Shown one piece after another: positions 1 to 64,000 of a stretch of DNA of 64,000 nucleotides. How positions within the stretch are numbered: position 1 is the stretch's first letter; each line of letters opens with the position of its first letter. The stretch is from Membranipora membranacea (taxonomy: Eukaryota; Bryozoa; Gymnolaemata; Cheilostomatida; Membraniporidae): positions 23,982,062 through 24,046,061 of the forward strand of contig OU612074.1 in NCBI GenBank assembly GCA_914767715.1, written 5' to 3'. The position numbers were made by a program, and so were the translations under genes. The notes under the pieces are model-generated. The model had not been told where the DNA came from. It saw only the letters and a program-made list of their open reading frames with translations, and searched no databases.

Positions 1-483
1 CCTATACAAAGGATATAATTGAAAATAATTCCCAGTGGAAGTAGGCTTAGATGAAGATGCGGTAGATCAGCTATCAATTTCGAGAATTGTGTTTTCAGAC
101 AAAGAACACAAACAAGCAATAAAAAGAGTAGTATAAGTACTAAACTGAGAGGAGTAAGTGATCAGCTCCTTGGGTACTCAGGGTATTAGGTTGAGTTGGG
201 ATTGTGGCTCCAATACCCGCAAAAAAGATCACTCCAAAGGTGTCCTATGAAGATTTTCAGGCAAAAACAGAACGATAATAGTAATTTTGCAGCCATTTGT
301 TGGTGGTCATAAGGGGACGTTGTAGCGGACTTTAGATAGAACAGTTGAAACATCATATCATTTAAAGAAGAAATGGGACTTAAACTGCGTTTTTTAACAA
401 AGTAGATTTTGTTGTATGACAGGGAGGAATTTTGAGTGTTGATGTAAATCAACATGATAATCTGATGGGGGGGGGGTAGGACT

Positions 484-1172
484 TAAGCTGTAGCTCCACG
501 TAACGATGTAATCACAGACCGATGGCATGTCTAGACATGCTCGGCCGATCTCACACTGCTACACAGGCCTATGAGTTAGTATACAATGGTCTAGTGAGTC
601 ATAGCGGCTCATAAATCAGGTGCCTTGATTGACCAATGAACTCCCTCAGTTCAATCGATTGACCAATGATATTTAATGGGCGTGTTAACAAATGACCGGA
701 TATAGATGTCATATTAAATCCGGGTCTTTGTCACTTTGAATCTTCACCAAATAAAATTTCAGTCTTCTATAAAATTGATTTTCCTATGCTATACTATGGA
801 TGTCATGTCAGGACAGCTTCCATTTCCAAGTGATACAGCTATTACCTTCCATATTTTCACTTCAGCACCACTCCTATCTTTGTAGTTATGGTCTTTTTAT
901 CATAAATAGGAGGATGTGATTTTACTACAGATATTATCAACTCCTCCATTTTTGATAGCCTGTCACGATTTGATAGATGACGTGTTTAACCGCGTAATTA
1001 TTGAAGCAAGCAATCAACAACCGATCAGCATAGAGGATCGTCCAGATCACTCGGGCAAAAGACCAACAAGTTCGATGTCCACTTAACACGAGTAATCACT
1101 CGTGCAGATCCACCGATTAACCACCCGTGACCCCAAATCGATGTAAAAATCGTGTCATGTAGCCATGGCTTT
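484..1172. repeat. ~0.7-kb insertion in unit A, absent from sister units
   Basis: Sister units read straight from the G-run into CTTTCTCGACTATCATTGAG. Here about 690 bp is inserted between GGACTT and TTTACTCGAC. No ORF, clear TIR or poly-A tail is seen. Precise ends are uncertain. Confidence 0.5.
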
Positions 1173-1344
1173 ACTCGACTATCATTGACATACCAATTGT
1201 GAAAGAAAGAAAAACAATTTCACCTTAATACTACCCGATAAACAACTTAATTAATCAATCAGATGGGTGCAGTTCTTTTGAGTAAAATAAAGGATTAATT
1301 TAGTTACAATAACAGTGTTTTGAAAACAACTATACTGTACTTAC

Positions 1345-1485
1345 CTCTCAGGTATCTCCGTTAGGTCACAATTGCTCAGCTCTAGCTTTTTGAGACACTT
1401 CAGATCCCCTATCCGGCTGGGTAAGGTATGAAGGTTCTTATTTCCAAATAAGTACAGCTCCTCTAGGTTTGTAAGTGATCCAATA
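1345..1485 (-). CDS. LRR exon A (most 3' in the window)
   Basis: A 141-nt, phase 2-2 exon encoding SIGSLTNLEELYLFG onward to NCDLTEIPER. Acceptor TTACAG and donor GTAAGTACAG are intact. Variable sites: residues 12 and 14 are Y and F, and residues 35-39 are LELSN. The gene must continue to the left of the window, because the exon leaves in phase 2 and no stop-bearing terminal exon is seen. Confidence 0.75.
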
Positions 1486-2437
1486 CTGTAATGAAAGTTA
1501 TTAGATCTGTCAGTATGTACCCAGTTTTAAAGGAGCAGCAAAGCAGAAGATAATACAACAGTGCACCAATCTAATAGCAAAGTACATATGCAGGTACTGA
1601 TCTTACTTTTGCAGGATAGGTGGTATTTAGTGACAATAAAACACATAATAAATAAATAAAGAAATAACAAATATGATGGAAAAAAGCTAATGTATAATAA
1701 CGTCAACTTGCAGTTCTTGAGACTGCAGCTATTATAAAGATCTATGTGATCTCAAACTGAGTTAAGAATTGGGTAATATATGATTAGATCATAACTTTGC
1801 ATTGTCATATACTTCGCATGGGCTATTCTTTCTTTGGGGAATCACAGAACCATCGTTCTGGCCAAAAAAACAAGAGTGATTTTTGGTGTTGATCAAAATT
1901 CAATCTACATAACATTTCTATCTCATTTAAATTAATATCTAGTGACCTTGAGGTCAGGTTATATATGGTTTAGTGGTTGTCTGCTCTGCAACTGTTATCA
2001 GGTCCAATCACAGCTGTATTGAGGATGACCCATAGGAAAAGAGCCAAGGTTTGGTGCTTTCTTATCCGCTTGATGACTCTATATCACCTATCATATTAAA
2101 TTAATTAGATACTGTGTAACACCCGACTGAGGCTGTTATGGTTCAGGTCATGTGATACAGGAGGCAGCAGCGGAAAATTTTGAGAGTGAACATCTTGATA
2201 CGACTATGAATCAGTTTAAACATGATATTCAGCTCTGTAGTGAATAATATTCTGTTCCAAAGAGCTGATTTCCTTACTGGCTATTCATTTAACATTTATA
2301 AATGGGTTGCCAGGGTTGTCTGTAACTTTAACAAGCACTATTTTATACCCGTCCTTTTAGCAGAATAATAATAAAAAAAAACTCAGCTAACATACCAGTA
2401 ACCAATTTTATGTTGCCAATCCAACAAAAGAAATATT

Positions 2438-2776
2438 CACTATGGTTCCATGGATCGATTATGTAAGGATTTCGGTAGTAATCGCCCCATGGAAATGGCA
2501 TTAAAGTCAAATTCCGATTGTGACGAATGACTTTATGGACGTGAATATCCGAACCGTGTTTATTCGACCTTATTACTAATTGGTGGCGTGGCTGAATGGT
2601 TAGCGGCGCTTGCACACAATGCCTTCACAGTGAGTTAACGCGGGAGGCCGGGTTCAAGTCTCGGCCGCGGCAGATCCTTTTCATGTTTTTCCCATCATGG
2701 GAATGGTTAGAATCCACTGAATTCTAACCATTCGAAATTGGAGTGAACCACAAAATTGACCCATGGAACCATAGTG
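2438..2776. mobile_element. CACTA-type MITE with internal tRNA-like module (copy 1)
   Basis: A 339-bp element bounded by perfect 16-bp inverted repeats, CACTATGGTTCCATGG, and flanked by a 3-bp direct repeat ATT. Sister LRR units have the uninterrupted site (AAATATTCTGTCG, e.g. 7728), which fixes both ends. A CACTA start and 3-bp target duplication are hallmarks of the En/Spm (CACTA) superfamily. The element is too short to encode a transposase. Inside are a tRNA-like sequence (about 2584-2673) and a hairpin (about 2697-2733). Confidence 0.75.
2584..2673 (+). other. tRNA-like sequence inside the MITE
   Basis: An A-box-like TGGCTGAATGG and a B-box-like GGTTCAAGTCT are spaced as in a tRNA with a long variable arm. 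The T-arm CCGGG-TTCAAGT-CTCGG can pair. The acceptor stem pairs poorly and no convincing anticodon arm is seen, so this is a tRNA-derived or pseudo-tRNA module rather than a functional gene. The copy at 16375-16459 has lost part of its T-arm. Confidence 0.5.
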
Positions 2777-4379
2777 ATTCTGTCGATCAATACCACTCAT
2801 GCATTTACCATCAGCCAAAAATCTTTATTTAGTAACTTCATTTATGCCAAACCAGTACAGTCTGTCCGCCCAGCTATTTTGAAAATTGGCACACCTCCGC
2901 GAGATAGCTTCAATCTATGTATGTATGTATGTATATGATGCTCAAATGATGGTGTGGGAGAGAAGTTATTCATCAGTTGAAATGAAGGTAAAGAACTGAC
3001 TTAGAACGCCAACCACCCTCTACCTTTTTTAAATTAGATTTAAGTCCCTGGCCAATTTACGAGATACGAAAATGATTTGCTTCCATAGACTTTACCTTTA
3101 GGTCTATTTTTGATACACAGCTTTCTAAGTATCCCTCGGAATATCGTCTCGGAAAAGATTGTATACACAAAAGGAGCCTAAGTTTCTTTAAATTATTTTG
3201 GTTGATTGATTATAGCTTGTAATTATACAACAAAATTTACCAAAAGCCATGAGGATCATTACACATTGGTAAGCTTAATTTTGTAGAGTGTTTTGTCAAT
3301 AACCTTCAAATTGTGTAGTGACAAGATCACTTTTGGGGAAATGTCTAGTCTCCACAATTTAGGTTCTGTTCATTGGTCTGTTATATATTTGGTTACGCTA
3401 TAAAATCCCACAGCGTTCATTGATCGGGACAGAACACTACTGATTTAAACTCGTGAGAAAGAGGCTAGAAAGACATGGAGATATCTAAAACTTGGGTGAC
3501 AAATATTCTGAGTCTCTACACTATTTTAAGTCCACTGACCAACTTAAGAATTAAAACTAAAGGCCTTCATTATTCCTGACTTCTCACCAAACTTACCCTT
3601 ACTCACTCTCCCCTATGTAACGAGGCAATTTTGTGTCATATTATAAACATTTCTGAATCTGAATTATTGTCATTACTTTCTAATGAATCAAGATTTCCCT
3701 TTTTACATTTCAAGAATTTAACAGTAGGGTCTAATGATCCGAAAACTTGTTAAACGAAAACAAAAGATAGCCATTCAATTATATGCACCTAGAAGTTGCA
3801 AGGCATTTAGTTATCTTTGGAGGAGCCATGTCCAAATCCCTTATCTCAGCTCTAAAAAAAGCTGTGTACTTTGGATTTCTTATATCTGTATGATGTGATG
3901 ATGCAGTTTAATAAAATTTTTTGTAGCCAACCAGTAATTGAATCAAACACCTGAGTACTAGCAGCTGGACTTAAATGGCTCTCTGTTGATTCTGTTTTAT
4001 GATGCCCTGTATATTGATTGCAGATTGTTTGAGTTACCGGAGCTTATTAGTTTATATTGTTGATTTTGTGTGTTTGATAATTGTGTGGATTTACATGTAG
4101 CAGACATTATTATGTAATGATTTTGAATTAACCTAAATTGTGCAGGCACTTAGTGTGCCTTCTTTGATGAATTGAGAGCAGAGCAGTGTTCGACTTGAGA
4201 GAGAGTGGACCTGCACCAGCGTGAATAAAGATCTTTTATCCTTTAAGTACGAGCTAGTGAATATGTAGAGAGCAATATATAAATGTTTTTAAGACTTTCA
4301 CCATGAACCTCCCTGCCTAAGACGGTGCGCCCTGCTCGACAGCACAGAGGTTGAGGAACATTAAAAGAAACAACCTTTA

Positions 4380-4775
4380 GTCGTTACATCCCCATATCTA
4401 TAATTAAAGAGTGAAGACATCGGATCATATCAGGTGTGATTATTATTATTATTTGGACGCCTAACTCTAAACTCTTATCTGATTTTATTTTTGACCTGAG
4501 CAAGACACATTTTAATAAGATAGCGAGTGATCGAGAACATCCCCTTTTTAGTAGAGTAATACGAAACAATAACAGAACATCCTCTTGCTTAAATACTACT
4601 TTCCGACCCAAGACCTGCAAGACTCAAAAACATGCCAAATCTTTTTCCCAACCTTGATGTCTTATTTTAACAACATACAACCTTAACCTTTCTTAGTCCA
4701 TATATTAATTAATGTACACATTCAATTTATCATTCTCATGATACCAAATGTACAAATAAACTGAAACTGAAACTG
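4380..4775 (+). mobile_element. LINE 3' end fragment (copy 1)
   Basis: A short open stretch (about 4454-4657: TPNSKLLSDFIFDLSK, later DREHPLFSRVIRN and KTQKHAKSFSQP) looks like the C-terminal tail of a CR1/L2-type ORF2 protein. It is followed by a tail ending in TGAAACTGAAACTG short repeats, as in many LINEs. The reverse transcriptase itself is not here. Copy 2 is at 18838-19233, and shorter pieces lie near 13440-13505 and 30160-30215. Confidence 0.45.
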
Positions 4776-4780
4776 TAGTG

Positions 4781-5066
4781 TGTGGTACGTCACAACAGTC
4801 ATACTTAATATGAGTTATTACACTAATAATCACACAGATAAGATGATGATCAAAATTCAGACCTAGATGGGTCTCGAACCCAGGTCCAAATGCAATGCAG
4901 GCAATGCCGCTGACGCTGAGCCTAGTGGCGCAATGGTAGCATCGTTGCCTGCAGGTATGTGGACCCAGATTCGAGTCCCAGCCAGGTCTAAATTTTGATC
5001 ATCATCTTATCTGTGTGATTATTAGTGTAATAACTCTTAAAAAGTATGACAGTTGTGACGTACCAC
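4781..5066. mobile_element. Long foldback MITE with two opposed tRNA-like modules (copy 1)
   Basis: A 286-bp near-palindrome. The arms begin TGTGGTACGTCACAAC and stay complementary for about 90 bp, with a perfect inner block around ATAATCACACAGATAAGATG. The right arm carries a plus-strand tRNA-like stretch (A-box-like TGGCGCAATGG, B-box-like ATTCGAGTCCC). The left arm carries the matching minus-strand B-box and T-arm (GGTTCGAGACC). Target duplication is not obvious. No ORF is present. Confidence 0.65.
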
Positions 5067-5235
5067 AGGGGAAACATCCGCTTATTCCCTATGCCGATTG
5101 AAGGTGATCACCCTGGAAGTTTGAGAGGCCATAACTTCCTCAATATCTGGATTCTTAAACTTGAATTCACTCATATGATAGAATAAAATATGGAGAATAA
5201 GATGTGATACAAAATAGCAGCCTCAAATTAAGTCT

Positions 5236-5402
5236 TTAATGGCAAGGCTGCAATGTCTGCGCCAGTTTTGTTCTCTGTTTGCAGGCAGATCAGAGCACAC
5301 CTGGGGGACAACCAAATCCTACTGCAGTTGGCCTCCAGGCGTGCTCCGACCTGCCTGCAAACAGAGAGCAAACTGGCAGAGACATTGCGGCCTTGCCATT
5401 AA
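5236..5402. mobile_element. Foldback MITE, 167 bp (copy 1)
   Basis: The inverted arms start TTAATGGCAAGGC and extend about 70 bp through TCTCTGTTTGCAGGCAG, with a short loop. The boundary could be read as TA|ATGG…CCAT|TA, i.e. a TA target duplication, but this is ambiguous because the termini are palindromic. Confidence 0.55.
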
Positions 5403-6640
5403 GGCAAAATAATTTTCGCCGCCCATGCTTCGGGATGTGGTGCGTGATATGACATCCGATTTTAATCAACCTTGAACCAGTTTTTCGTTGACATCGCCGG
5501 AACTTTGTCTGATATCAACCTCCAATCTGCTCTAACCGATCTACCATATGACAGTACACATTGCGCAAGTAAAACGCTGGCTGCGTAATATAGACACATC
5601 AAAGTCAACATGTGCATCAGACTTTCCCTCATAAGTCTCAAAGTATTGTTGTGAGGATTGGTGCATACCAATGTGGGATCTAAATAAACAAATGGACAGA
5701 AATGGTAGATGAAAAGAACTGTCACGCTGATCCTACTTTCTGGTTACTGTATATCGACTCACGGTCAACCAAGCACGGGACCATTGACAAGTATGGGGAT
5801 GACCTCACCAAAACACCCGAGGTCAGCAGTGCTGCTAGGGACTATAGATGATATTACCAACTGGTGTGATAACCACAATATGCCAGCCATTGCGATCGCA
5901 CATCATAGATCAGACTAAATTTCTGATCTGACGTAGAGAAAAGCGCCATACTGGTGGAATCTAGGGTGCCTGGTGACACAATGCCTATACAAAGGATATA
6001 ATTGAAAATAATTCCCAGTGGAAGTAGGCTTCCATGAAGATGCGGCTAGATCAGCTATCAATTTCGAGAATTGCGTTTTCAGACAAAGAACACAAACAAG
6101 CGATAAAAAGCGAGGTATAAGTACTAAACTGAGAGGAGTAAGTGATCAGCTCCTTGGGTACTCAGGGTATTAGGTAGAGTTGGGATTGTGGCTCCAATAC
6201 CCGCAAAAAAGATCACTCCCAAGGTGTCCTATAAAGATTTTCAGGCAAAAACAGAACGAAAATAGTAATTTTGCAGCCATTTGTTGATGGTCATAAGGGG
6301 ACGTTGTAGCGAACTTTAGATAGAACAGTTAAAACATCATATCATATAAACAAGGAATGGGACTTAAACTGCGTTTTTTAACAAAGTAGATTATGTTGTA
6401 TGACGGGGAGGAATTTTGAGTGTTGATGTAAATCAACATGATAATCTGAGGGGGGGGGGGAGGGGGTGGACTTTCTCAACTATCATTGAGATACCAATTG
6501 TGAAAAAAAAAAATTTTCACCTTAATACTACCCGATAAACAATTAATTAATCAATCAGATGGGTGCAGTTCTTATGAGTAAAGTAAAGGATTAATTTAGT
6601 TACAATAACAGTGTTTTGAAAACAACTATACTGTACTTAC

Positions 6641-6781
6641 CTCTCAGGTATCTCTGTTAGATCACAATCTCTCAGAATTAGCTTTTTGAGACACTTCAGA
6701 TCTCCTATCCGGCTGGGTAAGGTATGAAGGTTCTTATTTCCAAATAAGTACAGCTCCTCTAGGGTGGTAAGTGATCCAATA
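6641..6781 (-). CDS. LRR exon B
   Basis: A 141-nt, phase 2-2 exon with intact splice sites. Variable sites: residues 12 and 14 are Y and F, and residues 35-39 are LILRD. Residue 7 is T. It begins a run of three regularly spaced copies (B, C, D) with a period of about 2.03 kb. Confidence 0.75.
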
Positions 6782-8672
6782 CTGTAATGAAAGTTATTAG
6801 ATCTGTCAGTATGTACCCAGTTTTAAAGGAGCAGCAAAGCAGAAGATAATACAACAGTGCACCAATCTAATAGCAAAGTACATATGCAGGTACTGATCTT
6901 ACTTTTGCAGGATAGGTGGTATTCAGTGACAATAAAACACATAATAAATAAATAAAGAAATAACAAATATGATGGAAAAAAGCTAATGTATAATAACGTC
7001 AACTTGCAGTTCTTGAGACTGCAGCTATTATAAAGATCTATGTGATCTCAAACTGAGTTAAGAGTTGGGTAAAATATGATTAGATCATAACTTTGCATTG
7101 TCATATACTTCGCATGGGCTATTCTTTCTTTGGGGAATCACAGAACCATTGTTCTGGCCAAAAAAACAAGAGTGATTTTTGGTGTTGATCAAAATTCAAT
7201 CTACATAACATTTCTATCTCATTTAAATTAATATCTAGTGACCTTGAGGTCAGGTTATATATGGTTTAGTGGTTGTCTGCTCTGCAACTGTTATCAGGTC
7301 CAATCACAGCTGTATTGAGGATGACCCATAGGAAGAGAGCCAAGGTTTGGTGCTTTCTTATCCGCTTGATGACTCTATATCACGTATCATATTAAATTAA
7401 TTAGATACTGTGTAACACCCGACTGAGGCTGTTATGGTTCAGGTCATGTGATACAGGAGGCAGCAGCCGAAAATTTTGAGAGTGAACATCTTGAGACGAC
7501 TATGAATCAGTTTAAACTTGATATTCAGCTCTGTAGTGAATGATATTCTGATCCAAAGAGCTGATTTCCTTACTGGCTATTCATTTAACATTTATAAATG
7601 GGTTGCCAGGGTTGTCTGCTACTTTAACAAGCACTTTTTTATACCCGTCCTTTTAACAGAAAAATAATTAAAAAAAAACTCAGCTAACATACCAGTAACC
7701 AATTCCATGTTGCCAATCCAACAAAAGAAATATTCTGTCGATCAATACCACTCATGCGTTTACCAACAGCCAAAAATCTTTATTTAGTAACTTCATTTAT
7801 GCCAAACCAGTACAGTCTGTCCGCCCAACTATTATGAAAATTGGCACACCTCCGCGAGATAGCTTCAATCTATGTATGTATGTATGTATATGATGCTCAA
7901 ATAATGGTGTGAGAGAGAAGTTATTCATCAGTTGAAATGAAGCAACATGTTGTAGGTTTAAGTCCCTGGCCAATTTATGAGATACAAAAATGATTGGTTT
8001 CCATAGACTTTACCTTTAGGTCTATTTTTGATACACAGCTTCCTAAGTATCCCTCGGAATATCCTCTCGGAAAAGATTGTATACACAAAAGGAGCCTAAG
8101 GGTCTTCAAATTATTTTGGTTGATTGATTATAGCTTGTAATTATACAACAAAATTTACCAAAAGCCATGAGGATCATTACGCATTGGTAAGCTTAATTTT
8201 GTAGAGTGATTTGTCAATAACCTTCAAATTGCGTAGTGACAAGATAACTTGTGGAGAAATGTCTAGTCTCCACAATTCAGGTTCTGTCCATTGGTCTGTT
8301 ATATATTTGGTTATGCTATAAAATCCCACAGCGTTCATTGATCGGGACGGAAAACTACTGATTTAAACTCGTGAGAAAGAGGCTAGAAAGACATGGAGAT
8401 ATCTAAAACTTGGGTGACAAATATTTCGTTGTATGACAGGGAGGAATTTTGAGTGTTGATGTAAATCAACATGATAATCTGAGGGGGGGGAGGGGGTGGA
8501 CTTTCTCGACTATCATTGAGATACCACTTGTGAAAAAAAAAACATTTTCACCTTAATACTACCCGATAAACAACTTAATTAATCAATCAGATGGGTGCAG
8601 TTCTTATGAGTAAAATAAAGGATTAATTTAGTTACAATAACAGTGTTTTGAAAACAACTATACTGTACTTAC

Positions 8673-8813
8673 CTCTCAGGTATCTCTGTTAGATCACACT
8701 TTTGCGGATCTATCTTTTTGAGACACTTCAGATCCCCTATCCGGCTGGGTAAGGTATGAAGGTTCTTATTTCCATATAAGTACAGCTCCTCTAGGGTGGT
8801 AAGTGATCCAATA
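8673..8813 (-). CDS. LRR exon C
   Basis: A 141-nt, phase 2-2 exon with intact splice sites. Variable sites: residues 12 and 14 are Y and Y, and residues 35-39 are IDPQK. It is the most radical second strand in the set, with a proline at a normally hydrophobic core position (37). That could weaken the LRR fold or mark a relaxed copy, although the frame is open. Confidence 0.72.
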
Positions 8814-10703
8814 CTGTAATGAAAGTTATTAGATCTGTCAGTATGTACCCAGTTTTAAAGGAGCAGCAAAGCAGAAGATAATACAACAGTGCACCAATCT
8901 AATAGCAAAGTACATATGCAGGTACTGATCTTACTTTTGCAGGATAGGTGGTATTCAGTGACAATAAAACACATAATAAATAAATAAAGAAATAACAAAT
9001 ATGATGGAAAAAAGCTAATGTATAATAACGTCAACTTGCAGTTCTTGAGACTGCAGCTATTATAAAGATCTATGTGATCTCAAACTGAGTTAAGAGTTGG
9101 GTAAAATATGATTAGATCATAACTTTGCATTGTCATATACTTCGCATGGGCTATTCTTTCTTTGGGGAATCACAGAACCATTGTTCTGGCCAAAAAAACA
9201 GGAGCGATTTTTGGTGTTGATCAAAATTCAATCTACATAACATTTCTATCTCATTTAAATTAATATCTAGTGACCTTGAGGTCAGGTTATATATGGTTTA
9301 GTGGTTGTCTGCTCTGCAACTGTTATCAGGTCCAATCACAGCTGTATTGAGGATGACCCATAGGAAGAGAGCCAAGGTTTGGTGCTTTCTTATCCGCTTG
9401 ATGACTCTATATCACCTATCATATTAAATTAATTAGATACTGTGTAACACCCGACTGAGGCTGTTATGGCTCAGGTCATGTGATACAGGAGGCAGCAGCG
9501 GAAAATTTTGAGAGTGAACATCTTGATACGACTATGAATCAGTTTAAACTTGATATTCAGCTCTGTAGTGAATGATATTCTGTTCCAAAGAGCTGATTTC
9601 CTTACTGGCTATTCATTTAACATTTATAAATGGGTTGCCAGGGTTGTCTGCTACTTTAACAAGCATTATTTTATACCCGTCCTTTTAACAGAATAATAAT
9701 AAAAAAAAGACTCAGCTAACATACCAGTAACCAATTCCATGTTGCCAATCCAACAAAAGAAATATTCTGTCGATCAATACCACTCATGCGTTTACCATCA
9801 GCCAAAAATCTTTATTTAGTAACTTCATTTATGCCAAACCAGTACAGTCTGTCCGCCCAGCTATTTTGAAAATTGGCACACATCCGCGAGATAACTTCAA
9901 TCTATGTATGTATGTATGTATATGATGCTCAAATAATGGTGTGGGAGAGAAGTTATTCATCAGTTGAAATGAAGCAACATGTTGTAGGTTTAAGTCCCTG
10001 GCCAATTTATGAGATACAAAAATGATTGGCTTCCATAGACTTTACCTTTAGGTCTATTTTTGATACACAGCTTTCTAAGTATCCCTCGGAATATCCTCTC
10101 GGAAAAGATTGTATACACAAAAGGAGCCTAAGGGTCTTCAAATTATTTTGGTTGATTGATTATAGCTTGTAATTATACAACAAAATTTACCAAAAGCCAT
10201 GAGGATCATTACACATTGGTAAGCTTAATTTTGTAGAGTGATTTGTCAATAACCTTCAAATTGCGTAGTGACAAGATCACTTGTGGAGAAATGTCTAGTC
10301 TCCACAATTCAGGTTCTGTCCATTGGTCTGTTATATATTTGGTTATGCTATAAAATCCCACAGCGTTCATTGATCGGGACGGAAAACTACTGATTTAAAC
10401 TCGTGAGAAAGAGGCTAGAAAGACATGGAGATATCTAAAACTTGGGTGACAAATATTTCGTTGTATGACAGGGAGGAATTTTGAGTGTTGATGTAAATCA
10501 ACATGATAATCTGAGGGGGGGAGGGGGTGGACTTTCTCGATTATCATTGAGATACCAATTGTGAAAAAAAAAACATTTTCACCTTAATACTACCCGATAA
10601 ACAACATAATTAATCAATCAGATGGGTGCAGTTCTTATGAGTAAAATAAAGGATTAATTTAGTTACAATAACAGTGTTTTGAAAACAACTATACTGTACT
10701 TAC

Positions 10704-10844
10704 CTCTCAGGTATCTCTGTTAGATCACATTCTCTCAGAATTAGCTTTTTGAGACACTTCAGATCTCCTATCCGGCTGGGTAAGGTATGAAGGTTCTTAT
10801 TTCCAAATAAGCACAGCTCCTCTAGGGTGGTAAGTGATCCAATA
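10704..10844 (-). CDS. LRR exon D
   Basis: A 141-nt, phase 2-2 exon with intact splice sites. Variable sites: residues 12 and 14 are C and F, and residues 35-39 are LILRE. Its second strand differs from exon B by a single residue (E for D at 39). Confidence 0.75.
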
Positions 10845-12000
10845 CTGTAATGAAAGTTATTAGATCTGTCAGTATGTACCCAGTTTTAAAGGAGCAGCAA
10901 AGCAGAAGATAATACAACAGTGCACCAATCTAATAGCAAAGTACATATGCAGGTACTGATCTTACTTTTGCAGGATAGGTGGTATTCAGTGACAATAAAA
11001 CACATAATAAATAAATAAAGAAATAACAAATATGATGGAAAAAAGCTAATGTATAATAACGTCAACTTGCAGTTCTTGAGACTGCAGCTATTATAAAGAT
11101 CTATGTGATCTCAAACTGAGTTAAGAGTTGGGTAAAATATGATTAGATCATAACTTTGCATTGTCATATACTTCGCATGGGCTATTCTTTCTTTGGGGAA
11201 TCACAGAACCATTGTTCTGGCCAAAAAAACAGGAGCGATTTTTGGTGTTGATCAAAATTCAATCTACATAACATTTCTATCTCATTTAAATTAATATCTA
11301 GTGACCTTGAGGTCAGGTTATATATGGTTTAGTGGTTGTCTGCTCTGCAACTGTTATCAGGTCCAATCACAGCTGTATTGAGGATGACCCATAGGAAGAG
11401 AGCCAAGGTTTGGTGCTTTCTTATCCGCTTGATGACTCTATATCACCTATCATATTAAATTAATTAGATATTGTGTAACACCCGACTGAGGCTGTTATGG
11501 CTCAGGTCATGTGATACAGGAGGCAGCAGCGGAAAATTTTGAGAGTGAACATCTTGATACGACTATGAATCAGTTTAAACTTGATATTCAGCTCTGTAGT
11601 GAATGATATTCTGTTCCAAAGAGCTGATTTCCTTACTGGCTATTCATTTAACATTTATAAATGGGTTGCCAGGGTTGTCTGCTACTTTAACAAGCATTAT
11701 TTTATACCCGTCCTTTTAACAGAATAATAATAAAAAAAAAGTCAGCTAACATACCAGTAACCAATTCCATGTTGCCAATCCAACAAAAGAAATATTCTGT
11801 CGATCAATACCACTCATGCGTTTACCATCAGCCAAAAATCTTTATTTAGTAACTTCATTTATGCCAAACCAGTACAGTCTGTCCGCCCAGCTATTTTGAA
11901 AATTGGCACACATCCGCGAGATAGCTTCAATCTATGTATGTATGTATGTATATGATGCTCAAATAATGGTGTGGGAGAGAAGTTATTCATCAGTTGAAAT

Positions 12001-13699
12001 GAAATGAGGGTAAAGAAGTGACTTAGAACGCCAACCACCCTCTACCTTTTTTAAATTAGCCCACAGGATGAACACTTTCCTTGATTTTAAATCCTGCCTA
12101 TTCACCGAACTAAAACTTCCGAAAAATTACTTTCCTAATCAAATTACAAAGTGGTTGCAAAGTTTCCAATGTTAACATATATTAGGGTTTTCAAGAATAA
12201 ATGATAGCTGATAATTTTGCTTGTTTTACTATTCTTGGCCCGGTCTCTATATTTAAATCCTTGTACATTTTCAACCTGCAGGGTATTTTGGACATGGGTT
12301 TAGGTAGCCTGTCTTGATTAGGTTTGTTGTGGCAGATGCTTGCCCCTTCCTACTGCAAAGCTTGTCAAGACAGGCTCAGATATAGGGTGCGATATGCAAA
12401 ATAATGAGTACTAGCAGCTGGACTTAAATGGCTCTCTGTTGATTCTGTTTTATACATTAGGATTCGCAGAAGGAGATGAAATGCTTTTCTGACCTTAGAA
12501 GATTTTAATCAGACGGAATCGTACTCTATCAAGCAACATGTTGTAGATTTTAGTCCCTGGCAAATTTATGAGATAGAAAAATGATTTTCTACTATAGACT
12601 TTACTTTTAGGTCTATTTTTGATACACAGCTTTCTAAGTACCCCTCGGAATATCGTCTCGGAAAAGATTGTATACACAAAAGGAGCCTAAGTTTCTTCAA
12701 ATTATTTTGGTTGATTGAATATAGCTTGTAATTGTACAACAAAATTTACCAAAAGCCATGAGGATCATTTCACATTGGTAAGCTTAATTTTGTAGAGTGA
12801 TTTGTCAATAACCTTCAAAATGTGTAGTGACAAGATCACTCGTGGAGAAATGTCTAGTCTCCACAATTTAGGTTCTGTCCATTGGTCTGTTATATATTTG
12901 GTTTTCCTATAAAATCCCACAGCGTTCATTGATTGGGATAGAAAACTACTGATTTAAACTCGTGAGAAAGAGGCTAGAAAGACATGGAAATATCTAAAAC
13001 TTGGATGACAAATATTCTGACTCGCTACACTATTTTAAGTCCACCGACCAACTTAAGAATTAAAACTAAAGGCCCTCATTATTCCTTACTTCTCTTCAAA
13101 CTTACCCTTACTCACTCTCCCCTATGCAACAAGGCAATTTTGTGTCAACAAAATTCATTGCCATGAATTTTGATGGCAGCATATTATAAACATTTCTGAA
13201 TCTGAATTATTGTCATTACTTTCAAATGAATCAAGATTTCCCTTTTTACATTTCAAGAATTTAACAGTAGGGTCTAATGATCCGAAAACTTGTTAAACGA
13301 AAACAAAAGATGGACATTCAATTATATGCACCTATAAGTTGCAAGGCAGTTATCTTTGGAGGAGCCATGTCCACATCCCTTATCTCTGCTCGGAACAAAA
13401 CTGTGTACTTTGGATTTCTTATATCTGTATATAATGAAAGAGTGAAGAAATCGAATCATATCAGATGTGATTATTATTATTATTTGGACGCCTAACTCTA
13501 AACTCTCATGTGTATACATGGCTGAGTATTTAAGAATTTGACATGAAAACCTGGAATTATGTATGCGATTAGTTAGCTTAAGTGCTCAAACGTCGCAAGA
13601 TGCTGGTAGAGGCAATTTATTATCAACTAAAAAGTGGTTGATAATGAAATGCCTGTACCAGCATCTTGCACCGTTTGAGCACTTAAACTAGCGATTAGT
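12001..13699. repeat. Intron block shared with 28736-30401
   Basis: About 1.7 kb downstream (in gene sense) of exon D, repeated after exon I. It includes a small foldback sequence near 12300-12380, a LINE-tail fragment near 13270-13500, and a foldback MITE at the end. The next 1.4 kb (13700-15070) is likewise shared with 25967-27340. Confidence 0.8.
13574..13690. mobile_element. Foldback MITE with 9-bp target duplication (MULE-like)
   Basis: A 117-bp element with arms TAGCTTAAGTGCTCAAAC… and …GTTTGAGCACTTAAACTA, flanked by the direct repeat GCGATTAGT on both sides. A 9-bp duplication is typical of Mutator-like elements. The arms also share GCAAGATGCTGGTA. Related copies lie at 30282-30392 and, truncated, at 25880-25967. 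Confidence 0.6.
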
Positions 13700-14634
13700 G
13701 TGAAATGTAAGATCCTCTGATTTTTCTGATTTGATAAAGTTTTTTTGTTCGAAATTGAATTTGCTATTAGGTCCTTTAGGCTGTCTACATTAGTTATTTT
13801 CACTTAGAACATTAGAACATTAGTACATTAGTTTCCCATCGTCTCATCATAGCTGCATTATTAGGTGATTGTAAATATCTGAGTCAGATGATATCTTTGA
13901 TATTTTTTGCGAGTAGGTATAACATAAACTGCCACCATCATGATACCATACCAGCCACTGGAAAATCGCTACTAGTAGAAATAGTATTATCAAATAGTTG
14001 AAATATTTTGTTCACTGATGAATGGGATACATTTTTGGAACTAAGCCTATTTTATTTTTGCAGGGAAGAACTTTAGTCACTGACTCATACACAGAGATAA
14101 CATAACTCCCTTCATTGGCCTGACGTCATATAACCTGAATGTTTGTATTATATAGTTAACCTTCATATATCTGCATCGAGTGTCCAGAAAATTAAATCTC
14201 CTAAATCGTATTTCAAATTTCTAATGATGTTGGAAAACCCAGAGGTTTCAAAGCACAACCAAATTCACTCTCATCTGCCTTATGGCTGCCTTTGTGTCGA
14301 TAAAAACTCCTCGAGTTTTCCTTTTTAGGCAGTACCGGTGAAGATGATATTTGGTTTTTTGCTGTTTCTTGGAGGAGTAACCAGTAACCAGAATGAATAA
14401 TACCAAAGGTATCTTTTCCAAACCTTTAAAATGGCTTGGACATAAATTTATCAACCATTTGTGGCAATAGTGATGATTTATAATATCACTTATACACTAC
14501 ACAAAGACCATTACATATTGTTGTTACAAATGATAAAGGAATTATGTAAAATTTGCATGTTGGTAAATTTCATTGATCTACAGCACTTGCATTAGTGATG
14601 TTGGAACGAGTGCCTCCCATTTAATCAACTTTTA

Positions 14635-14660
14635 CTTCTCAGGTATCCGTGTTAGCAGCA
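14635..14660 (-). pseudogene. Relic of an LRR exon 3' end
   Basis: The last ~25 nt of the LRR exon consensus are recognisable in antisense (TTCTCAGGTATCCGTGTTAG on the plus strand, giving L-T-R-I-P-E at the end). The donor is broken and no exon sequence is recognisable upstream. A paralogous relic lies at 26929-26952. Both are in the 1.4-kb intron block shared by 13690-15070 and 25967-27340. Confidence 0.35.
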
Positions 14661-15121
14661 TCCTGATTGAAACCAGCCCTAAACCATTTTGAGGCCTCTC
14701 ACTTATTAACCAGATTAAAGTTATAGTGAAAGGAACTTTCAGCTATACTCCCTTCCCTCACCCATTTATACACAGAAAATTGATCCTAAATCATCATATA
14801 GCTATTGACTCCTCAGTAAAATGGTATACACACATAAACAATTATACACATACACCTATACACATACACAGTGTTCATGTAAATCAGCATGAAAAACTGA
14901 AGATTGATATCGATGAAATCTCAGGTGGTGGAGCAAAGATAATATATAATTTCCCTGAAGGACACTCTAACCACAAACAACATAAAATAATTTTATGACC
15001 TTAATATTACCAGGCAAGCTACCTAATTAATCAATTAGATGGGGGGCCGTCCTTATGACTGAAAAAAGGTAATATTTCAATTACAATAACTGTATTTTGA
15101 ATAGAGCAATAATGTACTTAC

Positions 15122-15262
15122 CTCTCAGTGATCTCTGTTAGATCACAATAGGTCAGATCTAGCTTTTTGAGACACTTCAGATCTCCTATCCGGCTGGGTA
15201 AGGTATGAAGGCTCTTATTTTCATATAAGCACAGCTCCTCTAGGGTGGTAAGTGATCCAATA
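15122..15262 (-). CDS. LRR exon E
   Basis: A 141-nt, phase 2-2 exon with two LRRs. Variable sites: residues 12 and 14 are C and Y, and residues 35-39 are LDLTY. Extra changes are G15E, N18S and P46T (…TEITER), and the bases after the donor GTAAGTAC differ from the other units. It is still open and spliceable. Its flanks are mosaic: the side with lower coordinates matches exon I's unit, and the side with higher coordinates matches exon A's unit. Confidence 0.72.
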
Positions 15263-16214
15263 CTGTAATGAAAGTTATTAGATCTGTCAGTATGTACCCA
15301 GTTTTAAAGGAGCAGCAAAGCAGAAGAAAATGCAACAGTGCACCAATCTAATAGCAAAGTACATATGCAGGTACTGATCTTACTTTTGCAGGATAGGTGG
15401 TATTCAGTGACAATAAAACACATAATAAATAAATAAAGAAATAACAAATATGATGGAAAAAAGCTAATGTATAATAACGTCAACTTGCAGTTCTTGAGAC
15501 TGCAGCTATTATAAAGATCTATGTGATCTCAAACTGAGTTAAGAGTTGGGTAAAATATGATTAGATCATAACTTTGCATTGTCATATACTTCGCATGGGC
15601 TATTCTTTCTTTGGGGAATCACAGAACCATTGTTCTGGCCAAAAAAACAGGAGCGATTTTTGGTGTTGATCAAAATTCAATCTACATAACATTTCTATCT
15701 CATTTAAATTAATATCTAGTGACCTTGAGGTCAGGTTATATATGGTTTAGTGGTTGTCTGCTCTGCAACTGTTATCAGGTCCAATCGCAGCTGTATTGAG
15801 GATGACCCATAGGAAAAGAGCCAAGGTTTGGTGCTTTCTTATCCGCTTGATGACTCTATATCACCTATCATATTAAATTAATTAGATACTGTGTAGCACC
15901 CGACTGAGGCTGTTATGGTTCAGGTCATGTGATACAGGAGGCAGCAGCCGAAAATTTTGAGAGTGAACATCTTGATACGACTATGAATCAGTTTAAACTT
16001 GATATTCAGCTCTGTAGTGAATGATATTCTGTTCCAAAGAGCCGATTTCCTTACTGGCTATTCATTTAACATTTATAAATGGGTTGCCAGGGTTGTCTGT
16101 AACTTTAACAAGCACTATTTTATACCCGTCCTTTTAGCAGAATAATAATTAAAAAAAACTCAGCTAACATACCAGTAACCAATTCCATGTTGCCAATCCA
16201 ACAAAAGAATTATT

Positions 16215-16560
16215 CACTATGGTTCCATGGATCGATTATGTAAGGATTTCGGTAGTTATCGCCCCATGGAAATGGCATTAAAGAAATGGCATTAAAGTCA
16301 AATTCCGATTGTGACGAATGACTTTTTGGACGCGAATATCCAAACCGTGTTTATTCGTCCTTATTACTAATTGGCGGCGTGGCTGAATGGTTAGCGCGCT
16401 TGCACACAATGCCTTCAAAGTGAATTAACGCGGGAGGCCGGGTTCAAGCCGCGGCAGATTCTTTTCATGTTTTTCCCATCATGGGAATGGTTAGAATCCA
16501 CTGGATTCTAACCATTCGAAATTGGAGTGAACCACAAAATTGACCCATGGAACCATAGTG
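16215..16560. mobile_element. CACTA-type MITE with tRNA-like module (copy 2)
   Basis: The same element in the paralogous position of the exon E unit, 346 bp, same 16-bp termini and ATT duplication. A direct 18-bp repetition (AAATGGCATTAAAG region near 16267) and a short deletion in the tRNA-like T-arm distinguish it from copy 1. It arrived by segmental duplication, not by a second insertion. Confidence 0.75.
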
Positions 16561-18064
16561 ATTCTGTCGATCAATACCACTCATGCATTTACCATCAGCC
16601 AAAAATCTTTATTTAGTAACTTCATTTATGCCAAACCAGTACAGTCTGTCCGCCCAGCTATTTTGAAAATTGGCACACCTCCGCGAGATAGCTTCAATCT
16701 ATGTATGTATGTAAGTATATGATGCTCAAATAATGGAGTGGGAGAGAAGTTATTCATCAGTTGAAATGAAGGTAAAGAACTGACTTAGAACGCCAACCAC
16801 CCTCTACCTTTTTTAAATTAGATTTAAGTCCCTGGCCAATTTACGAGATACGAAAATGATTTGCTTCCATAGACTTTACCTTTAGGTCTATTTTTGATAC
16901 ACAGCTTTCTAAGTATCCCTCGGAATATCGTCTCGGAAAAGATTGTATACACAAAAGGAGCCTAAGTTTCTTTAAATTATTTTGGTTGATTGATTATAGC
17001 TTGTAATTATACAACAAAATTTACCAAAAGCCATGAGGATCATTACACATTGGTAAGCTTAATTTTGTAGAGTGTTTTGTCAATAACCTTCAAATTGTGT
17101 AGTGACAAGGTGACTTTTGGGGAAATGTCTAGTCTCCACAATTTCGGTTCTGTCCATTGGTCTGTTATATATTTGGTTATGCTATAAAATCCCACAGCGT
17201 TCATTGATCGGGACAGAAAACTACTGATTTAAACTCGTGAGAAAGAGGCTAGAAAGACATGGAGATATCTAAAACTTGGGTGACAAATATTCTGAGTCTC
17301 TACACTATTTTAAGTCCACTGACCAACTTAAGAATTAAAACTAAAGGCCTTCATTATTCCTGACTTCTCTTCAAACTTACCCTTACTCACTCTCCCCTAT
17401 GTAACGAGGCAATTTTGTGTCAACAGAATTCATTCCCATGAATTTTGATGGCGGCATATTATAAACATTTCTGAATCTGAATTATTGTCATTACTTTCTA
17501 ATGAATCAAGATTTCCCTTTTTACATTTCAAGAATTTAACAGTAGGTTCTAATGATCCGAAAACTTGTTAAACGAAAACAAAAGATAGCCATTCAATTAT
17601 ATGCACCTAGAAGTTGCAAGGCATTTAGTTATCTTTGGAGGAGCCATGTCCAAATCCCTTATCTCTGCTCTAAAAAAAGCTGTGTACTTTGGATTTCTTA
17701 TATCTGTATGATGTGATGATGCAGTTTAATAAAATTTTTTGTAGCCAACCAGTAATTGAATCAAACACCTGAGTACTAGCAGCTGGACTTAAATGGCTCT
17801 CTGTTGATTCTGTTTTATGATGCCCTGTATATTGATTCCAGATTGTTTGAGTTACCAGAGCTTATTAGTTTATATTGTTGATTTTGTGTGTTTGATAATT
17901 GTGCGGATTTACATGTAGCAGACATTATTATGTAATGATTTTGAATTAACCTAAATTGTGCAGGCACTTAGTGTGCCTTCTTTGATGAATTGAGAGCAGA
18001 GCAGTGTTCGACTTGAGAGAGAGTGGACCTGCACCAGCGTGAATAAAGATCTTTTATCCTTTAA

Positions 18065-18698
18065 AGAGGTAGGAATCGAAGGGGGTGCACGGGGATTTAT
18101 CATGTGAAGTGACAGGCAAGACCATTGGCTGATCAATGTAATTAGAGGCGGAGAATGGCCTTGGTCTCCGCCTCTAACAGCCAGTCCACGTTGCGTTCTC
18201 AAGTGGTCAAGTGTGTTATATAAGAAATTGTGATCCGCAGACACCCATAAATAAAGTTGAATAGAAGCTATGATATAGCTATTGTTGTGTTGGCTCATCA
18301 CACTTGGGATTATAGGGTTTAATTACAACGGTCAATTTCAATCTTGACAACGGTATCTAGGCAACCTCTAAAACCATAAATCATAACGTCAAAATTGACC
18401 AATAAGAGCTCGTATATTTTGAAGCGGATGATTTGAAATCATCGGAACTGGGCGATTTCGTATGACATCAGTCATATTTTCACCACTTTCCAATGCCATT
18501 ATTGGAATGAAAATTTATTGGGCATGTGTATCACACAATTCCGCATCAGCTTGTCTGATTCCCATTAAAAATAATTCACTGCTTCTCCTCTTAATTCCGA
18601 GAAAGCAGGAGGAATTTGAATGCTGCTAACCCCATTTGAATTTGATATGGCTGGGTGATCGCTTTACATTGACTGGCCCTTATATACCGGTCGAGGCA
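18065..18698. mobile_element. ~634-bp insertion, member of a dispersed repeat family
   Basis: The paralogous sequence near 4245 has a single CTTTAA. Here CTTTAA occurs on both sides of 634 bp of extra DNA, indicating a 5-6 bp target duplication. The first 100 bp (GGGGTGCACGGGG, then GTGACAGGCAAGACCATTGG) recur in inverse orientation at 63495-63580. No ORF or terminal inverted repeat is evident. The superfamily is unknown. Confidence 0.5.
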
Positions 18699-18837
18699 CT
18701 TTAAGTACGAGCTAGTGAATATGTAGACAGCATTATATAAATGTTTTTAAGACTTTCACCATGAACCTCCCTGCCTAAGACGGTGCGCCCCGCTCGACAG
18801 CACAGAGGTTGAGGAACATTAAAAGAAACAACCTTTA

Positions 18838-19233
18838 GTCGTTACATCCCAATATCTATAATTAAAGAGTGAAGACATCGGATCATATCAGGTGTGATTA
18901 TTATTATTATTTGGACGCCTAACTCTAAACTCTTATCTGATTTTATTTTTGACCTGAGCAAGAGACATTTTAATAAGATAGCGAGTGATCGAGAACATCC
19001 CCTTTTTAGTAGAGTAATACGAAACAATAACAGAACATCCTCTTGCTTAAATACTACTTTCCGACCCAAGACCTGCAAGACTCAAAAACATGCCAAATCT
19101 TTTTCCCAACCTTAATGTCTTATTTTAACAACATACAACCTTAACCTTTCTTAGTCCATATATTAATTAATGTACACATTCAATTTATCATTCTCATGAT
19201 ACCGAATGTACAAATAAACTGAAACTGAAACTG
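18838..19233 (+). mobile_element. LINE 3' end fragment (copy 2)
   Basis: Paralogue of 4380-4775 within the large duplication, differing by a few bases. Same C-terminal-like open stretch and TGAAACTGAAACTG tail. Confidence 0.45.
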
Positions 19234-19238
19234 TAGTG

Positions 19239-19525
19239 TGTGGTACGTCACAACAGTCATACTTAATATGAGTAATTACACTAATAATCACACAGATAAG
19301 ATGATGATCAAAATTCAGACCTAGATGGGTCTCGAACCCAGGTCCAAATGCAATGCAGGCAATGCCGCTGACGCTGAGCCTAGTGGCGCGATGGTAGCGT
19401 CGTTGCCTGCAGGTATGTGGACCCAGATTCGAGTCCCAGCCAGGTCTAAATTTTGATCATCATCTTATCTGTGTGATTATTAGTGTAATAACTCTTAAAA
19501 AGTATGACAGTTGTGACGTACCACA
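19239..19525. mobile_element. Long foldback MITE with two tRNA-like modules (copy 2)
   Basis: Paralogue of 4781-5066 carried by the large duplication, almost identical, with the same inverted arms and opposed tRNA-like modules. Confidence 0.65.
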
Positions 19526-19693
19526 GGGGAAACATCCGCTTATTCCCTATGCCGATTGAAGGTGATCACGCTGAAAGTTTGAGAGGCCATAACTTCCTCA
19601 ATATCTGGATTCTTAAACTTGAATTCGCTCATATGATAGAATAAAATATGGAGAATAAGATGTGATACAAAATAGCAGCCTCAAACTAAGTTT

Positions 19694-19859
19694 TTAATGG
19701 CAAGGCTGCAATGTCTGCGCCAGTTTTGCTCTCTGTTTGCAGGCAGATCAGAGCACACCTGGGGGACAACCAAATCCTACTGCAGTTGGCCTCCAGGCGT
19801 GCTCCGACCTGCCTGCAAACAGAGAGCAAACTGGCGGAGACATCGCGGCCTTGCCATTA
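19694..19859. mobile_element. Foldback MITE, 166 bp (copy 2)
   Basis: Paralogue of 5236-5402 in the duplicated segment, same long inverted arms. A short open frame across it is a by-product of the palindrome. Confidence 0.55.
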
Positions 19860-20193
19860 TGGCAAAATAATTTTCGCCGCCCATGCTTCGGGATGTGGCG
19901 CGTGATATGACATCCAATTTTAATCAACCTTGAACCAGTTTTTCGTTGACATCGCCGGAACTTTGTCTGATATCAACCTCCAATCTGCTCTAACCGATCT
20001 ACCATATGACAGTACACATTGCGCAAGTAAAACGCTGGCTGCGTAATATAGACACATCGAAGTCAACATGTGCATCAGACTTTCCCTCATAAGTCTCAAA
20101 GTTTTGTTGTGAGGATTGGTGCATACCAATGTGGGATCTAAATAAACAAATGGACAGAAATGGTAGATGAAAAGAACTGTCACGCTGATCCTA

Positions 20194-20480
20194 CCGCTTT
20201 CCTGGACATGTCAAAGGCTTTTGACAGAATGGAAAAATATAAAAGTAATAGAGAAGCACGCATCAAGAAAAGTTGACAAGAATCTAATCTCCATTGTGCA
20301 TGCTTCTTGGATGGCAGAGAGCGAAAAGTAAGGTTAGGCAACTCCATCAGCCTAACCTTGAAAACGAAAAATGGAACACCTCAGGGCACTCTCCTAGGAC
20401 CAATTTTCTGGTTACTGTATATCGACTCACGGTCAACCAAGCACGGGACCATTGACAAGTATGGGGATGACCTCACCAAA
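20194..20480 (+). pseudogene. LINE reverse transcriptase fragment
   Basis: Three reverse-transcriptase landmarks occur in order: FLDMSKAFDRM (motif A, about 20199), NGTPQGTLLGPIFWLLYID (motif B, about 20370-20426) and KYGDDLT (motif C, about 20457). A stop and frame change lie between A and B, so it is inactive. It belongs to a non-LTR element, judging from the TPQG and GDD/ADD motifs. The copy at about 5730-5840 retains only the part after motif B. Confidence 0.6.
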
Positions 20481-21308
20481 ACACCCAAGGTCAGCAGTGC
20501 TGCTAGGGACTATAGATGATATTACCAACTGGTGTGATAACCACAATGTGCCAGCCATTGCGATCGCACATCATAGATCAGACTAAATTTCTGATCTGAT
20601 GTAGAGAAAAGCGCCATACTGGTAGAATCTAGGGTGCCTGGTGACACAATGCCTATACAAAGGATATAATTGAAAATAATTCCCAGTGGAAGTAGGCTTC
20701 CATGAAGATGCGGCTAGATCAGCTATCAATTTCGAGAATTGCGTTTTCAGACAAAGAACACAAACAAGCGATAAAAAGCGAGGTATAAGTACTAAACTGA
20801 GAGGAGTAAGTGATCAGCTCCTTGGGTACTCAGGGTATTAGGTAGAGTTGGGATTGTGGCTCCAATACCCGCAAAAAAGATCACTCCCAAGGTGTCCTAT
20901 AAAGATTTTCAGGCAAAAACAGAACGAAAATAGTAATTTTGCAGCCATTTGTTTATGGTCATAACGGGACGTTGTAGCGAACTTTAGATAGAACAGTTAA
21001 AACATCATATCATATAAACAAGGAATGGGACTTAAACTGCGTTTTTTAACAAAGTAGATTATGTTGTATGACAGGGAGGAATTTTGAGTGTTGATGTAAA
21101 TCAACATGATAATCTGAGGGGGGGGGGAGGGGGTGGACTTTCTCAACTATCATTGAGATACCAATTGTGAAAAAAAAAATTTTTCACCTTAATACTACCC
21201 GATAAACAACTTAATTAATCAATCAGATGGGTGCAGTTCTTATGAGTAAAATAAAGGATTAATTTAGTTACAATAACAGTGTTTTGAAAACAACTATACT
21301 GTACTTAC

Positions 21309-21449
21309 CTCTCAGGTATCTCTGTTAGATCACAATGTCTCAGATCTAGCTTTTTGAGACACTTCAGATCCCCTATCCGGCTGGGTAAGGTATGAAGGTT
21401 CTTATTTCCATTTAAGTCCAGCTCCTCTAGGTTTGTAAGTGATCCAATA
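21309..21449 (-). CDS. LRR exon F
   Basis: A 141-nt, phase 2-2 exon with two LRRs, acceptor TTACAG and donor GTAAGTACAG. Variable sites: residues 12 and 14 are D and N, and residues 35-39 are LDLRH. Residue 7 is N, shared only with exons A and G. The D-L-N strand in the first LRR is unique to F and G. Confidence 0.75.
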
Positions 21450-22638
21450 CTGTAATGAAAGTTATGAGATCTGTCAGTACGTACCCAGTTTTAAAGGAGC
21501 AGCAAAGCAGAAGATAATACAACAGTGCACCAATCTAATAGCAAAGTACATATGCAGGTACTGATCTTACTTTTGCAGGATAGGTGGTATTCAGTGACAA
21601 TAAAACACATAATAAATAAATAAAGAAATAACAAATATGATGGAAAAAAGCTAATGTATAATAACGTCAACTTGCAGTTCTTGAGACTGAAGCTATTATA
21701 AAGATCTATGTGATCTCAAACTGAGTTAAGAGTTTGGTAAAATATGATTAGATCATAACTTTGCATTGTCATATACTTCGCATGGGCTATTCTTTCTTTG
21801 GGGAATCACAGAACCATTGTTCTGGCCAAAAAAACAAGAGTGATTTTTGGTGTTGATCAAAATTCAATCTACATAACATTTCTATCTCATTTAAATTAAT
21901 ATCTAGTGACCTTGAGGTCAGGTTATATATGGTTTAGTGGTTGTCTGTTCTGCAACTGTTATCAGGTCCAATCACAGCTGTATTGAGGATGACCCATAGG
22001 AAAAGAGCCAAGGTTTGGTGCTTTCTTATCCGCTTGATGACTCTATATCACCTATCATATTAAATTAATTAGATACTGTGTAACACCCGACTGAGGCTGT
22101 TATGGTTCAGGTCATGTGATACAGGAGGCAGCAGCGGAAAATTTTGAGAGTGAACATCTTGAGACGACTATGAATCAGTTTAAACTTGATATTCAGCTCT
22201 GTAGTGAATGATATTCTGTTCCAAAGAGCTGATTTCCTTACTGGCTATTCATTTAACATTTATAAATGGGTTGCCAGGGTTGTCTGCTACTTTAACAAGC
22301 ACTTTTTTATACCCGTCCTTTTAACGGAAAAATAATTTTAAAAAAACTCAGCTAACATACCAGTAACCAATTCCATGTTGCCAATCCAACAAAAGAAATA
22401 TTCTGTCGATCAATACCACTCATGCGTTTACCATCAGCCAAAAATCTTTATTTAGTAACTTCATTTATGCCAAACCAGTACAGTCTGTCCGCCCAACTAT
22501 TATGAAAATTGGCACACCTTAATACTACCCGATAAACAACTTAATTAATCAATCAGATGGGTGCAGTTCTTATGAGTAAAATAAAGGATTAATTTAGTTA
22601 CAATAACAGTGTTTTGAAAACAACTATACTGTACTTAC

Positions 22639-22779
22639 CTCTCAGGTATCTCTGTTAGATCACAATGTCTCAGATCTAGCTTTTTGAGACACTTCAGATC
22701 CCCTATCCGGCTGGGTAAGGTATGAAGGTTCTTATTTCCATTTAAGTCCAGCTCCTCTAGGTTTGTAAGTGATCCAATA
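22639..22779 (-). CDS. LRR exon G (copy of exon F)
   Basis: A 141-nt, phase 2-2 exon, identical in sequence to exon F located 1330 bp away. Variable sites: residues 12 and 14 are D and N, and residues 35-39 are LDLRH. Residue 7 is N. The surrounding 1.33 kb differs from the F unit at only about two positions by eye, so this is a very recent tandem duplication, or an assembly duplication. Confidence 0.72.
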
Positions 22780-24676
22780 CTGTAATGAAAGTTATGAGAT
22801 CTGTCAGTACGTACCCAGTTTTAAAGGAGCAGCAAAGCAGAAGATAATACAACAGTGCACCAATCTAATAGCAAAGTACATATGCAGGTACTGATCTTAC
22901 TTTTGCAGGATAGGTGGTATTCAGTGACAATAAAACACATAATAAATAAATAAAGAAATAACAAATATGATGGAAAAAAGCTAATGTATAATAACGTCAA
23001 CTTGCAGTTCTTGAGACTGAAGCTATTATAAAGATCTATGTGATCTCAAACTGAGTTAAGAGTTTGGTAAAATATGATTAGATCATAACTTTGCATTGTC
23101 ATATACTTCGCATGGGCTATTCTTTCTTTGGGGAATCACAGAACCATTGTTCTGGCCAAAAAAACAAGAGTGATTTTTGGTGTTGATCAAAATTCAATCT
23201 ACATAACATTTCTATCTCATTTAAATTAATATCTAGTGACCTTGAGGTCAGGTTATATATGGTTTAGTGGTTGTCTGCTCTGCAACTGTTATCAGGTCCA
23301 ATCACAGCTGTATTGAGGATGACCCATAGGAAAAGAGCCAAGGTTTGGTGCTTTCTTATCCGCTTGATGACTCTATATCACCTATCATATTAAATTAATT
23401 AGATACTGTGTAACACCCGACTGAGGCTGTTATGGTTCAGGTCATGTGATACAGGAGGCAGCAGCGGAAAATTTTGAGAGTGAACATCTTGAGACGACTA
23501 TGAATCAGTTTAAACTTGATATTCAGCTCTGTAGTGAATGATATTCTGTTCCAAAGAGCTGATTTCCTTACTGGCTATTCATTTAACATTTATAAATGGG
23601 TTGCCAGGGTTGTCTGCTACTTTAACAAGCACTTTTTTATACCCGTCCTTTTAACGGAAAAATAATTTAAAAAAAACTCAGCTAACATACCAGTAACCAA
23701 TTCCATGTTGCCAATCCAACAAAAGAAATATTCTGTCGATCAATACCACTCATGCGTTTACCATCAGCCAAAAATCTTTATTTAGTAACTTCATTTATGC
23801 CAAACCAGTACAGTCTGTCCGCCCAACTATTATGAAAATTGGCACACCTCCGCGAGATAGCTTCAATCTATGATACATGTATGTATGTATGTATATGATG
23901 CTCAAATAATGGTGTGGGAGAGAAGTTATTCATCAGTTGAAATGAAGCAACATGTTGTAGGTTTAAGTCCCTGGCCAATTTATGAGATACAAAAATGATT
24001 GGCTTCCATAGACTTTAACTTTAGGTCTATTTTTGATACACAGCTTTATAAGTATCCCTCGGAATATCCTCTCGGAAAAGATTGTATACACAAAAGGAGC
24101 CTAAGGGTCTTCAAATTATTTTGGTTGATTGATTATAGCTTGTAATTATACAACAAAATTTACCAAAAGCCATGAGGATCATTACACATTGGTAAGCTTA
24201 ATTTTGTAGAGTGATTTGTCAATAACCTTCAAATTGCGTAGTGACAAGATCACTTGTGGAGAAACGTCTAGTCTCCACAATTCAGGTTCTGTCCATTGGT
24301 CTGTTATATATTTGGTTATGCTATAAAATCCCACAGCGTTCATCGATCGGGACGGAAAACTACTGATTTAAACTCGTGAGAAAGAGGCTAGAAAGACATG
24401 GAGATATCTAAATCTCGGGTGACGAATATTTCGTTGTATGACAGGGAGGAATTTTGAGTGTTGATGTAAAACAACATGATAATCTGAGGGGGGGAGGGGG
24501 TGGACTTTCTCGACTATCATTGAGATACCAATTGTGAAAAAAAAAACATTTTCACCTTAATACTACCCGATAAACAACTTAATTAATCAATCAGATGGGT
24601 GCAGTTCTTATGAGTAAAATAAAGGATTATTTTAGTTACAATAACAGTGTTTTGAAAACAACTATACTGTACTTAC

Positions 24677-24817
24677 CTCTCAGGTATCTCCGTTAGGTCA
24701 CAATAGTCCAGATCTAGCTTTTTGAGACACTTCAGATCCCCTATCCGGCTGGGTAAGGTATGAAGGTTCTTATTTCCAAATAAGTACAGCTCCTCTAGGG
24801 TGGTAAGTGATCCAATA
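24677..24817 (-). CDS. LRR exon H
   Basis: A 141-nt, phase 2-2 exon with two LRRs and intact splice signals. Variable sites: residues 12 and 14 are Y and F, and residues 35-39 are LDLDY. Residue 7 is T. The rest of the exon matches the consensus (GNKNLHTLPSRIGDLKCLKK, then CDLTEIPER). Its intron unit is cut short at about 25879, where it abuts a foldback MITE. Confidence 0.75.
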
Positions 24818-25879
24818 CTGTAATGAAAGTTATTAGATCTGTCAGTATGTACCCAGTTTTAAAGGAGCAGCAAAGCAGAAGATAATACAACAGTGCACCA
24901 ATCTAATAGCAAAGTACATATGCAGGTACTGATCTTACTTTTGCAGGATAGGTGGTATTCAGTGACAATAAAACACATAATAAATAAATAAAGAAATAAC
25001 AAATATGATGGAAAAAAGCTAATGTATAATAACGTCAACTTGCAGTTCTTGAGACTGCAGCTATTACAAAGATCTATGTGATCTCAAACTGAGTTGAGAG
25101 TTGGGTAAAATATGATTAGATCATAACTTTGCATTGTCATATACTTCGCATGGGCTATTCTTTCTTTGGGGAATCATAGAACCATTGTTCTGGCCAAAAA
25201 AACAGGAGCGATTTTTGGTGTTGATCAAAATTCAATCTACATAACATTTCTATCTCATTTAAATTAATATCTAGTGACCTTGAGGTCAGGTTATATATGG
25301 TTTAGTGGTTGTCTGCTCTGCAACTGTTATCAGGTCCAATCACAGCTGTATTGAGGATGACCCATAGGAAGAGAGCCAAGGTTTGGTGCTTTCTTATCCG
25401 CTTGACGACTCTATATCACCTATCATATTAAATTAATTAGATACTGTGTAACACCCGACTGAGGCTGTTATGGTTCAGGTCATGTGATACAGGAGGCAGC
25501 AGCGGAAAATTTTGAGAGTGAACATCTTGATACGACTATGAATCAGTTTAAACTTGATATTCAGCTCTGTAGTGAATGATATTCTGTTCCAAAGAGCTGA
25601 TTTCCTTACTGGCTATTCATTTAACATTTATAAATGGGTTGCCAGGGTTGTCTGCTACTTTAACAAGCATTATTTTATACCCGTCCTTTTAACAGAACAA
25701 ACATAAAAAAAAAATCAGCTAACATACCAGTAACCAATTCCATGTTGCCAATCCAACAAAAGAAATATTCTGTCGATCAAGTCCACTCATGCGTTTACCA
25801 TCGGCCAAAAATCTTTATTTAGTAACTTCATTTATGCCAAACCAGTACAGTCTGTCCGCCAAGCTATTTTGAAAATTGG

Positions 25880-25967
25880 TGGTAGAGGCATCTTGCACTA
25901 TCAACTACTGGTGGCTGATAGTGAAATGCCTCTACCAGCATCTTGCACCGTTTGAGCACTTAAACTA
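25880..25967. mobile_element. Truncated foldback MITE at a duplication breakpoint
   Basis: The right arm and part of the left arm of the 13574 family, missing its left terminus. The left edge is exactly where the exon H unit stops (GAAAATTGG), so recombination probably occurred in or next to this element. Confidence 0.55.
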
Positions 25968-27340
25968 GCGATTAGTGTGAAATGTAAGATCTTCTGATTT
26001 TTCTGATTTGATAAAGTTTTTTTGTTCGAAATTGAATTTGCTATAAGGTCCTTTAGCCTGTTTACATTAGTTATTTTCACTTAGAACATTAGAACATTAG
26101 TACATCAGTTTCCCATCGTCTCATCATAGCTGCATTATTAGGTGGTTGTAAATATCTGAGTCAGATGATGTCTTTGATATCTTTTGCTAGTATAATATAA
26201 ATTGCCACCATCATGATACCATACCAGCCAGTGGAAAATCGCTACTAGTAGAAATAGTATTATCATATAGTTGAAATATTTTGTTCACTGATGAATGGGA
26301 TACATTTTTGGAACTAAGCCCATTTTATTTTTGCAGGGAAGAACTTTAGTCACTGACTCATACACAGAGACATCATAACTCCCTTCATTGGCCTGACGTC
26401 ATATAACCTGAATGTTTGTATTATATAGTTAACCTTCATATATCTGTATCGAGTGACCAGAAAATTAAATCTCCTAAATCGTATTTCAAATTTCTAATGA
26501 TGTTGGAAAACGCAGAGCTTTCAAAGCACAACCAAATTCACTCTCATCTGCCTTATGGCTGCCTTTGTGTCGATAAAAAGTCCTCGAGTTTTCCTTTTTA
26601 GGCAGTACCGGTGAATATGATATTTGTTTTTTTGCTGTTTCTTGGAGGGGAAACTAGTAACCAGAATGAATAATACCAAATGTTTCTTTTCCAAACCTTT
26701 AAAATGGCTTGGACATAAATTTATCAACCATTTGTGGCGATAGTGATGATTTATAATATCACTTATACACTACACAAAGACCATTACATATTGTTGTTAC
26801 AAATGGTAAAGGAATTATGTAAGATTTGCATGTTGGTAAATTTCATTGCTCTACAGCACTTGCATTAGTGATGTTGGAACGAGTGCCACCCATAAGGGAA
26901 GCTATCTCTCAATTTAATCAATTTTTACTTCTCAGGTATCCGTTTTAGCAGCATCCTGATTGAAACCAGCCCTGAACCATTTTTAGGCCTCTCACTTATT
27001 AACCAGATTTAATTTATAGTAAAAGGAACTTTCAGCTATACTCCCTTCCCTCACCCATTTATACACAAAAATTGATCCTAAAACATCATATAGCTATTGA
27101 CTCCTCAGTAAAATTATATAAACACTTAAACATCTACGCACATACACCTATACAGACACACACAGTGTTCATGCAAATCAACATGAAAAACTGAGGATTG
27201 ATATCGATGAAATCTCAGGTGGTGGAGCAAAGATAATATATAATTTCCCTGAAGGACACTCTAACCACAAACAACATAAAATAATTTTATGACCTTATTA
27301 TTACCAGGCAAACTACCTAATTAATCAATGGGATGGGTGG
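25967..27340. repeat. Intron block shared with 13690-15070
   Basis: About 1.4 kb nearly identical to the block preceding exon E. It contains the relic exon end. Nothing coding is otherwise seen. Confidence 0.8.
26929..26952 (-). pseudogene. Relic of an LRR exon 3' end (second copy)
   Basis: The same degenerate remnant as at 14635, within the duplicated intron block. The short match to the exon end is the only evidence. Confidence 0.33.
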
Positions 27341-27424
27341 GGGGGGGGAGTGTGCTTATGACTACAATAAGGTAATAATTCAATTACAATAACTGTATTT
27401 TGAATAGAGCTATACTGTACTTAC

Positions 27425-27565
27425 CTCTCAGGTATCTCTGTTAGATCACAACTTGTTACATTTAGCTTTTTGAGACACTTCAAATCTGATATCCTGCTGG
27501 GTAAGGTATGAAGGTTCTTATTTCCATATAAGTACAGCTCCTCTAGGGTGGTAAGTGATCCAATA
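27425..27565 (-). CDS. LRR exon I (nearest to the gene's 5' end)
   Basis: A 141-nt, phase 2-2 exon encoding 47 residues, i.e. two LRRs of the LPxxIGxLxxLxxL type. Acceptor TTACAG and donor GTAAGTACAG are intact. Variable sites: residues 12 and 14 are Y and Y, and residues 35-39 are LNVTS. Residue 27 is S where all other copies have G, and the exon has more silent and replacement differences than its sisters, so it looks like the oldest-diverged copy. Its downstream flank (28736-30401) matches that of exon D, and its upstream flank matches that of exon E. The exon joins exon 3 in phase, giving …DPLE-N-IGSLTTLEEL. Confidence 0.75.
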
Positions 27566-28735
27566 CTGTAATGAAAGTTTTTAGATCTGTCAGTATGTAC
27601 CCAGTTTTAAAGGAGCAGCAAAGCAGAAGTTAATACAACAGTGCACCAATCTAATAGCAAAGTACATATGCAGGTACTGATCTTACTTTTGCAGGATAGG
27701 TGGTATTAAGTGACAATAAAACACATAATAAATAAATAAAGAAATAACAAATATGATGGAAAAAAGCTAATGTATAATAACGTCAACTTGCAGTTCTTGA
27801 GACTGCAGCTAATATAAAGATCTATGTGATCTCAAACTGAGTTAAGAGTTGGGTAAAATATGATTAGATCATAACTTTGTATTGTTATATACTTCGCATG
27901 GGCTATTCTTTCTTTGGGGAATCACAGAACCATTGTCCTGGCCAAAAAAACAAGAGTGATTTTTGGTGTTGATCAAAATTCAATCTACGTAACATTTCTA
28001 TCTCATTTAAATTAATATCTAGTGACCTTGAGGTCAGGTTATATATGGTTTAGTGGTTGTCTGCTCTGCAACTGTTATCAGATCCAATCACAGCTGTATT
28101 GAGGATGACCCATAGGAAAAGAGCCGAGGTTCGGTGCTTTCTTATCCGCTTGATGACTCTATATCACCTATCATATTAAATTAATTAGATACTGTGTAAC
28201 ACCCGACTGAGGCTGTTATGGTTCAGGTCATGTGATACAGGAGGCAGCAGCGGAAAATTTTGAGAGTGAACATCTTGATACGACTATGAATCAGTTTAAA
28301 CTTGATATTCAGCTCTGTAGTGAATGATATTCTGTTCCAAAGAGCTGATTTCCTTACTGGCTATTCATTTAACATTTATAAATGGGTTGCCAGGGTTGTC
28401 TGCTACTTTAACAAGCACTATTTTATACCCGTCCTTTTAACAGAATAATAATAAAAAAAAAACTCAGCTAACATACCAGTAACCAATTCAATGTTGCCAA
28501 TCCAACAAAAGAAATATTCTGTCGATCAATACCACTCATACGTTTACCATCGGCCAAAAATCTTTATTTAGTAACTTCATTTATGCCAAACCAGTACAGT
28601 CTGTCCGCCAAGCTATTTTGAAAATTGGCACACCTCCGCGAGATAGCTTCAATCTATGTATGTATGTATATGATGCTCAAATAACGGTGTGGGAGAGAAG
28701 TTATTCATCAGTTGAAATGAAGGTAAAGAACTGAC

Positions 28736-30401
28736 TTTAGAACGCCAACCACCCTCTACCTTTTTTAAATTAGCCCACAGGATGAACACTTTCCTGGATT
28801 TTAAATCCTGCCTATTCACCGAACTAAAACTTCCGAAAAATTACTTTCCTAATCGAATTACCAAGTGGTTGCAAAGTTTCCAATGTTAACATATATTAGG
28901 GTTTTCAAGAATAAATGATAGCTGATAATTTTGATTGTTTTACTATTCTTGGCCCGGTCTCTAAATTTAAATCCTTGTACATTTTCAACCTGCAGGGTAT
29001 TTTGGACATGGGTTTAGGTACCCTGTCTTGATTAGGTTTGTTGTGGCAGATGCTTGCCCCTTCCCACTGCAAAGCTTGTCAAGACAGGCTCGGATATAGG
29101 GTGCGATATGCAAAATAATGAGCAGCTGGACTTAAATGGCTCTCTGTTGATTCTGTTTTATACATTAGGATTCGCAGAAGGAGATGAAATGCTTTTCTGA
29201 CCTTAGAAGATTTTAATCAGACGGAACTGTACTCTTTCAAGCAACATGTTGTAGATTTTAGTCCCTGGCCAATTTATGAGATACAAAATGATTTTCTACT
29301 ATAGACTTTATTTTTAGGTCTATTTTTGATACACAGCTTTCTAAGTATCCCTCTGAATATCGTCTCGGAAAAGATTGTATACACAAAAGGAGCCTAAGTT
29401 TCTTCAAGTTATTTTGGTTGATTGATCATAGCTTGTAATTATACAACAAAATTTACCAAAAGCAATGAGGATCATTACACACTGGTAAGCTTAATTTGTA
29501 GAGTGATTTGTCAATAACCTTCATATTGCGTAGTGACAAGATCACTCGCGGAGAAATGTCTAGTCTCCACAATTTAGGTTCTGTCCATTGGTCTGTTATA
29601 TATTTGGCTATGCTATAAAATCCCACAGCGTTCATTGATCGGGACAGAAAACTACTGATTTAAACTTGTGAGAAAGAGGCTAGAAAGGCATGGAGATATC
29701 TGAAACTTGGGTGACAAATATTCTGAGTCTCTACACTATTTTAAGTCCACTGACCAACTTAAGAATTAAAACTAAAGGCCTACATTATTCCTGACTTCTC
29801 TTCAAACTTACCCTTACTCACTCTCCCCTATGTAACGAGGCAATTTTGTGTCAACAAAATTCATTCCCATGAATTTTGATGGCGGCATATTATAAACATT
29901 TCTGAATCTGAATTATTGTCATTACCTTCTAATGAATCAAGATTTCCCTTTTTACATTTCAAGAATTTAACAGTAGGGTCTTATGATCCAAAAACTTGTT
30001 AAACGCAAACAAAAGATGGCCATTCAATTATATGCACCTAGAAGTTGCAAGGCAGTTATCTTTGGAGGAGCCATTTCCACATCCCTTATCTCTGCTCGAA
30101 AAAAAAAACCGTGTACTTTGGATTTCTTATATCTGTATATAATGAAAGAGTGAAGAGATCGGATCATATCAGGTGTGATTATTATTATTATTTGGCCGCC
30201 TAACTCTAAACTCTCATGTGTATACATGGCTGAGTATTTAAGAATTTGACACGAAAACCTGGAATTATGTATGCGATTAGTTAGTTTAAGTGCTCAAACG
30301 GTGCAAGATGCTGGTAGAGGCAATTCATCATCAACTAAAAAGATAATGAAATGCCTCTACCAGCATCTTGCACCGTTTGAGCACTTAAACTAGAGATTAG
30401 T
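28736..30401. repeat. Intron block shared with 12001-13699
   Basis: Second copy of the block after exon D, with the same internal foldback (about 29000-29095), LINE-tail fragment and terminal MITE. No coding exon is seen. Confidence 0.8.
30282..30392. mobile_element. Foldback MITE, MULE-like (third copy)
   Basis: A 111-bp copy with arms starting TAGTTTAAGTGCTCAAACGG, flanked by GCGATTAGT on the left and GAGATTAGT (one mismatch) on the right. Confidence 0.6.
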
Positions 30402-32390
30402 GTGAAATGTAAATCAACATGAAAACCTGAGGATTGATATCGACTGAAATTTCAAATACTGAATTCTTTGCACTTGAGTTTTCCACCCATCTGACGATGG
30501 AAATAAATCAGAAGATTGTGACTTTAAATGGAATAAAAAATTTTCTTTTGAAATTTGCGAAGTGAGCTCCATCCATGTCCAAAAATGATCAAGTATCACA
30601 AAAACAAACATTTTCTTCTCTTTTTTCAATATAACTTTGAATTCTTTGCAGTCTCATACCCCTTACAAAGCTATGTAACCAGACCAAATAATTTCAAAAC
30701 TTTACTGGACAAGCAAAACTACTCTTGTTACTAGAGAGAACTATCTCAGCTGTAGGCATGTTGATCAGTGATACATAATATAATAATATCTGTCTTATTT
30801 GACACATGGATTGAGCTGCACTATATGCCATCTGTACAAATATTGACCTTAAAATATTCTCATAGCAAGTTGTGAAAAGGATCTCTATTCATAGATGAGA
30901 AAAACAAGGCATGCACAAGAGGTATTTTGGTATTTGTCCTCTCTCTTATAATGGGGGCACAACTCCGATCAAATTAATGACTTCCTTGTAATTATGATGA
31001 TCTGATGCTACGATGAGATGTGTGGAACGAAGTAATAAAAATGTTGTAGTTTAATGATTGGGGATTGGTTCTGATCCTGTAGTCAGCATATATTGACCTT
31101 TCACCTCCTGAGTGGGGTTAGGTCCACAAATGCAGTGTAATTTACTATACTATATTCTATTTTTTACATGCCTATTGGTATTTGTGAAGAGGAATTATAT
31201 TCCTAATCAAAGAGGAGGAGACATCCAATCATTTCAGGTCAATTCAACATTCATCCTCTCTTTTATATTGGGAGCACAACACGAGATTCTATGTATTTCA
31301 TGACTCGCATAGTGAAATAAGAATTCGGCACTATCATATTCGATCATAGTGTCAGGAGCATTTTCGTAACTCCTAACAAATACCATAGTTATTATACTGA
31401 TATTTATTAGTGTAGGTAAGCAGCAACCTTATAGGCCCTGTATTTATGGACGGCACACGTGCAAATTAAGGGTTTATAAACTGCGCATGCGCTGAAAGCA
31501 TGCTTGTGTTATTCCATGGCTTACTCAGAGATGTTTAATTTATTTAGCCTTGGTCTGCTGAGCTAGCAAAATGTAACTTATTGTACTATCTTAAATAATC
31601 TGCCGTACAAAGCAAAAGTGTAGCACAAAGGAGCCGATCATTAAGGCATAACTGATCATTATATCAAGCACTAAATCCTTGAGGTGCTAATAATAATTGA
31701 AGGATGTTTGATTTAGCTTCAGTTTAATTATTATGACACAAAGATATAATTAGGAAGATAATTGGTTAGTAATGTGTAAATTCAGGCAGCAACTATTAGA
31801 GACACAACTGCCTCAACAAAAAAATAGTGTTCAACAATGTTTATTGCAACAGTGACCTTTTAATCAATGCTATTCTCCCCCCCCCCCCCCATTTTATTAG
31901 CCGCTACACTATTCATGTACAATTGTTGTGTCTAGTTATTTACATTACCACAATTAGCAGTAGAAACTTGTGCTATGATTATTTATTTATTATTGGTGTT
32001 TAGTTGTGACTATTTATCTGGTCATGGAAAGCAGCATTAGATAAACTAATGGCTGTAGAATTATTATTAATTCTATGATTAACATAACTTATACATACTG
32101 GAAACTTCAGAATAGGAGTAAGATAATTTTCATGTTTAATAATTATTTATTATCAAATAAATGACATACGTAGCAATGCTATGTGCTAACCAATATTTAT
32201 CATATGTTTTATACTTAATCTTGGGTTTATGAGTCATATATAGTCAGCAAACAGTCAGCATCATTGCAAAATATCGACCCTAGCAAATGTTCTACTTATC
32301 AGCAAACGGAATTTTTTATGCGCCACATCAACATTATTGCACCATGCCAACTCAACAATCTTAACACCCTATATAAGGCAGGGCCCACCA
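30402..32390. other. Intronic, no gene recognised
   Basis: AT-rich sequence between the LRR array and exon 3. I see no open coding exon, tRNA or transposon terminus here. A C-run lies at about 31877-31890. It presumably belongs to the long intron between exon 3 and exon I. Confidence 0.5.
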
Positions 32391-32935
32391 TAGTAAGTCA
32401 GAGTAGTATCATTTTTGGACTTTGGCAGCAAGGGTTTGTCAGAGTAGTATCATTTTTGGACTTTGGCAGCAAGGGTTTGTCAGAGTGGTAGCATTTTAGA
32501 CTTTGGTAGCAAGGGTTTACCAAGAGTATCAATTATAGACATTGGTGGTAAGAGATTATTGAGGTGAAATACAGAGTTCAGGATTACAAGTTGAAGACAC
32601 GGTGACAGAGACGTACACAAAGAGGAATTACAGAGTTCAAGATTACGAGTTGAAGACACGGTGACAGAGACGTACACAAAGAGGAATTACAGAGTTCAAG
32701 ATTACGAGTTGAAGACACGGTGACAGAGACGTACACAAAGAGGAATTACAGAGTTCAAGATTACGAGTTGAAGACACGGTGACAGAGACGTACACAAGGA
32801 GGAATTACAGAGTTCAAGATTACAAGTTGAAGCCACGGTGACAGAGACGTACACAAAGAGGAATTACAGAGTTCAAGATTACTAGTTTGAAGACATAGTG
32901 ACAGGAGCATTCACAAAGAAGAATTACAGACTTCA
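32390..32935. repeat. Two adjacent tandem arrays (~47 bp x3, then 59 bp x6)
   Basis: First array, about 32393-32530: three units containing CATTTTTGGACTTTGGCAGC. Second array, about 32568-32935: six units containing GAGGAATTACAGAGTTCAAG with period 59. A TATA-like CTATATAAGGCAGGG lies just upstream (about 32369). No supported coding capacity. Confidence 0.8.
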
Positions 32936-34030
32936 CTAGAATATAGCAAGTACCGTATTATTTCGTAAGGCAATTATTTTTAAGACCTTGAAGATTTATT
33001 TATATCTCAAATTTTATGAAGTTAAAGTGTCATCTGATTTTGTTTTCAATAAATTCAAAATTCGCAAGAGGCTAATATTTTCTAGCCGGGCAGGTGGCAC
33101 TTCAGGGTATTTATTGGCATACCTAAAGTGGGGCGTAAAGCAGTTTATTTTGGCTAGTGAGACTGCTTCGCTTGGGTCAAATACTTTAATAAGTTTACAT
33201 AACTATTGGAGAGCTTGAATTAAAGTCATCCTTTGATGTAATTGAAAGGGATTATTTATAAGGCTGAAATTTAATTTTGTTATCATAAGTAGACTATTAA
33301 ATTATATGTTATGTAATAGTAAAGCTAATTCTTTGAAGTATCATTTCCCCCCCCCCCCCCCGCAAGTCAGGGTAAGGATAGTCCTAGTTCTATCAAGTAG
33401 CCTTTTCTGTTCAGAACTGTGAACGGTAGAACGAAGTCTATTTTTGGGTTGCCTTTTGTTAAACAAAGCACTTGATTATTGACATAATAGACTAATTGAG
33501 ATATTAATCTAGTTTATTAACCTAGTGTGTAGACATAAACATAGACAGGTCATACATAATTTGTTGCATTCTTGTAAACTTTCCTAACCACGTCATAATA
33601 AGGAAGTTACAATAGGGTTTCCCCATGAAGTTCCTTTGTAATATTGAGGAGGGAATTCCCTAAGTTAAACTATCTTGAGTAACTACAGTTGAATAGTATT
33701 AATTGACCATAGAATTTAACGCTTATTATTACATTGTATTTTGAGATATTATCCCTGCTAGGAACCTGAGAAAAATTAGTATTTGCTAACGGCGTAAAAC
33801 CAAAAGCCCACCTTACCAGCCTGACAATAGCTTCCTATTGCTTGTCACAAGTAGATTACAAATGCATTTCTTTCATCAAAATTTCCCTTGTTTGACAATG
33901 CGTGAATAAAAAAGAGTGATTTATTTTCATATTTTCAAGAGAGCAAAACCCACTTTTTTGTTAGAGGGAACATGCTGACATGTACAGACTTGTGTCAGCC
34001 CTGCTGCTAGAAAGGACAGAGTTTACTCAC
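32936..34030. other. Intronic, no gene recognised
   Basis: Sequence between the tandem arrays and exon 3. It includes a C-run (about 33348-33361). Short open frames have no features of coding exons. Confidence 0.45.
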
Positions 34031-34253
34031 TTCTCTAACGGATCTACATCATTAATCCCTCTTATCCTCAGCTGTTTGAGATGAGGTGCTATCTGGTGTA
34101 GTGGTGGTATGTCTCCTTCTATAGCCATATGTGTCACAGCGTGACCTTCTGTAGCTGATAATAACTCGTTTACAGTAAGTGTGCTGAAGTCTGGCCGGAC
34201 AGGTATATTATCTATATCAGGCTGACTATCATCTCTGTACCAGACTCGATACT
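34031..34253 (-). CDS. Exon 3: unique linker/capping segment before the LRRs
   Basis: A 223-nt exon with acceptor ACACTTACAG and donor GTGAGT, entering in phase 1 (matching exon 2) and leaving in phase 2 (matching every LRR exon). It encodes about 74 residues without a stop, from EYRVWYRDDSQPD to RIRGINDVDPLE. The last third (IAPHLKQLRIRGI) already resembles an LRR strand, so the exon probably supplies the N-terminal cap and first strand of the LRR solenoid. I do not recognise a named domain in the first 50 residues. Phase compatibility on both sides is the main evidence that exons 1, 2, 3 and the LRR exons belong to one transcript. The gap to the next visible LRR exon (27565) is 6.5 kb. Confidence 0.65.
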
Positions 34254-35562
34254 CTGTAAGTGTAAATTATTACTAGAATTGATATATCAGGACCCAACTC
34301 AAACAGCGTGCGGTGGCGGTAGGGATGGAAAAGTATGGGAAGATTCAGGGATATTAAAAAATCCACAGAATCTTATCTTGAGAGGTACGACTTCCATATG
34401 GTTTATGGTTTTGTTAGTTTTACCGTTGTCGGTGCCAAACCTGATAAGTGAAAAGTTTGCTCTGAAGTTATTGAGGAATTAACATAATCACTATGACCAT
34501 AATCCATTGGCTTTGTTATAGAAAAGGGGATATTGTCTTAAAAAGCGCCGAAGGCGGTCACTTCAGTTCCTGGTGTGCATGGTGATTCAACAAGAGGAAG
34601 TCAACAGGTTACTTTTAAACATCATCTGCTAGCTGTGAATTTTCAGAAAACCTCAACAAACAAATAAATCCTTTGTTCAAGATACTCAATCGCCTATAAA
34701 TATACCTATATATAACAAAGCCCTGTATGCTGTTGTTGGGGAAACTGTCCCTCCCTAAATCATACAACAGCAACTTTGATCAGAATCATACTTTGTTGTC
34801 ACCCTTCTCACCAGGTTGTCTGCACAGCCTACCAAGCCTTGGCAGTTTGTCTCATACCCTATGTGTCTGCAGAGGTCACACACCTCAATGGGCTTTTATT
34901 CCTAGCTACTGATCTACTCATCAAACATGTAGGGACTATACTGACATGGCCTGTTTCTGGTATTACTGGCTATAAACTCAAACAGACAGACACACTTACT
35001 TTTCTTACTATCACTGCCTTCACTGTACTGTACTGAGAGAGTCTCATCTACATATAGAGAGGAGAAGGTTTAGTTGTTTTAGTCAGTTGTTGAGATACTA
35101 CAATTTAACTTGAAGTGTAGAGTTGATAAATATGTAAGAACTGTGTTAGAGCACATTGCATCACATTTTTAAATAAAAACATTTTCTGAGTATCATTTTT
35201 GAAATGGTACAACACTGCAACATCTTTATATTATACAGTATTTTAATATTTTTATTATGAGCTCAACAGACGCTTTTATTTCTCAACCACTTGGCAGAGA
35301 CAGAATAAATTATCCTATCCTATCCTATATCCTAACTGAATTGTGTTTTGTTCTCTCTGTGTGAGTCATGGTGAGAGAGCAGGTAGAAGTTATCAGATAA
35401 AACAAGATCTGTATTGTAGGTAAGCTGTAAAACACTTTATCCAGGTAATTATTTTCGTAAATCAAAATATTGATTCAATTTGAATAAAGATTGGTATTTT
35501 CATACTTTTGAGTTGCCTTGCCATATTTAAGAATCAAATGTACTGCAATACTACTTCTGACT

Positions 35563-35638
35563 AAGCTCAAGCACTTAAACTGTGTTGGGATATCATGCTA
35601 CTAACAGCTATCCTGACACAGTTTGAACGCTAAAACTA
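35563..35638. mobile_element. Small foldback MITE in intron 2, 9-bp target duplication
   Basis: A 76-bp element flanked by perfect direct repeats CTTCTGACT (35554-35562 and 35639-35647). Its arms (GCACTTAAACTGTGT / CACAGTTTGAACGC) resemble the 13574 family, so it is probably a distant member. Confidence 0.55.
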
Positions 35639-35730
35639 CTTCTGACTCAGAGTTATTATTCTGTATGATGAAAGTTTAGGATAAAGTCACAGTTCTGGTA
35701 CATTGTGTTATCTAAAGTAACCAGGCTCAC

Positions 35731-36462
35731 CTGATGTTTGTGTCAGTGTGGTTGCGTCAGCTAAATGTTCCACAGATATATCTAGTGGTTGGGACTTTTG
35801 ATCACTTATCACCTGCTCCTCTCCCTGCTCCTGTTGGTTTATCTGGTTGTATGTACCTCTGTACTGAGTATAGCCCTGTGAAGGAGAAGTCTGATGAGAG
35901 ATTGGTAGAGCTGCCTGAGAAGTGTAACCAGGGAGAAATCCTCTCTGGTTGTATGTACCTCTGTACTGAGTATAGCCGTGTGGGGGAAAAGGCTGATGAG
36001 CGATTGGTAGAGCTGCCTGAGAAGTGTAACCAGGGAGAAATCCTCTCTGGTTGTATGTGCCTCTGTACTGAGTATAGCCGTGTGGGGGAGAAGTCTGATG
36101 AGAGATTGGTAGAGCTGCCTGAGAAGTGTAACCAGGGAGAAATCCTCTCTGGTTGTATGTACCTCTGTACTGAGTATAGCCGTGTGGGGGAAAAGGCTGA
36201 TGAGCGATTGGTAGAGCTGCCTGAGAAGTGTAACCAGGGAGAAATCCTCTCTGGTTGTATGTACCTCTGTACTGAGTATAGCCGTGTGGGGGAAAAGGCT
36301 GATGAGCGATTGGTAGAGCTGCCTGAGAAGTGTAACCAGGGAGAAATCCTCTCTGGTTGTATGTACCTCTGTACTGAGTATAGCCGCGTGGGGGAGAAGT
36401 CTGATGAGCGATTGGTAGAGCTGCCTGAGAAGTGTAACCAGGGAGAAATCCTCTCTGGTTGT
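35731..36462 (-). CDS. Exon 2: six 34-aa Q/Y/G/P-rich repeats plus acidic linker
   Basis: This 732-nt exon lies between a good acceptor (TTCTACTTTCAG) and a GTGAGC donor, entering and leaving in phase 1. It encodes six near-perfect 34-residue repeats beginning QRGFLPGYTSQAALPI and ending GYTQYRGTYN. The copies differ mainly at IAHQ/ISHQ, TSPP/PFPP/TSPS and RGYT/HGYT/QGYT. About 45 residues rich in Q, E, D, S and T follow. The composition (Tyr, Gln, Gly, Pro, Arg, few hydrophobics) is that of a low-complexity, prion-like or RNA-binding-type region, so a flexible or self-associating N-terminal arm is plausible. That is inference. The 102-bp DNA period is a coding minisatellite, so allele length may vary. 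All three overlapping long frames here are open because the period is a multiple of three. The frame given is the one supported by splice phases on both sides. Confidence 0.62.
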
Positions 36463-36629
36463 CTGAAAGTAGAAAACCAGTACAAAATATTATTAATATA
36501 TTACCACAACCAAACCAAGACAATGAATTCCCTTAAGCCAAGGTCATATTCTTGTTGAATGTATTGTATTTCACAATTGATCACAGGCACTGTTGTGAGA
36601 AAGTTTAAATTGCGGAGCAAAAATTTACT

Positions 36630-37860
36630 GTCCTGGTCTCCATTCAAGGGTGTACATCACTGTATCCCTTAAGGGGTGTACATATCACAGTCATCACTCA
36701 GGGGTGTAAATCACTGACTTGACTTAGGAGTGCACATCACTGACTTCACTCAGGGGGGTACATTACTGTCTCTACTCAGAGTTGTACATCACTGTCTCCA
36801 CTCAGGGGTGTACATCACTGACTTCACTCAGGGGTGAACATCAATGACTTGACTAAGGAGTTGTACATCACCGGCGCCACTAAGGGTTGTACATCACTGT
36901 CTCCACTCAGGGGCGTACATCACTGACTCTACTCAGGGTGTACATCACTGACTCTACTCAGGGTGTACATCACTGACTTCACTCAGGGGTGGACATCAAT
37001 GACTTGACTAAGGAGTATACATCACTTACTCTACTCAGGGTGTACATCACTGTCTCCACTCAGGGGCGTACATCACTGACTCTACTCAGGGTGTACATCA
37101 CTGACTCTACTCAGGGGTGTACATCACTGACTCTACTCAGGGGTGTACATCACTGTCTCTACTCGGAGTTGTACATCACTGTCTCCACTCAGGGGCGTAC
37201 ATCACTGACTCTACTCAGGGTGTACATCAATGACTTGACTCAGGAGTGTACATCACTGGCTCCACTAAGGGGTGTACATCACAGTGTCACTCAGGGGTGT
37301 ATATCACTGTCTCCACTCAGGGGTGTACATCACTGTCTCTACACAAGGGTGTACATCACTGTCTCCACTCAGGGGTGTACATCATTGTCTCAACTCAGGG
37401 GTGTACATCACTGTCTCTACTCAGGGGTGTACATCACTGTCTCTACTCAGGAGTGTACATCATTGTCTCAACTCAGGGGTGTACATCACTGTCTCTACTC
37501 AGGGGTGTACATCACTCTCTCTAGGGTGTACATCACTGTCTCCACTCAGGGGTGTACATCATTGTCTCAACTCAGGGGTGTACATCACTCTCTCTACTCA
37601 GGGTTGTACATCACTGTCTCCACTCAGGGGTGTACATCACTGCCTCTACTCATAGGTGTACATTACCTGTCATCACTAAGGGGTGTACATCACTGACTCC
37701 ACTCAGGGGTGTACATCACCGTCTCCACTCAGGGGTGTACATCACTCTCTTTAATCAAGGGTGTACATCACTGACTCCACTCAGGGGCTTACATCGATGT
37801 GTTCACTCCTGAGTGTACATCACGGTTTACACTCAAAGGTCTATGTCACTGTGAACACTC
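36630..37860. repeat. Minisatellite in intron 1, ~22-26 bp unit
   Basis: About fifty imperfect units built on GGTGTACATCACTGTCTC and CACTCAGGG. Unit length varies (about 22-26 bp). Three overlapping frames read open for 90-235 codons on the plus strand, but this is a property of the repeat. It lies wholly inside intron 1 of the minus-strand gene. Confidence 0.9.
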
Positions 37861-38004
37861 TCTCTTAGAATCTAAATCAGGTTATGGCCACTTTCATCAA
37901 TCATTACATTTATTGGAATGAACCTGTAGCCTTAAAACTCTTAATCCATCTGTACAACAAACAGTACAAACATTCTCTGAAGGTTATTATAATACACCAC
38001 TCAC

Positions 38005-38095
38005 CACCAGCAGCAACAGCAGGACGGTCTGTACCTGAGGCCTGACCTCCATCGTCTCCTTCACTTTCGAGTCTTCTCTTCTTTGGTGGATCCAT
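38005..38095 (-). CDS. Exon 1 of the minus-strand LRR gene (coding start)
   Basis: Proposed first coding exon. It encodes 30 residues from MDPPKKRRLE through an acidic and Gly/Ala-rich stretch, plus the first base of a Gly/Asp codon. No hydrophobic signal peptide is visible, and the PPKKRR cluster resembles a monopartite nuclear localisation signal. The exon ends at a strong donor (GTGAGT) in phase 1. That phase matches the acceptor of the repeat-rich exon at 36462, so joining them keeps the frame (…AAG-D-NQRG…). The intron between them (36463-38004) holds a 1.2-kb minisatellite. The start is chosen because it is the only ATG in this frame near a phase-compatible donor. An upstream 5' UTR exon is possible but not shown. 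The protein family is not recognised. Confidence 0.6.
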
Positions 38096-39865
38096 GATCT
38101 TCTTTCAGGACTAGTGTTGTATTTTGAAGTCCAGACAGGTTGGAAAGGCAAACTAGAAATCAACATCATAATTATTTGGTTAAAAACAGATCCATTATGT
38201 AAGTGAGTGATATACCCCTCTCATTTAATCCGAACCTAGAACTACTCTAGTATTATATGATCATATGGAGAGGATATCGTTTACAGGGTATGGAAGAAAT
38301 AGTATTTCAACCTATATGGGCTTTGTTGATCTAGTAACACCAATGAGCTCAACTTGGTGATATTGGTGTTTTTACAAAACTGATTAGCAGCGGCTATATG
38401 GAAATCAGAAACGAACCCATCTTTTACCAGCCATAATTGATACATGCATATGAGCTTGTATAGCATGGGTTGACGCAGGGAAACTATAGACCATGGTACA
38501 ATTTGAACTCTCATAAATCAACAGATTGTGAAAAGATAACAAGAAATCTTTGTCATGAGGTCAGAAGCATCCTCAGTTGAAGAACTACAGTTGCTGACCT
38601 CTGACACGCTGCCAATTTAGTTTGTCATCATGTCTGAGGCATTGGGTTAATCTACTAGTCACCGATTGTGGAATGTTGTAATGCTGATAAGAGCGCTGTA
38701 TGCCCCACTGCTCCAAAGTTAAGTTTTTGTTATCATCAATAAGAATTTACCACATACATGAACAGCCATGCGGGCTTACAACCTGCCAAAAATCTCCAAT
38801 TTCCTTCACAGCTCTTGCAGTGAACCCTTCACCAAACCCGCCAACATCAATCACGAACCCCTGATATCTCATATTAAGGTGAATACATACAGATCATCTG
38901 CCCCTCCCTCTCCAATGTGTACTCACTTCTTACTTCTAGGATGATTGCCAACTTCACTGTTGGAGGTCCCAGTGATGTGGCAAGCCGTCGGTCGGTAATT
39001 GGTCCAGTATAATCAACGGAAACCATTATGGACCAAGTAGCTGTGAGCTACTTGGGGGGGGGGGGGGGGGGGGGGGGCAGGGAATCCTTGTCTTATGCTG
39101 TAGCAACAAAGAAACTCTTCTGATTGGACTTTTGTCCACGCACACAGAGAGAATATAAACAGATGGTCAGATAGATGAACTACTTACATACAGACTGACA
39201 ACCAACTAGGAGTTAGTTTGATTACATTTACTTCACCTCCCTTAGAACAACCAACACAATATCCTTCATCTAACAATCTATATCTACAAGGTGTACTCAC
39301 CTTCCATTCTAGTTACTGAAACATCCTCACAAGCTCATGTGATCTGGTCTGTTTATAAGCAGTGAATGACTAACACACTTTATCAGTACTAACTCAAGTA
39401 CTAAATTAAAACTTATCTCATAGTCCATTATACAGCGCACCTCAAGCAGGTCACTGATAGGGAGTGCAAACAGACAAGTAGCCATGACAAGGTAGTATAC
39501 ATGTACTGAAAGTGACACTAACACTCCACAAACACTCTATGGGGAGAAAATTTGTAATTTTCATACCTGCTCACTAGACCTAACCAAATTTAATTGTGGT
39601 GGGGATACATGTGTCCCTGGCCTAATGAATAGCATTGCATGTCCATACAAAATTTATAGTTTTCTCAATTTCAGAACTTTGCCGACGTGCAACTAAAACT
39701 ACAGATGTGGCCAAGAATTTCTGCTAATTCTCATTAATTTCAGCTTGTTTACGAATGTTATCACTAAGTGATATTAGAGCATAGGTAATACTTATAGCAT
39801 CATCAAGGTTTTAATGGTCACTTGTGGTATTAATCATAATAAAATAATAAAAAAAAAACATGTAC
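38096..39865. other. Upstream region of the LRR gene
   Basis: Presumed promoter and 5' UTR side of the minus-strand gene. Antisense donor-like GTGAGTACAC near 39290-39300 could end a 5' UTR exon. No TATA box is convincing. A run of 24 G's occupies 39054-39077. No other gene is seen. Confidence 0.35.
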
Positions 39866-39873
39866 AAATAAAG

Positions 39874-40461
39874 CGGTAACTGTACATTGCTGAACAGGCT
39901 GAACGGACTGAACAGCTGAATAGAATTTCTCAGACTATTATTTGTATGATTCTCTTAATGATTAGCTATTTTTGCACAAGCGTGGACAATCCCTTATCCC
40001 TTATAGTCTGCTCATTAATTTATTTATTTTGAGTTTGCATTTGCTTTGGTTTCTTTCAATGTTTTTAGCAGTAAATCTTTCTGCATTACACCAGTGACTG
40101 GATGGAAGGTAGCTCGTTTTGGCAAGCTTTGTTGGGGAGGAATCCCTAGCCCTACCCCACAACAAAGCTTGTCAAGACTAGCTAGATGAAAGGTTGTGCT
40201 GCATAATGTTTCTGGTTTCCTGAACAACCATCAGATTATGCCAGCATTGGCAAAATGATCGCTACATTTGCTTGCCCTAATTCAGTTATATTAGGTGCCA
40301 ACAGGAACATAGTGACTCATCAAATCACATGGCTAGGAGGAATGTGTTTGAGAAGTGATAGTGATCGTCCAGAGAAGAGAATACAAATAATAATTCTAGT
40401 CTGAGAAATTCTGTTCAGCTGTTCAGTATGTTCAACCTGTTCAGCAATTTACAGTTACCGC
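39874..40461. mobile_element. Non-autonomous DNA transposon, 588 bp, 8-bp target duplication
   Basis: Long inverted ends (about 90 bp, imperfect) starting CGGTAACTGTACATTGCTGA and including TGAACAGCTGAA and ATTTCTCAGACTA. They are flanked by direct repeats AAATAAAG (39866-39873 and 40462-40469). An 8-bp duplication suggests the hAT superfamily. No transposase. A second small foldback element is nested inside at 40110-40184. Confidence 0.65.
40110..40184. mobile_element. Small foldback element nested in the 39874 element
   Basis: A 75-bp hairpin with arms sharing CAAGCTTTGTTG, flanked by GATGGAAGG and GATGAAAGG (9 bp, one mismatch). It shares AAGCTTGTCAAGAC with the foldbacks at about 12300-12380 and 29000-29095. 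Confidence 0.5.
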
Positions 40462-40469
40462 AAATAAAG

Positions 40470-42236
40470 GCTACAAAGTTAAGCAGATGACTTTTTAAAC
40501 TATCTGTTTTTTCGCCTTCATATTTGCTTTCATCAGATATTATAGCCATTCATCGTTCTTTTGTTTAACATCCGGTAGCCACTTAATCCTTACACAAAAC
40601 ACACTTGCAAGATTAGATTATTACACAGTGTGAACCAAATAGCCATAGAGTTATTATATAATCTATGCAAATAGCTCAGATAAAGATTCTATATCGCTTC
40701 CTGTATAGAGTGGATAAAATATTATTATGGTGAATGCCATGAGAATCTTGTTTTGAATGAATGCAGTAGACAGTCCGCTCATTCTGCACACAAAAGTTTA
40801 CATGTTACGCACTTTTCTTTTTTGCAAAGGAGGATAATCATTCCTCACTGATACCAAAGGCTCTTGAAATAGACCCAAACATTCTATCCGACTGACCTAT
40901 CTTTTTTATCATCATAAGCAGTGGTACTTTTGTACAGTGAGTAAGTGGAGCTCAGCTCCACTTGGTTATAAACACCCTTCTTGAAGTGGAGCTGAGCTCC
41001 ACTTCAATTTTTTTTATTACCTCGACAAGCAGGGCTCTCAGCCTGGGAGGATTCGAAACCTGAGTTTTGATATTAGCATGTCGCATAGTGGTATTTTAAA
41101 GGTGTAAAACGCCCTGAGCATAAACAGCACAATAACGTTACTCTCGGTCAATCTTGATACTTTGATTGAAAAGTAACAAGCAATCAAACGAAGTCAATGC
41201 CCCTCCGGAAGATATCCAACCATTAAATATAGAGGAGCATGGGGCAGAGATAGTTTTTTTCGCCACCTTGTACATACTTTAAATGATCATTTGTTTTAAA
41301 CAATCCAACAGAGCTCTGAATTTCTTCCAATTTTTGTTCATGTCTAATTTTAAGGCCAGTACGTACATGCAACATGTACTTTTGTCTGTGATATGTAATA
41401 AATCAATCAACCAGCCAAAACCAACAGGGACATGTCACTGATGTCACTAGGTGAAAGGTCAGAGCCCATCGACTCTGAGTATGCTCTTAAAACAAGCGAT
41501 ACAGCATAGTCGGTTCTGATCGTTTGAGACAAAACTTTTCGTGTTGTACAGTGAAACGAAGCACAGCATTACAAAGTAATAAACAATGCATCGCTTAGTA
41601 ATTATCGATTCCTCAGGTAAACATTTTTTGGATTCAAAACGACTGAATGGATTGCAGTTTCATACTTGTCAATAATAAAGCTTTGCTCTTAGTTCTCAAA
41701 TGACTGAAATTGGACCTTGGTTATATATATTGATCAAATACTTTATTGGTGGCACTTAGCCCTATTCACACGGCCACGGGTTTTTTTTTCGGTTTTTTGG
41801 ATGGCCAGGTACTTCTCGGTATAGTTTCAGTAGTTGTCTTCTGCTGTTTTAGCTCTAATCATCAGCACTTTGAGCTTTGACTTTTTCCCTGTTCCATTGA
41901 CAGATTGCACTAAATATTGTAGTAATAATGTGAAAACATGGCTAAGCTTAAAAAAATTTAGTATTATTGATAAGATCATTTATTGCAAGCGGCTCGGGCA
42001 CCTGCAAGCACTACAACCCGCCGCCCCCAAAGTCATCTTCCAGTCGATTCTAGTTTATTAAAGCTCAGTAAATTGGAACATAATCTGCTTCGCAGTAATT
42101 ATTTATGGCAAGTCTGTTCTGTCTATAAACTCAATCTAGCATGTATTATTAATAAGGCCTTTATATTTCTAGGCAAGCATGCAACTTTTGTAGGGAGCAT
42201 AATGATGATTTTAGGGATCCATGGTTTATTGCTAGG
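40470..42236. other. Intergenic, no gene recognised
   Basis: Contains a paired palindrome at about 40948-41001 (AGTGGAGCTCAGCTCCACTT and its near-inverse) and, near the right end, TTCTAGGCAAGC-type motifs like those beyond 54674. No ORF with family features is seen. Confidence 0.45.
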
Positions 42237-42241
42237 CAAGC

Positions 42242-42502
42242 TGTTGTGTTCTCATGTGCAGTGACCACTAATTAAGTCACGTGCTCATTTAGCATGCTGC
42301 CGATAGTATAAATAGGCAGGCATCACAATTATAATCAGTTGATGTACAGTTGATGTACAGTTGATATACAGTTGATATACAGTTGTTATAAGTCATGTCA
42401 TTTATAAGCCATTGACACAATGGTCACATAATAAATGTACACGCTCCAACAACAAATCAAACAGCTTGATTTATATACAACCAACAAAACACAAAATAAA
42501 CA
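42242..42502 (+). repeat. 5' LTR
   Basis: Begins TGTTGTGTTCTCATGTGCAG and ends AAAATAAACA. It contains a TATA-like TAGTATAAATAGG (about 42305), a four-fold ~12-bp repeat of CAGTTGATRTA (about 42339-42385) and an AATAAA polyadenylation-type signal (about 42430). A primer-binding-site-like TTGGCAACGGGGAT follows immediately. Confidence 0.85.
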
Positions 42503-42721
42503 TTGGCAACGGGGATAAAACTCAAAAAGATTGAGGTGGAGAGAAGGAGACTATGCCAAAGAGGGTGATAGATCCATAAACAGACGGTACGCAGCCAAAC
42601 ACAGACACAGACTAAGCGAAGAACAACAGCCCATGACAGTGACGGAGACAGAAAAGACTTGAACCGCATTTTTTGGTAAAACCAAATAAAAGGTTCATGC
42701 GTCATGTGTTTATGAGAAATG

Positions 42722-43484
42722 AGAAATGGTCAAAACCCTGGTGCTAGCGCTCATGCTAAAAGTAACGCTCATGAATTTCCCAATGCAACAGGTGGTGTCA
42801 ACCGATTAGGCTCATTTGTTAGGCATGGAAATAGTGGCGGCAAGCCAAAACCCAGATATGAAAACTCCAATGGTCGTAAATCCTACAGGTAGAGGTACAT
42901 CAAATCGTAAGTCAGCTGAATCATGCTATAGGTGTGGTTCTTCCAATCATATCGGTAGTGATACTAACTGCCCAGCTACGGATAAGCAGTGTAATAAATG
43001 CTCAAAAATAGGTCATTCTGCTATTGTGTGTAGGAGTGTTGAACCTAAGAAAAACGTGCATTCTATATTGTCAGCTGGTAGTCGAAAGGCTGATGAAGGT
43101 CAGGCAGCATTTCAGTGCAAAACTATCAGGCCGAAGTTTAATCTAGACAAGCTTGAAATCCGAGTAGGAAACATTCCGCTTGATGTGCTTGTAGAATCTG
43201 GCTCACAGAGCAATGTGATTAGTAAAGACACATTTGATTTACTTGTGTCAAGAGGTCTTAGAGCCAAAGTAGAGCCAACAGACCTGAAACTGTTTCCGTA
43301 TACTGCTGATAAGCCCTTAGACTTGTTGGGATGCTTCAATGCGGAACTAGAAGCAGGAAATCAGCGGGCAACAACTAAAATAATAATTATTAATGATAGG
43401 GATCAGACGTCGTTGTTGAGTAATGATACTTCTCATGCACTAAAACTAATCAAAATAGACTACAACGTAGGAGTAATAACTTAG
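42722..43484 (+). pseudogene. Gag tail with two zinc knuckles, and protease region
   Basis: Two CCHC knuckles are visible: CYRCGSSNHIGSDTNC (about residues 37-52 of the open frame at 42816) and CNKCSKIGHSAIVC. They are typical of the Gag nucleocapsid or the Gag-Pol junction. An aspartic-protease-like stretch follows (DVLVESGSQSNVISKDTFD), in which the usual catalytic DSG/DTG is ESG, so it would not be expected to cleave. A preceding Gag-like stretch (42729-42890) lies in a different frame. The reading frame stops at 43484 and Pol continues in another frame. Confidence 0.7.
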
Positions 43485-43519
43485 ATTCTAATACCAGTAA
43501 TGTCAGTAATTACGGTAGT

Positions 43520-44125
43520 ATGCTAGATAACTATAAGAATATATTTTCAGGCATAGGTAAATTCAAAGGCCCAGGTATGAAAATAGGAATAGATCCTAAT
43601 GTAGCTCCAGTGTGTCAACCATATAATCGCGTTCCATTCGCACTGAGGAGTAAAGTAGAGGCTAAACTAGAACAGCTAGTTAAATCAGATATCATAGAGG
43701 TAGTAGCAAAGCCTACACAGTGGATTTCACCTTTGATTTCTTTACCTAAGGCTAATGATGATAATAGGCTATGTGTTGATATGCGTAGGGAAAACCAGGT
43801 AATTATTAGGGAAAGACATCCCATGCTGACTGTTGATGATTTATTACCGGATATGAATGGCAGCAAGGTTTTCAGCAAGTTAGACATGAAGGAAGGTTTC
43901 ACGCAATTTGCGCTGCATCCTGATTCAAGGGATATCACAACATTCAGTTGTCACATTGGCTTATAGCGATATGAGAGGTTATTTTATGGTTGCTCTATGG
44001 CTCCAGAGAAATTTTATGCAGATATTCATAGTTTGATTCAAGGCATTCCAGGTGTAGCAAACCTCGCTGATGATATTATTATACATGGCTCAGACAGAGC
44101 TGAGCATGATGCTATCCGATAGCTG
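43520..44125 (+). pseudogene. Pol reverse transcriptase (broken)
   Basis: Contains QPYNRVPFALRSKVE, then LEQLVKSDIIE, SPLISLPKAND, LCVDMR, FSKLDMKEGF (motif A), LFYGCSMAPEKF (motif B) and LADDIIIHG (motif C, YxDD-like with the two catalytic aspartates). A TAG at 43964 interrupts the frame between motifs A and B. After AEHDAI the frame is lost and the following ~60 residues expected of Ty3 reverse transcriptase are missing, i.e. a deletion. Confidence 0.8.
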
Positions 44126-45051
44126 GTAAAGCTGATGCTATAGTAAACGTTAAGGAACCAACATGCATAGAGGAGTTGCGTTCTTTCTAAGGATTATCTT
44201 ATTATTGTAGCAAGTTCATACCAGATTTCTAGACCAAGACAGAACCACTGCGCAGACTGAAAAAGCAGCCAGTAGATGGCAAGCAGAAAGGTGTCAAAGA
44301 AAAATTTGTTCTCAACCAAGAGCAGATAGTAACGTTTGAGAAAGTGAAGAAAAGTCTAGCCAGTAGTGAGACTTTAGGTTATTTTGATCTCAAATATCCG
44401 ACTGACGTGGTAGCTGATGCAAGTCCTTTAGGTTTAGGTGCTGTTCTTATCCAGGATCAGGAGGATGCACCACGGGTTATTAGCTATGCATCGAGAAGTT
44501 TGAGTGATGTTGAATCTAGATACCATCAGACTGAAAGGGAAGCTCTAAGTTTGGTGTGGGCATGTAAAAGATTTAAGCCATATTTGATGGGCAATAAGTT
44601 CGAATTGGTTACAGAGCATGAGCCACTGAAGGTTATTTATGGTCCGCGTTCAAAACCATGTGCTAGGATTGAACGCTGGGTGTTACGTCTTATGCCATGT
44701 GATTACACTGTAGTTTATTGGCCAGGTAGAAAAAACGTAGCAGACCCTCTCTCAATTCTCTCAGCAAGTAAAGTTTGTGATTTGTCTCTCGCAAACAAGG
44801 CTGAAGCATATGTTAGATTTGTAGCTTTAAATTCTGTACCTATAGCTATGACTGCTAAAGAGATAGAGAAAATTTCTTTAGACGACGAGGAATTATCCAT
44901 TGTTAGGAAATACATAAATTCAAATAATTTTGATGTTAGTGGTGTATCAAAGTCGTATAAGCTAATTAGTGGTAAATTGTGTGTGATAGGAAACCCAGTA
45001 TTGAGAGGCAGCAGAATAGTCATACCCTCTCAACTCAGACCACATGTTTGA
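44126..45051 (+). pseudogene. Pol RT connection and RNase H (broken)
   Basis: From VNVKEPTCIEELRSF through stops near 44188 and 44230, into an open frame with RNase H features: VVADASPLGLGAVL (first catalytic Asp), SRYHQTEREALSLVWAC (catalytic Glu), and FELVTEHEPLKVIY, where the usual catalytic TDH is TEH. It ends at a TGA (45049) at the start of the integrase zinc finger. Confidence 0.8.
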
Positions 45052-46060
45052 AATTTAGCTCATACAGGACATTTAGGGGTTGTTGGTACTAAGAGGAATT
45101 TGAGGACTTAGGTTTGGTGGCCAAACATTGATAGCGATGTGGACAAATACATCAAAGCATGTCATGAGTGTCAATTAGTAGGTAAACCAAGTTCTCCGGA
45201 ACCCATGTTGAGTTCTGACCTCCTAACAGCGCCATGGAAGGAAGTTGCAGTAGATCATTTTGGTCCATTTGGTCATTCTAGCCAGTACTTGCTTGTTGTT
45301 ATTGACTATTATAGTAGGTATTTTGTGTGCATTCCGGTGAAATCGACTAGTGCTGCAACCACACTAAAGATATTAGATGAAGTTTTTCAAACTCATGGAA
45401 TCCCACAGTACTTGAAAAGTGATTCAGGACCAGCTTTCACACCGAAGTGGTCTCAAGGTAATGGTCTTGTTGAATCATCGATGAAGTCCATAAAGAAAAG
45501 GCTTCAAATAGCCGTGACTACAGGGAAAGATTGGGGAAGTGAACTCCTCAAGTATCTATTTACTTATAGATATACACCCCATCCTGTGACTGGTAAGAGT
45601 CCAGCAGAATTATTATTTGGTCGTAAGCTGCGTACCAAATTACCCATGTATGATAATGATAGTAAGTTAGATGATATTCAGGTCAGACAGCATGACGCTG
45701 AATATAAGGCTAAAGTAAAAGAATACACTGACCGTAAGAGCAAGGCTGAAAACTCTAGTATTTCTATCGGTGATGAAGTTTTACTCATCAGAGATCAAAT
45801 TTCACAAAAAGCTGACACCCGCTACTACAATGATATTTATGTAGTAGTGAACAGAAATGGGTGACAAGTAACTGTACGGTCCTCAGATGGACAAGAATAT
45901 GTCCGTAACAGCTCCCATCTGAGACCCTACAAGAGAACCCATGAAATCATACACTCTTCTTATGTAGATGCCGGTACCGCAGGCACCACAGAGGAAGAAA
46001 AGAGGGAAAATAGTGTCAGAAGATAGCCACGCCATAAGAACACTCCAGACAGATACACTA
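45052..46060 (+). pseudogene. Pol integrase (broken)
   Basis: An H2C2 zinc finger (AHTGHLG … CHECQLV), interrupted by TAG at 45109. The catalytic core follows: VDHFGPF (first Asp), VVIDYYSRY, SDSGPAFTPKW (second Asp) and GNGLVESSMKSIKKRL (Glu). The stretch between SDSGPAF and GNGLVE is about 15-20 residues shorter than in Ty3/gypsy integrases, so part of the core is deleted. After a TGA at 45862 the same frame continues with SSHLRPYKRTHE, the usual C-terminal end. Confidence 0.8.
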
Positions 46061-47580
46061 ACTATCTAAGCAGTCTCAAGGATTACTATGACTTCTGTTT
46101 CACATATTATCAAGGAACTCAGCCTGATATGTCATGTCAAAAGTGCCCGATGCACTGCAGCACAACAGAGTCGAAAGGAGAGTGAACTCCTGCGGTTTCA
46201 TGCCGAGGCAAATCATACCCCCACTGACAACGCGAATATTATCAGTGGTGCTTGTTCTCTATTTTCCAATAAATAGATTATGGTTTTTTTGAGGCAAGGA
46301 TGGCACGGTAGCTGCTGGCCGCAAATGACTCTGAACATCTCTACACTATTCCATTGAACTATTATTTACATACTGAAATATATTATTGCTGACAAATTTT
46401 ATAAATAAGACATTTATGTTGCTATAATATTTTATGCTCGCTTTTTGTATGTAAAGTTTTCAGATAATTACTCATTCAACTCAGTTCATTAAAAGTATTT
46501 TAGCTTCAAGTTACTGTAGAGTTATCTTCTCATTTTCATACAATTTTGTTCTTATTATGAACTAGAAGTTATCCCACTTTGCCCAATTTTTCATATCCCG
46601 TCCTTGTATCCGGCTAAACATAGAGAATTCTTTACAGAAGAAGAATCTAGGATCGAAAACTGAATGTCTCCAAACATTAGAAATTTTATCAACATACAAG
46701 TTCTTCCTGTATACAGGTATTATTTCAAACTCCAAGCACCAAGCAGAAGAATCAATTGTGTTAATGTCGTTAAAAAACTCTCCATAAACCCTTATACTTG
46801 CAAGATAATAATAGAATAGATAGCGATAGATATTTGATTTACAATTTCCAATCCAAATTCAATACTACTGCTTTTAATTTTTGCTGGACTGGGTAATAGT
46901 TTTTGAGCGGTTGGATTAAATGAGGTCGCATAATTCATCTACTGGTACTTGAATCAACCCACCTTAACCAGTGATATGAACAAAGTTTGAGTCAGGGATA
47001 CCCATCAAACAATTATAAAATAGTTTAATCCTACGAAATACACAACAAGGCCTGACACTATCACATTTCAAACAAGGATTAATCGAGGAAACAACGTCAA
47101 TTAAAAATTAGTGAAGTTTAACAGGGTTGTTTCAAAAATAAATTACTGTCTTTCAAGCAAAATGTTTGAGAGTAGATTGGGCAGTGCTTCTGATTTGAGC
47201 AAAAATAAGTGTCACGTTTCAAATCCCAAATCTTTCCCTCAAAGAAGCCCTAATAGTAGTAGTATTGATATTATAGAGGCATATTATATCAGATATAAAA
47301 TACTTTCTAGTTACGATTCGATTATGATCAGGTAAACACCAGAGAAGGCATGAGAGGGATTTCATTTTGCAGCTTAATTTGAGCTAGAATATTCCAAAAT
47401 GCAGTCACCAATCGCTACTTGGCCATATGCCATCAACAGCTTGAAGTCATTATGGTTAGTTGGGACTCCAGATAAATCACAGTATGAAAGGTATTTACTA
47501 TGGTATCTACCTGTCATGAGGATATTATTGTTCACTATGTTGAGGGCTGGGATGCCATACAGAGAGCAAGGAGTTACAGG

Positions 47581-47944
47581 TAGCGCTGTCACGATTTTCT
47601 ATTTGGCTAGGACTGCCTCGATTCTGATTGTGGCATCGATTTTCCCGATTTCGATTTTTCGATTTTACACCTTCGCTTTCAACCAACCCTTGTCCCAATT
47701 TCGATTTTCGATTTCTCCTTATCGGTATTTTCGATTTAAGGTATCAATATATGGTATTGTGATAAGGTGTGATAAGGTATTGTGGGAATGAAAAGAGGAA
47801 TCGTAATAACCATATATCGACCATAGTAACCATGACAATGAATTTACTGCTGTGCAATGGACTTCAGCTGTCACCTTATTAAATCCGATAATGAGGTGAG
47901 ATCGATTGGGTATTCCGGATATGAATCGTATTGTGACAGCACTA
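47581..47944. mobile_element. hAT-type MITE, 364 bp
   Basis: Termini TAGCGCTGTCACGAT and …TTGTGACAGCACTA form an imperfect inverted repeat, flanked by perfect 8-bp direct repeats GTTACAGG (47573-47580 and 47945-47952). An 8-bp duplication and a TAG(T/C)GCTGTC start fit the hAT superfamily. The inside is rich in CGATTTT repeats and has no ORF of note. Confidence 0.75.
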
Positions 47945-48489
47945 GTTACAGGAGTCTTAGCCCATGATTATATTCAAAATTATATTGCGCTAGCCTAAAT
48001 TATTAGTCATTGTTTTGTAAGCCTAATGCCAGCAATCCCTCCTGGTAGGCCTACCTGTAAATATGAGAGCACTACATAGCAAATCATTTGATTGTAGGAC
48101 TAAACAGAGAGACGCTGCGACAACGCAAACCAACACAATTATGAGATTATGTCCACTTAATCTTGTCACCAAACAATAGCTCAAGCGCCTGTTTTTAAAA
48201 CCATTTTAATTAGCCACACAATTACAATCATTATGAAAAGCAGCACATGATAACCCTATATGAGAAGAATGCTGTGTGTAGAGCCTCTGCTTACAATTGA
48301 AATTGCTAGAATAATAAATTATGCTGTGTTAAACATTGTCCAGCTCCTATCTCAATTTTAACTTATGAATCCCTATGCTCAGTACCAAGACATGCACATA
48401 TTTTGGTAATCTTCCCTTTATCATAATAGATAGACTGCAATTCAGTATTCATAGATAAGTTTCTTGCAAAAATCTGTAATCAAAGAGTT

Positions 48490-48595
48490 ACCCATGCCTG
48501 CCTATTGTCAAGGCCTGGGGACTAACCAAACCCATGACCTTCAATACATGCGTGCTTAGCGACTGACACTCTTAGTGTATACCACCAACTCAATG
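48490..48595 (-). repeat. Probable tRNA-derived SINE remnant
   Basis: Read on the minus strand, GGTGGTATACACTAAGAGTG … GGTCATGGGTTTGGTTAGTC has the layout of tRNA A and B boxes about 50 bp apart. Degenerate, with no clear tail or target duplication. Confidence 0.35.
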
Positions 48596-49278
48596 AATGA
48601 TGAGATTTTCTGCTAAATTACTCGATTTGAATCAGCACCATCAAAAATTTATTTTATAATCAGAATATTTTGTAAAATGTAGTATTAACAATTTATAATC
48701 TTTAGTATTAACAGTATTAGGCAAACTGTAGTGGATTATAATTGTACTTGTGGCATTTGGGACAAAGGATTATTGTGCCTCATACATTGACTGAATTGAA
48801 CGCTTGTTATAGATGGGGCTTTGTTTAGACAAAGAGAGTATATCAAAGGGTAAGGTCTCTGGCGTATTGCGCAATCGTTAACATACATCAGGCATACTTT
48901 TAAAAAATAGATATACATGTTACATTTTGCTTGTATGCACTTTACAATGATGCAAAAATCGTCATTTTTGGACAGCCCTATTCTGAACGACCAAAAAAAA
49001 TTTGGAAGAAATCTAACTATTGGAAGTAGGGTTGCGATACATTACCTTGTTAGTAAAGGCTGTTTTTTGTAGATTTCTTTGAGAAATAATATTTTTTTAA
49101 ATATTATTGTTGCTCATTGGGTTTATATTGGTATAATGCATAATAACATGTGGGTCTTATTCACCTATAATAAATACACTTCCCTAGAGTGAAGTTCAAA
49201 GTTTGGTCAGGAGGAGATAATCACTAAATTCAGCCAATACTTTTAATGAACTGAGAAGTTTAATGAGGAAAAGAGGGA

Positions 49279-49440
49279 TGTTGTGTCCTCATGTGCAATG
49301 ACCACTAATTAAGTCACGTGCTCACTTAGCATGCTGCCGATAGTATAAATAGGCACAGCATCACAATTATAATCAGTTGATGTACAGTTGATATACAGTT
49401 GATATACGGTTGGTATTGGTCATGTCATTTTTAAGTCATT
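49279..49440 (+). repeat. 3' LTR, first part
   Basis: Matches the start of the 5' LTR with several base changes (TGTTGTGTCCTCATGTGCAA). It is preceded by a purine tract (GAGGAAAAGAGGGA) suitable as the plus-strand primer. The LTR is cut at 49440 by the Harbinger element. Confidence 0.85.
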
Positions 49441-50118
49441 AGAGAGGTTGCAAAATCTCGTAATTGTCTTCTCCCGGAACGTGAAGTTGTCGTCATGTAT
49501 ACGTTTCACGTTTTAGGTAGATGGTCATTTTTGACACTGACGTGATACGAGCCCATAGCAACAACCTTGAACTTGTAAACATTTTTGACTACACCATCTA
49601 TGTCAAATTTCTGCTTGAAGTGCTTCTCCCTCCTGATGTTAGTTTTACAAGGGGTAACTGTAACTACTTGGTTTTATCTTGCACAGCATAAGTGAGTAGT
49701 AAGTTCTAACATTTACACCACACCAGACTATTTGTTGAATAGTCAGCTTGGAATGTAACTCTTACTGCAAGAAGACTAGGTAAGTCACAATTTTGTTCCT
49801 AGTAGTACATCCACACACTAATCCTTGCTCAAATATAATAATGCCCCCCAAGTCCAATTCAAATGAAATTGATTTAAATGACCTCAATTAAGTTGTCCTG
49901 ACCTGTGTGAGCTGAGCACATGGTAACAATCCTTCCCTTATCCCTCATGGGTCACAGTTTGTATTCATGGATATCAAGAATGGAAACATAGCATGACTAT
50001 TTTCAGGTCTGTCATTCAGTTCTACAGCCTCTATGTTTGATCACATACACACATTAGAGGTAAAAACATTCATTCATTCATTACAGATCGGATTGCTGTT
50101 TGTTCTCACACACAAGCA

Positions 50119-51586
50119 ATGGCAAAACGCGCAAAAAAGTGAGTGGGCTTCTAATTTTCTATATGAGGACATGCTTGAATTGACTGGAATATTTACTTTG
50201 ATATTCAAATAGCTGGCATTGAGCTCTTTGGATCTCATGAGAGTACTGCTTTTTGTTTCATCTGTACTGTGTCATAGGTTTTGTCTGTATGTTAACATCT
50301 GTGACGGAGTTATGTTTCAGGAGAGAATTGAATGAATTGCTTGCTGTGTTCATGATGGAATCCGATCTTGATTCTGAAGAAGAAGAAATAGTTACGATGC
50401 TTTCCGCTGAGCTCAAAAAGTTCACTAAAGAAGAAATTCCGAAGGAGAAGTTTGATGCAAGCCGTATGTCTGACAATTGGTTCGTGGAAAACACTAGGTA
50501 AGATACAAATACCCCTCACTGTCAGTACCCAGAACCCATCGGCATTCAGCCAAGGTACACACATACTGTTGTAAAATAAGCAGTGAATTGTCTGTCGGCC
50601 AACAATCGAACGTTAACAGGGGGTTGTATTCTCACGATGATGGATAAGACAATCTCTTCAAACTCATTATATTTGTTCCACTCATTTATTTCCAGGTTTA
50701 CATACGCCGACATCACGCTACTCGTTGAACTTTTAAAGTGTCCAGCAGAATACAAACTGGACAATCAATCAAGATTCAGGCCTGAGGAAGGATTGATTAT
50801 TACACTGTGCCGATTGGCCTATCCGAACCGCCTCTCTCAACATGTGTCGCTGTTTGGAAGGTCCAGATCAATGATTTCAAAAATATTTAATTGCTTTATT
50901 GAAGACATTGATAATCGTTCGAAGTTTTTACTATAAACCATCCAGCATCCATCATATAATCTAAATGATCTAGCCGAAATTACTGCAAGGCAATGCCCCC
51001 TCACAACCTGTATAGGATATGTAGATGGCACTGTTCGACCTATGTGCCAGCCAAGCAGGTTCCAGGAGATGGTATTCAATGGACACAAATGAAAGCATGC
51101 TCTAAATTACCAGAGCATAATGTTAGTCAATGGTATCATGATCCTACATGGTCCTTTTGAGGGAGGAGGCACGATAGCTTTCTTATGCAGGAAAGTGAGA
51201 TTGACGGTCAACTAGCACAGCTGCCTCGAAGACCAGATGGTTCTCAGTACGTTATATATGGCGATCCTGCATATGCTCTGCAGGCACAGGTGGTATGCCC
51301 ATACCCCCAGCATATCAATTATACACCAGACAAGCAGCTTTTTAATGAATCCATGTCAACTGTCAGACAAAGCGTAGAATATGGTTTCGGCAAGACAGTG
51401 CAATATTTTAGTTTTCTCGATTTTGCCAAGGGGCAAAAGTCACTGCTGTCACCTATTGGCAGGTATCATAGAGTAGGGGTTCTGTTATCCAATATTCATA
51501 CTTGTTTGTATGGCTCAGCAGTGACCTCCCTTCTCAGGTCACAACCACCTCATATCAGGGAATACCTGAGCCTAGTGGGAGATTAA
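50119..51586 (+). pseudogene. Harbinger transposase, three exons, inactivated
   Basis: Exon 1 (50119-50138) encodes MAKRAKK. Exon 2 (50321-50497) encodes an acidic stretch with DLDSEEEEIV. Exon 3 (50696-51586) carries the nuclease. Junctions are all phase 2 with GT-AG borders. Exon 3 holds FRPEEGLIITLCRLAY, then SKIFNCF (helix-turn-helix-like region), YVDGTVRPMCQPS (first catalytic Asp), YGDPAYALQ (second Asp) and SVEYGFGKT (Glu), as in the DDE_Tnp_4 family. The gene is dead: a TAA at about 50934, a TGA at about 51088, and a 1-nt frame change near 51165 in the GPFEGG region. The protein would otherwise be about 360 residues, usual for the family. Confidence 0.8.
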
Positions 51587-51849
51587 GTGCCTACTAATTT
51601 CCTTCCCCATAGCAGTCATACCTCATTATTAGTTTGTTCTTGAATTATCTGTCTTATTTTTGTATCAATATTGACTTAGGCCATGTTGTAAGAATTATGA
51701 TCAAAATATTACTAATAATTTGAACCCTATTTTTTTACCCACAGACAAGGTGCGCACTCTGTTTTGTACATAAATACATAATCTGGGTGAAGAAATATGA
51801 CATTTTTTAATTAATAACAATATAACAAAAAACAAGAAACATTCTTTCA

Positions 51850-52310
51850 TACAAAACAACCTCATAACATTCAACAAAAACAGCATTAACCAAGAGTTTT
51901 CATTTATAAAAATTAAATAATAGCTCATTTACTTAGTCCAACAGTATTCATCGTATATATATATATACAAAGAAAAACTACAATCATTTAACCAATAACA
52001 CAAAATAACCTCATAACATTCAACAAAAACAGCATTAACCAACAGTTTTCATTTATAAAAAATAAATAATAGCTCATTTACTTAGTCATTACAGTCATTT
52101 ACAGTATTCATTATATATAAATATACAAAGAAAAACTACAATCATTTAACCAATAACACAAAACAACCTGATAACATTCAACAAAAACAGCATATCCGAA
52201 TCATTCAAGTTAACAAAAAATAGTTCATCGAGAAAGCCCAACAGAGATTAACCAACAGTTCTCATTTATAAAATAATAGCTCATTTAGTTAGCCTAACAG
52301 TATTCATTAT
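51850..52310. repeat. ~150-bp repeat, three copies, between the two Harbinger genes
   Basis: Three imperfect AT-rich copies, each with AACCTCATAACATTCAACAA and ATTTATAAAA…TAGCTCATTTA. They separate the convergent transposase and Myb-like genes and may include the transcript ends. Confidence 0.75.
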
Positions 52311-52367
52311 ACAAAAAAAAAAGAAAGAAAATTTTCGATTATGTACAACACTATGAATTGAAAATCA

Positions 52368-53046
52368 CTACTGCTCCATCGATGGATTAAAAGACTGAAA
52401 AAAATTGTTTGGGTTTGAATTGTTTGGTTGTTCATTTTTATCTTGCTTAGCTAGTAAAGTCATGATTAAATCGTTTTGTTGTTTCCATGATTTCGATTCT
52501 TTTTTTTTTCATTTTCTGCTTCAGCTTTTCTTACTTCCAGCTCCTTCTACCTTTATCAGCAGCAGCAGCAGCAATACTGCTACTTGATGAGCTCTTTTTC
52601 GACTCTGGCTCACCCTCACCATTCTTTTCTGAAATATAATACATAATCTACATATATATCTCACAGCATGCAGAAATATTTCAATGAATCAGCTCGGAGT
52701 TTGGTTAGTTACACCAGGAGTCCCAAACTCCCTGGTTACACAAACTTACATGTGATCAATTGATTGTAGTTGTCCTGTCATGTAACACGAACAGACAAGA
52801 ACAGACTTAGAACACTCACTTTGCTATATTCCGTCTGTCACCGCCTCTAAATTTTCGTAAGGCCGACTCGAAATGCTCCCGACAATTCCTCTTTGTTATC
52901 TGGACCCTTGGTGAGAGCTCTTGATTCAGTTGGCTACTTACAGCCTCCCACTCCTCTTGGGACTTTGGATTTGAGGCATTCACAGCCTTATACAACAAGT
53001 TTTCTCATTTTATGTTCCAACGAAAACACTGTCTTATTGAAGCCAT
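52368..53046 (-). pseudogene. Harbinger Myb/SANT-like accessory protein, broken
   Basis: Exon 1 (53046-52820) starts MASIRQCFRWNIK, meets an in-frame TGA at 53007-53005, and continues with NPKSQEEWEAVSSQLN, KRNCREHFESALRKF and RGGDRRNIAK before a GTGAGT donor. The tryptophan spacing and basic helix fit the Myb/SANT-like DNA-binding partner of Harbinger transposases. Exon 2 (52628-52368) begins after TATTTCAG and encodes an Ala/Ser/Lys-rich segment and an Asn/Gln-rich end (…QSFNPSMEQ-stop). The three parts are in different frames, so small indels have broken it. In the family this protein helps bring the transposase to the DNA and to the nucleus. Confidence 0.6.
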
Positions 53047-53505
53047 CTACAAACAAATAAATAATGCTTAGAAAGTGATTATATACAAAAATTTATTTCA
53101 CCTTGTTTGTATGAGGTAAATAGTCAACTGAGCTGATACACTGCTGATGGGATGGCATCAACTTATTGTGAGTGACGGATAGAGTAAAATTTAAAAGCTG
53201 ACTAATGATGATTTCAGATTTGTGCGACGAAAACCCATTTTAGTGATACTAAAATACTACTCATGATAGTATGAATTTATATGACATATGCGCAAGGTAT
53301 TCTATTTATCCTAAGCCTACAAAAGTTCGAATACTCCCTCAACTCCTCTTAGCCAGCTAGTAGGTTCATTTAAAAGCCAAAGTACAAGATAACCCTATAT
53401 GAATAGCGCAGCCTCTTTCACTTGGGCTTAATCAAGGTGTCTCTCCCACACCTTCCTTGGACCAATGAAGAGGGAGTTCACTGCTTGGACCAATATAACT
53501 ACCCT

Positions 53506-53506
53506 A

Positions 53507-53546
<40 letters not shown>
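53506..53546. repeat. (TA)n microsatellite
   Basis: About twenty TA dinucleotides inside the Harbinger element. Confidence 0.9.
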
Positions 53547-53548
<2 letters not shown>

Positions 53549-54576
53549 TATTCTCTTGTTGTTCATTCAACCAAGGAGTAAGTCCTTGTTCCAACAGACA
53601 GACACTAGACCAATGAACTCCCTCATTGAATAGACCAAGGAGTCCTCTAACTCTTCGGTATATCCAAGGAGTTAGAGAACTAAATCAAAGTCCTTGGTTG
53701 GAGCAAGGAGGAACACCCTGTTACTCCTTGGTTGGAAGTTTGATTAATCCTAATAAACTAACTGAACCAACTTATGTAGGCACGTACCCTGGGACTGATC
53801 GGAGCATCATGATCAAAACATTGATAACACCCATGCTTTACCAACTGAAAACTTATGGTTTATGATCTGCTCGAGGAGAAGTGTCTACCAACCTTAGAAA
53901 AATATCCAAATTCTAACAACAAGGACTTGCAATGCAAGTGAAAATAAAATACTTGTACATAAAATTGTTCTGCACTGAAACTAGCGAAGATATCCCAGTA
54001 AAATTTTGAATGTCACTCCCTGATAACACTAGTTACATAGGCCTATGTACAGCTAAATAGATACCTTAATAACACACAATTGATACCACAATCTGTAGAA
54101 GTACCAGTGCAAAATCAGTCTGAAGTAGGCCTACTGCTATGTAAGTTGATAATCAATCTTATACTGACTCTGAGTTACTAGTTAGAAAGGTCATCACTTG
54201 AGTACATATAACTGATGAAATATTATACAAACTTTGTCCATCATACTCTAATTTTGTACCAACACATACAGTTATGATCTCACTTTGCTCAATGATGAAT
54301 GGTATGAGGCTAAAGGTGTCTCTTACTCTGAAAACAACAGCACAACAAGATTTATCGCTTGACTTAAATGGGTTCTCTCTTAGTGGAAATTATGCTGATA
54401 GTCTTAGAAATAAATTCTCAATACAAGTTTGTAGGAACATAAGCTAAATATGCTTTTCGGTGAAATGAAGAAGTTGTCGTGCTATTGTACACGTGACACA
54501 TGCTGGTTTCCCGGATCCGAGAAGTTGTCGTATCTCGTCACGTTTCACGTTCCCGGACAGATTTCGCAACCTCTCT

Positions 54577-54668
54577 AATGACACAATGGTCACATAATAA
54601 ATGTACACACTCCAACAACAAATCAAACAGCTTGATTTATATACAACCAACAAAACACAAAATAAACA
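54577..54668 (+). repeat. 3' LTR, second part
   Basis: Resumes at GACACAATGGTCACATAATA and runs to AAATAAACA, matching the last ~90 bp of the 5' LTR. It confirms that the DNA transposon landed within the LTR. Confidence 0.85.
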
Positions 54669-54673
54669 CAAGC

Positions 54674-54990
54674 CTCTATGATTTTTTTAGGTAGTGGGTA
54701 GATAATTCTAGGAATCATCATTTATTTGTAGGAAGCTGCATTGAAAGTTTTCAAGGTGTCTGTTGTTTTTGGGCAGCTGCTCTGTTATTTAACAGACACA
54801 TTATATTTTTAGGCAGCCACAACGCCAATTCAACAAAGTCTATTTTGTTTTTAGGTAGCTGCTCTTGTATTTAGGAAACACACTATATTTTTTGGCAGCC
54901 ACATGTTAACTTTACTAAGCCTCCTAAGTTTTTAGGTAGCTACTCGATTATTTAAGAAGCATATTTTATTTCTAGGCACCTGCTTTCTAA
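54674..54990. repeat. Degenerate tandem repeat with TTTTTAGGCAGC motif
   Basis: Three to four ~100-bp units alternating TTTTTAGGTAGCTGCTC and TTTTTAGGCAGCCAC. The left flank of the retroelement (about 42150-42241) has the same motif (TTTCTAGGCAAGC), so the retrotransposon inserted into this repeat. Confidence 0.6.
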
Positions 54991-56706
54991 TATTCCAAAA
55001 CACTGCGTGGCAGAAATGGGCCAAGGTACGAAAGGAAACTCCTAGAGTTCAAAGTTATGAGATCCCAAAACTAGTTTTTCAATGAGGTTCATATTTTTCT
55101 TATATATACATTTTTTGTACATATATAAATTTGGAGTTTCAATTGTCCACCAAAAATAGTTACCCAGTCTAGGAGAATAAATTCAGGTGCTCTGCTGCAG
55201 AGAACATCTACTGTAGATCAATAAGCAGACATTACTAGCCGGGGATTTCTAATCTGTTATTTCTGGGATGATGTTGATTTACACGTTACTAGTGGGAGAT
55301 ATTATAGCTCAATTTCAAGAAATAAAAGTTTCAGCACTGGTTCTGGAAAACACATCACTTAATATTATTTTCAGCACTGCTTTTGCAAATATGATAAATC
55401 ATGCATCCAAGAGAGGACACTTACTAAAAGTTGTCATATTCTAAAAGTTGTCATTATTATCTTGACTAGAAGTAATATTGTGGAATGTGTGAAGGTTTGT
55501 TAATCGCACACACAGCATCCAGGTACGGCCAAATTTACTTGGTTCACTACAATACATCATTTATTATATTTGTCCAATTCATCATTGACAAACTAACATT
55601 ATTAAATGGGAAGACGTAAATTTAAAGGCTTGAATTGTACATCTACTATGAGAGAGAGGATAAATACTAAATAACGGACGGCCTGTCTCTGCTCCTTTGG
55701 TTGGTTGGTTTATTTTGTTACAAACATTAGGTGTGTTGTGAGATTGAGTGTTTATACTGTTACATGGGTAGGGAATACCAAAAAGAAACATAAACAAAAT
55801 GAGTGAAGTAAAGTCTGACTTCTAGTGGATTAAAAAATATCTTGTAATATCAAAATCAAATGTCTGAGGAAGGAGTCTTTACCCCAGGCAGTTCTGTATT
55901 TAAGGCTGCGGTATTTGCCTGAGGGGAGTTTATTAAGAAAATTGTTTAAAAAATGTTTGTCATCATGTATTATCGACAGGGCCAGGTTCTTTGTTTGTTT
56001 TGATATGACAGAATCTAGGTCCCCAATATCAAGACCTAGTCTGTCGCAATGCTTAAAAAAACTTTCTCAGAGCTTTCTTGTCTCGTGAGTAAATACTAGT
56101 GAACAAAATAGGTAGGCAGTAGGTTAGAATGGATACAATAAAACTCTTAAATAACATGCAGGCTACAGGCTGAAGCTTTCACTATTAGATTTCCTTTTCA
56201 CTACTAGCTATAATAAAAAAATGTGAAGGTTAGATATCTGCACAGACAGCATAGAGTGTGGTTTAATCCATGTAATGAAATAAGACACATCTTAAACCAC
56301 TGCTGCCACACAGGCAAATGTGTGCTTATAGAATTCTGTGTAGTTCAAAACTAATAAAAAGGCTGCAATCTCAGCATTGTCACATAATGAGCAAATAATT
56401 TGCACAAACTGATCGTCAAAATAAGGGTATGAAATTAATTATCCACCGCATCAGGTGAAGTAGTTACCGTCTTACTAGTGCCAACTGTACACGTCATAAG
56501 CTGGTGCGTAGATTTCATGCCCTGATTTTGAAGATCAGTTTGTTTATTTTCCCATTAGGTGACAAATATGAGATTTAAGTCTCAATTACTGGAGCTATGC
56601 AGAATTCAATGAGCAAAAATTTGCATGAGTGGCAGCAGTAGTTTAAAATATTGTTTATCTCAGACAAATAAATCACATTATTTATTTATTCTCTCTCACA
56701 TTGTAG
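54991..56706. other. Intron or intergenic sequence of the second LRR cluster
   Basis: No exon seen. A stretch at about 55165-55395 (GGTGCTCTGCTGCAGAGAAC onward) is repeated at 57845-58020, showing that this cluster too grew by segmental duplication. Confidence 0.5.
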
Positions 56707-56846
56707 CATCAGATCACTAGATAATCTAGAGGTGCTAATTTAGATGGGAATAGCAGCCTCAGTACCTTACTAAGCTGGATCAGGGAGATGAAGAGTCTCA
56801 AGGAGCTAAATATAAGGCAATATAGTCTAACTGAGAAACCAGAGAG
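56707..56846 (+). pseudogene. LRR exon with 1-nt deletion (second cluster)
   Basis: Related to the left-array LRR exons but on the plus strand. Acceptor TTGTAG and donor GTAACT are present and the second half reads WIREMKSLKELNIRQ then SLTEKPER. It is 140 nt instead of 141. The missing base near 56741 puts a TAG in the frame entering from a phase-2 splice. Either a pseudo-exon or a decayed copy. Confidence 0.6.
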
Positions 56847-57460
56847 GTAACTTATAAAATAAATAATCACTCAGGCTTTGACATTGCAAAAATGACGGGA
56901 AGTCAGATGATTTGATTTCTGTGGAGCTAACCGCTTTCAGAAAGGCTATAAAAAGTGCCAGATAGCTGCATGGAATGAGAAATCCAAATAATACAGATTT
57001 CGTTGTTTGATAACTGAGTGAATGTATTTGGTCATGGCTGATTGGCAACGGCTATGTAAAGAAGATTCACATAAATGTCTTTCTTTTTTTTTATTTGGAT
57101 GGTTTGAATGGTTTTGATATTTGGACCCCAGGTATATTTATGAGATGACAATTTTTGGTTTCAATTTCAAATACTGAAAAACTCAGCCATGTATACACAG
57201 ATACGAGTATTTAGAGTTAGTCATCCGAGTGAGAGAGACAAATAATAATAGCACCCGATATGATCCACCGTCTTTACTCTTCAATCATCGACAGAAACCC
57301 TTCTCGCGTGTAGCAGGTCAACCTTTTATCTGTATGCGATAGATGTGCAGATAGCATCAAGCACAATTTAAGGGTCGATCAACATATGATACATATTAGT
57401 ATATCCCATTCATCACTAAAATGAAATGTAGCTAATGAATTATACTCTTTCTATTTGTAG

Positions 57461-57580
57461 CATCAGTTTTCTAGCTAATATAGAAGTTCTTGATTTATGT
57501 ATTAATCGCTGTACCAGAGAACTGAAGAGTCTCAAGAAGTTGGGCATAAATAACTGTGATCTTACTGAGATACATGAGAG
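57461..57580 (+). CDS. Shortened LRR exon (second cluster)
   Basis: A 120-nt, phase 2-2 exon between TTTGTAG and GTAACT, open throughout (SISFLANIEVLDLCI … LKKLGINNCDLTEIHER). It is 21 nt shorter than the 141-nt norm, lacking seven residues around the LPxxIG turn between the two repeats. The frame is kept, but the fold of the two LRRs would be altered. Whether it is expressed is unknown. Confidence 0.5.
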
Positions 57581-58446
57581 GTAACTTAATATAGTATTGT
57601 TATTCAGTTTTTAATGCTGTCAGGTTATGTAGGGGTAGAAGTAGGCTGCCTTATTAGAAATCTCAAAAATAGCATTGTTTCATAGTCTATCCTTGCAGCA
57701 CAGCGATTGTGGCACTACCTTCCACCAAGAAGGGCAACTTCTAGATTTAAAGGGTACGGCTACGGTTCTAAAGAAGACCAAATATTTCTAAATTAAGGGT
57801 TTCTATTGTTTCCCTAAAATAGGTACTCGGTCTAGGAGAATTAATTCAACAGGTGCTCTGCTGCAGAGAACATCTACTGTAGATCAATAAGAAGATATTA
57901 CTAGCCGGGGATTTCTAATCTGTTATTTCTGGATGATGTTGATTTACACATTACTAGTGGGAGACATTAAAACTCAATGTCAAGAAATAAAAGTTTCAGC
58001 ACTGCTTTTGCAAATATTACGAAATTTTTGACCCTAGGGGCCTAGAATCTTGAGAGAGGACATTTAGTCAAATTCTTCATATTCTCTGTCTATTCATAAA
58101 GAAATTATTATCTTGATTAGTTATTTGAATGTGTGTTAAGGTTTGATAATAACACAGACAGTATCAGAGTGAAGCAGGAGTTTCTCGGTTCACTCATCAC
58201 TTAGATAATAACACAGACAATATCAGAGTCACTTACAAACTAATGTTATAATTGGTTTATTCTCTTTTTCTCACAATAATGAGAAAATCCTAAATGTAGA
58301 ATCCTAAGTTGTGCATCTATTATACGAGAGAGGATAAATACTAAGGTACACCTTATGCCGGACTGTCTCCCCTCTTTCACTATTAGATTTCCTTTTCACG
58401 ACTAGCTATAATAAAAAATGTGAGTTTAGATATCTGCACAGACAGC

Positions 58447-58507
58447 ATGTAGCATATGCCATATAGCATATAGCATATAGCATATAGCATATAGCATATA
58501 GCATATA
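58447..58507. repeat. CATATAG 7-bp microsatellite
   Basis: About eight tandem copies of CATATAG/GCATATA, in an intron of the second cluster. Confidence 0.85.
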
Positions 58508-59079
58508 TAAGCAAAATACAACTAATTTTTAAACTTTTTCTAAATCCATCATCAACAAACAGATCTGGTTATTACCTTATTATCTTTTTCGTTGATTATT
58601 GATTTTTTATTGTTTTTTTATTTTAACTATTCTATTGAGGTCGTTAATATCGTTAACAAATATGTCGTTAATGAAACCCATTCTACAGTAAATCAAAATA
58701 ACACAGATTTTATTGTTTGAGTTGAGAACTAAAAAAATAAATCTGGACATGGGTCCTCCATAATACTCCTGCCTAGAATAACATTGCATGTGCAGTATGC
58801 TATACATAAATCGATTTCTTAGATTTTTTGAATCGGTTTCGCAGGTTGGATCACACCCTTAAACTCTTATTATTTTGATATATATCAAAGAATATTAAAT
58901 CCTTTTAGATTGAGAAACATAAATCTCGTATGCCACAATCAAAAGCAATAATAATAATTCTCGCTATCAAAGGATTTCCTTGTTGTACAGGGAAGAGTAA
59001 GGAGTAAGTTTTGGCAGAGGTCAGGAAAAATGAAGGTATTTGGTTGGCACAATACTGAAGTAAAAAGGAATCTTTTTCA

Positions 59080-59152
59080 CCATTGAACGAGATCTGAAGA
59101 GTCTGAGGATGTTAGATCTAAGTGGTTGTGATCTTACAGAGAAACCTGAGAG
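59080..59152 (+). pseudogene. Half LRR exon (second cluster)
   Basis: Only the second LRR remains: DLKSLRMLDLSGCDLTEKPE, followed by a GTGAAT donor-like site. No acceptor or first LRR can be found upstream. Confidence 0.5.
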
Positions 59153-59606
59153 GTGAATATAATATAATTATTCAGGATGAAATACTCATGATCTATTTGA
59201 ACATCTTGCTATATAGAAAACTGTTAGGAGACAAAATAACTCTAAATCAACCTGGAAAAGCAAAGCAATTAAAATTGTCATAGCTTTGAATGCCTAAAAA
59301 TAATCTTGTATTGTCGTACATCATATAGTATAATATTTCACACTTTATGCGTATTCAAATATTGCATTATGCAGCATGCATGACAAGTTGGCGCTGGCCC
59401 TATAGCCAGTGGTGCATCACTTTGCAGGCTGGGTGGGTCGGGGGACCCTGAAAGACTCCCGCCGGCGGCCCAGGCAACACCCCAGTTGGCCGAAGGTCTT
59501 ATAATTGACCAATCTTGCAAAGGCAAAATAAATCCTGAGCCATAGATCGTTCTGGTGAAGCAGCTTAAGTGATTTTGCCAACCTTTCCTTTGTTTTTATA
59601 TTACAG

Positions 59607-59747
59607 TATCGGGTCACTTACAAACCTAGAGATACTTGAGTTATATAATAATAAGAGGCTTCATACCGTACCTAATCGTATTGGAGAACTGACAGGCATC
59701 CGGAAGTTACATCTACGTGGTTGTGATCTAACTGAGATACCTGAGAG
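59607..59747 (+). CDS. Intact LRR exon (second cluster)
   Basis: A 141-nt, phase 2-2 exon, acceptor ATATTACAG and donor GTAAGT. It encodes two LRRs (SIGSLTNLEILELYNN … LTGIRKLHLRGCDLTEIPER). Length, phase and boundary residues are identical to the minus-strand array, so the two clusters share ancestry. At the sites that vary on the left, it has E12, Y14 and LHLRG at 35-39. Neighbouring exons of the same transcript are the decayed ones upstream. The next exon would lie beyond the minisatellite, outside the window. Confidence 0.7.
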
Positions 59748-60107
59748 GTAAGTGCAATATATAATGTCGTCAATTAAAATATGCATAACTAAAACAACCC
59801 ATGGAATGTGGAATAATAATAAAATTAACAATAAAGGTTTTTCACTAATGCTAACAAAAATAAGGTTATATTGGTTAAGTGACTGAAATAAGAAGATTGG
59901 TGAAATGAATGATTCTAAGTGTTTTATATAAGATGATATATTAAAATTATAAGTAATCACTTTAGAAGTAAATCCGTGGCAGGTATAATAAACAAAATAA
60001 ATTATAATTTCACTATTAATCAATAAGAAAAGTTGATCAGTTGAAAATAATTAAATGTGTGGGTCGACCTTATGGTGGTAACTGTCTATTGTTGATAGTT
60101 TGTTAAC

Positions 60108-63100
60108 TTTATCCCCATCCTACTCTGCCTTATCCCCATCCTACTCTGTCTTATCCCCATCCTACTCTGTCTTATCCCCATCCTACTCTGTCTTATCGCC
60201 ATCCTACTCTGTCTTATCCCCATCCTACTCTGTCTTATCCCCATCCTACTCTGTCTTATCCCCATCCTACTCTGTCTTATCCCCATCCTACTCTGTCTTA
60301 TCCCCATCCTACTCTGTCTTATCGCCATCTTACTCTGTCTTATCCACATCTTACTCTGTCTTATCCCCATCCTACTCTGTCTTATCCCCATCTTACTCTG
60401 TCTTATCCCCATCTTACACTGTCTTATCCCCATCCTACTCTGTGTTATCCCCATCTTACTCTGTCTTATCCCCATCCTGCTCTGTCTTATCCCCATCTTA
60501 CTCTGTCTTATCCCCATCCTACTCTGTCTTATCCCCATCCTACTCTGTGTTATCCCCATCTTACTCTGTGTTATCCCCATCCTGCTCTGTCTTATCCCCA
60601 TCTTACTCTGTCTTATCCCCATCCTACTCTGTCTTATCCCCATCCTACTCTGTCTTATCCCCATCTTACACTGTCTTATCCCCATCCTACTCTGTCTTAT
60701 CGCCATCCTACTCTGTCTTATCGCCATCCTACTCTGTCTTATCCCCATCCTACACTGTCTTATCGCCATCCTACTCTGCCTTATCCCCATCCTACTCTGT
60801 CTTATCCCCATCCTACTCTGTCTTATCCCCATCCTACTCTGTCTTATCGCCATCCTACTCTGTCTTATCGCCATCCTACTCTGTCTTATCCCATCCTACT
60901 CTGTCTTATCGCCATCCTACTCTGTCTTATCCCCATCCTACTCTGTCTTATCCCCATCCTACTCTGCCTTATCCCCATCCTACTCTGTCTTATCCCCATC
61001 CTACTCTGCCTTATCCCCATCCTACTCTGTCTTATCCCCATCCTACACTGTCTTATCGCCATCCTACTCTGTCTTATCCCCATCCTACTCTGTCTTATCC
61101 CCATCCTACTCTGCCTTATCCCCATCCTACTCTGTCTTATCCCCATCCTACACTGTCTTATCCCCATCCTACTCTGTCTTATCCCCATCCTACTCTGTCT
61201 TATCCCCATCTTACTCTGTCTTATCCCCATCCTACTCTGTCTTATCCCCATCCTACTCTGTCTTATCCCCATCCTACACTGTCTTATCCCCATCCTACTC
61301 TGTCTTATCCCCATCCTACTCTGTCTTATCCCCATCCTACTCTGTCTTATCCCCATCCTACTCTGTCTTATCCCCATCTTACTCTGTCTTATCCCCATCT
61401 TACTCTGTCTTATCCCCATCTACTCTGTCTTATCCCCATCCTACTCTGTCTTATCCCCATCCTACTCTGTCTTATCCCCATCTTACTCTGTCTTATCCCC
61501 ATCCTACTCTGTCTTATCCCCATCTTACTCTGTCTTATCCCCATCCTACTCTGTCTTATCCCCATCCTACTCTGTCTTATCCGCATCTTACACTGTCTTA
61601 TCCCCATCTTACACTGTCTTATCCCCATCTTACTCTGTCTTATCCCCATCCTACTCTGTCTTATCCCCATCCTACTCTGTCTTATCCCCATCCTACTCTG
61701 TCTTATCCCCATCTACTCTGTCTTATCCCCATCCTACTCTGTCTTATCCCCATCTACTCTGTCTTATCCCCATCTTACTCTGTCTTATCCCCATCTTACT
61801 CTGTCTTATCCCCATCTACTCTGTCTTATCCCCATCCTACTCTGTCTTATCCCCATCCTACTCTGTCTTATCCCAATCCTACTCTGTCTTATCCCCATCT
61901 TACTCTGTCTTATCCCCATCCTACTCTGTCTTATCCCCATCTACTCTGTCTTATCCCCATCCTACTCTGTCTTATCCCCATCCTACTCTGTCTTATCCCC
62001 ATCTACTCTGTCTTATCCCCATCCTACTCTGTCTTATCCCCATCCTACTCTGTCTTATCCCCATCTTACTCTGTCTTATCCCCATCCTACTCTGTCTTAT
62101 CCCCATCCTACTCTGTCTTATCCCCATCCTACTCTGTCTTATCCCCATCTTACTCTGTCTTATCCCCATCCTACTCTGTCTTATCCCCATCCTACTCTGT
62201 CTTATCCCCATCTTACTCTGTCTTATCCCCATCCTACTCTGTCTTATCCCCATCTTACTCTGTCTTATCCCCATCCTACTCTTTGTTATCCCCATCCTAC
62301 TCTGTCTTATCCCCATCCTACTCTGTCTTATCCCCATCCTACTCTGTCTTATCCCCATCTTACTCTGTCTTATCCCCATCCTACTCTGTCTTATCCCCAT
62401 CCTACTCTGTCTTATCCCCATCCTACTCTGTCTTATCCCCATCTACTCTGTCTTATCCCCATCCTACTCTGTCTAATCCCCATCTTACTCTGTCTTATCC
62501 GCATCTTACACTGTCTTATCCCCATCTTACACTGTCTTATCCCCATCCTACTCTGTCTTATCCCCATCCTACTCTGTCTTATCCCCATCTTACTCTGTCT
62601 TATCCCCATTCTACTCTGTCTTATCCCCATCCTACTCTGTCTTATCCCCATCTTACTCTGTCTTATCCCCATCCTACTCTGTCTTATCCCCATCTTACTC
62701 TGTCTTATCCCCATCCTACTCTGTCTTATCCCCATCCTACTCTGTCTTATCCCCATCCTACTCTGTCTTATCCCCATCTACTCTGTCTTATCCCCATCCT
62801 ACTCTGTCTTATCCCCATCTACTCTGTCTTATCCCCATCTTACTCTGTCTTATCCCCATCCTACTCTGTCTTATCCCCATCTTACTCTGTCTTATCCCCA
62901 TCCTACTCTGTCTTATCCCCATCCTACTCTGTCTTATCCCAATCCTACTCTGTCTTATCCCCATCTTACTCTGTCTTATCCCCATCCTACTCTTTGTTAT
63001 CCCCATCCTACTCTGTCTTATCCCCATTCTACTCTGTCTTATCCCAATCCTACTCTGTCTTATCCCCATCTTACTCTGTCTTATCCCCATCCTACTCTTT

Positions 63101-63493
63101 GTTATCCCCATCCTACTCTGTCTTATCCCCATCCTACTCTGTCTTATCCCCATCCTACTCTGTCTTATCCCCATCCTACTCTTTGTTATCCCCATCTTAC
63201 TCTGTCTTATCCCCATCCTACTCTGTCTTATCCCCATCCTACTCTGTCTTATCCCCATCCTACTCTGTCTTATCCCCATCCTACTCTGTCTTATCCCCAT
63301 CTTACTCTGTGTTATCCCCATCCTACTCTGTCTTATCCCCATCCTACTCTGTCTTATCCCCATCTACTCTGTCTTATCCCCATCTTACTCTGTGTTATCC
63401 CCATCCTACTCTGTCTTATCCCCATCCTACTCTGTCTTATCCCCATCTACTCTGTCTTATCCCCATCCTACTCTGTCTTATCCCCATCTTACA
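60108..63493. repeat. 3.4-kb minisatellite, 20/21-bp unit
   Basis: About 160 units of TACTCTGTCTTATCCCCATC with one extra C/T in the 21-bp form. Units of 20 bp shift the frame, so the very long plus-strand open frame cycles through three peptide patterns ([21 protein letters not shown]), and minus-strand frames read MGIRQSR repeats. These are by-products. Rare variants (CCGCATCTTACAC, TACTCTTTGTTAT, CCCAATCC) recur at matched spacing, e.g. 61581 and 62499, showing higher-order duplication of about 0.92 kb. Confidence 0.92.
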
Positions 63494-63494
63494 T

Positions 63495-63580
63495 GGACAG
63501 GCCAGTCTCGGCCTCTAACTACACTGATCAGCCAATGGTCTTGCCTGTCACTACACATGATTAATTCCCATGCACCCCTC
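63495..63580. repeat. Second copy (partial) of the 18065 repeat family
   Basis: The reverse complement of this stretch matches about 18072-18165 (GTGACAGGCAAGACCATTGG and GGTGCATGGG blocks). It lies directly after the 3.4-kb minisatellite. Confidence 0.5.
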
Positions 63581-63639
63581 ATTTGCGCCAGTTTAAGCTT
63601 AAGCGTGCCGCCTTGCATCAAGAAAACAGCAAAGTGCTG

Positions 63640-64000
63640 ATAAGTCCTTGTTCAACAAAATTCTCCCTTTGTGATAATTTTTGAGACCAACTTGCCTATC
63701 CCTCCAGCCAATATGGTAAGAGGTTTATGCGTGTGTATATGTGTGCGTTTGTTTGTGTTTATGCGATTTAACTGAGGAGTCAATAGCGATATGATGGATC
63801 AGGATCAGTATTTGTGTAAAGATGGGTGAGAGAGGAAAATTTATGTCTAAGCCATATCAAAGATTTAGAAAAGAAACATTTGATATTATTCGTTCTGGTT
63901 ATATACTCTTGTGAAGGCAAAAACACTGCAAACTACATTTATGTCTTTAAGGGTTTTCTCAGAATTATTTTCTGAAGCCAGTGTCCTTAAATTTTGTGAC
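63640..64000. repeat. Inverted relative of the intron blocks at 14.7 and 27.0 kb
   Basis: The reverse complement of about 63720-63845 resembles 14735-14850 and 27040-27150 (CACCCATTTATACACA, TAGCTATTGACTCCTCAGT). No coding sequence seen. Confidence 0.45.

Follow-up and report, generated by a model that had tools for sequence, protein, structure and literature searches.

The window analysed here, a 64,000 nt stretch of chromosome 10 (C10) of the bryozoan Membranipora membranacea, carries nine leucine-rich repeat (LRR) exons on its minus strand (Table 1). The original prediction of nine 141 nt exons was confirmed in 9/9 cases: all are open, are preceded by ctttcattacag and followed by gtaagt, and have phase 2 at both ends. 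Three of the exons, when joined, match LRR_4, LRR_8 and other LRR families of Pfam. The exons are spaced 1.3–6.2 kb apart, insertions included, and around each lies a homologous block of about 1 kb upstream and 0.1–0.25 kb downstream. The introns had been described as nearly invariant, which holds within these blocks but not beyond them, where insertions occupy part of the spacing.

Table 1. Features of the window; each LRR exon encodes two LRRs, with the variable residues of the first and second repeat separated by a slash.
Feature	Position	Strand	Variable residues	Remarks
LRR exon	1345..1485	-	YFG/ESN	last of nine in transcription order
LRR exon	6641..6781	-	YFG/IRD	
LRR exon	8673..8813	-	YYG/DQK	framework altered: IDPQK
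LRR exon	10704..10844	-	CFG/IRE	
LRR exon	15122..15262	-	CYE/DTY	
LRR exon	21309..21449	-	DNG/DRH	
LRR exon	22639..22779	-	DNG/DRH	identical to exon at 21309
LRR exon	24677..24817	-	YFG/DDY	
LRR exon	27425..27565	-	YYG/NTS	first of nine in transcription order
Predicted N-terminal cap exon N2, 223 nt	34031..34253	-		acttacag/AG...AA/gtgagt; phase 2 at its end, as in the LRR exons
Predicted exon N1	35731..36462	-		contains 6.1 copies of a 102 nt tandem repeat; phase 1 donor compatible with N2
Divergent LRR exons, opposite strand	56712..59747	+		intact 59607-59747; degenerate 56712, 57459, 59091

The bank of nine exons first described is part of a larger one. A genome search with the LRR exon gave 64 candidates, and the 40 matches scored all lie on the minus strand of C10, over 0.57 Mb. 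Seven tandem gene units span about 0.6 Mb of C10, and the nine exons of the window belong to one of these. Seven ROC-COR exons are found between 23.69 and 24.24 Mb, all on the minus strand and interspersed with LRR clusters, which rules out a reading of the 0.57 Mb bank as one giant gene sharing just one constant end. At each of the seven units the LRR exons come first, with ROC-COR and caspase exons downstream of them on the same strand; a caspase p20 exon lies within 6 kb downstream of ROC-COR at 7/7. Exons were assigned to genes by position. Tandem duplications and insertions are common at the window locus.

The LRR and ROC exons are phase-continuous, and the end of N2 and the start of the ROC exon have the same phase as the LRR exons. 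N2 contains a 79 aa ORF of equal length in the window, gene 1 and gene 2, with 34% identity to the N-terminus of protein P0047 of Watersipora subatra (E 1.4e-10, in a comparison with ten sequences). The pN/pS between copies of N2 is 0.8–1.7, which is no proof of coding; neither predicted N-terminal exon has a clear coding signature, and no start codon was located in N1. A death-fold domain had been guessed by eye in N2 and was rejected, as Pfam returned no families for N2 or N1 at E values up to 1. Positions 30600–31400 were likewise discarded as a 5′ exon because an alignment of three copies had no common open frame. Searches for structured RNA and tRNA gave no matches in Rfam at the gathering threshold and none with ARAGORN.

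The 698 aa constant ORF of gene 2 matched only Roc (E 2.3e-5; 25 bits, below the cut-off of 27) and COR-A (E 0.008; 16.5 bits versus a cut-off of 35.3) in Pfam, with neither NACHT nor NB-ARC among the matches. The ROC domain matched Roco chains of the PDB at E 7e-8. A homologous LRR-ROC-COR protein, P0024, has a predicted fold with pLDDT 81.8, and its top Foldseek matches include LRRK1 (E 7e-26), a Chlorobium Roco protein (E 1.5e-21) and LRRK2, with alignments that cover 500–770 columns of ROC-COR proteins; the COR-only chain 3dpt was also matched, at 9e-9. ROC-COR is under purifying selection (control pN/pS 0.31, 0.31 and 0.63). Two exons of gene 2 match Peptidase_C14 above the Pfam cut-off (E 1.6e-12), and the translations of genes 1, 2 and 5 carry the sequences SHGDEG and QACAG, presumably the His and Cys motifs of caspase p20. 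The family is large and dispersed, with at least 64 ROC and at least 150 caspase exon matches in the genome; all 150 caspase matches listed are open. Among the caspase matches listed, none lies within 6 kb of 19 of the 64 listed ROC copies (distances computed by script for 55 of the 150, ignoring strand, and judged by eye for the other 95).

Variation among the LRR exons is concentrated at six hot codons (11, 13, 14, 35, 37 and 38), which correspond to x in the LxLxx motif of each of the two strands. The residues named in the original prediction are correct; they were numbered from the splice-split Ser codon (AG/T), so that 12, 14 and 35–39 there are 11, 13 and 34–38 here. Of the 138 exon sites, 30 are variable across the nine exons, and 14 of these fall within the 18 nt of the hot codons (hypergeometric p 5e-8). 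The hot-codon mask ranks first of 46 circular shifts, with the next shift close (0.284 versus 0.340). Over the 36 pairs, mean divergence is 34% at the six codons, 3.9% in the rest of the exon and 2.6% (median 1.7%) in the introns, compared over 500 nt upstream and 90 nt downstream; hot codons exceed introns in 35/36 pairs.

Pairwise pN/pS, which for units that recombine cannot replace a formal site test, is 4.6 at the hot codons of the nine exons and 0.25 elsewhere, 2.9 and 0.29 in 38 C10 exons outside the window, and 3.2 and 0.28 in all 47. The set of 47 comprises 35 of 44 matches, after exclusion of five diverged or degenerate minus-strand exons and four plus-strand exons in the window, together with 14 further exons less one of 135 nt and one duplicate locus. 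Sixty bootstrap resamplings (48 exons, one duplicate included) gave 2.76–4.34 for hot and 0.22–0.32 for cold codons. Synonymous divergence is similar in both (pS 0.08–0.16 at hot codons, 0.09–0.10 at the others). All 47 exons are open; codon 11 is represented by eight codons for eight amino acids and codon 13 by seven for seven, with no stops, and framework codons 10, 12, 15, 34 and 39, which lie among the hot ones, are variant in only 3 of 235 cells, two of them synonymous. Changes at hot sites have all four nucleotides as starting points, excluding mutagenesis of the retroelement type that acts on A only. In the predicted structure of P0054, 12/12 strands of six units lie at unit residues 9–11 or 33–35.

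A paralogous cluster on chromosome 1 has the same hot codons with a weaker focus (22 of 24 matches between 31.50 and 32.04 Mb, leaving out 31522162 and 31524601). All 22 exons are open. Hot-codon pi is 0.348 versus 0.114, the mask ranks third of 46 shifts, and pN/pS is 1.44 at hot codons and 0.92 elsewhere, with codons 16, 29, 40 and 43 equally variable. In Watersipora subatra, another bryozoan, gene-model units formed five groups, four of which have the same hot codons (four P0047 units were left ungrouped), and within groups the hot positions differ in 58% of comparisons and others in 18%. In the fifth group, P0044, no such focus is seen (the mask ranks 14 of 46), and positions 16 and 40 are as variable as the six. 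The Watersipora gene models, which carry the name 'MFHAS1 homolog', join two to seven units to ROC-COR and in several cases also to caspase; P0028 has a full C14 domain (E 1.4e-36), with matches to caspase-9/CED-3. The ratios inside and outside the window, and most units of this second species, support the diversifying selection first proposed for strand and turn residues of the concave face. Selection probably maintains the diversity of the six hot codons, which are predicted to be ligand-facing.

The flanks of LRR units in genes 2 and 5 differ by a median of 2.2%, compared with 3.2% and 2.1% within genes 2 and 5, while ROC-COR of the two genes differs at 61% of synonymous sites (pS 0.61), so that units appear to move between genes. 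Most flanks of gene 6 and 7 units are unalignable beyond about 120 nt, and exchange was therefore judged on genes 1, 2 and 5. Several shared motifs sit at similar positions in genes 2 and 5 and may reflect duplication of whole genes; they were not accepted as proof of conversion, and the argument rests on flank divergence against ROC pS. Exchange likely homogenises the framework. The data do not show the targeting of gene conversion suggested earlier: because the framework hardly differs between units, the visible trace of a conversion tract would consist mainly of the hot codons, almost regardless of its length.

Taken together, the nine exons are probably the LRR bank of a single gene in a tandem series of seven, each of a Roco-caspase type, with hot codons kept diverse by selection and the remainder homogenised by exchange. 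Roco proteins (LRRK1/2, MFHAS1 and bacterial LRR-ROC-COR proteins) have the same order of LRRs followed by a ROC GTPase and COR, the latter putative here, but in this family the C-terminal domain is a caspase rather than a kinase, and the LRRs come from repeated 141 nt phase 2-2 exons, with dozens of copies and hypervariable strand residues. Splicing in the order N1-N2-(LRR exon)n-ROC/COR-caspase would give each gene a single intracellular protein product; with ten LRR exons, the window gene would encode about 20 LRRs. The variable strand and turn residues could bind pathogen or non-self molecules, and binding might alter the GTPase state of ROC and promote dimerisation, activating the caspase and leading to cell death or inflammatory signalling. 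Receptor function, ligand binding, caspase activation and an immune or allorecognition role are inferred. Germline processes (gene conversion, unequal crossing over and tandem duplication) would supply diversity, and selection would favour new ligand faces.

In its overall logic, such a protein would resemble an NLR whose switch is of the Roco type and which contains its own protease. Clusters of plant NLRs such as RPP8 likewise consist of clustered paralogs with intergenic exchange and selected LRR diversity; for RPP8, exchange and balancing selection are both reported to be required for the observed diversity (PMC6771003). The earlier comparison to NLRs holds as an analogy, but the switch matches Roc and not NB-ARC, a protease domain is attached, and one exon encodes two LRRs. 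An NLR-like but Roco-based sensor family is the best reading, and the exons probably code for a large family of self-contained sensors of danger or non-self that diversifies fast. If so, this would be an animal equivalent of the clustered plant NLRs, based on a Roco GTPase that carries its own caspase, in a family large enough to serve as a main recognition system for the phylum. Its exon architecture makes the ligand face readable from genomic DNA; colonies could then be typed by reading six codons in each unit, and the types could be related to infection or fusion outcomes.

Several other readings were weighed. A broader version of the same scheme, in which two-LRR cassettes of a germline exon bank are traded between neighbouring Roco-caspase genes, continually rebuilding the ligand face of one-protein cell-death receptors whose repertoire would be both a histocompatibility (fusion/rejection) and an immune code, possibly diversified between zooids or cells as well, is rather unlikely. 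Bryozoans are colonial and epibiotic, and the diversity of a clustered family suits self/non-self typing, so the same selection might act on receptors for colony allorecognition instead of microbial defence. The genome of Bugula neritina is reported to have only weak similarities to Alr1 (PMC7576161), and a literature search, confined to one library, found no paper joining bryozoa, allorecognition and leucine-rich repeats. A role in allorecognition instead of defence is unlikely given a predicted protein with no visible membrane or secreted part and a family whose size and dispersal are closer to those of NLRs.

Dscam exon clusters are arrays of interchangeable in-frame exons, as is the bank in the window, where shared splice sites and phases (including those of N2 and ROC) would keep any subset in frame. 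One exon, or a chosen subset, could thus be used per transcript, giving many receptors per locus. Each unit here is a complete LRR pair, however, so that simple concatenation gives a longer solenoid and no choice is needed, and the Watersipora models combine several units per protein; this too appears improbable.

Lamprey VLRs also have hypervariable residues on LRR strands (PMC3138743), and a targeted mutator or templated process, whether VLR-like copying or retroelement-like mutagenesis, might write the six codons. Between units 8673 and 10704, 8 of the 18 hot-codon nt are different while the introns are identical from -625 to +97, and the rank correlation between hot and flank divergence is low (0.20). 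Such a process is nonetheless very unlikely, since the framework codons among the hot ones are nearly unchanged, even synonymously, hot pS is like that of other codons, and changes do not start from A alone. The comparison to VLR cassettes is also not supported, as the exons look like ordinarily spliced ones of genes with intracellular-type GTPase and caspase exons; intact splice sites (in one assembly) favour ordinary splicing over somatic assembly. Nothing in the present data calls for either VLR-like diversification or alternative splicing. Neutral mutation in a decaying, unconstrained duplicated array, as might be suggested by the duplications, insertions and some degenerate exons and by a pN/pS near 1 outside hot codons on chromosome 1, is extremely improbable given that every exon counted in the C10, chromosome 1 and caspase sets is open, with purifying selection outside the hot codons (0.28, and 0.31–0.63 in ROC-COR).

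The reading as tandem Roco-caspase genes concerns the minus-strand exons; the divergent plus-strand LRR exons of the window probably lie outside the window gene.

All nine minus-strand LRR exons of 141 nt announced in the original prediction lie where it placed them (9/9), and they have a common acceptor and donor. They are in phase 2 at both ends (9/9), so each contributes 47 residues, equal to two LRRs. Codons 11, 13, 14, 35, 37 and 38 occupy the x positions of the LxLxx motif in the two LRRs. Variable sites number 30 of 138, and these six codons, 18 nt in all, hold 14 of the 30 (p = 5e-8); a mask of them ranks 1 of 46 circular shifts. The claim that differences cluster at such positions held up across 36 exon pairs, with divergences of 34% at the six codons, 3.9% in the remaining exon and 2.6% in the flanking introns. 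Units 8673 and 10704 (named by the lower window coordinate of the exon) are neighbouring 2.03-kb repeats that differ at 11 of 141 exon positions, 10 of the 11 in codons 11, 13 and 34–38. Their introns differ in 15 of 1882 columns, none of these between −625 and +97.

Membranipora membranacea (assembly in PMC10290214) is a colonial cheilostome bryozoan, and the 339-Mb assembly containing the window (C10:23982062–24046061) was searched for related exons. The LRR-exon bank extends past the window (best 40 of 64 candidates, all minus, 23.705–24.280 Mb). Downstream of the LRR exons is a long open exon matching Roc and, weakly, COR-A, and caspase exons come next. Among the matches listed, the C10 array contains seven ROC-COR exons (genes 1–7), all minus, each with a caspase p20 exon ≤6 kb downstream (7/7); an eighth caspase exon (23814677) has no ROC match nearby among those listed.

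Features of the window gene and its surroundings
Feature	Location	Strand	Remarks
Caspase p20 exon	C10 23962073–23962312	minus	downstream of ROC-COR
ROC-COR exon	C10 23964054–23965994	minus	open across full length; first base carries on phase 2
Further LRR exon	C10 23977423		outside window
Predicted exon N2	window 34031–34253		upstream of LRR exons; splice phases match
Predicted exon N1	window 35731–36462		upstream of N2; splice phases match
102-bp tandem repeat	window 35842–36462		6.1 copies, within N1
26-bp minisatellite	window 36636–37835		adjoins N1
26-bp minisatellite, gene 1	C10 23722254–23723511		corresponding place
Transposon-like ORFs	window 42810–45864, 50580–51586		
Divergent LRR exons	window 56712–59747	plus	one intact, three degenerate
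21-bp satellite array	window 60109–63492		~162 copies

Diversifying selection, as first suggested, is supported: in 47 array exons pN/pS is 3.20 at the six codons versus 0.28 elsewhere, and pi 0.404 versus 0.046. The 38 exons outside the window, which were not used to choose the codons, give 2.93 versus 0.29 (mask rank 1 of 46). Control values for ROC-COR are 0.31 (genes 1–2), 0.31 (2–5) and 0.63 (1–5). Codons 37 and 38 each encode 10 amino acids, with no stops, and the interleaved framework codons are nearly unchanged, synonymous changes included. In the nine window exons, pS at other codons (0.092) exceeds the intron value (0.026). By this measure the exon alleles seem to predate the DNA on either side of them, a pattern that would follow if selection retained exon variants and the flanking sequence was homogenised.

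The 47 units combine 22 LRR1 and 25 LRR2 motifs in 35 combinations, and all four gametes were found at 18 of 55 tested site pairs (35 units). When LRR units of gene 2 are compared with those of gene 5, flank divergence (median 2.2%, minimum 0.2%; 150 pairs) is as low as inside gene 2 (3.2%) or gene 5 (2.1%), although the ROC-COR exons of the two genes stand at pS 0.61. The simplest explanation is crossing over or conversion between genes. Most units of genes 6 and 7 carry other flanks. A Roco-caspase sensor shaped by both selection and exchange is, on balance, a probable reading. The diversified LRR face would most likely do the recognition; by analogy with known Roco and caspase biology, ROC-COR may act as the switch and the attached caspase may give the output. 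Such a sensor may serve in defence or in allorecognition.

The six residues were also placed on a predicted LRR structure, that of the Watersipora subatra protein P0054 (pLDDT 80.0; six units), in which 12/12 strands lie at unit residues 9–11 or 33–35. Residues 11 and 35 are in the strand and 13, 14, 37 and 38 in the following turn; the concave strand/turn face of LRRs is described as often ligand-binding (PMC3138743). The model of the homologous LRR-ROC-COR protein P0024 (pLDDT 81.8) has LRRK1, Chlorobium Roco and LRRK2 as best Foldseek matches.

In a paralogous cluster on chromosome 1, 22/22 LRR exons are open and diversity is 0.348 at the six codons versus 0.114 elsewhere, but the mask ranks only 3 of 46, pN/pS is 1.44 versus 0.92, and loop codons vary too. 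In Watersipora gene models (27 units, five groups) the six positions differ by 58% versus 18% (pooled rank 1 of 46); four of five groups rank 1 and P0044 ranks 14, and positions 16 and 40 vary as much as the six. Judged from these sequences, the codon focus is a family-wide property, sharpest in the C10 array.

Genome-wide, there are at least 64 ROC-COR matches (best 64 of 252 candidates; C1, C3, C5, C10 and C11) and at least 150 caspase p20 matches (best 150 of 259; none of these 150 has an internal stop). A caspase match lies ≤6 kb from 45 of the 64 listed ROC copies; of the 19 that lack one, most are on C3, where, among the matches listed, nearly all copies in clusters at 14.5, 18.9–19.4 and 25.6–26.1 Mb are of this kind and may have a different output domain. 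Many caspase matches on C8, C9, C5 and C11 are distant from every listed ROC copy, and may either be ROC-less or belong to family members whose ROC exons have diverged further. Caspase and LRR-ROC-COR occur within a single gene model in Watersipora, and its ROC-caspase region as query retrieved 22 proteins, 13 named Watersipora and one a fish MFHAS1 with a marginal score.

Genes 1 and 2 preserve the N2 frame, whose product is similar to the N-terminal part of several Watersipora proteins. Copies of N1/N2 compared with one another give pN/pS values of 0.4 to 1.7, so their predicted coding status leans on frame, phase and homology; no start codon was found. Genes 1 and 2 have about one copy of the 102-bp repeat of N1 (34 aa per copy), and the length of the N-terminus may therefore differ from gene to gene.

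No plus-strand ROC match at C10 24.04–24.42 Mb is among the 64 best listed, so the divergent plus-strand LRR exons look, by sequence, like an orphan or pseudogene. The transposon-like ORFs presumably comprise one Gypsy-like and one Harbinger-like stretch.
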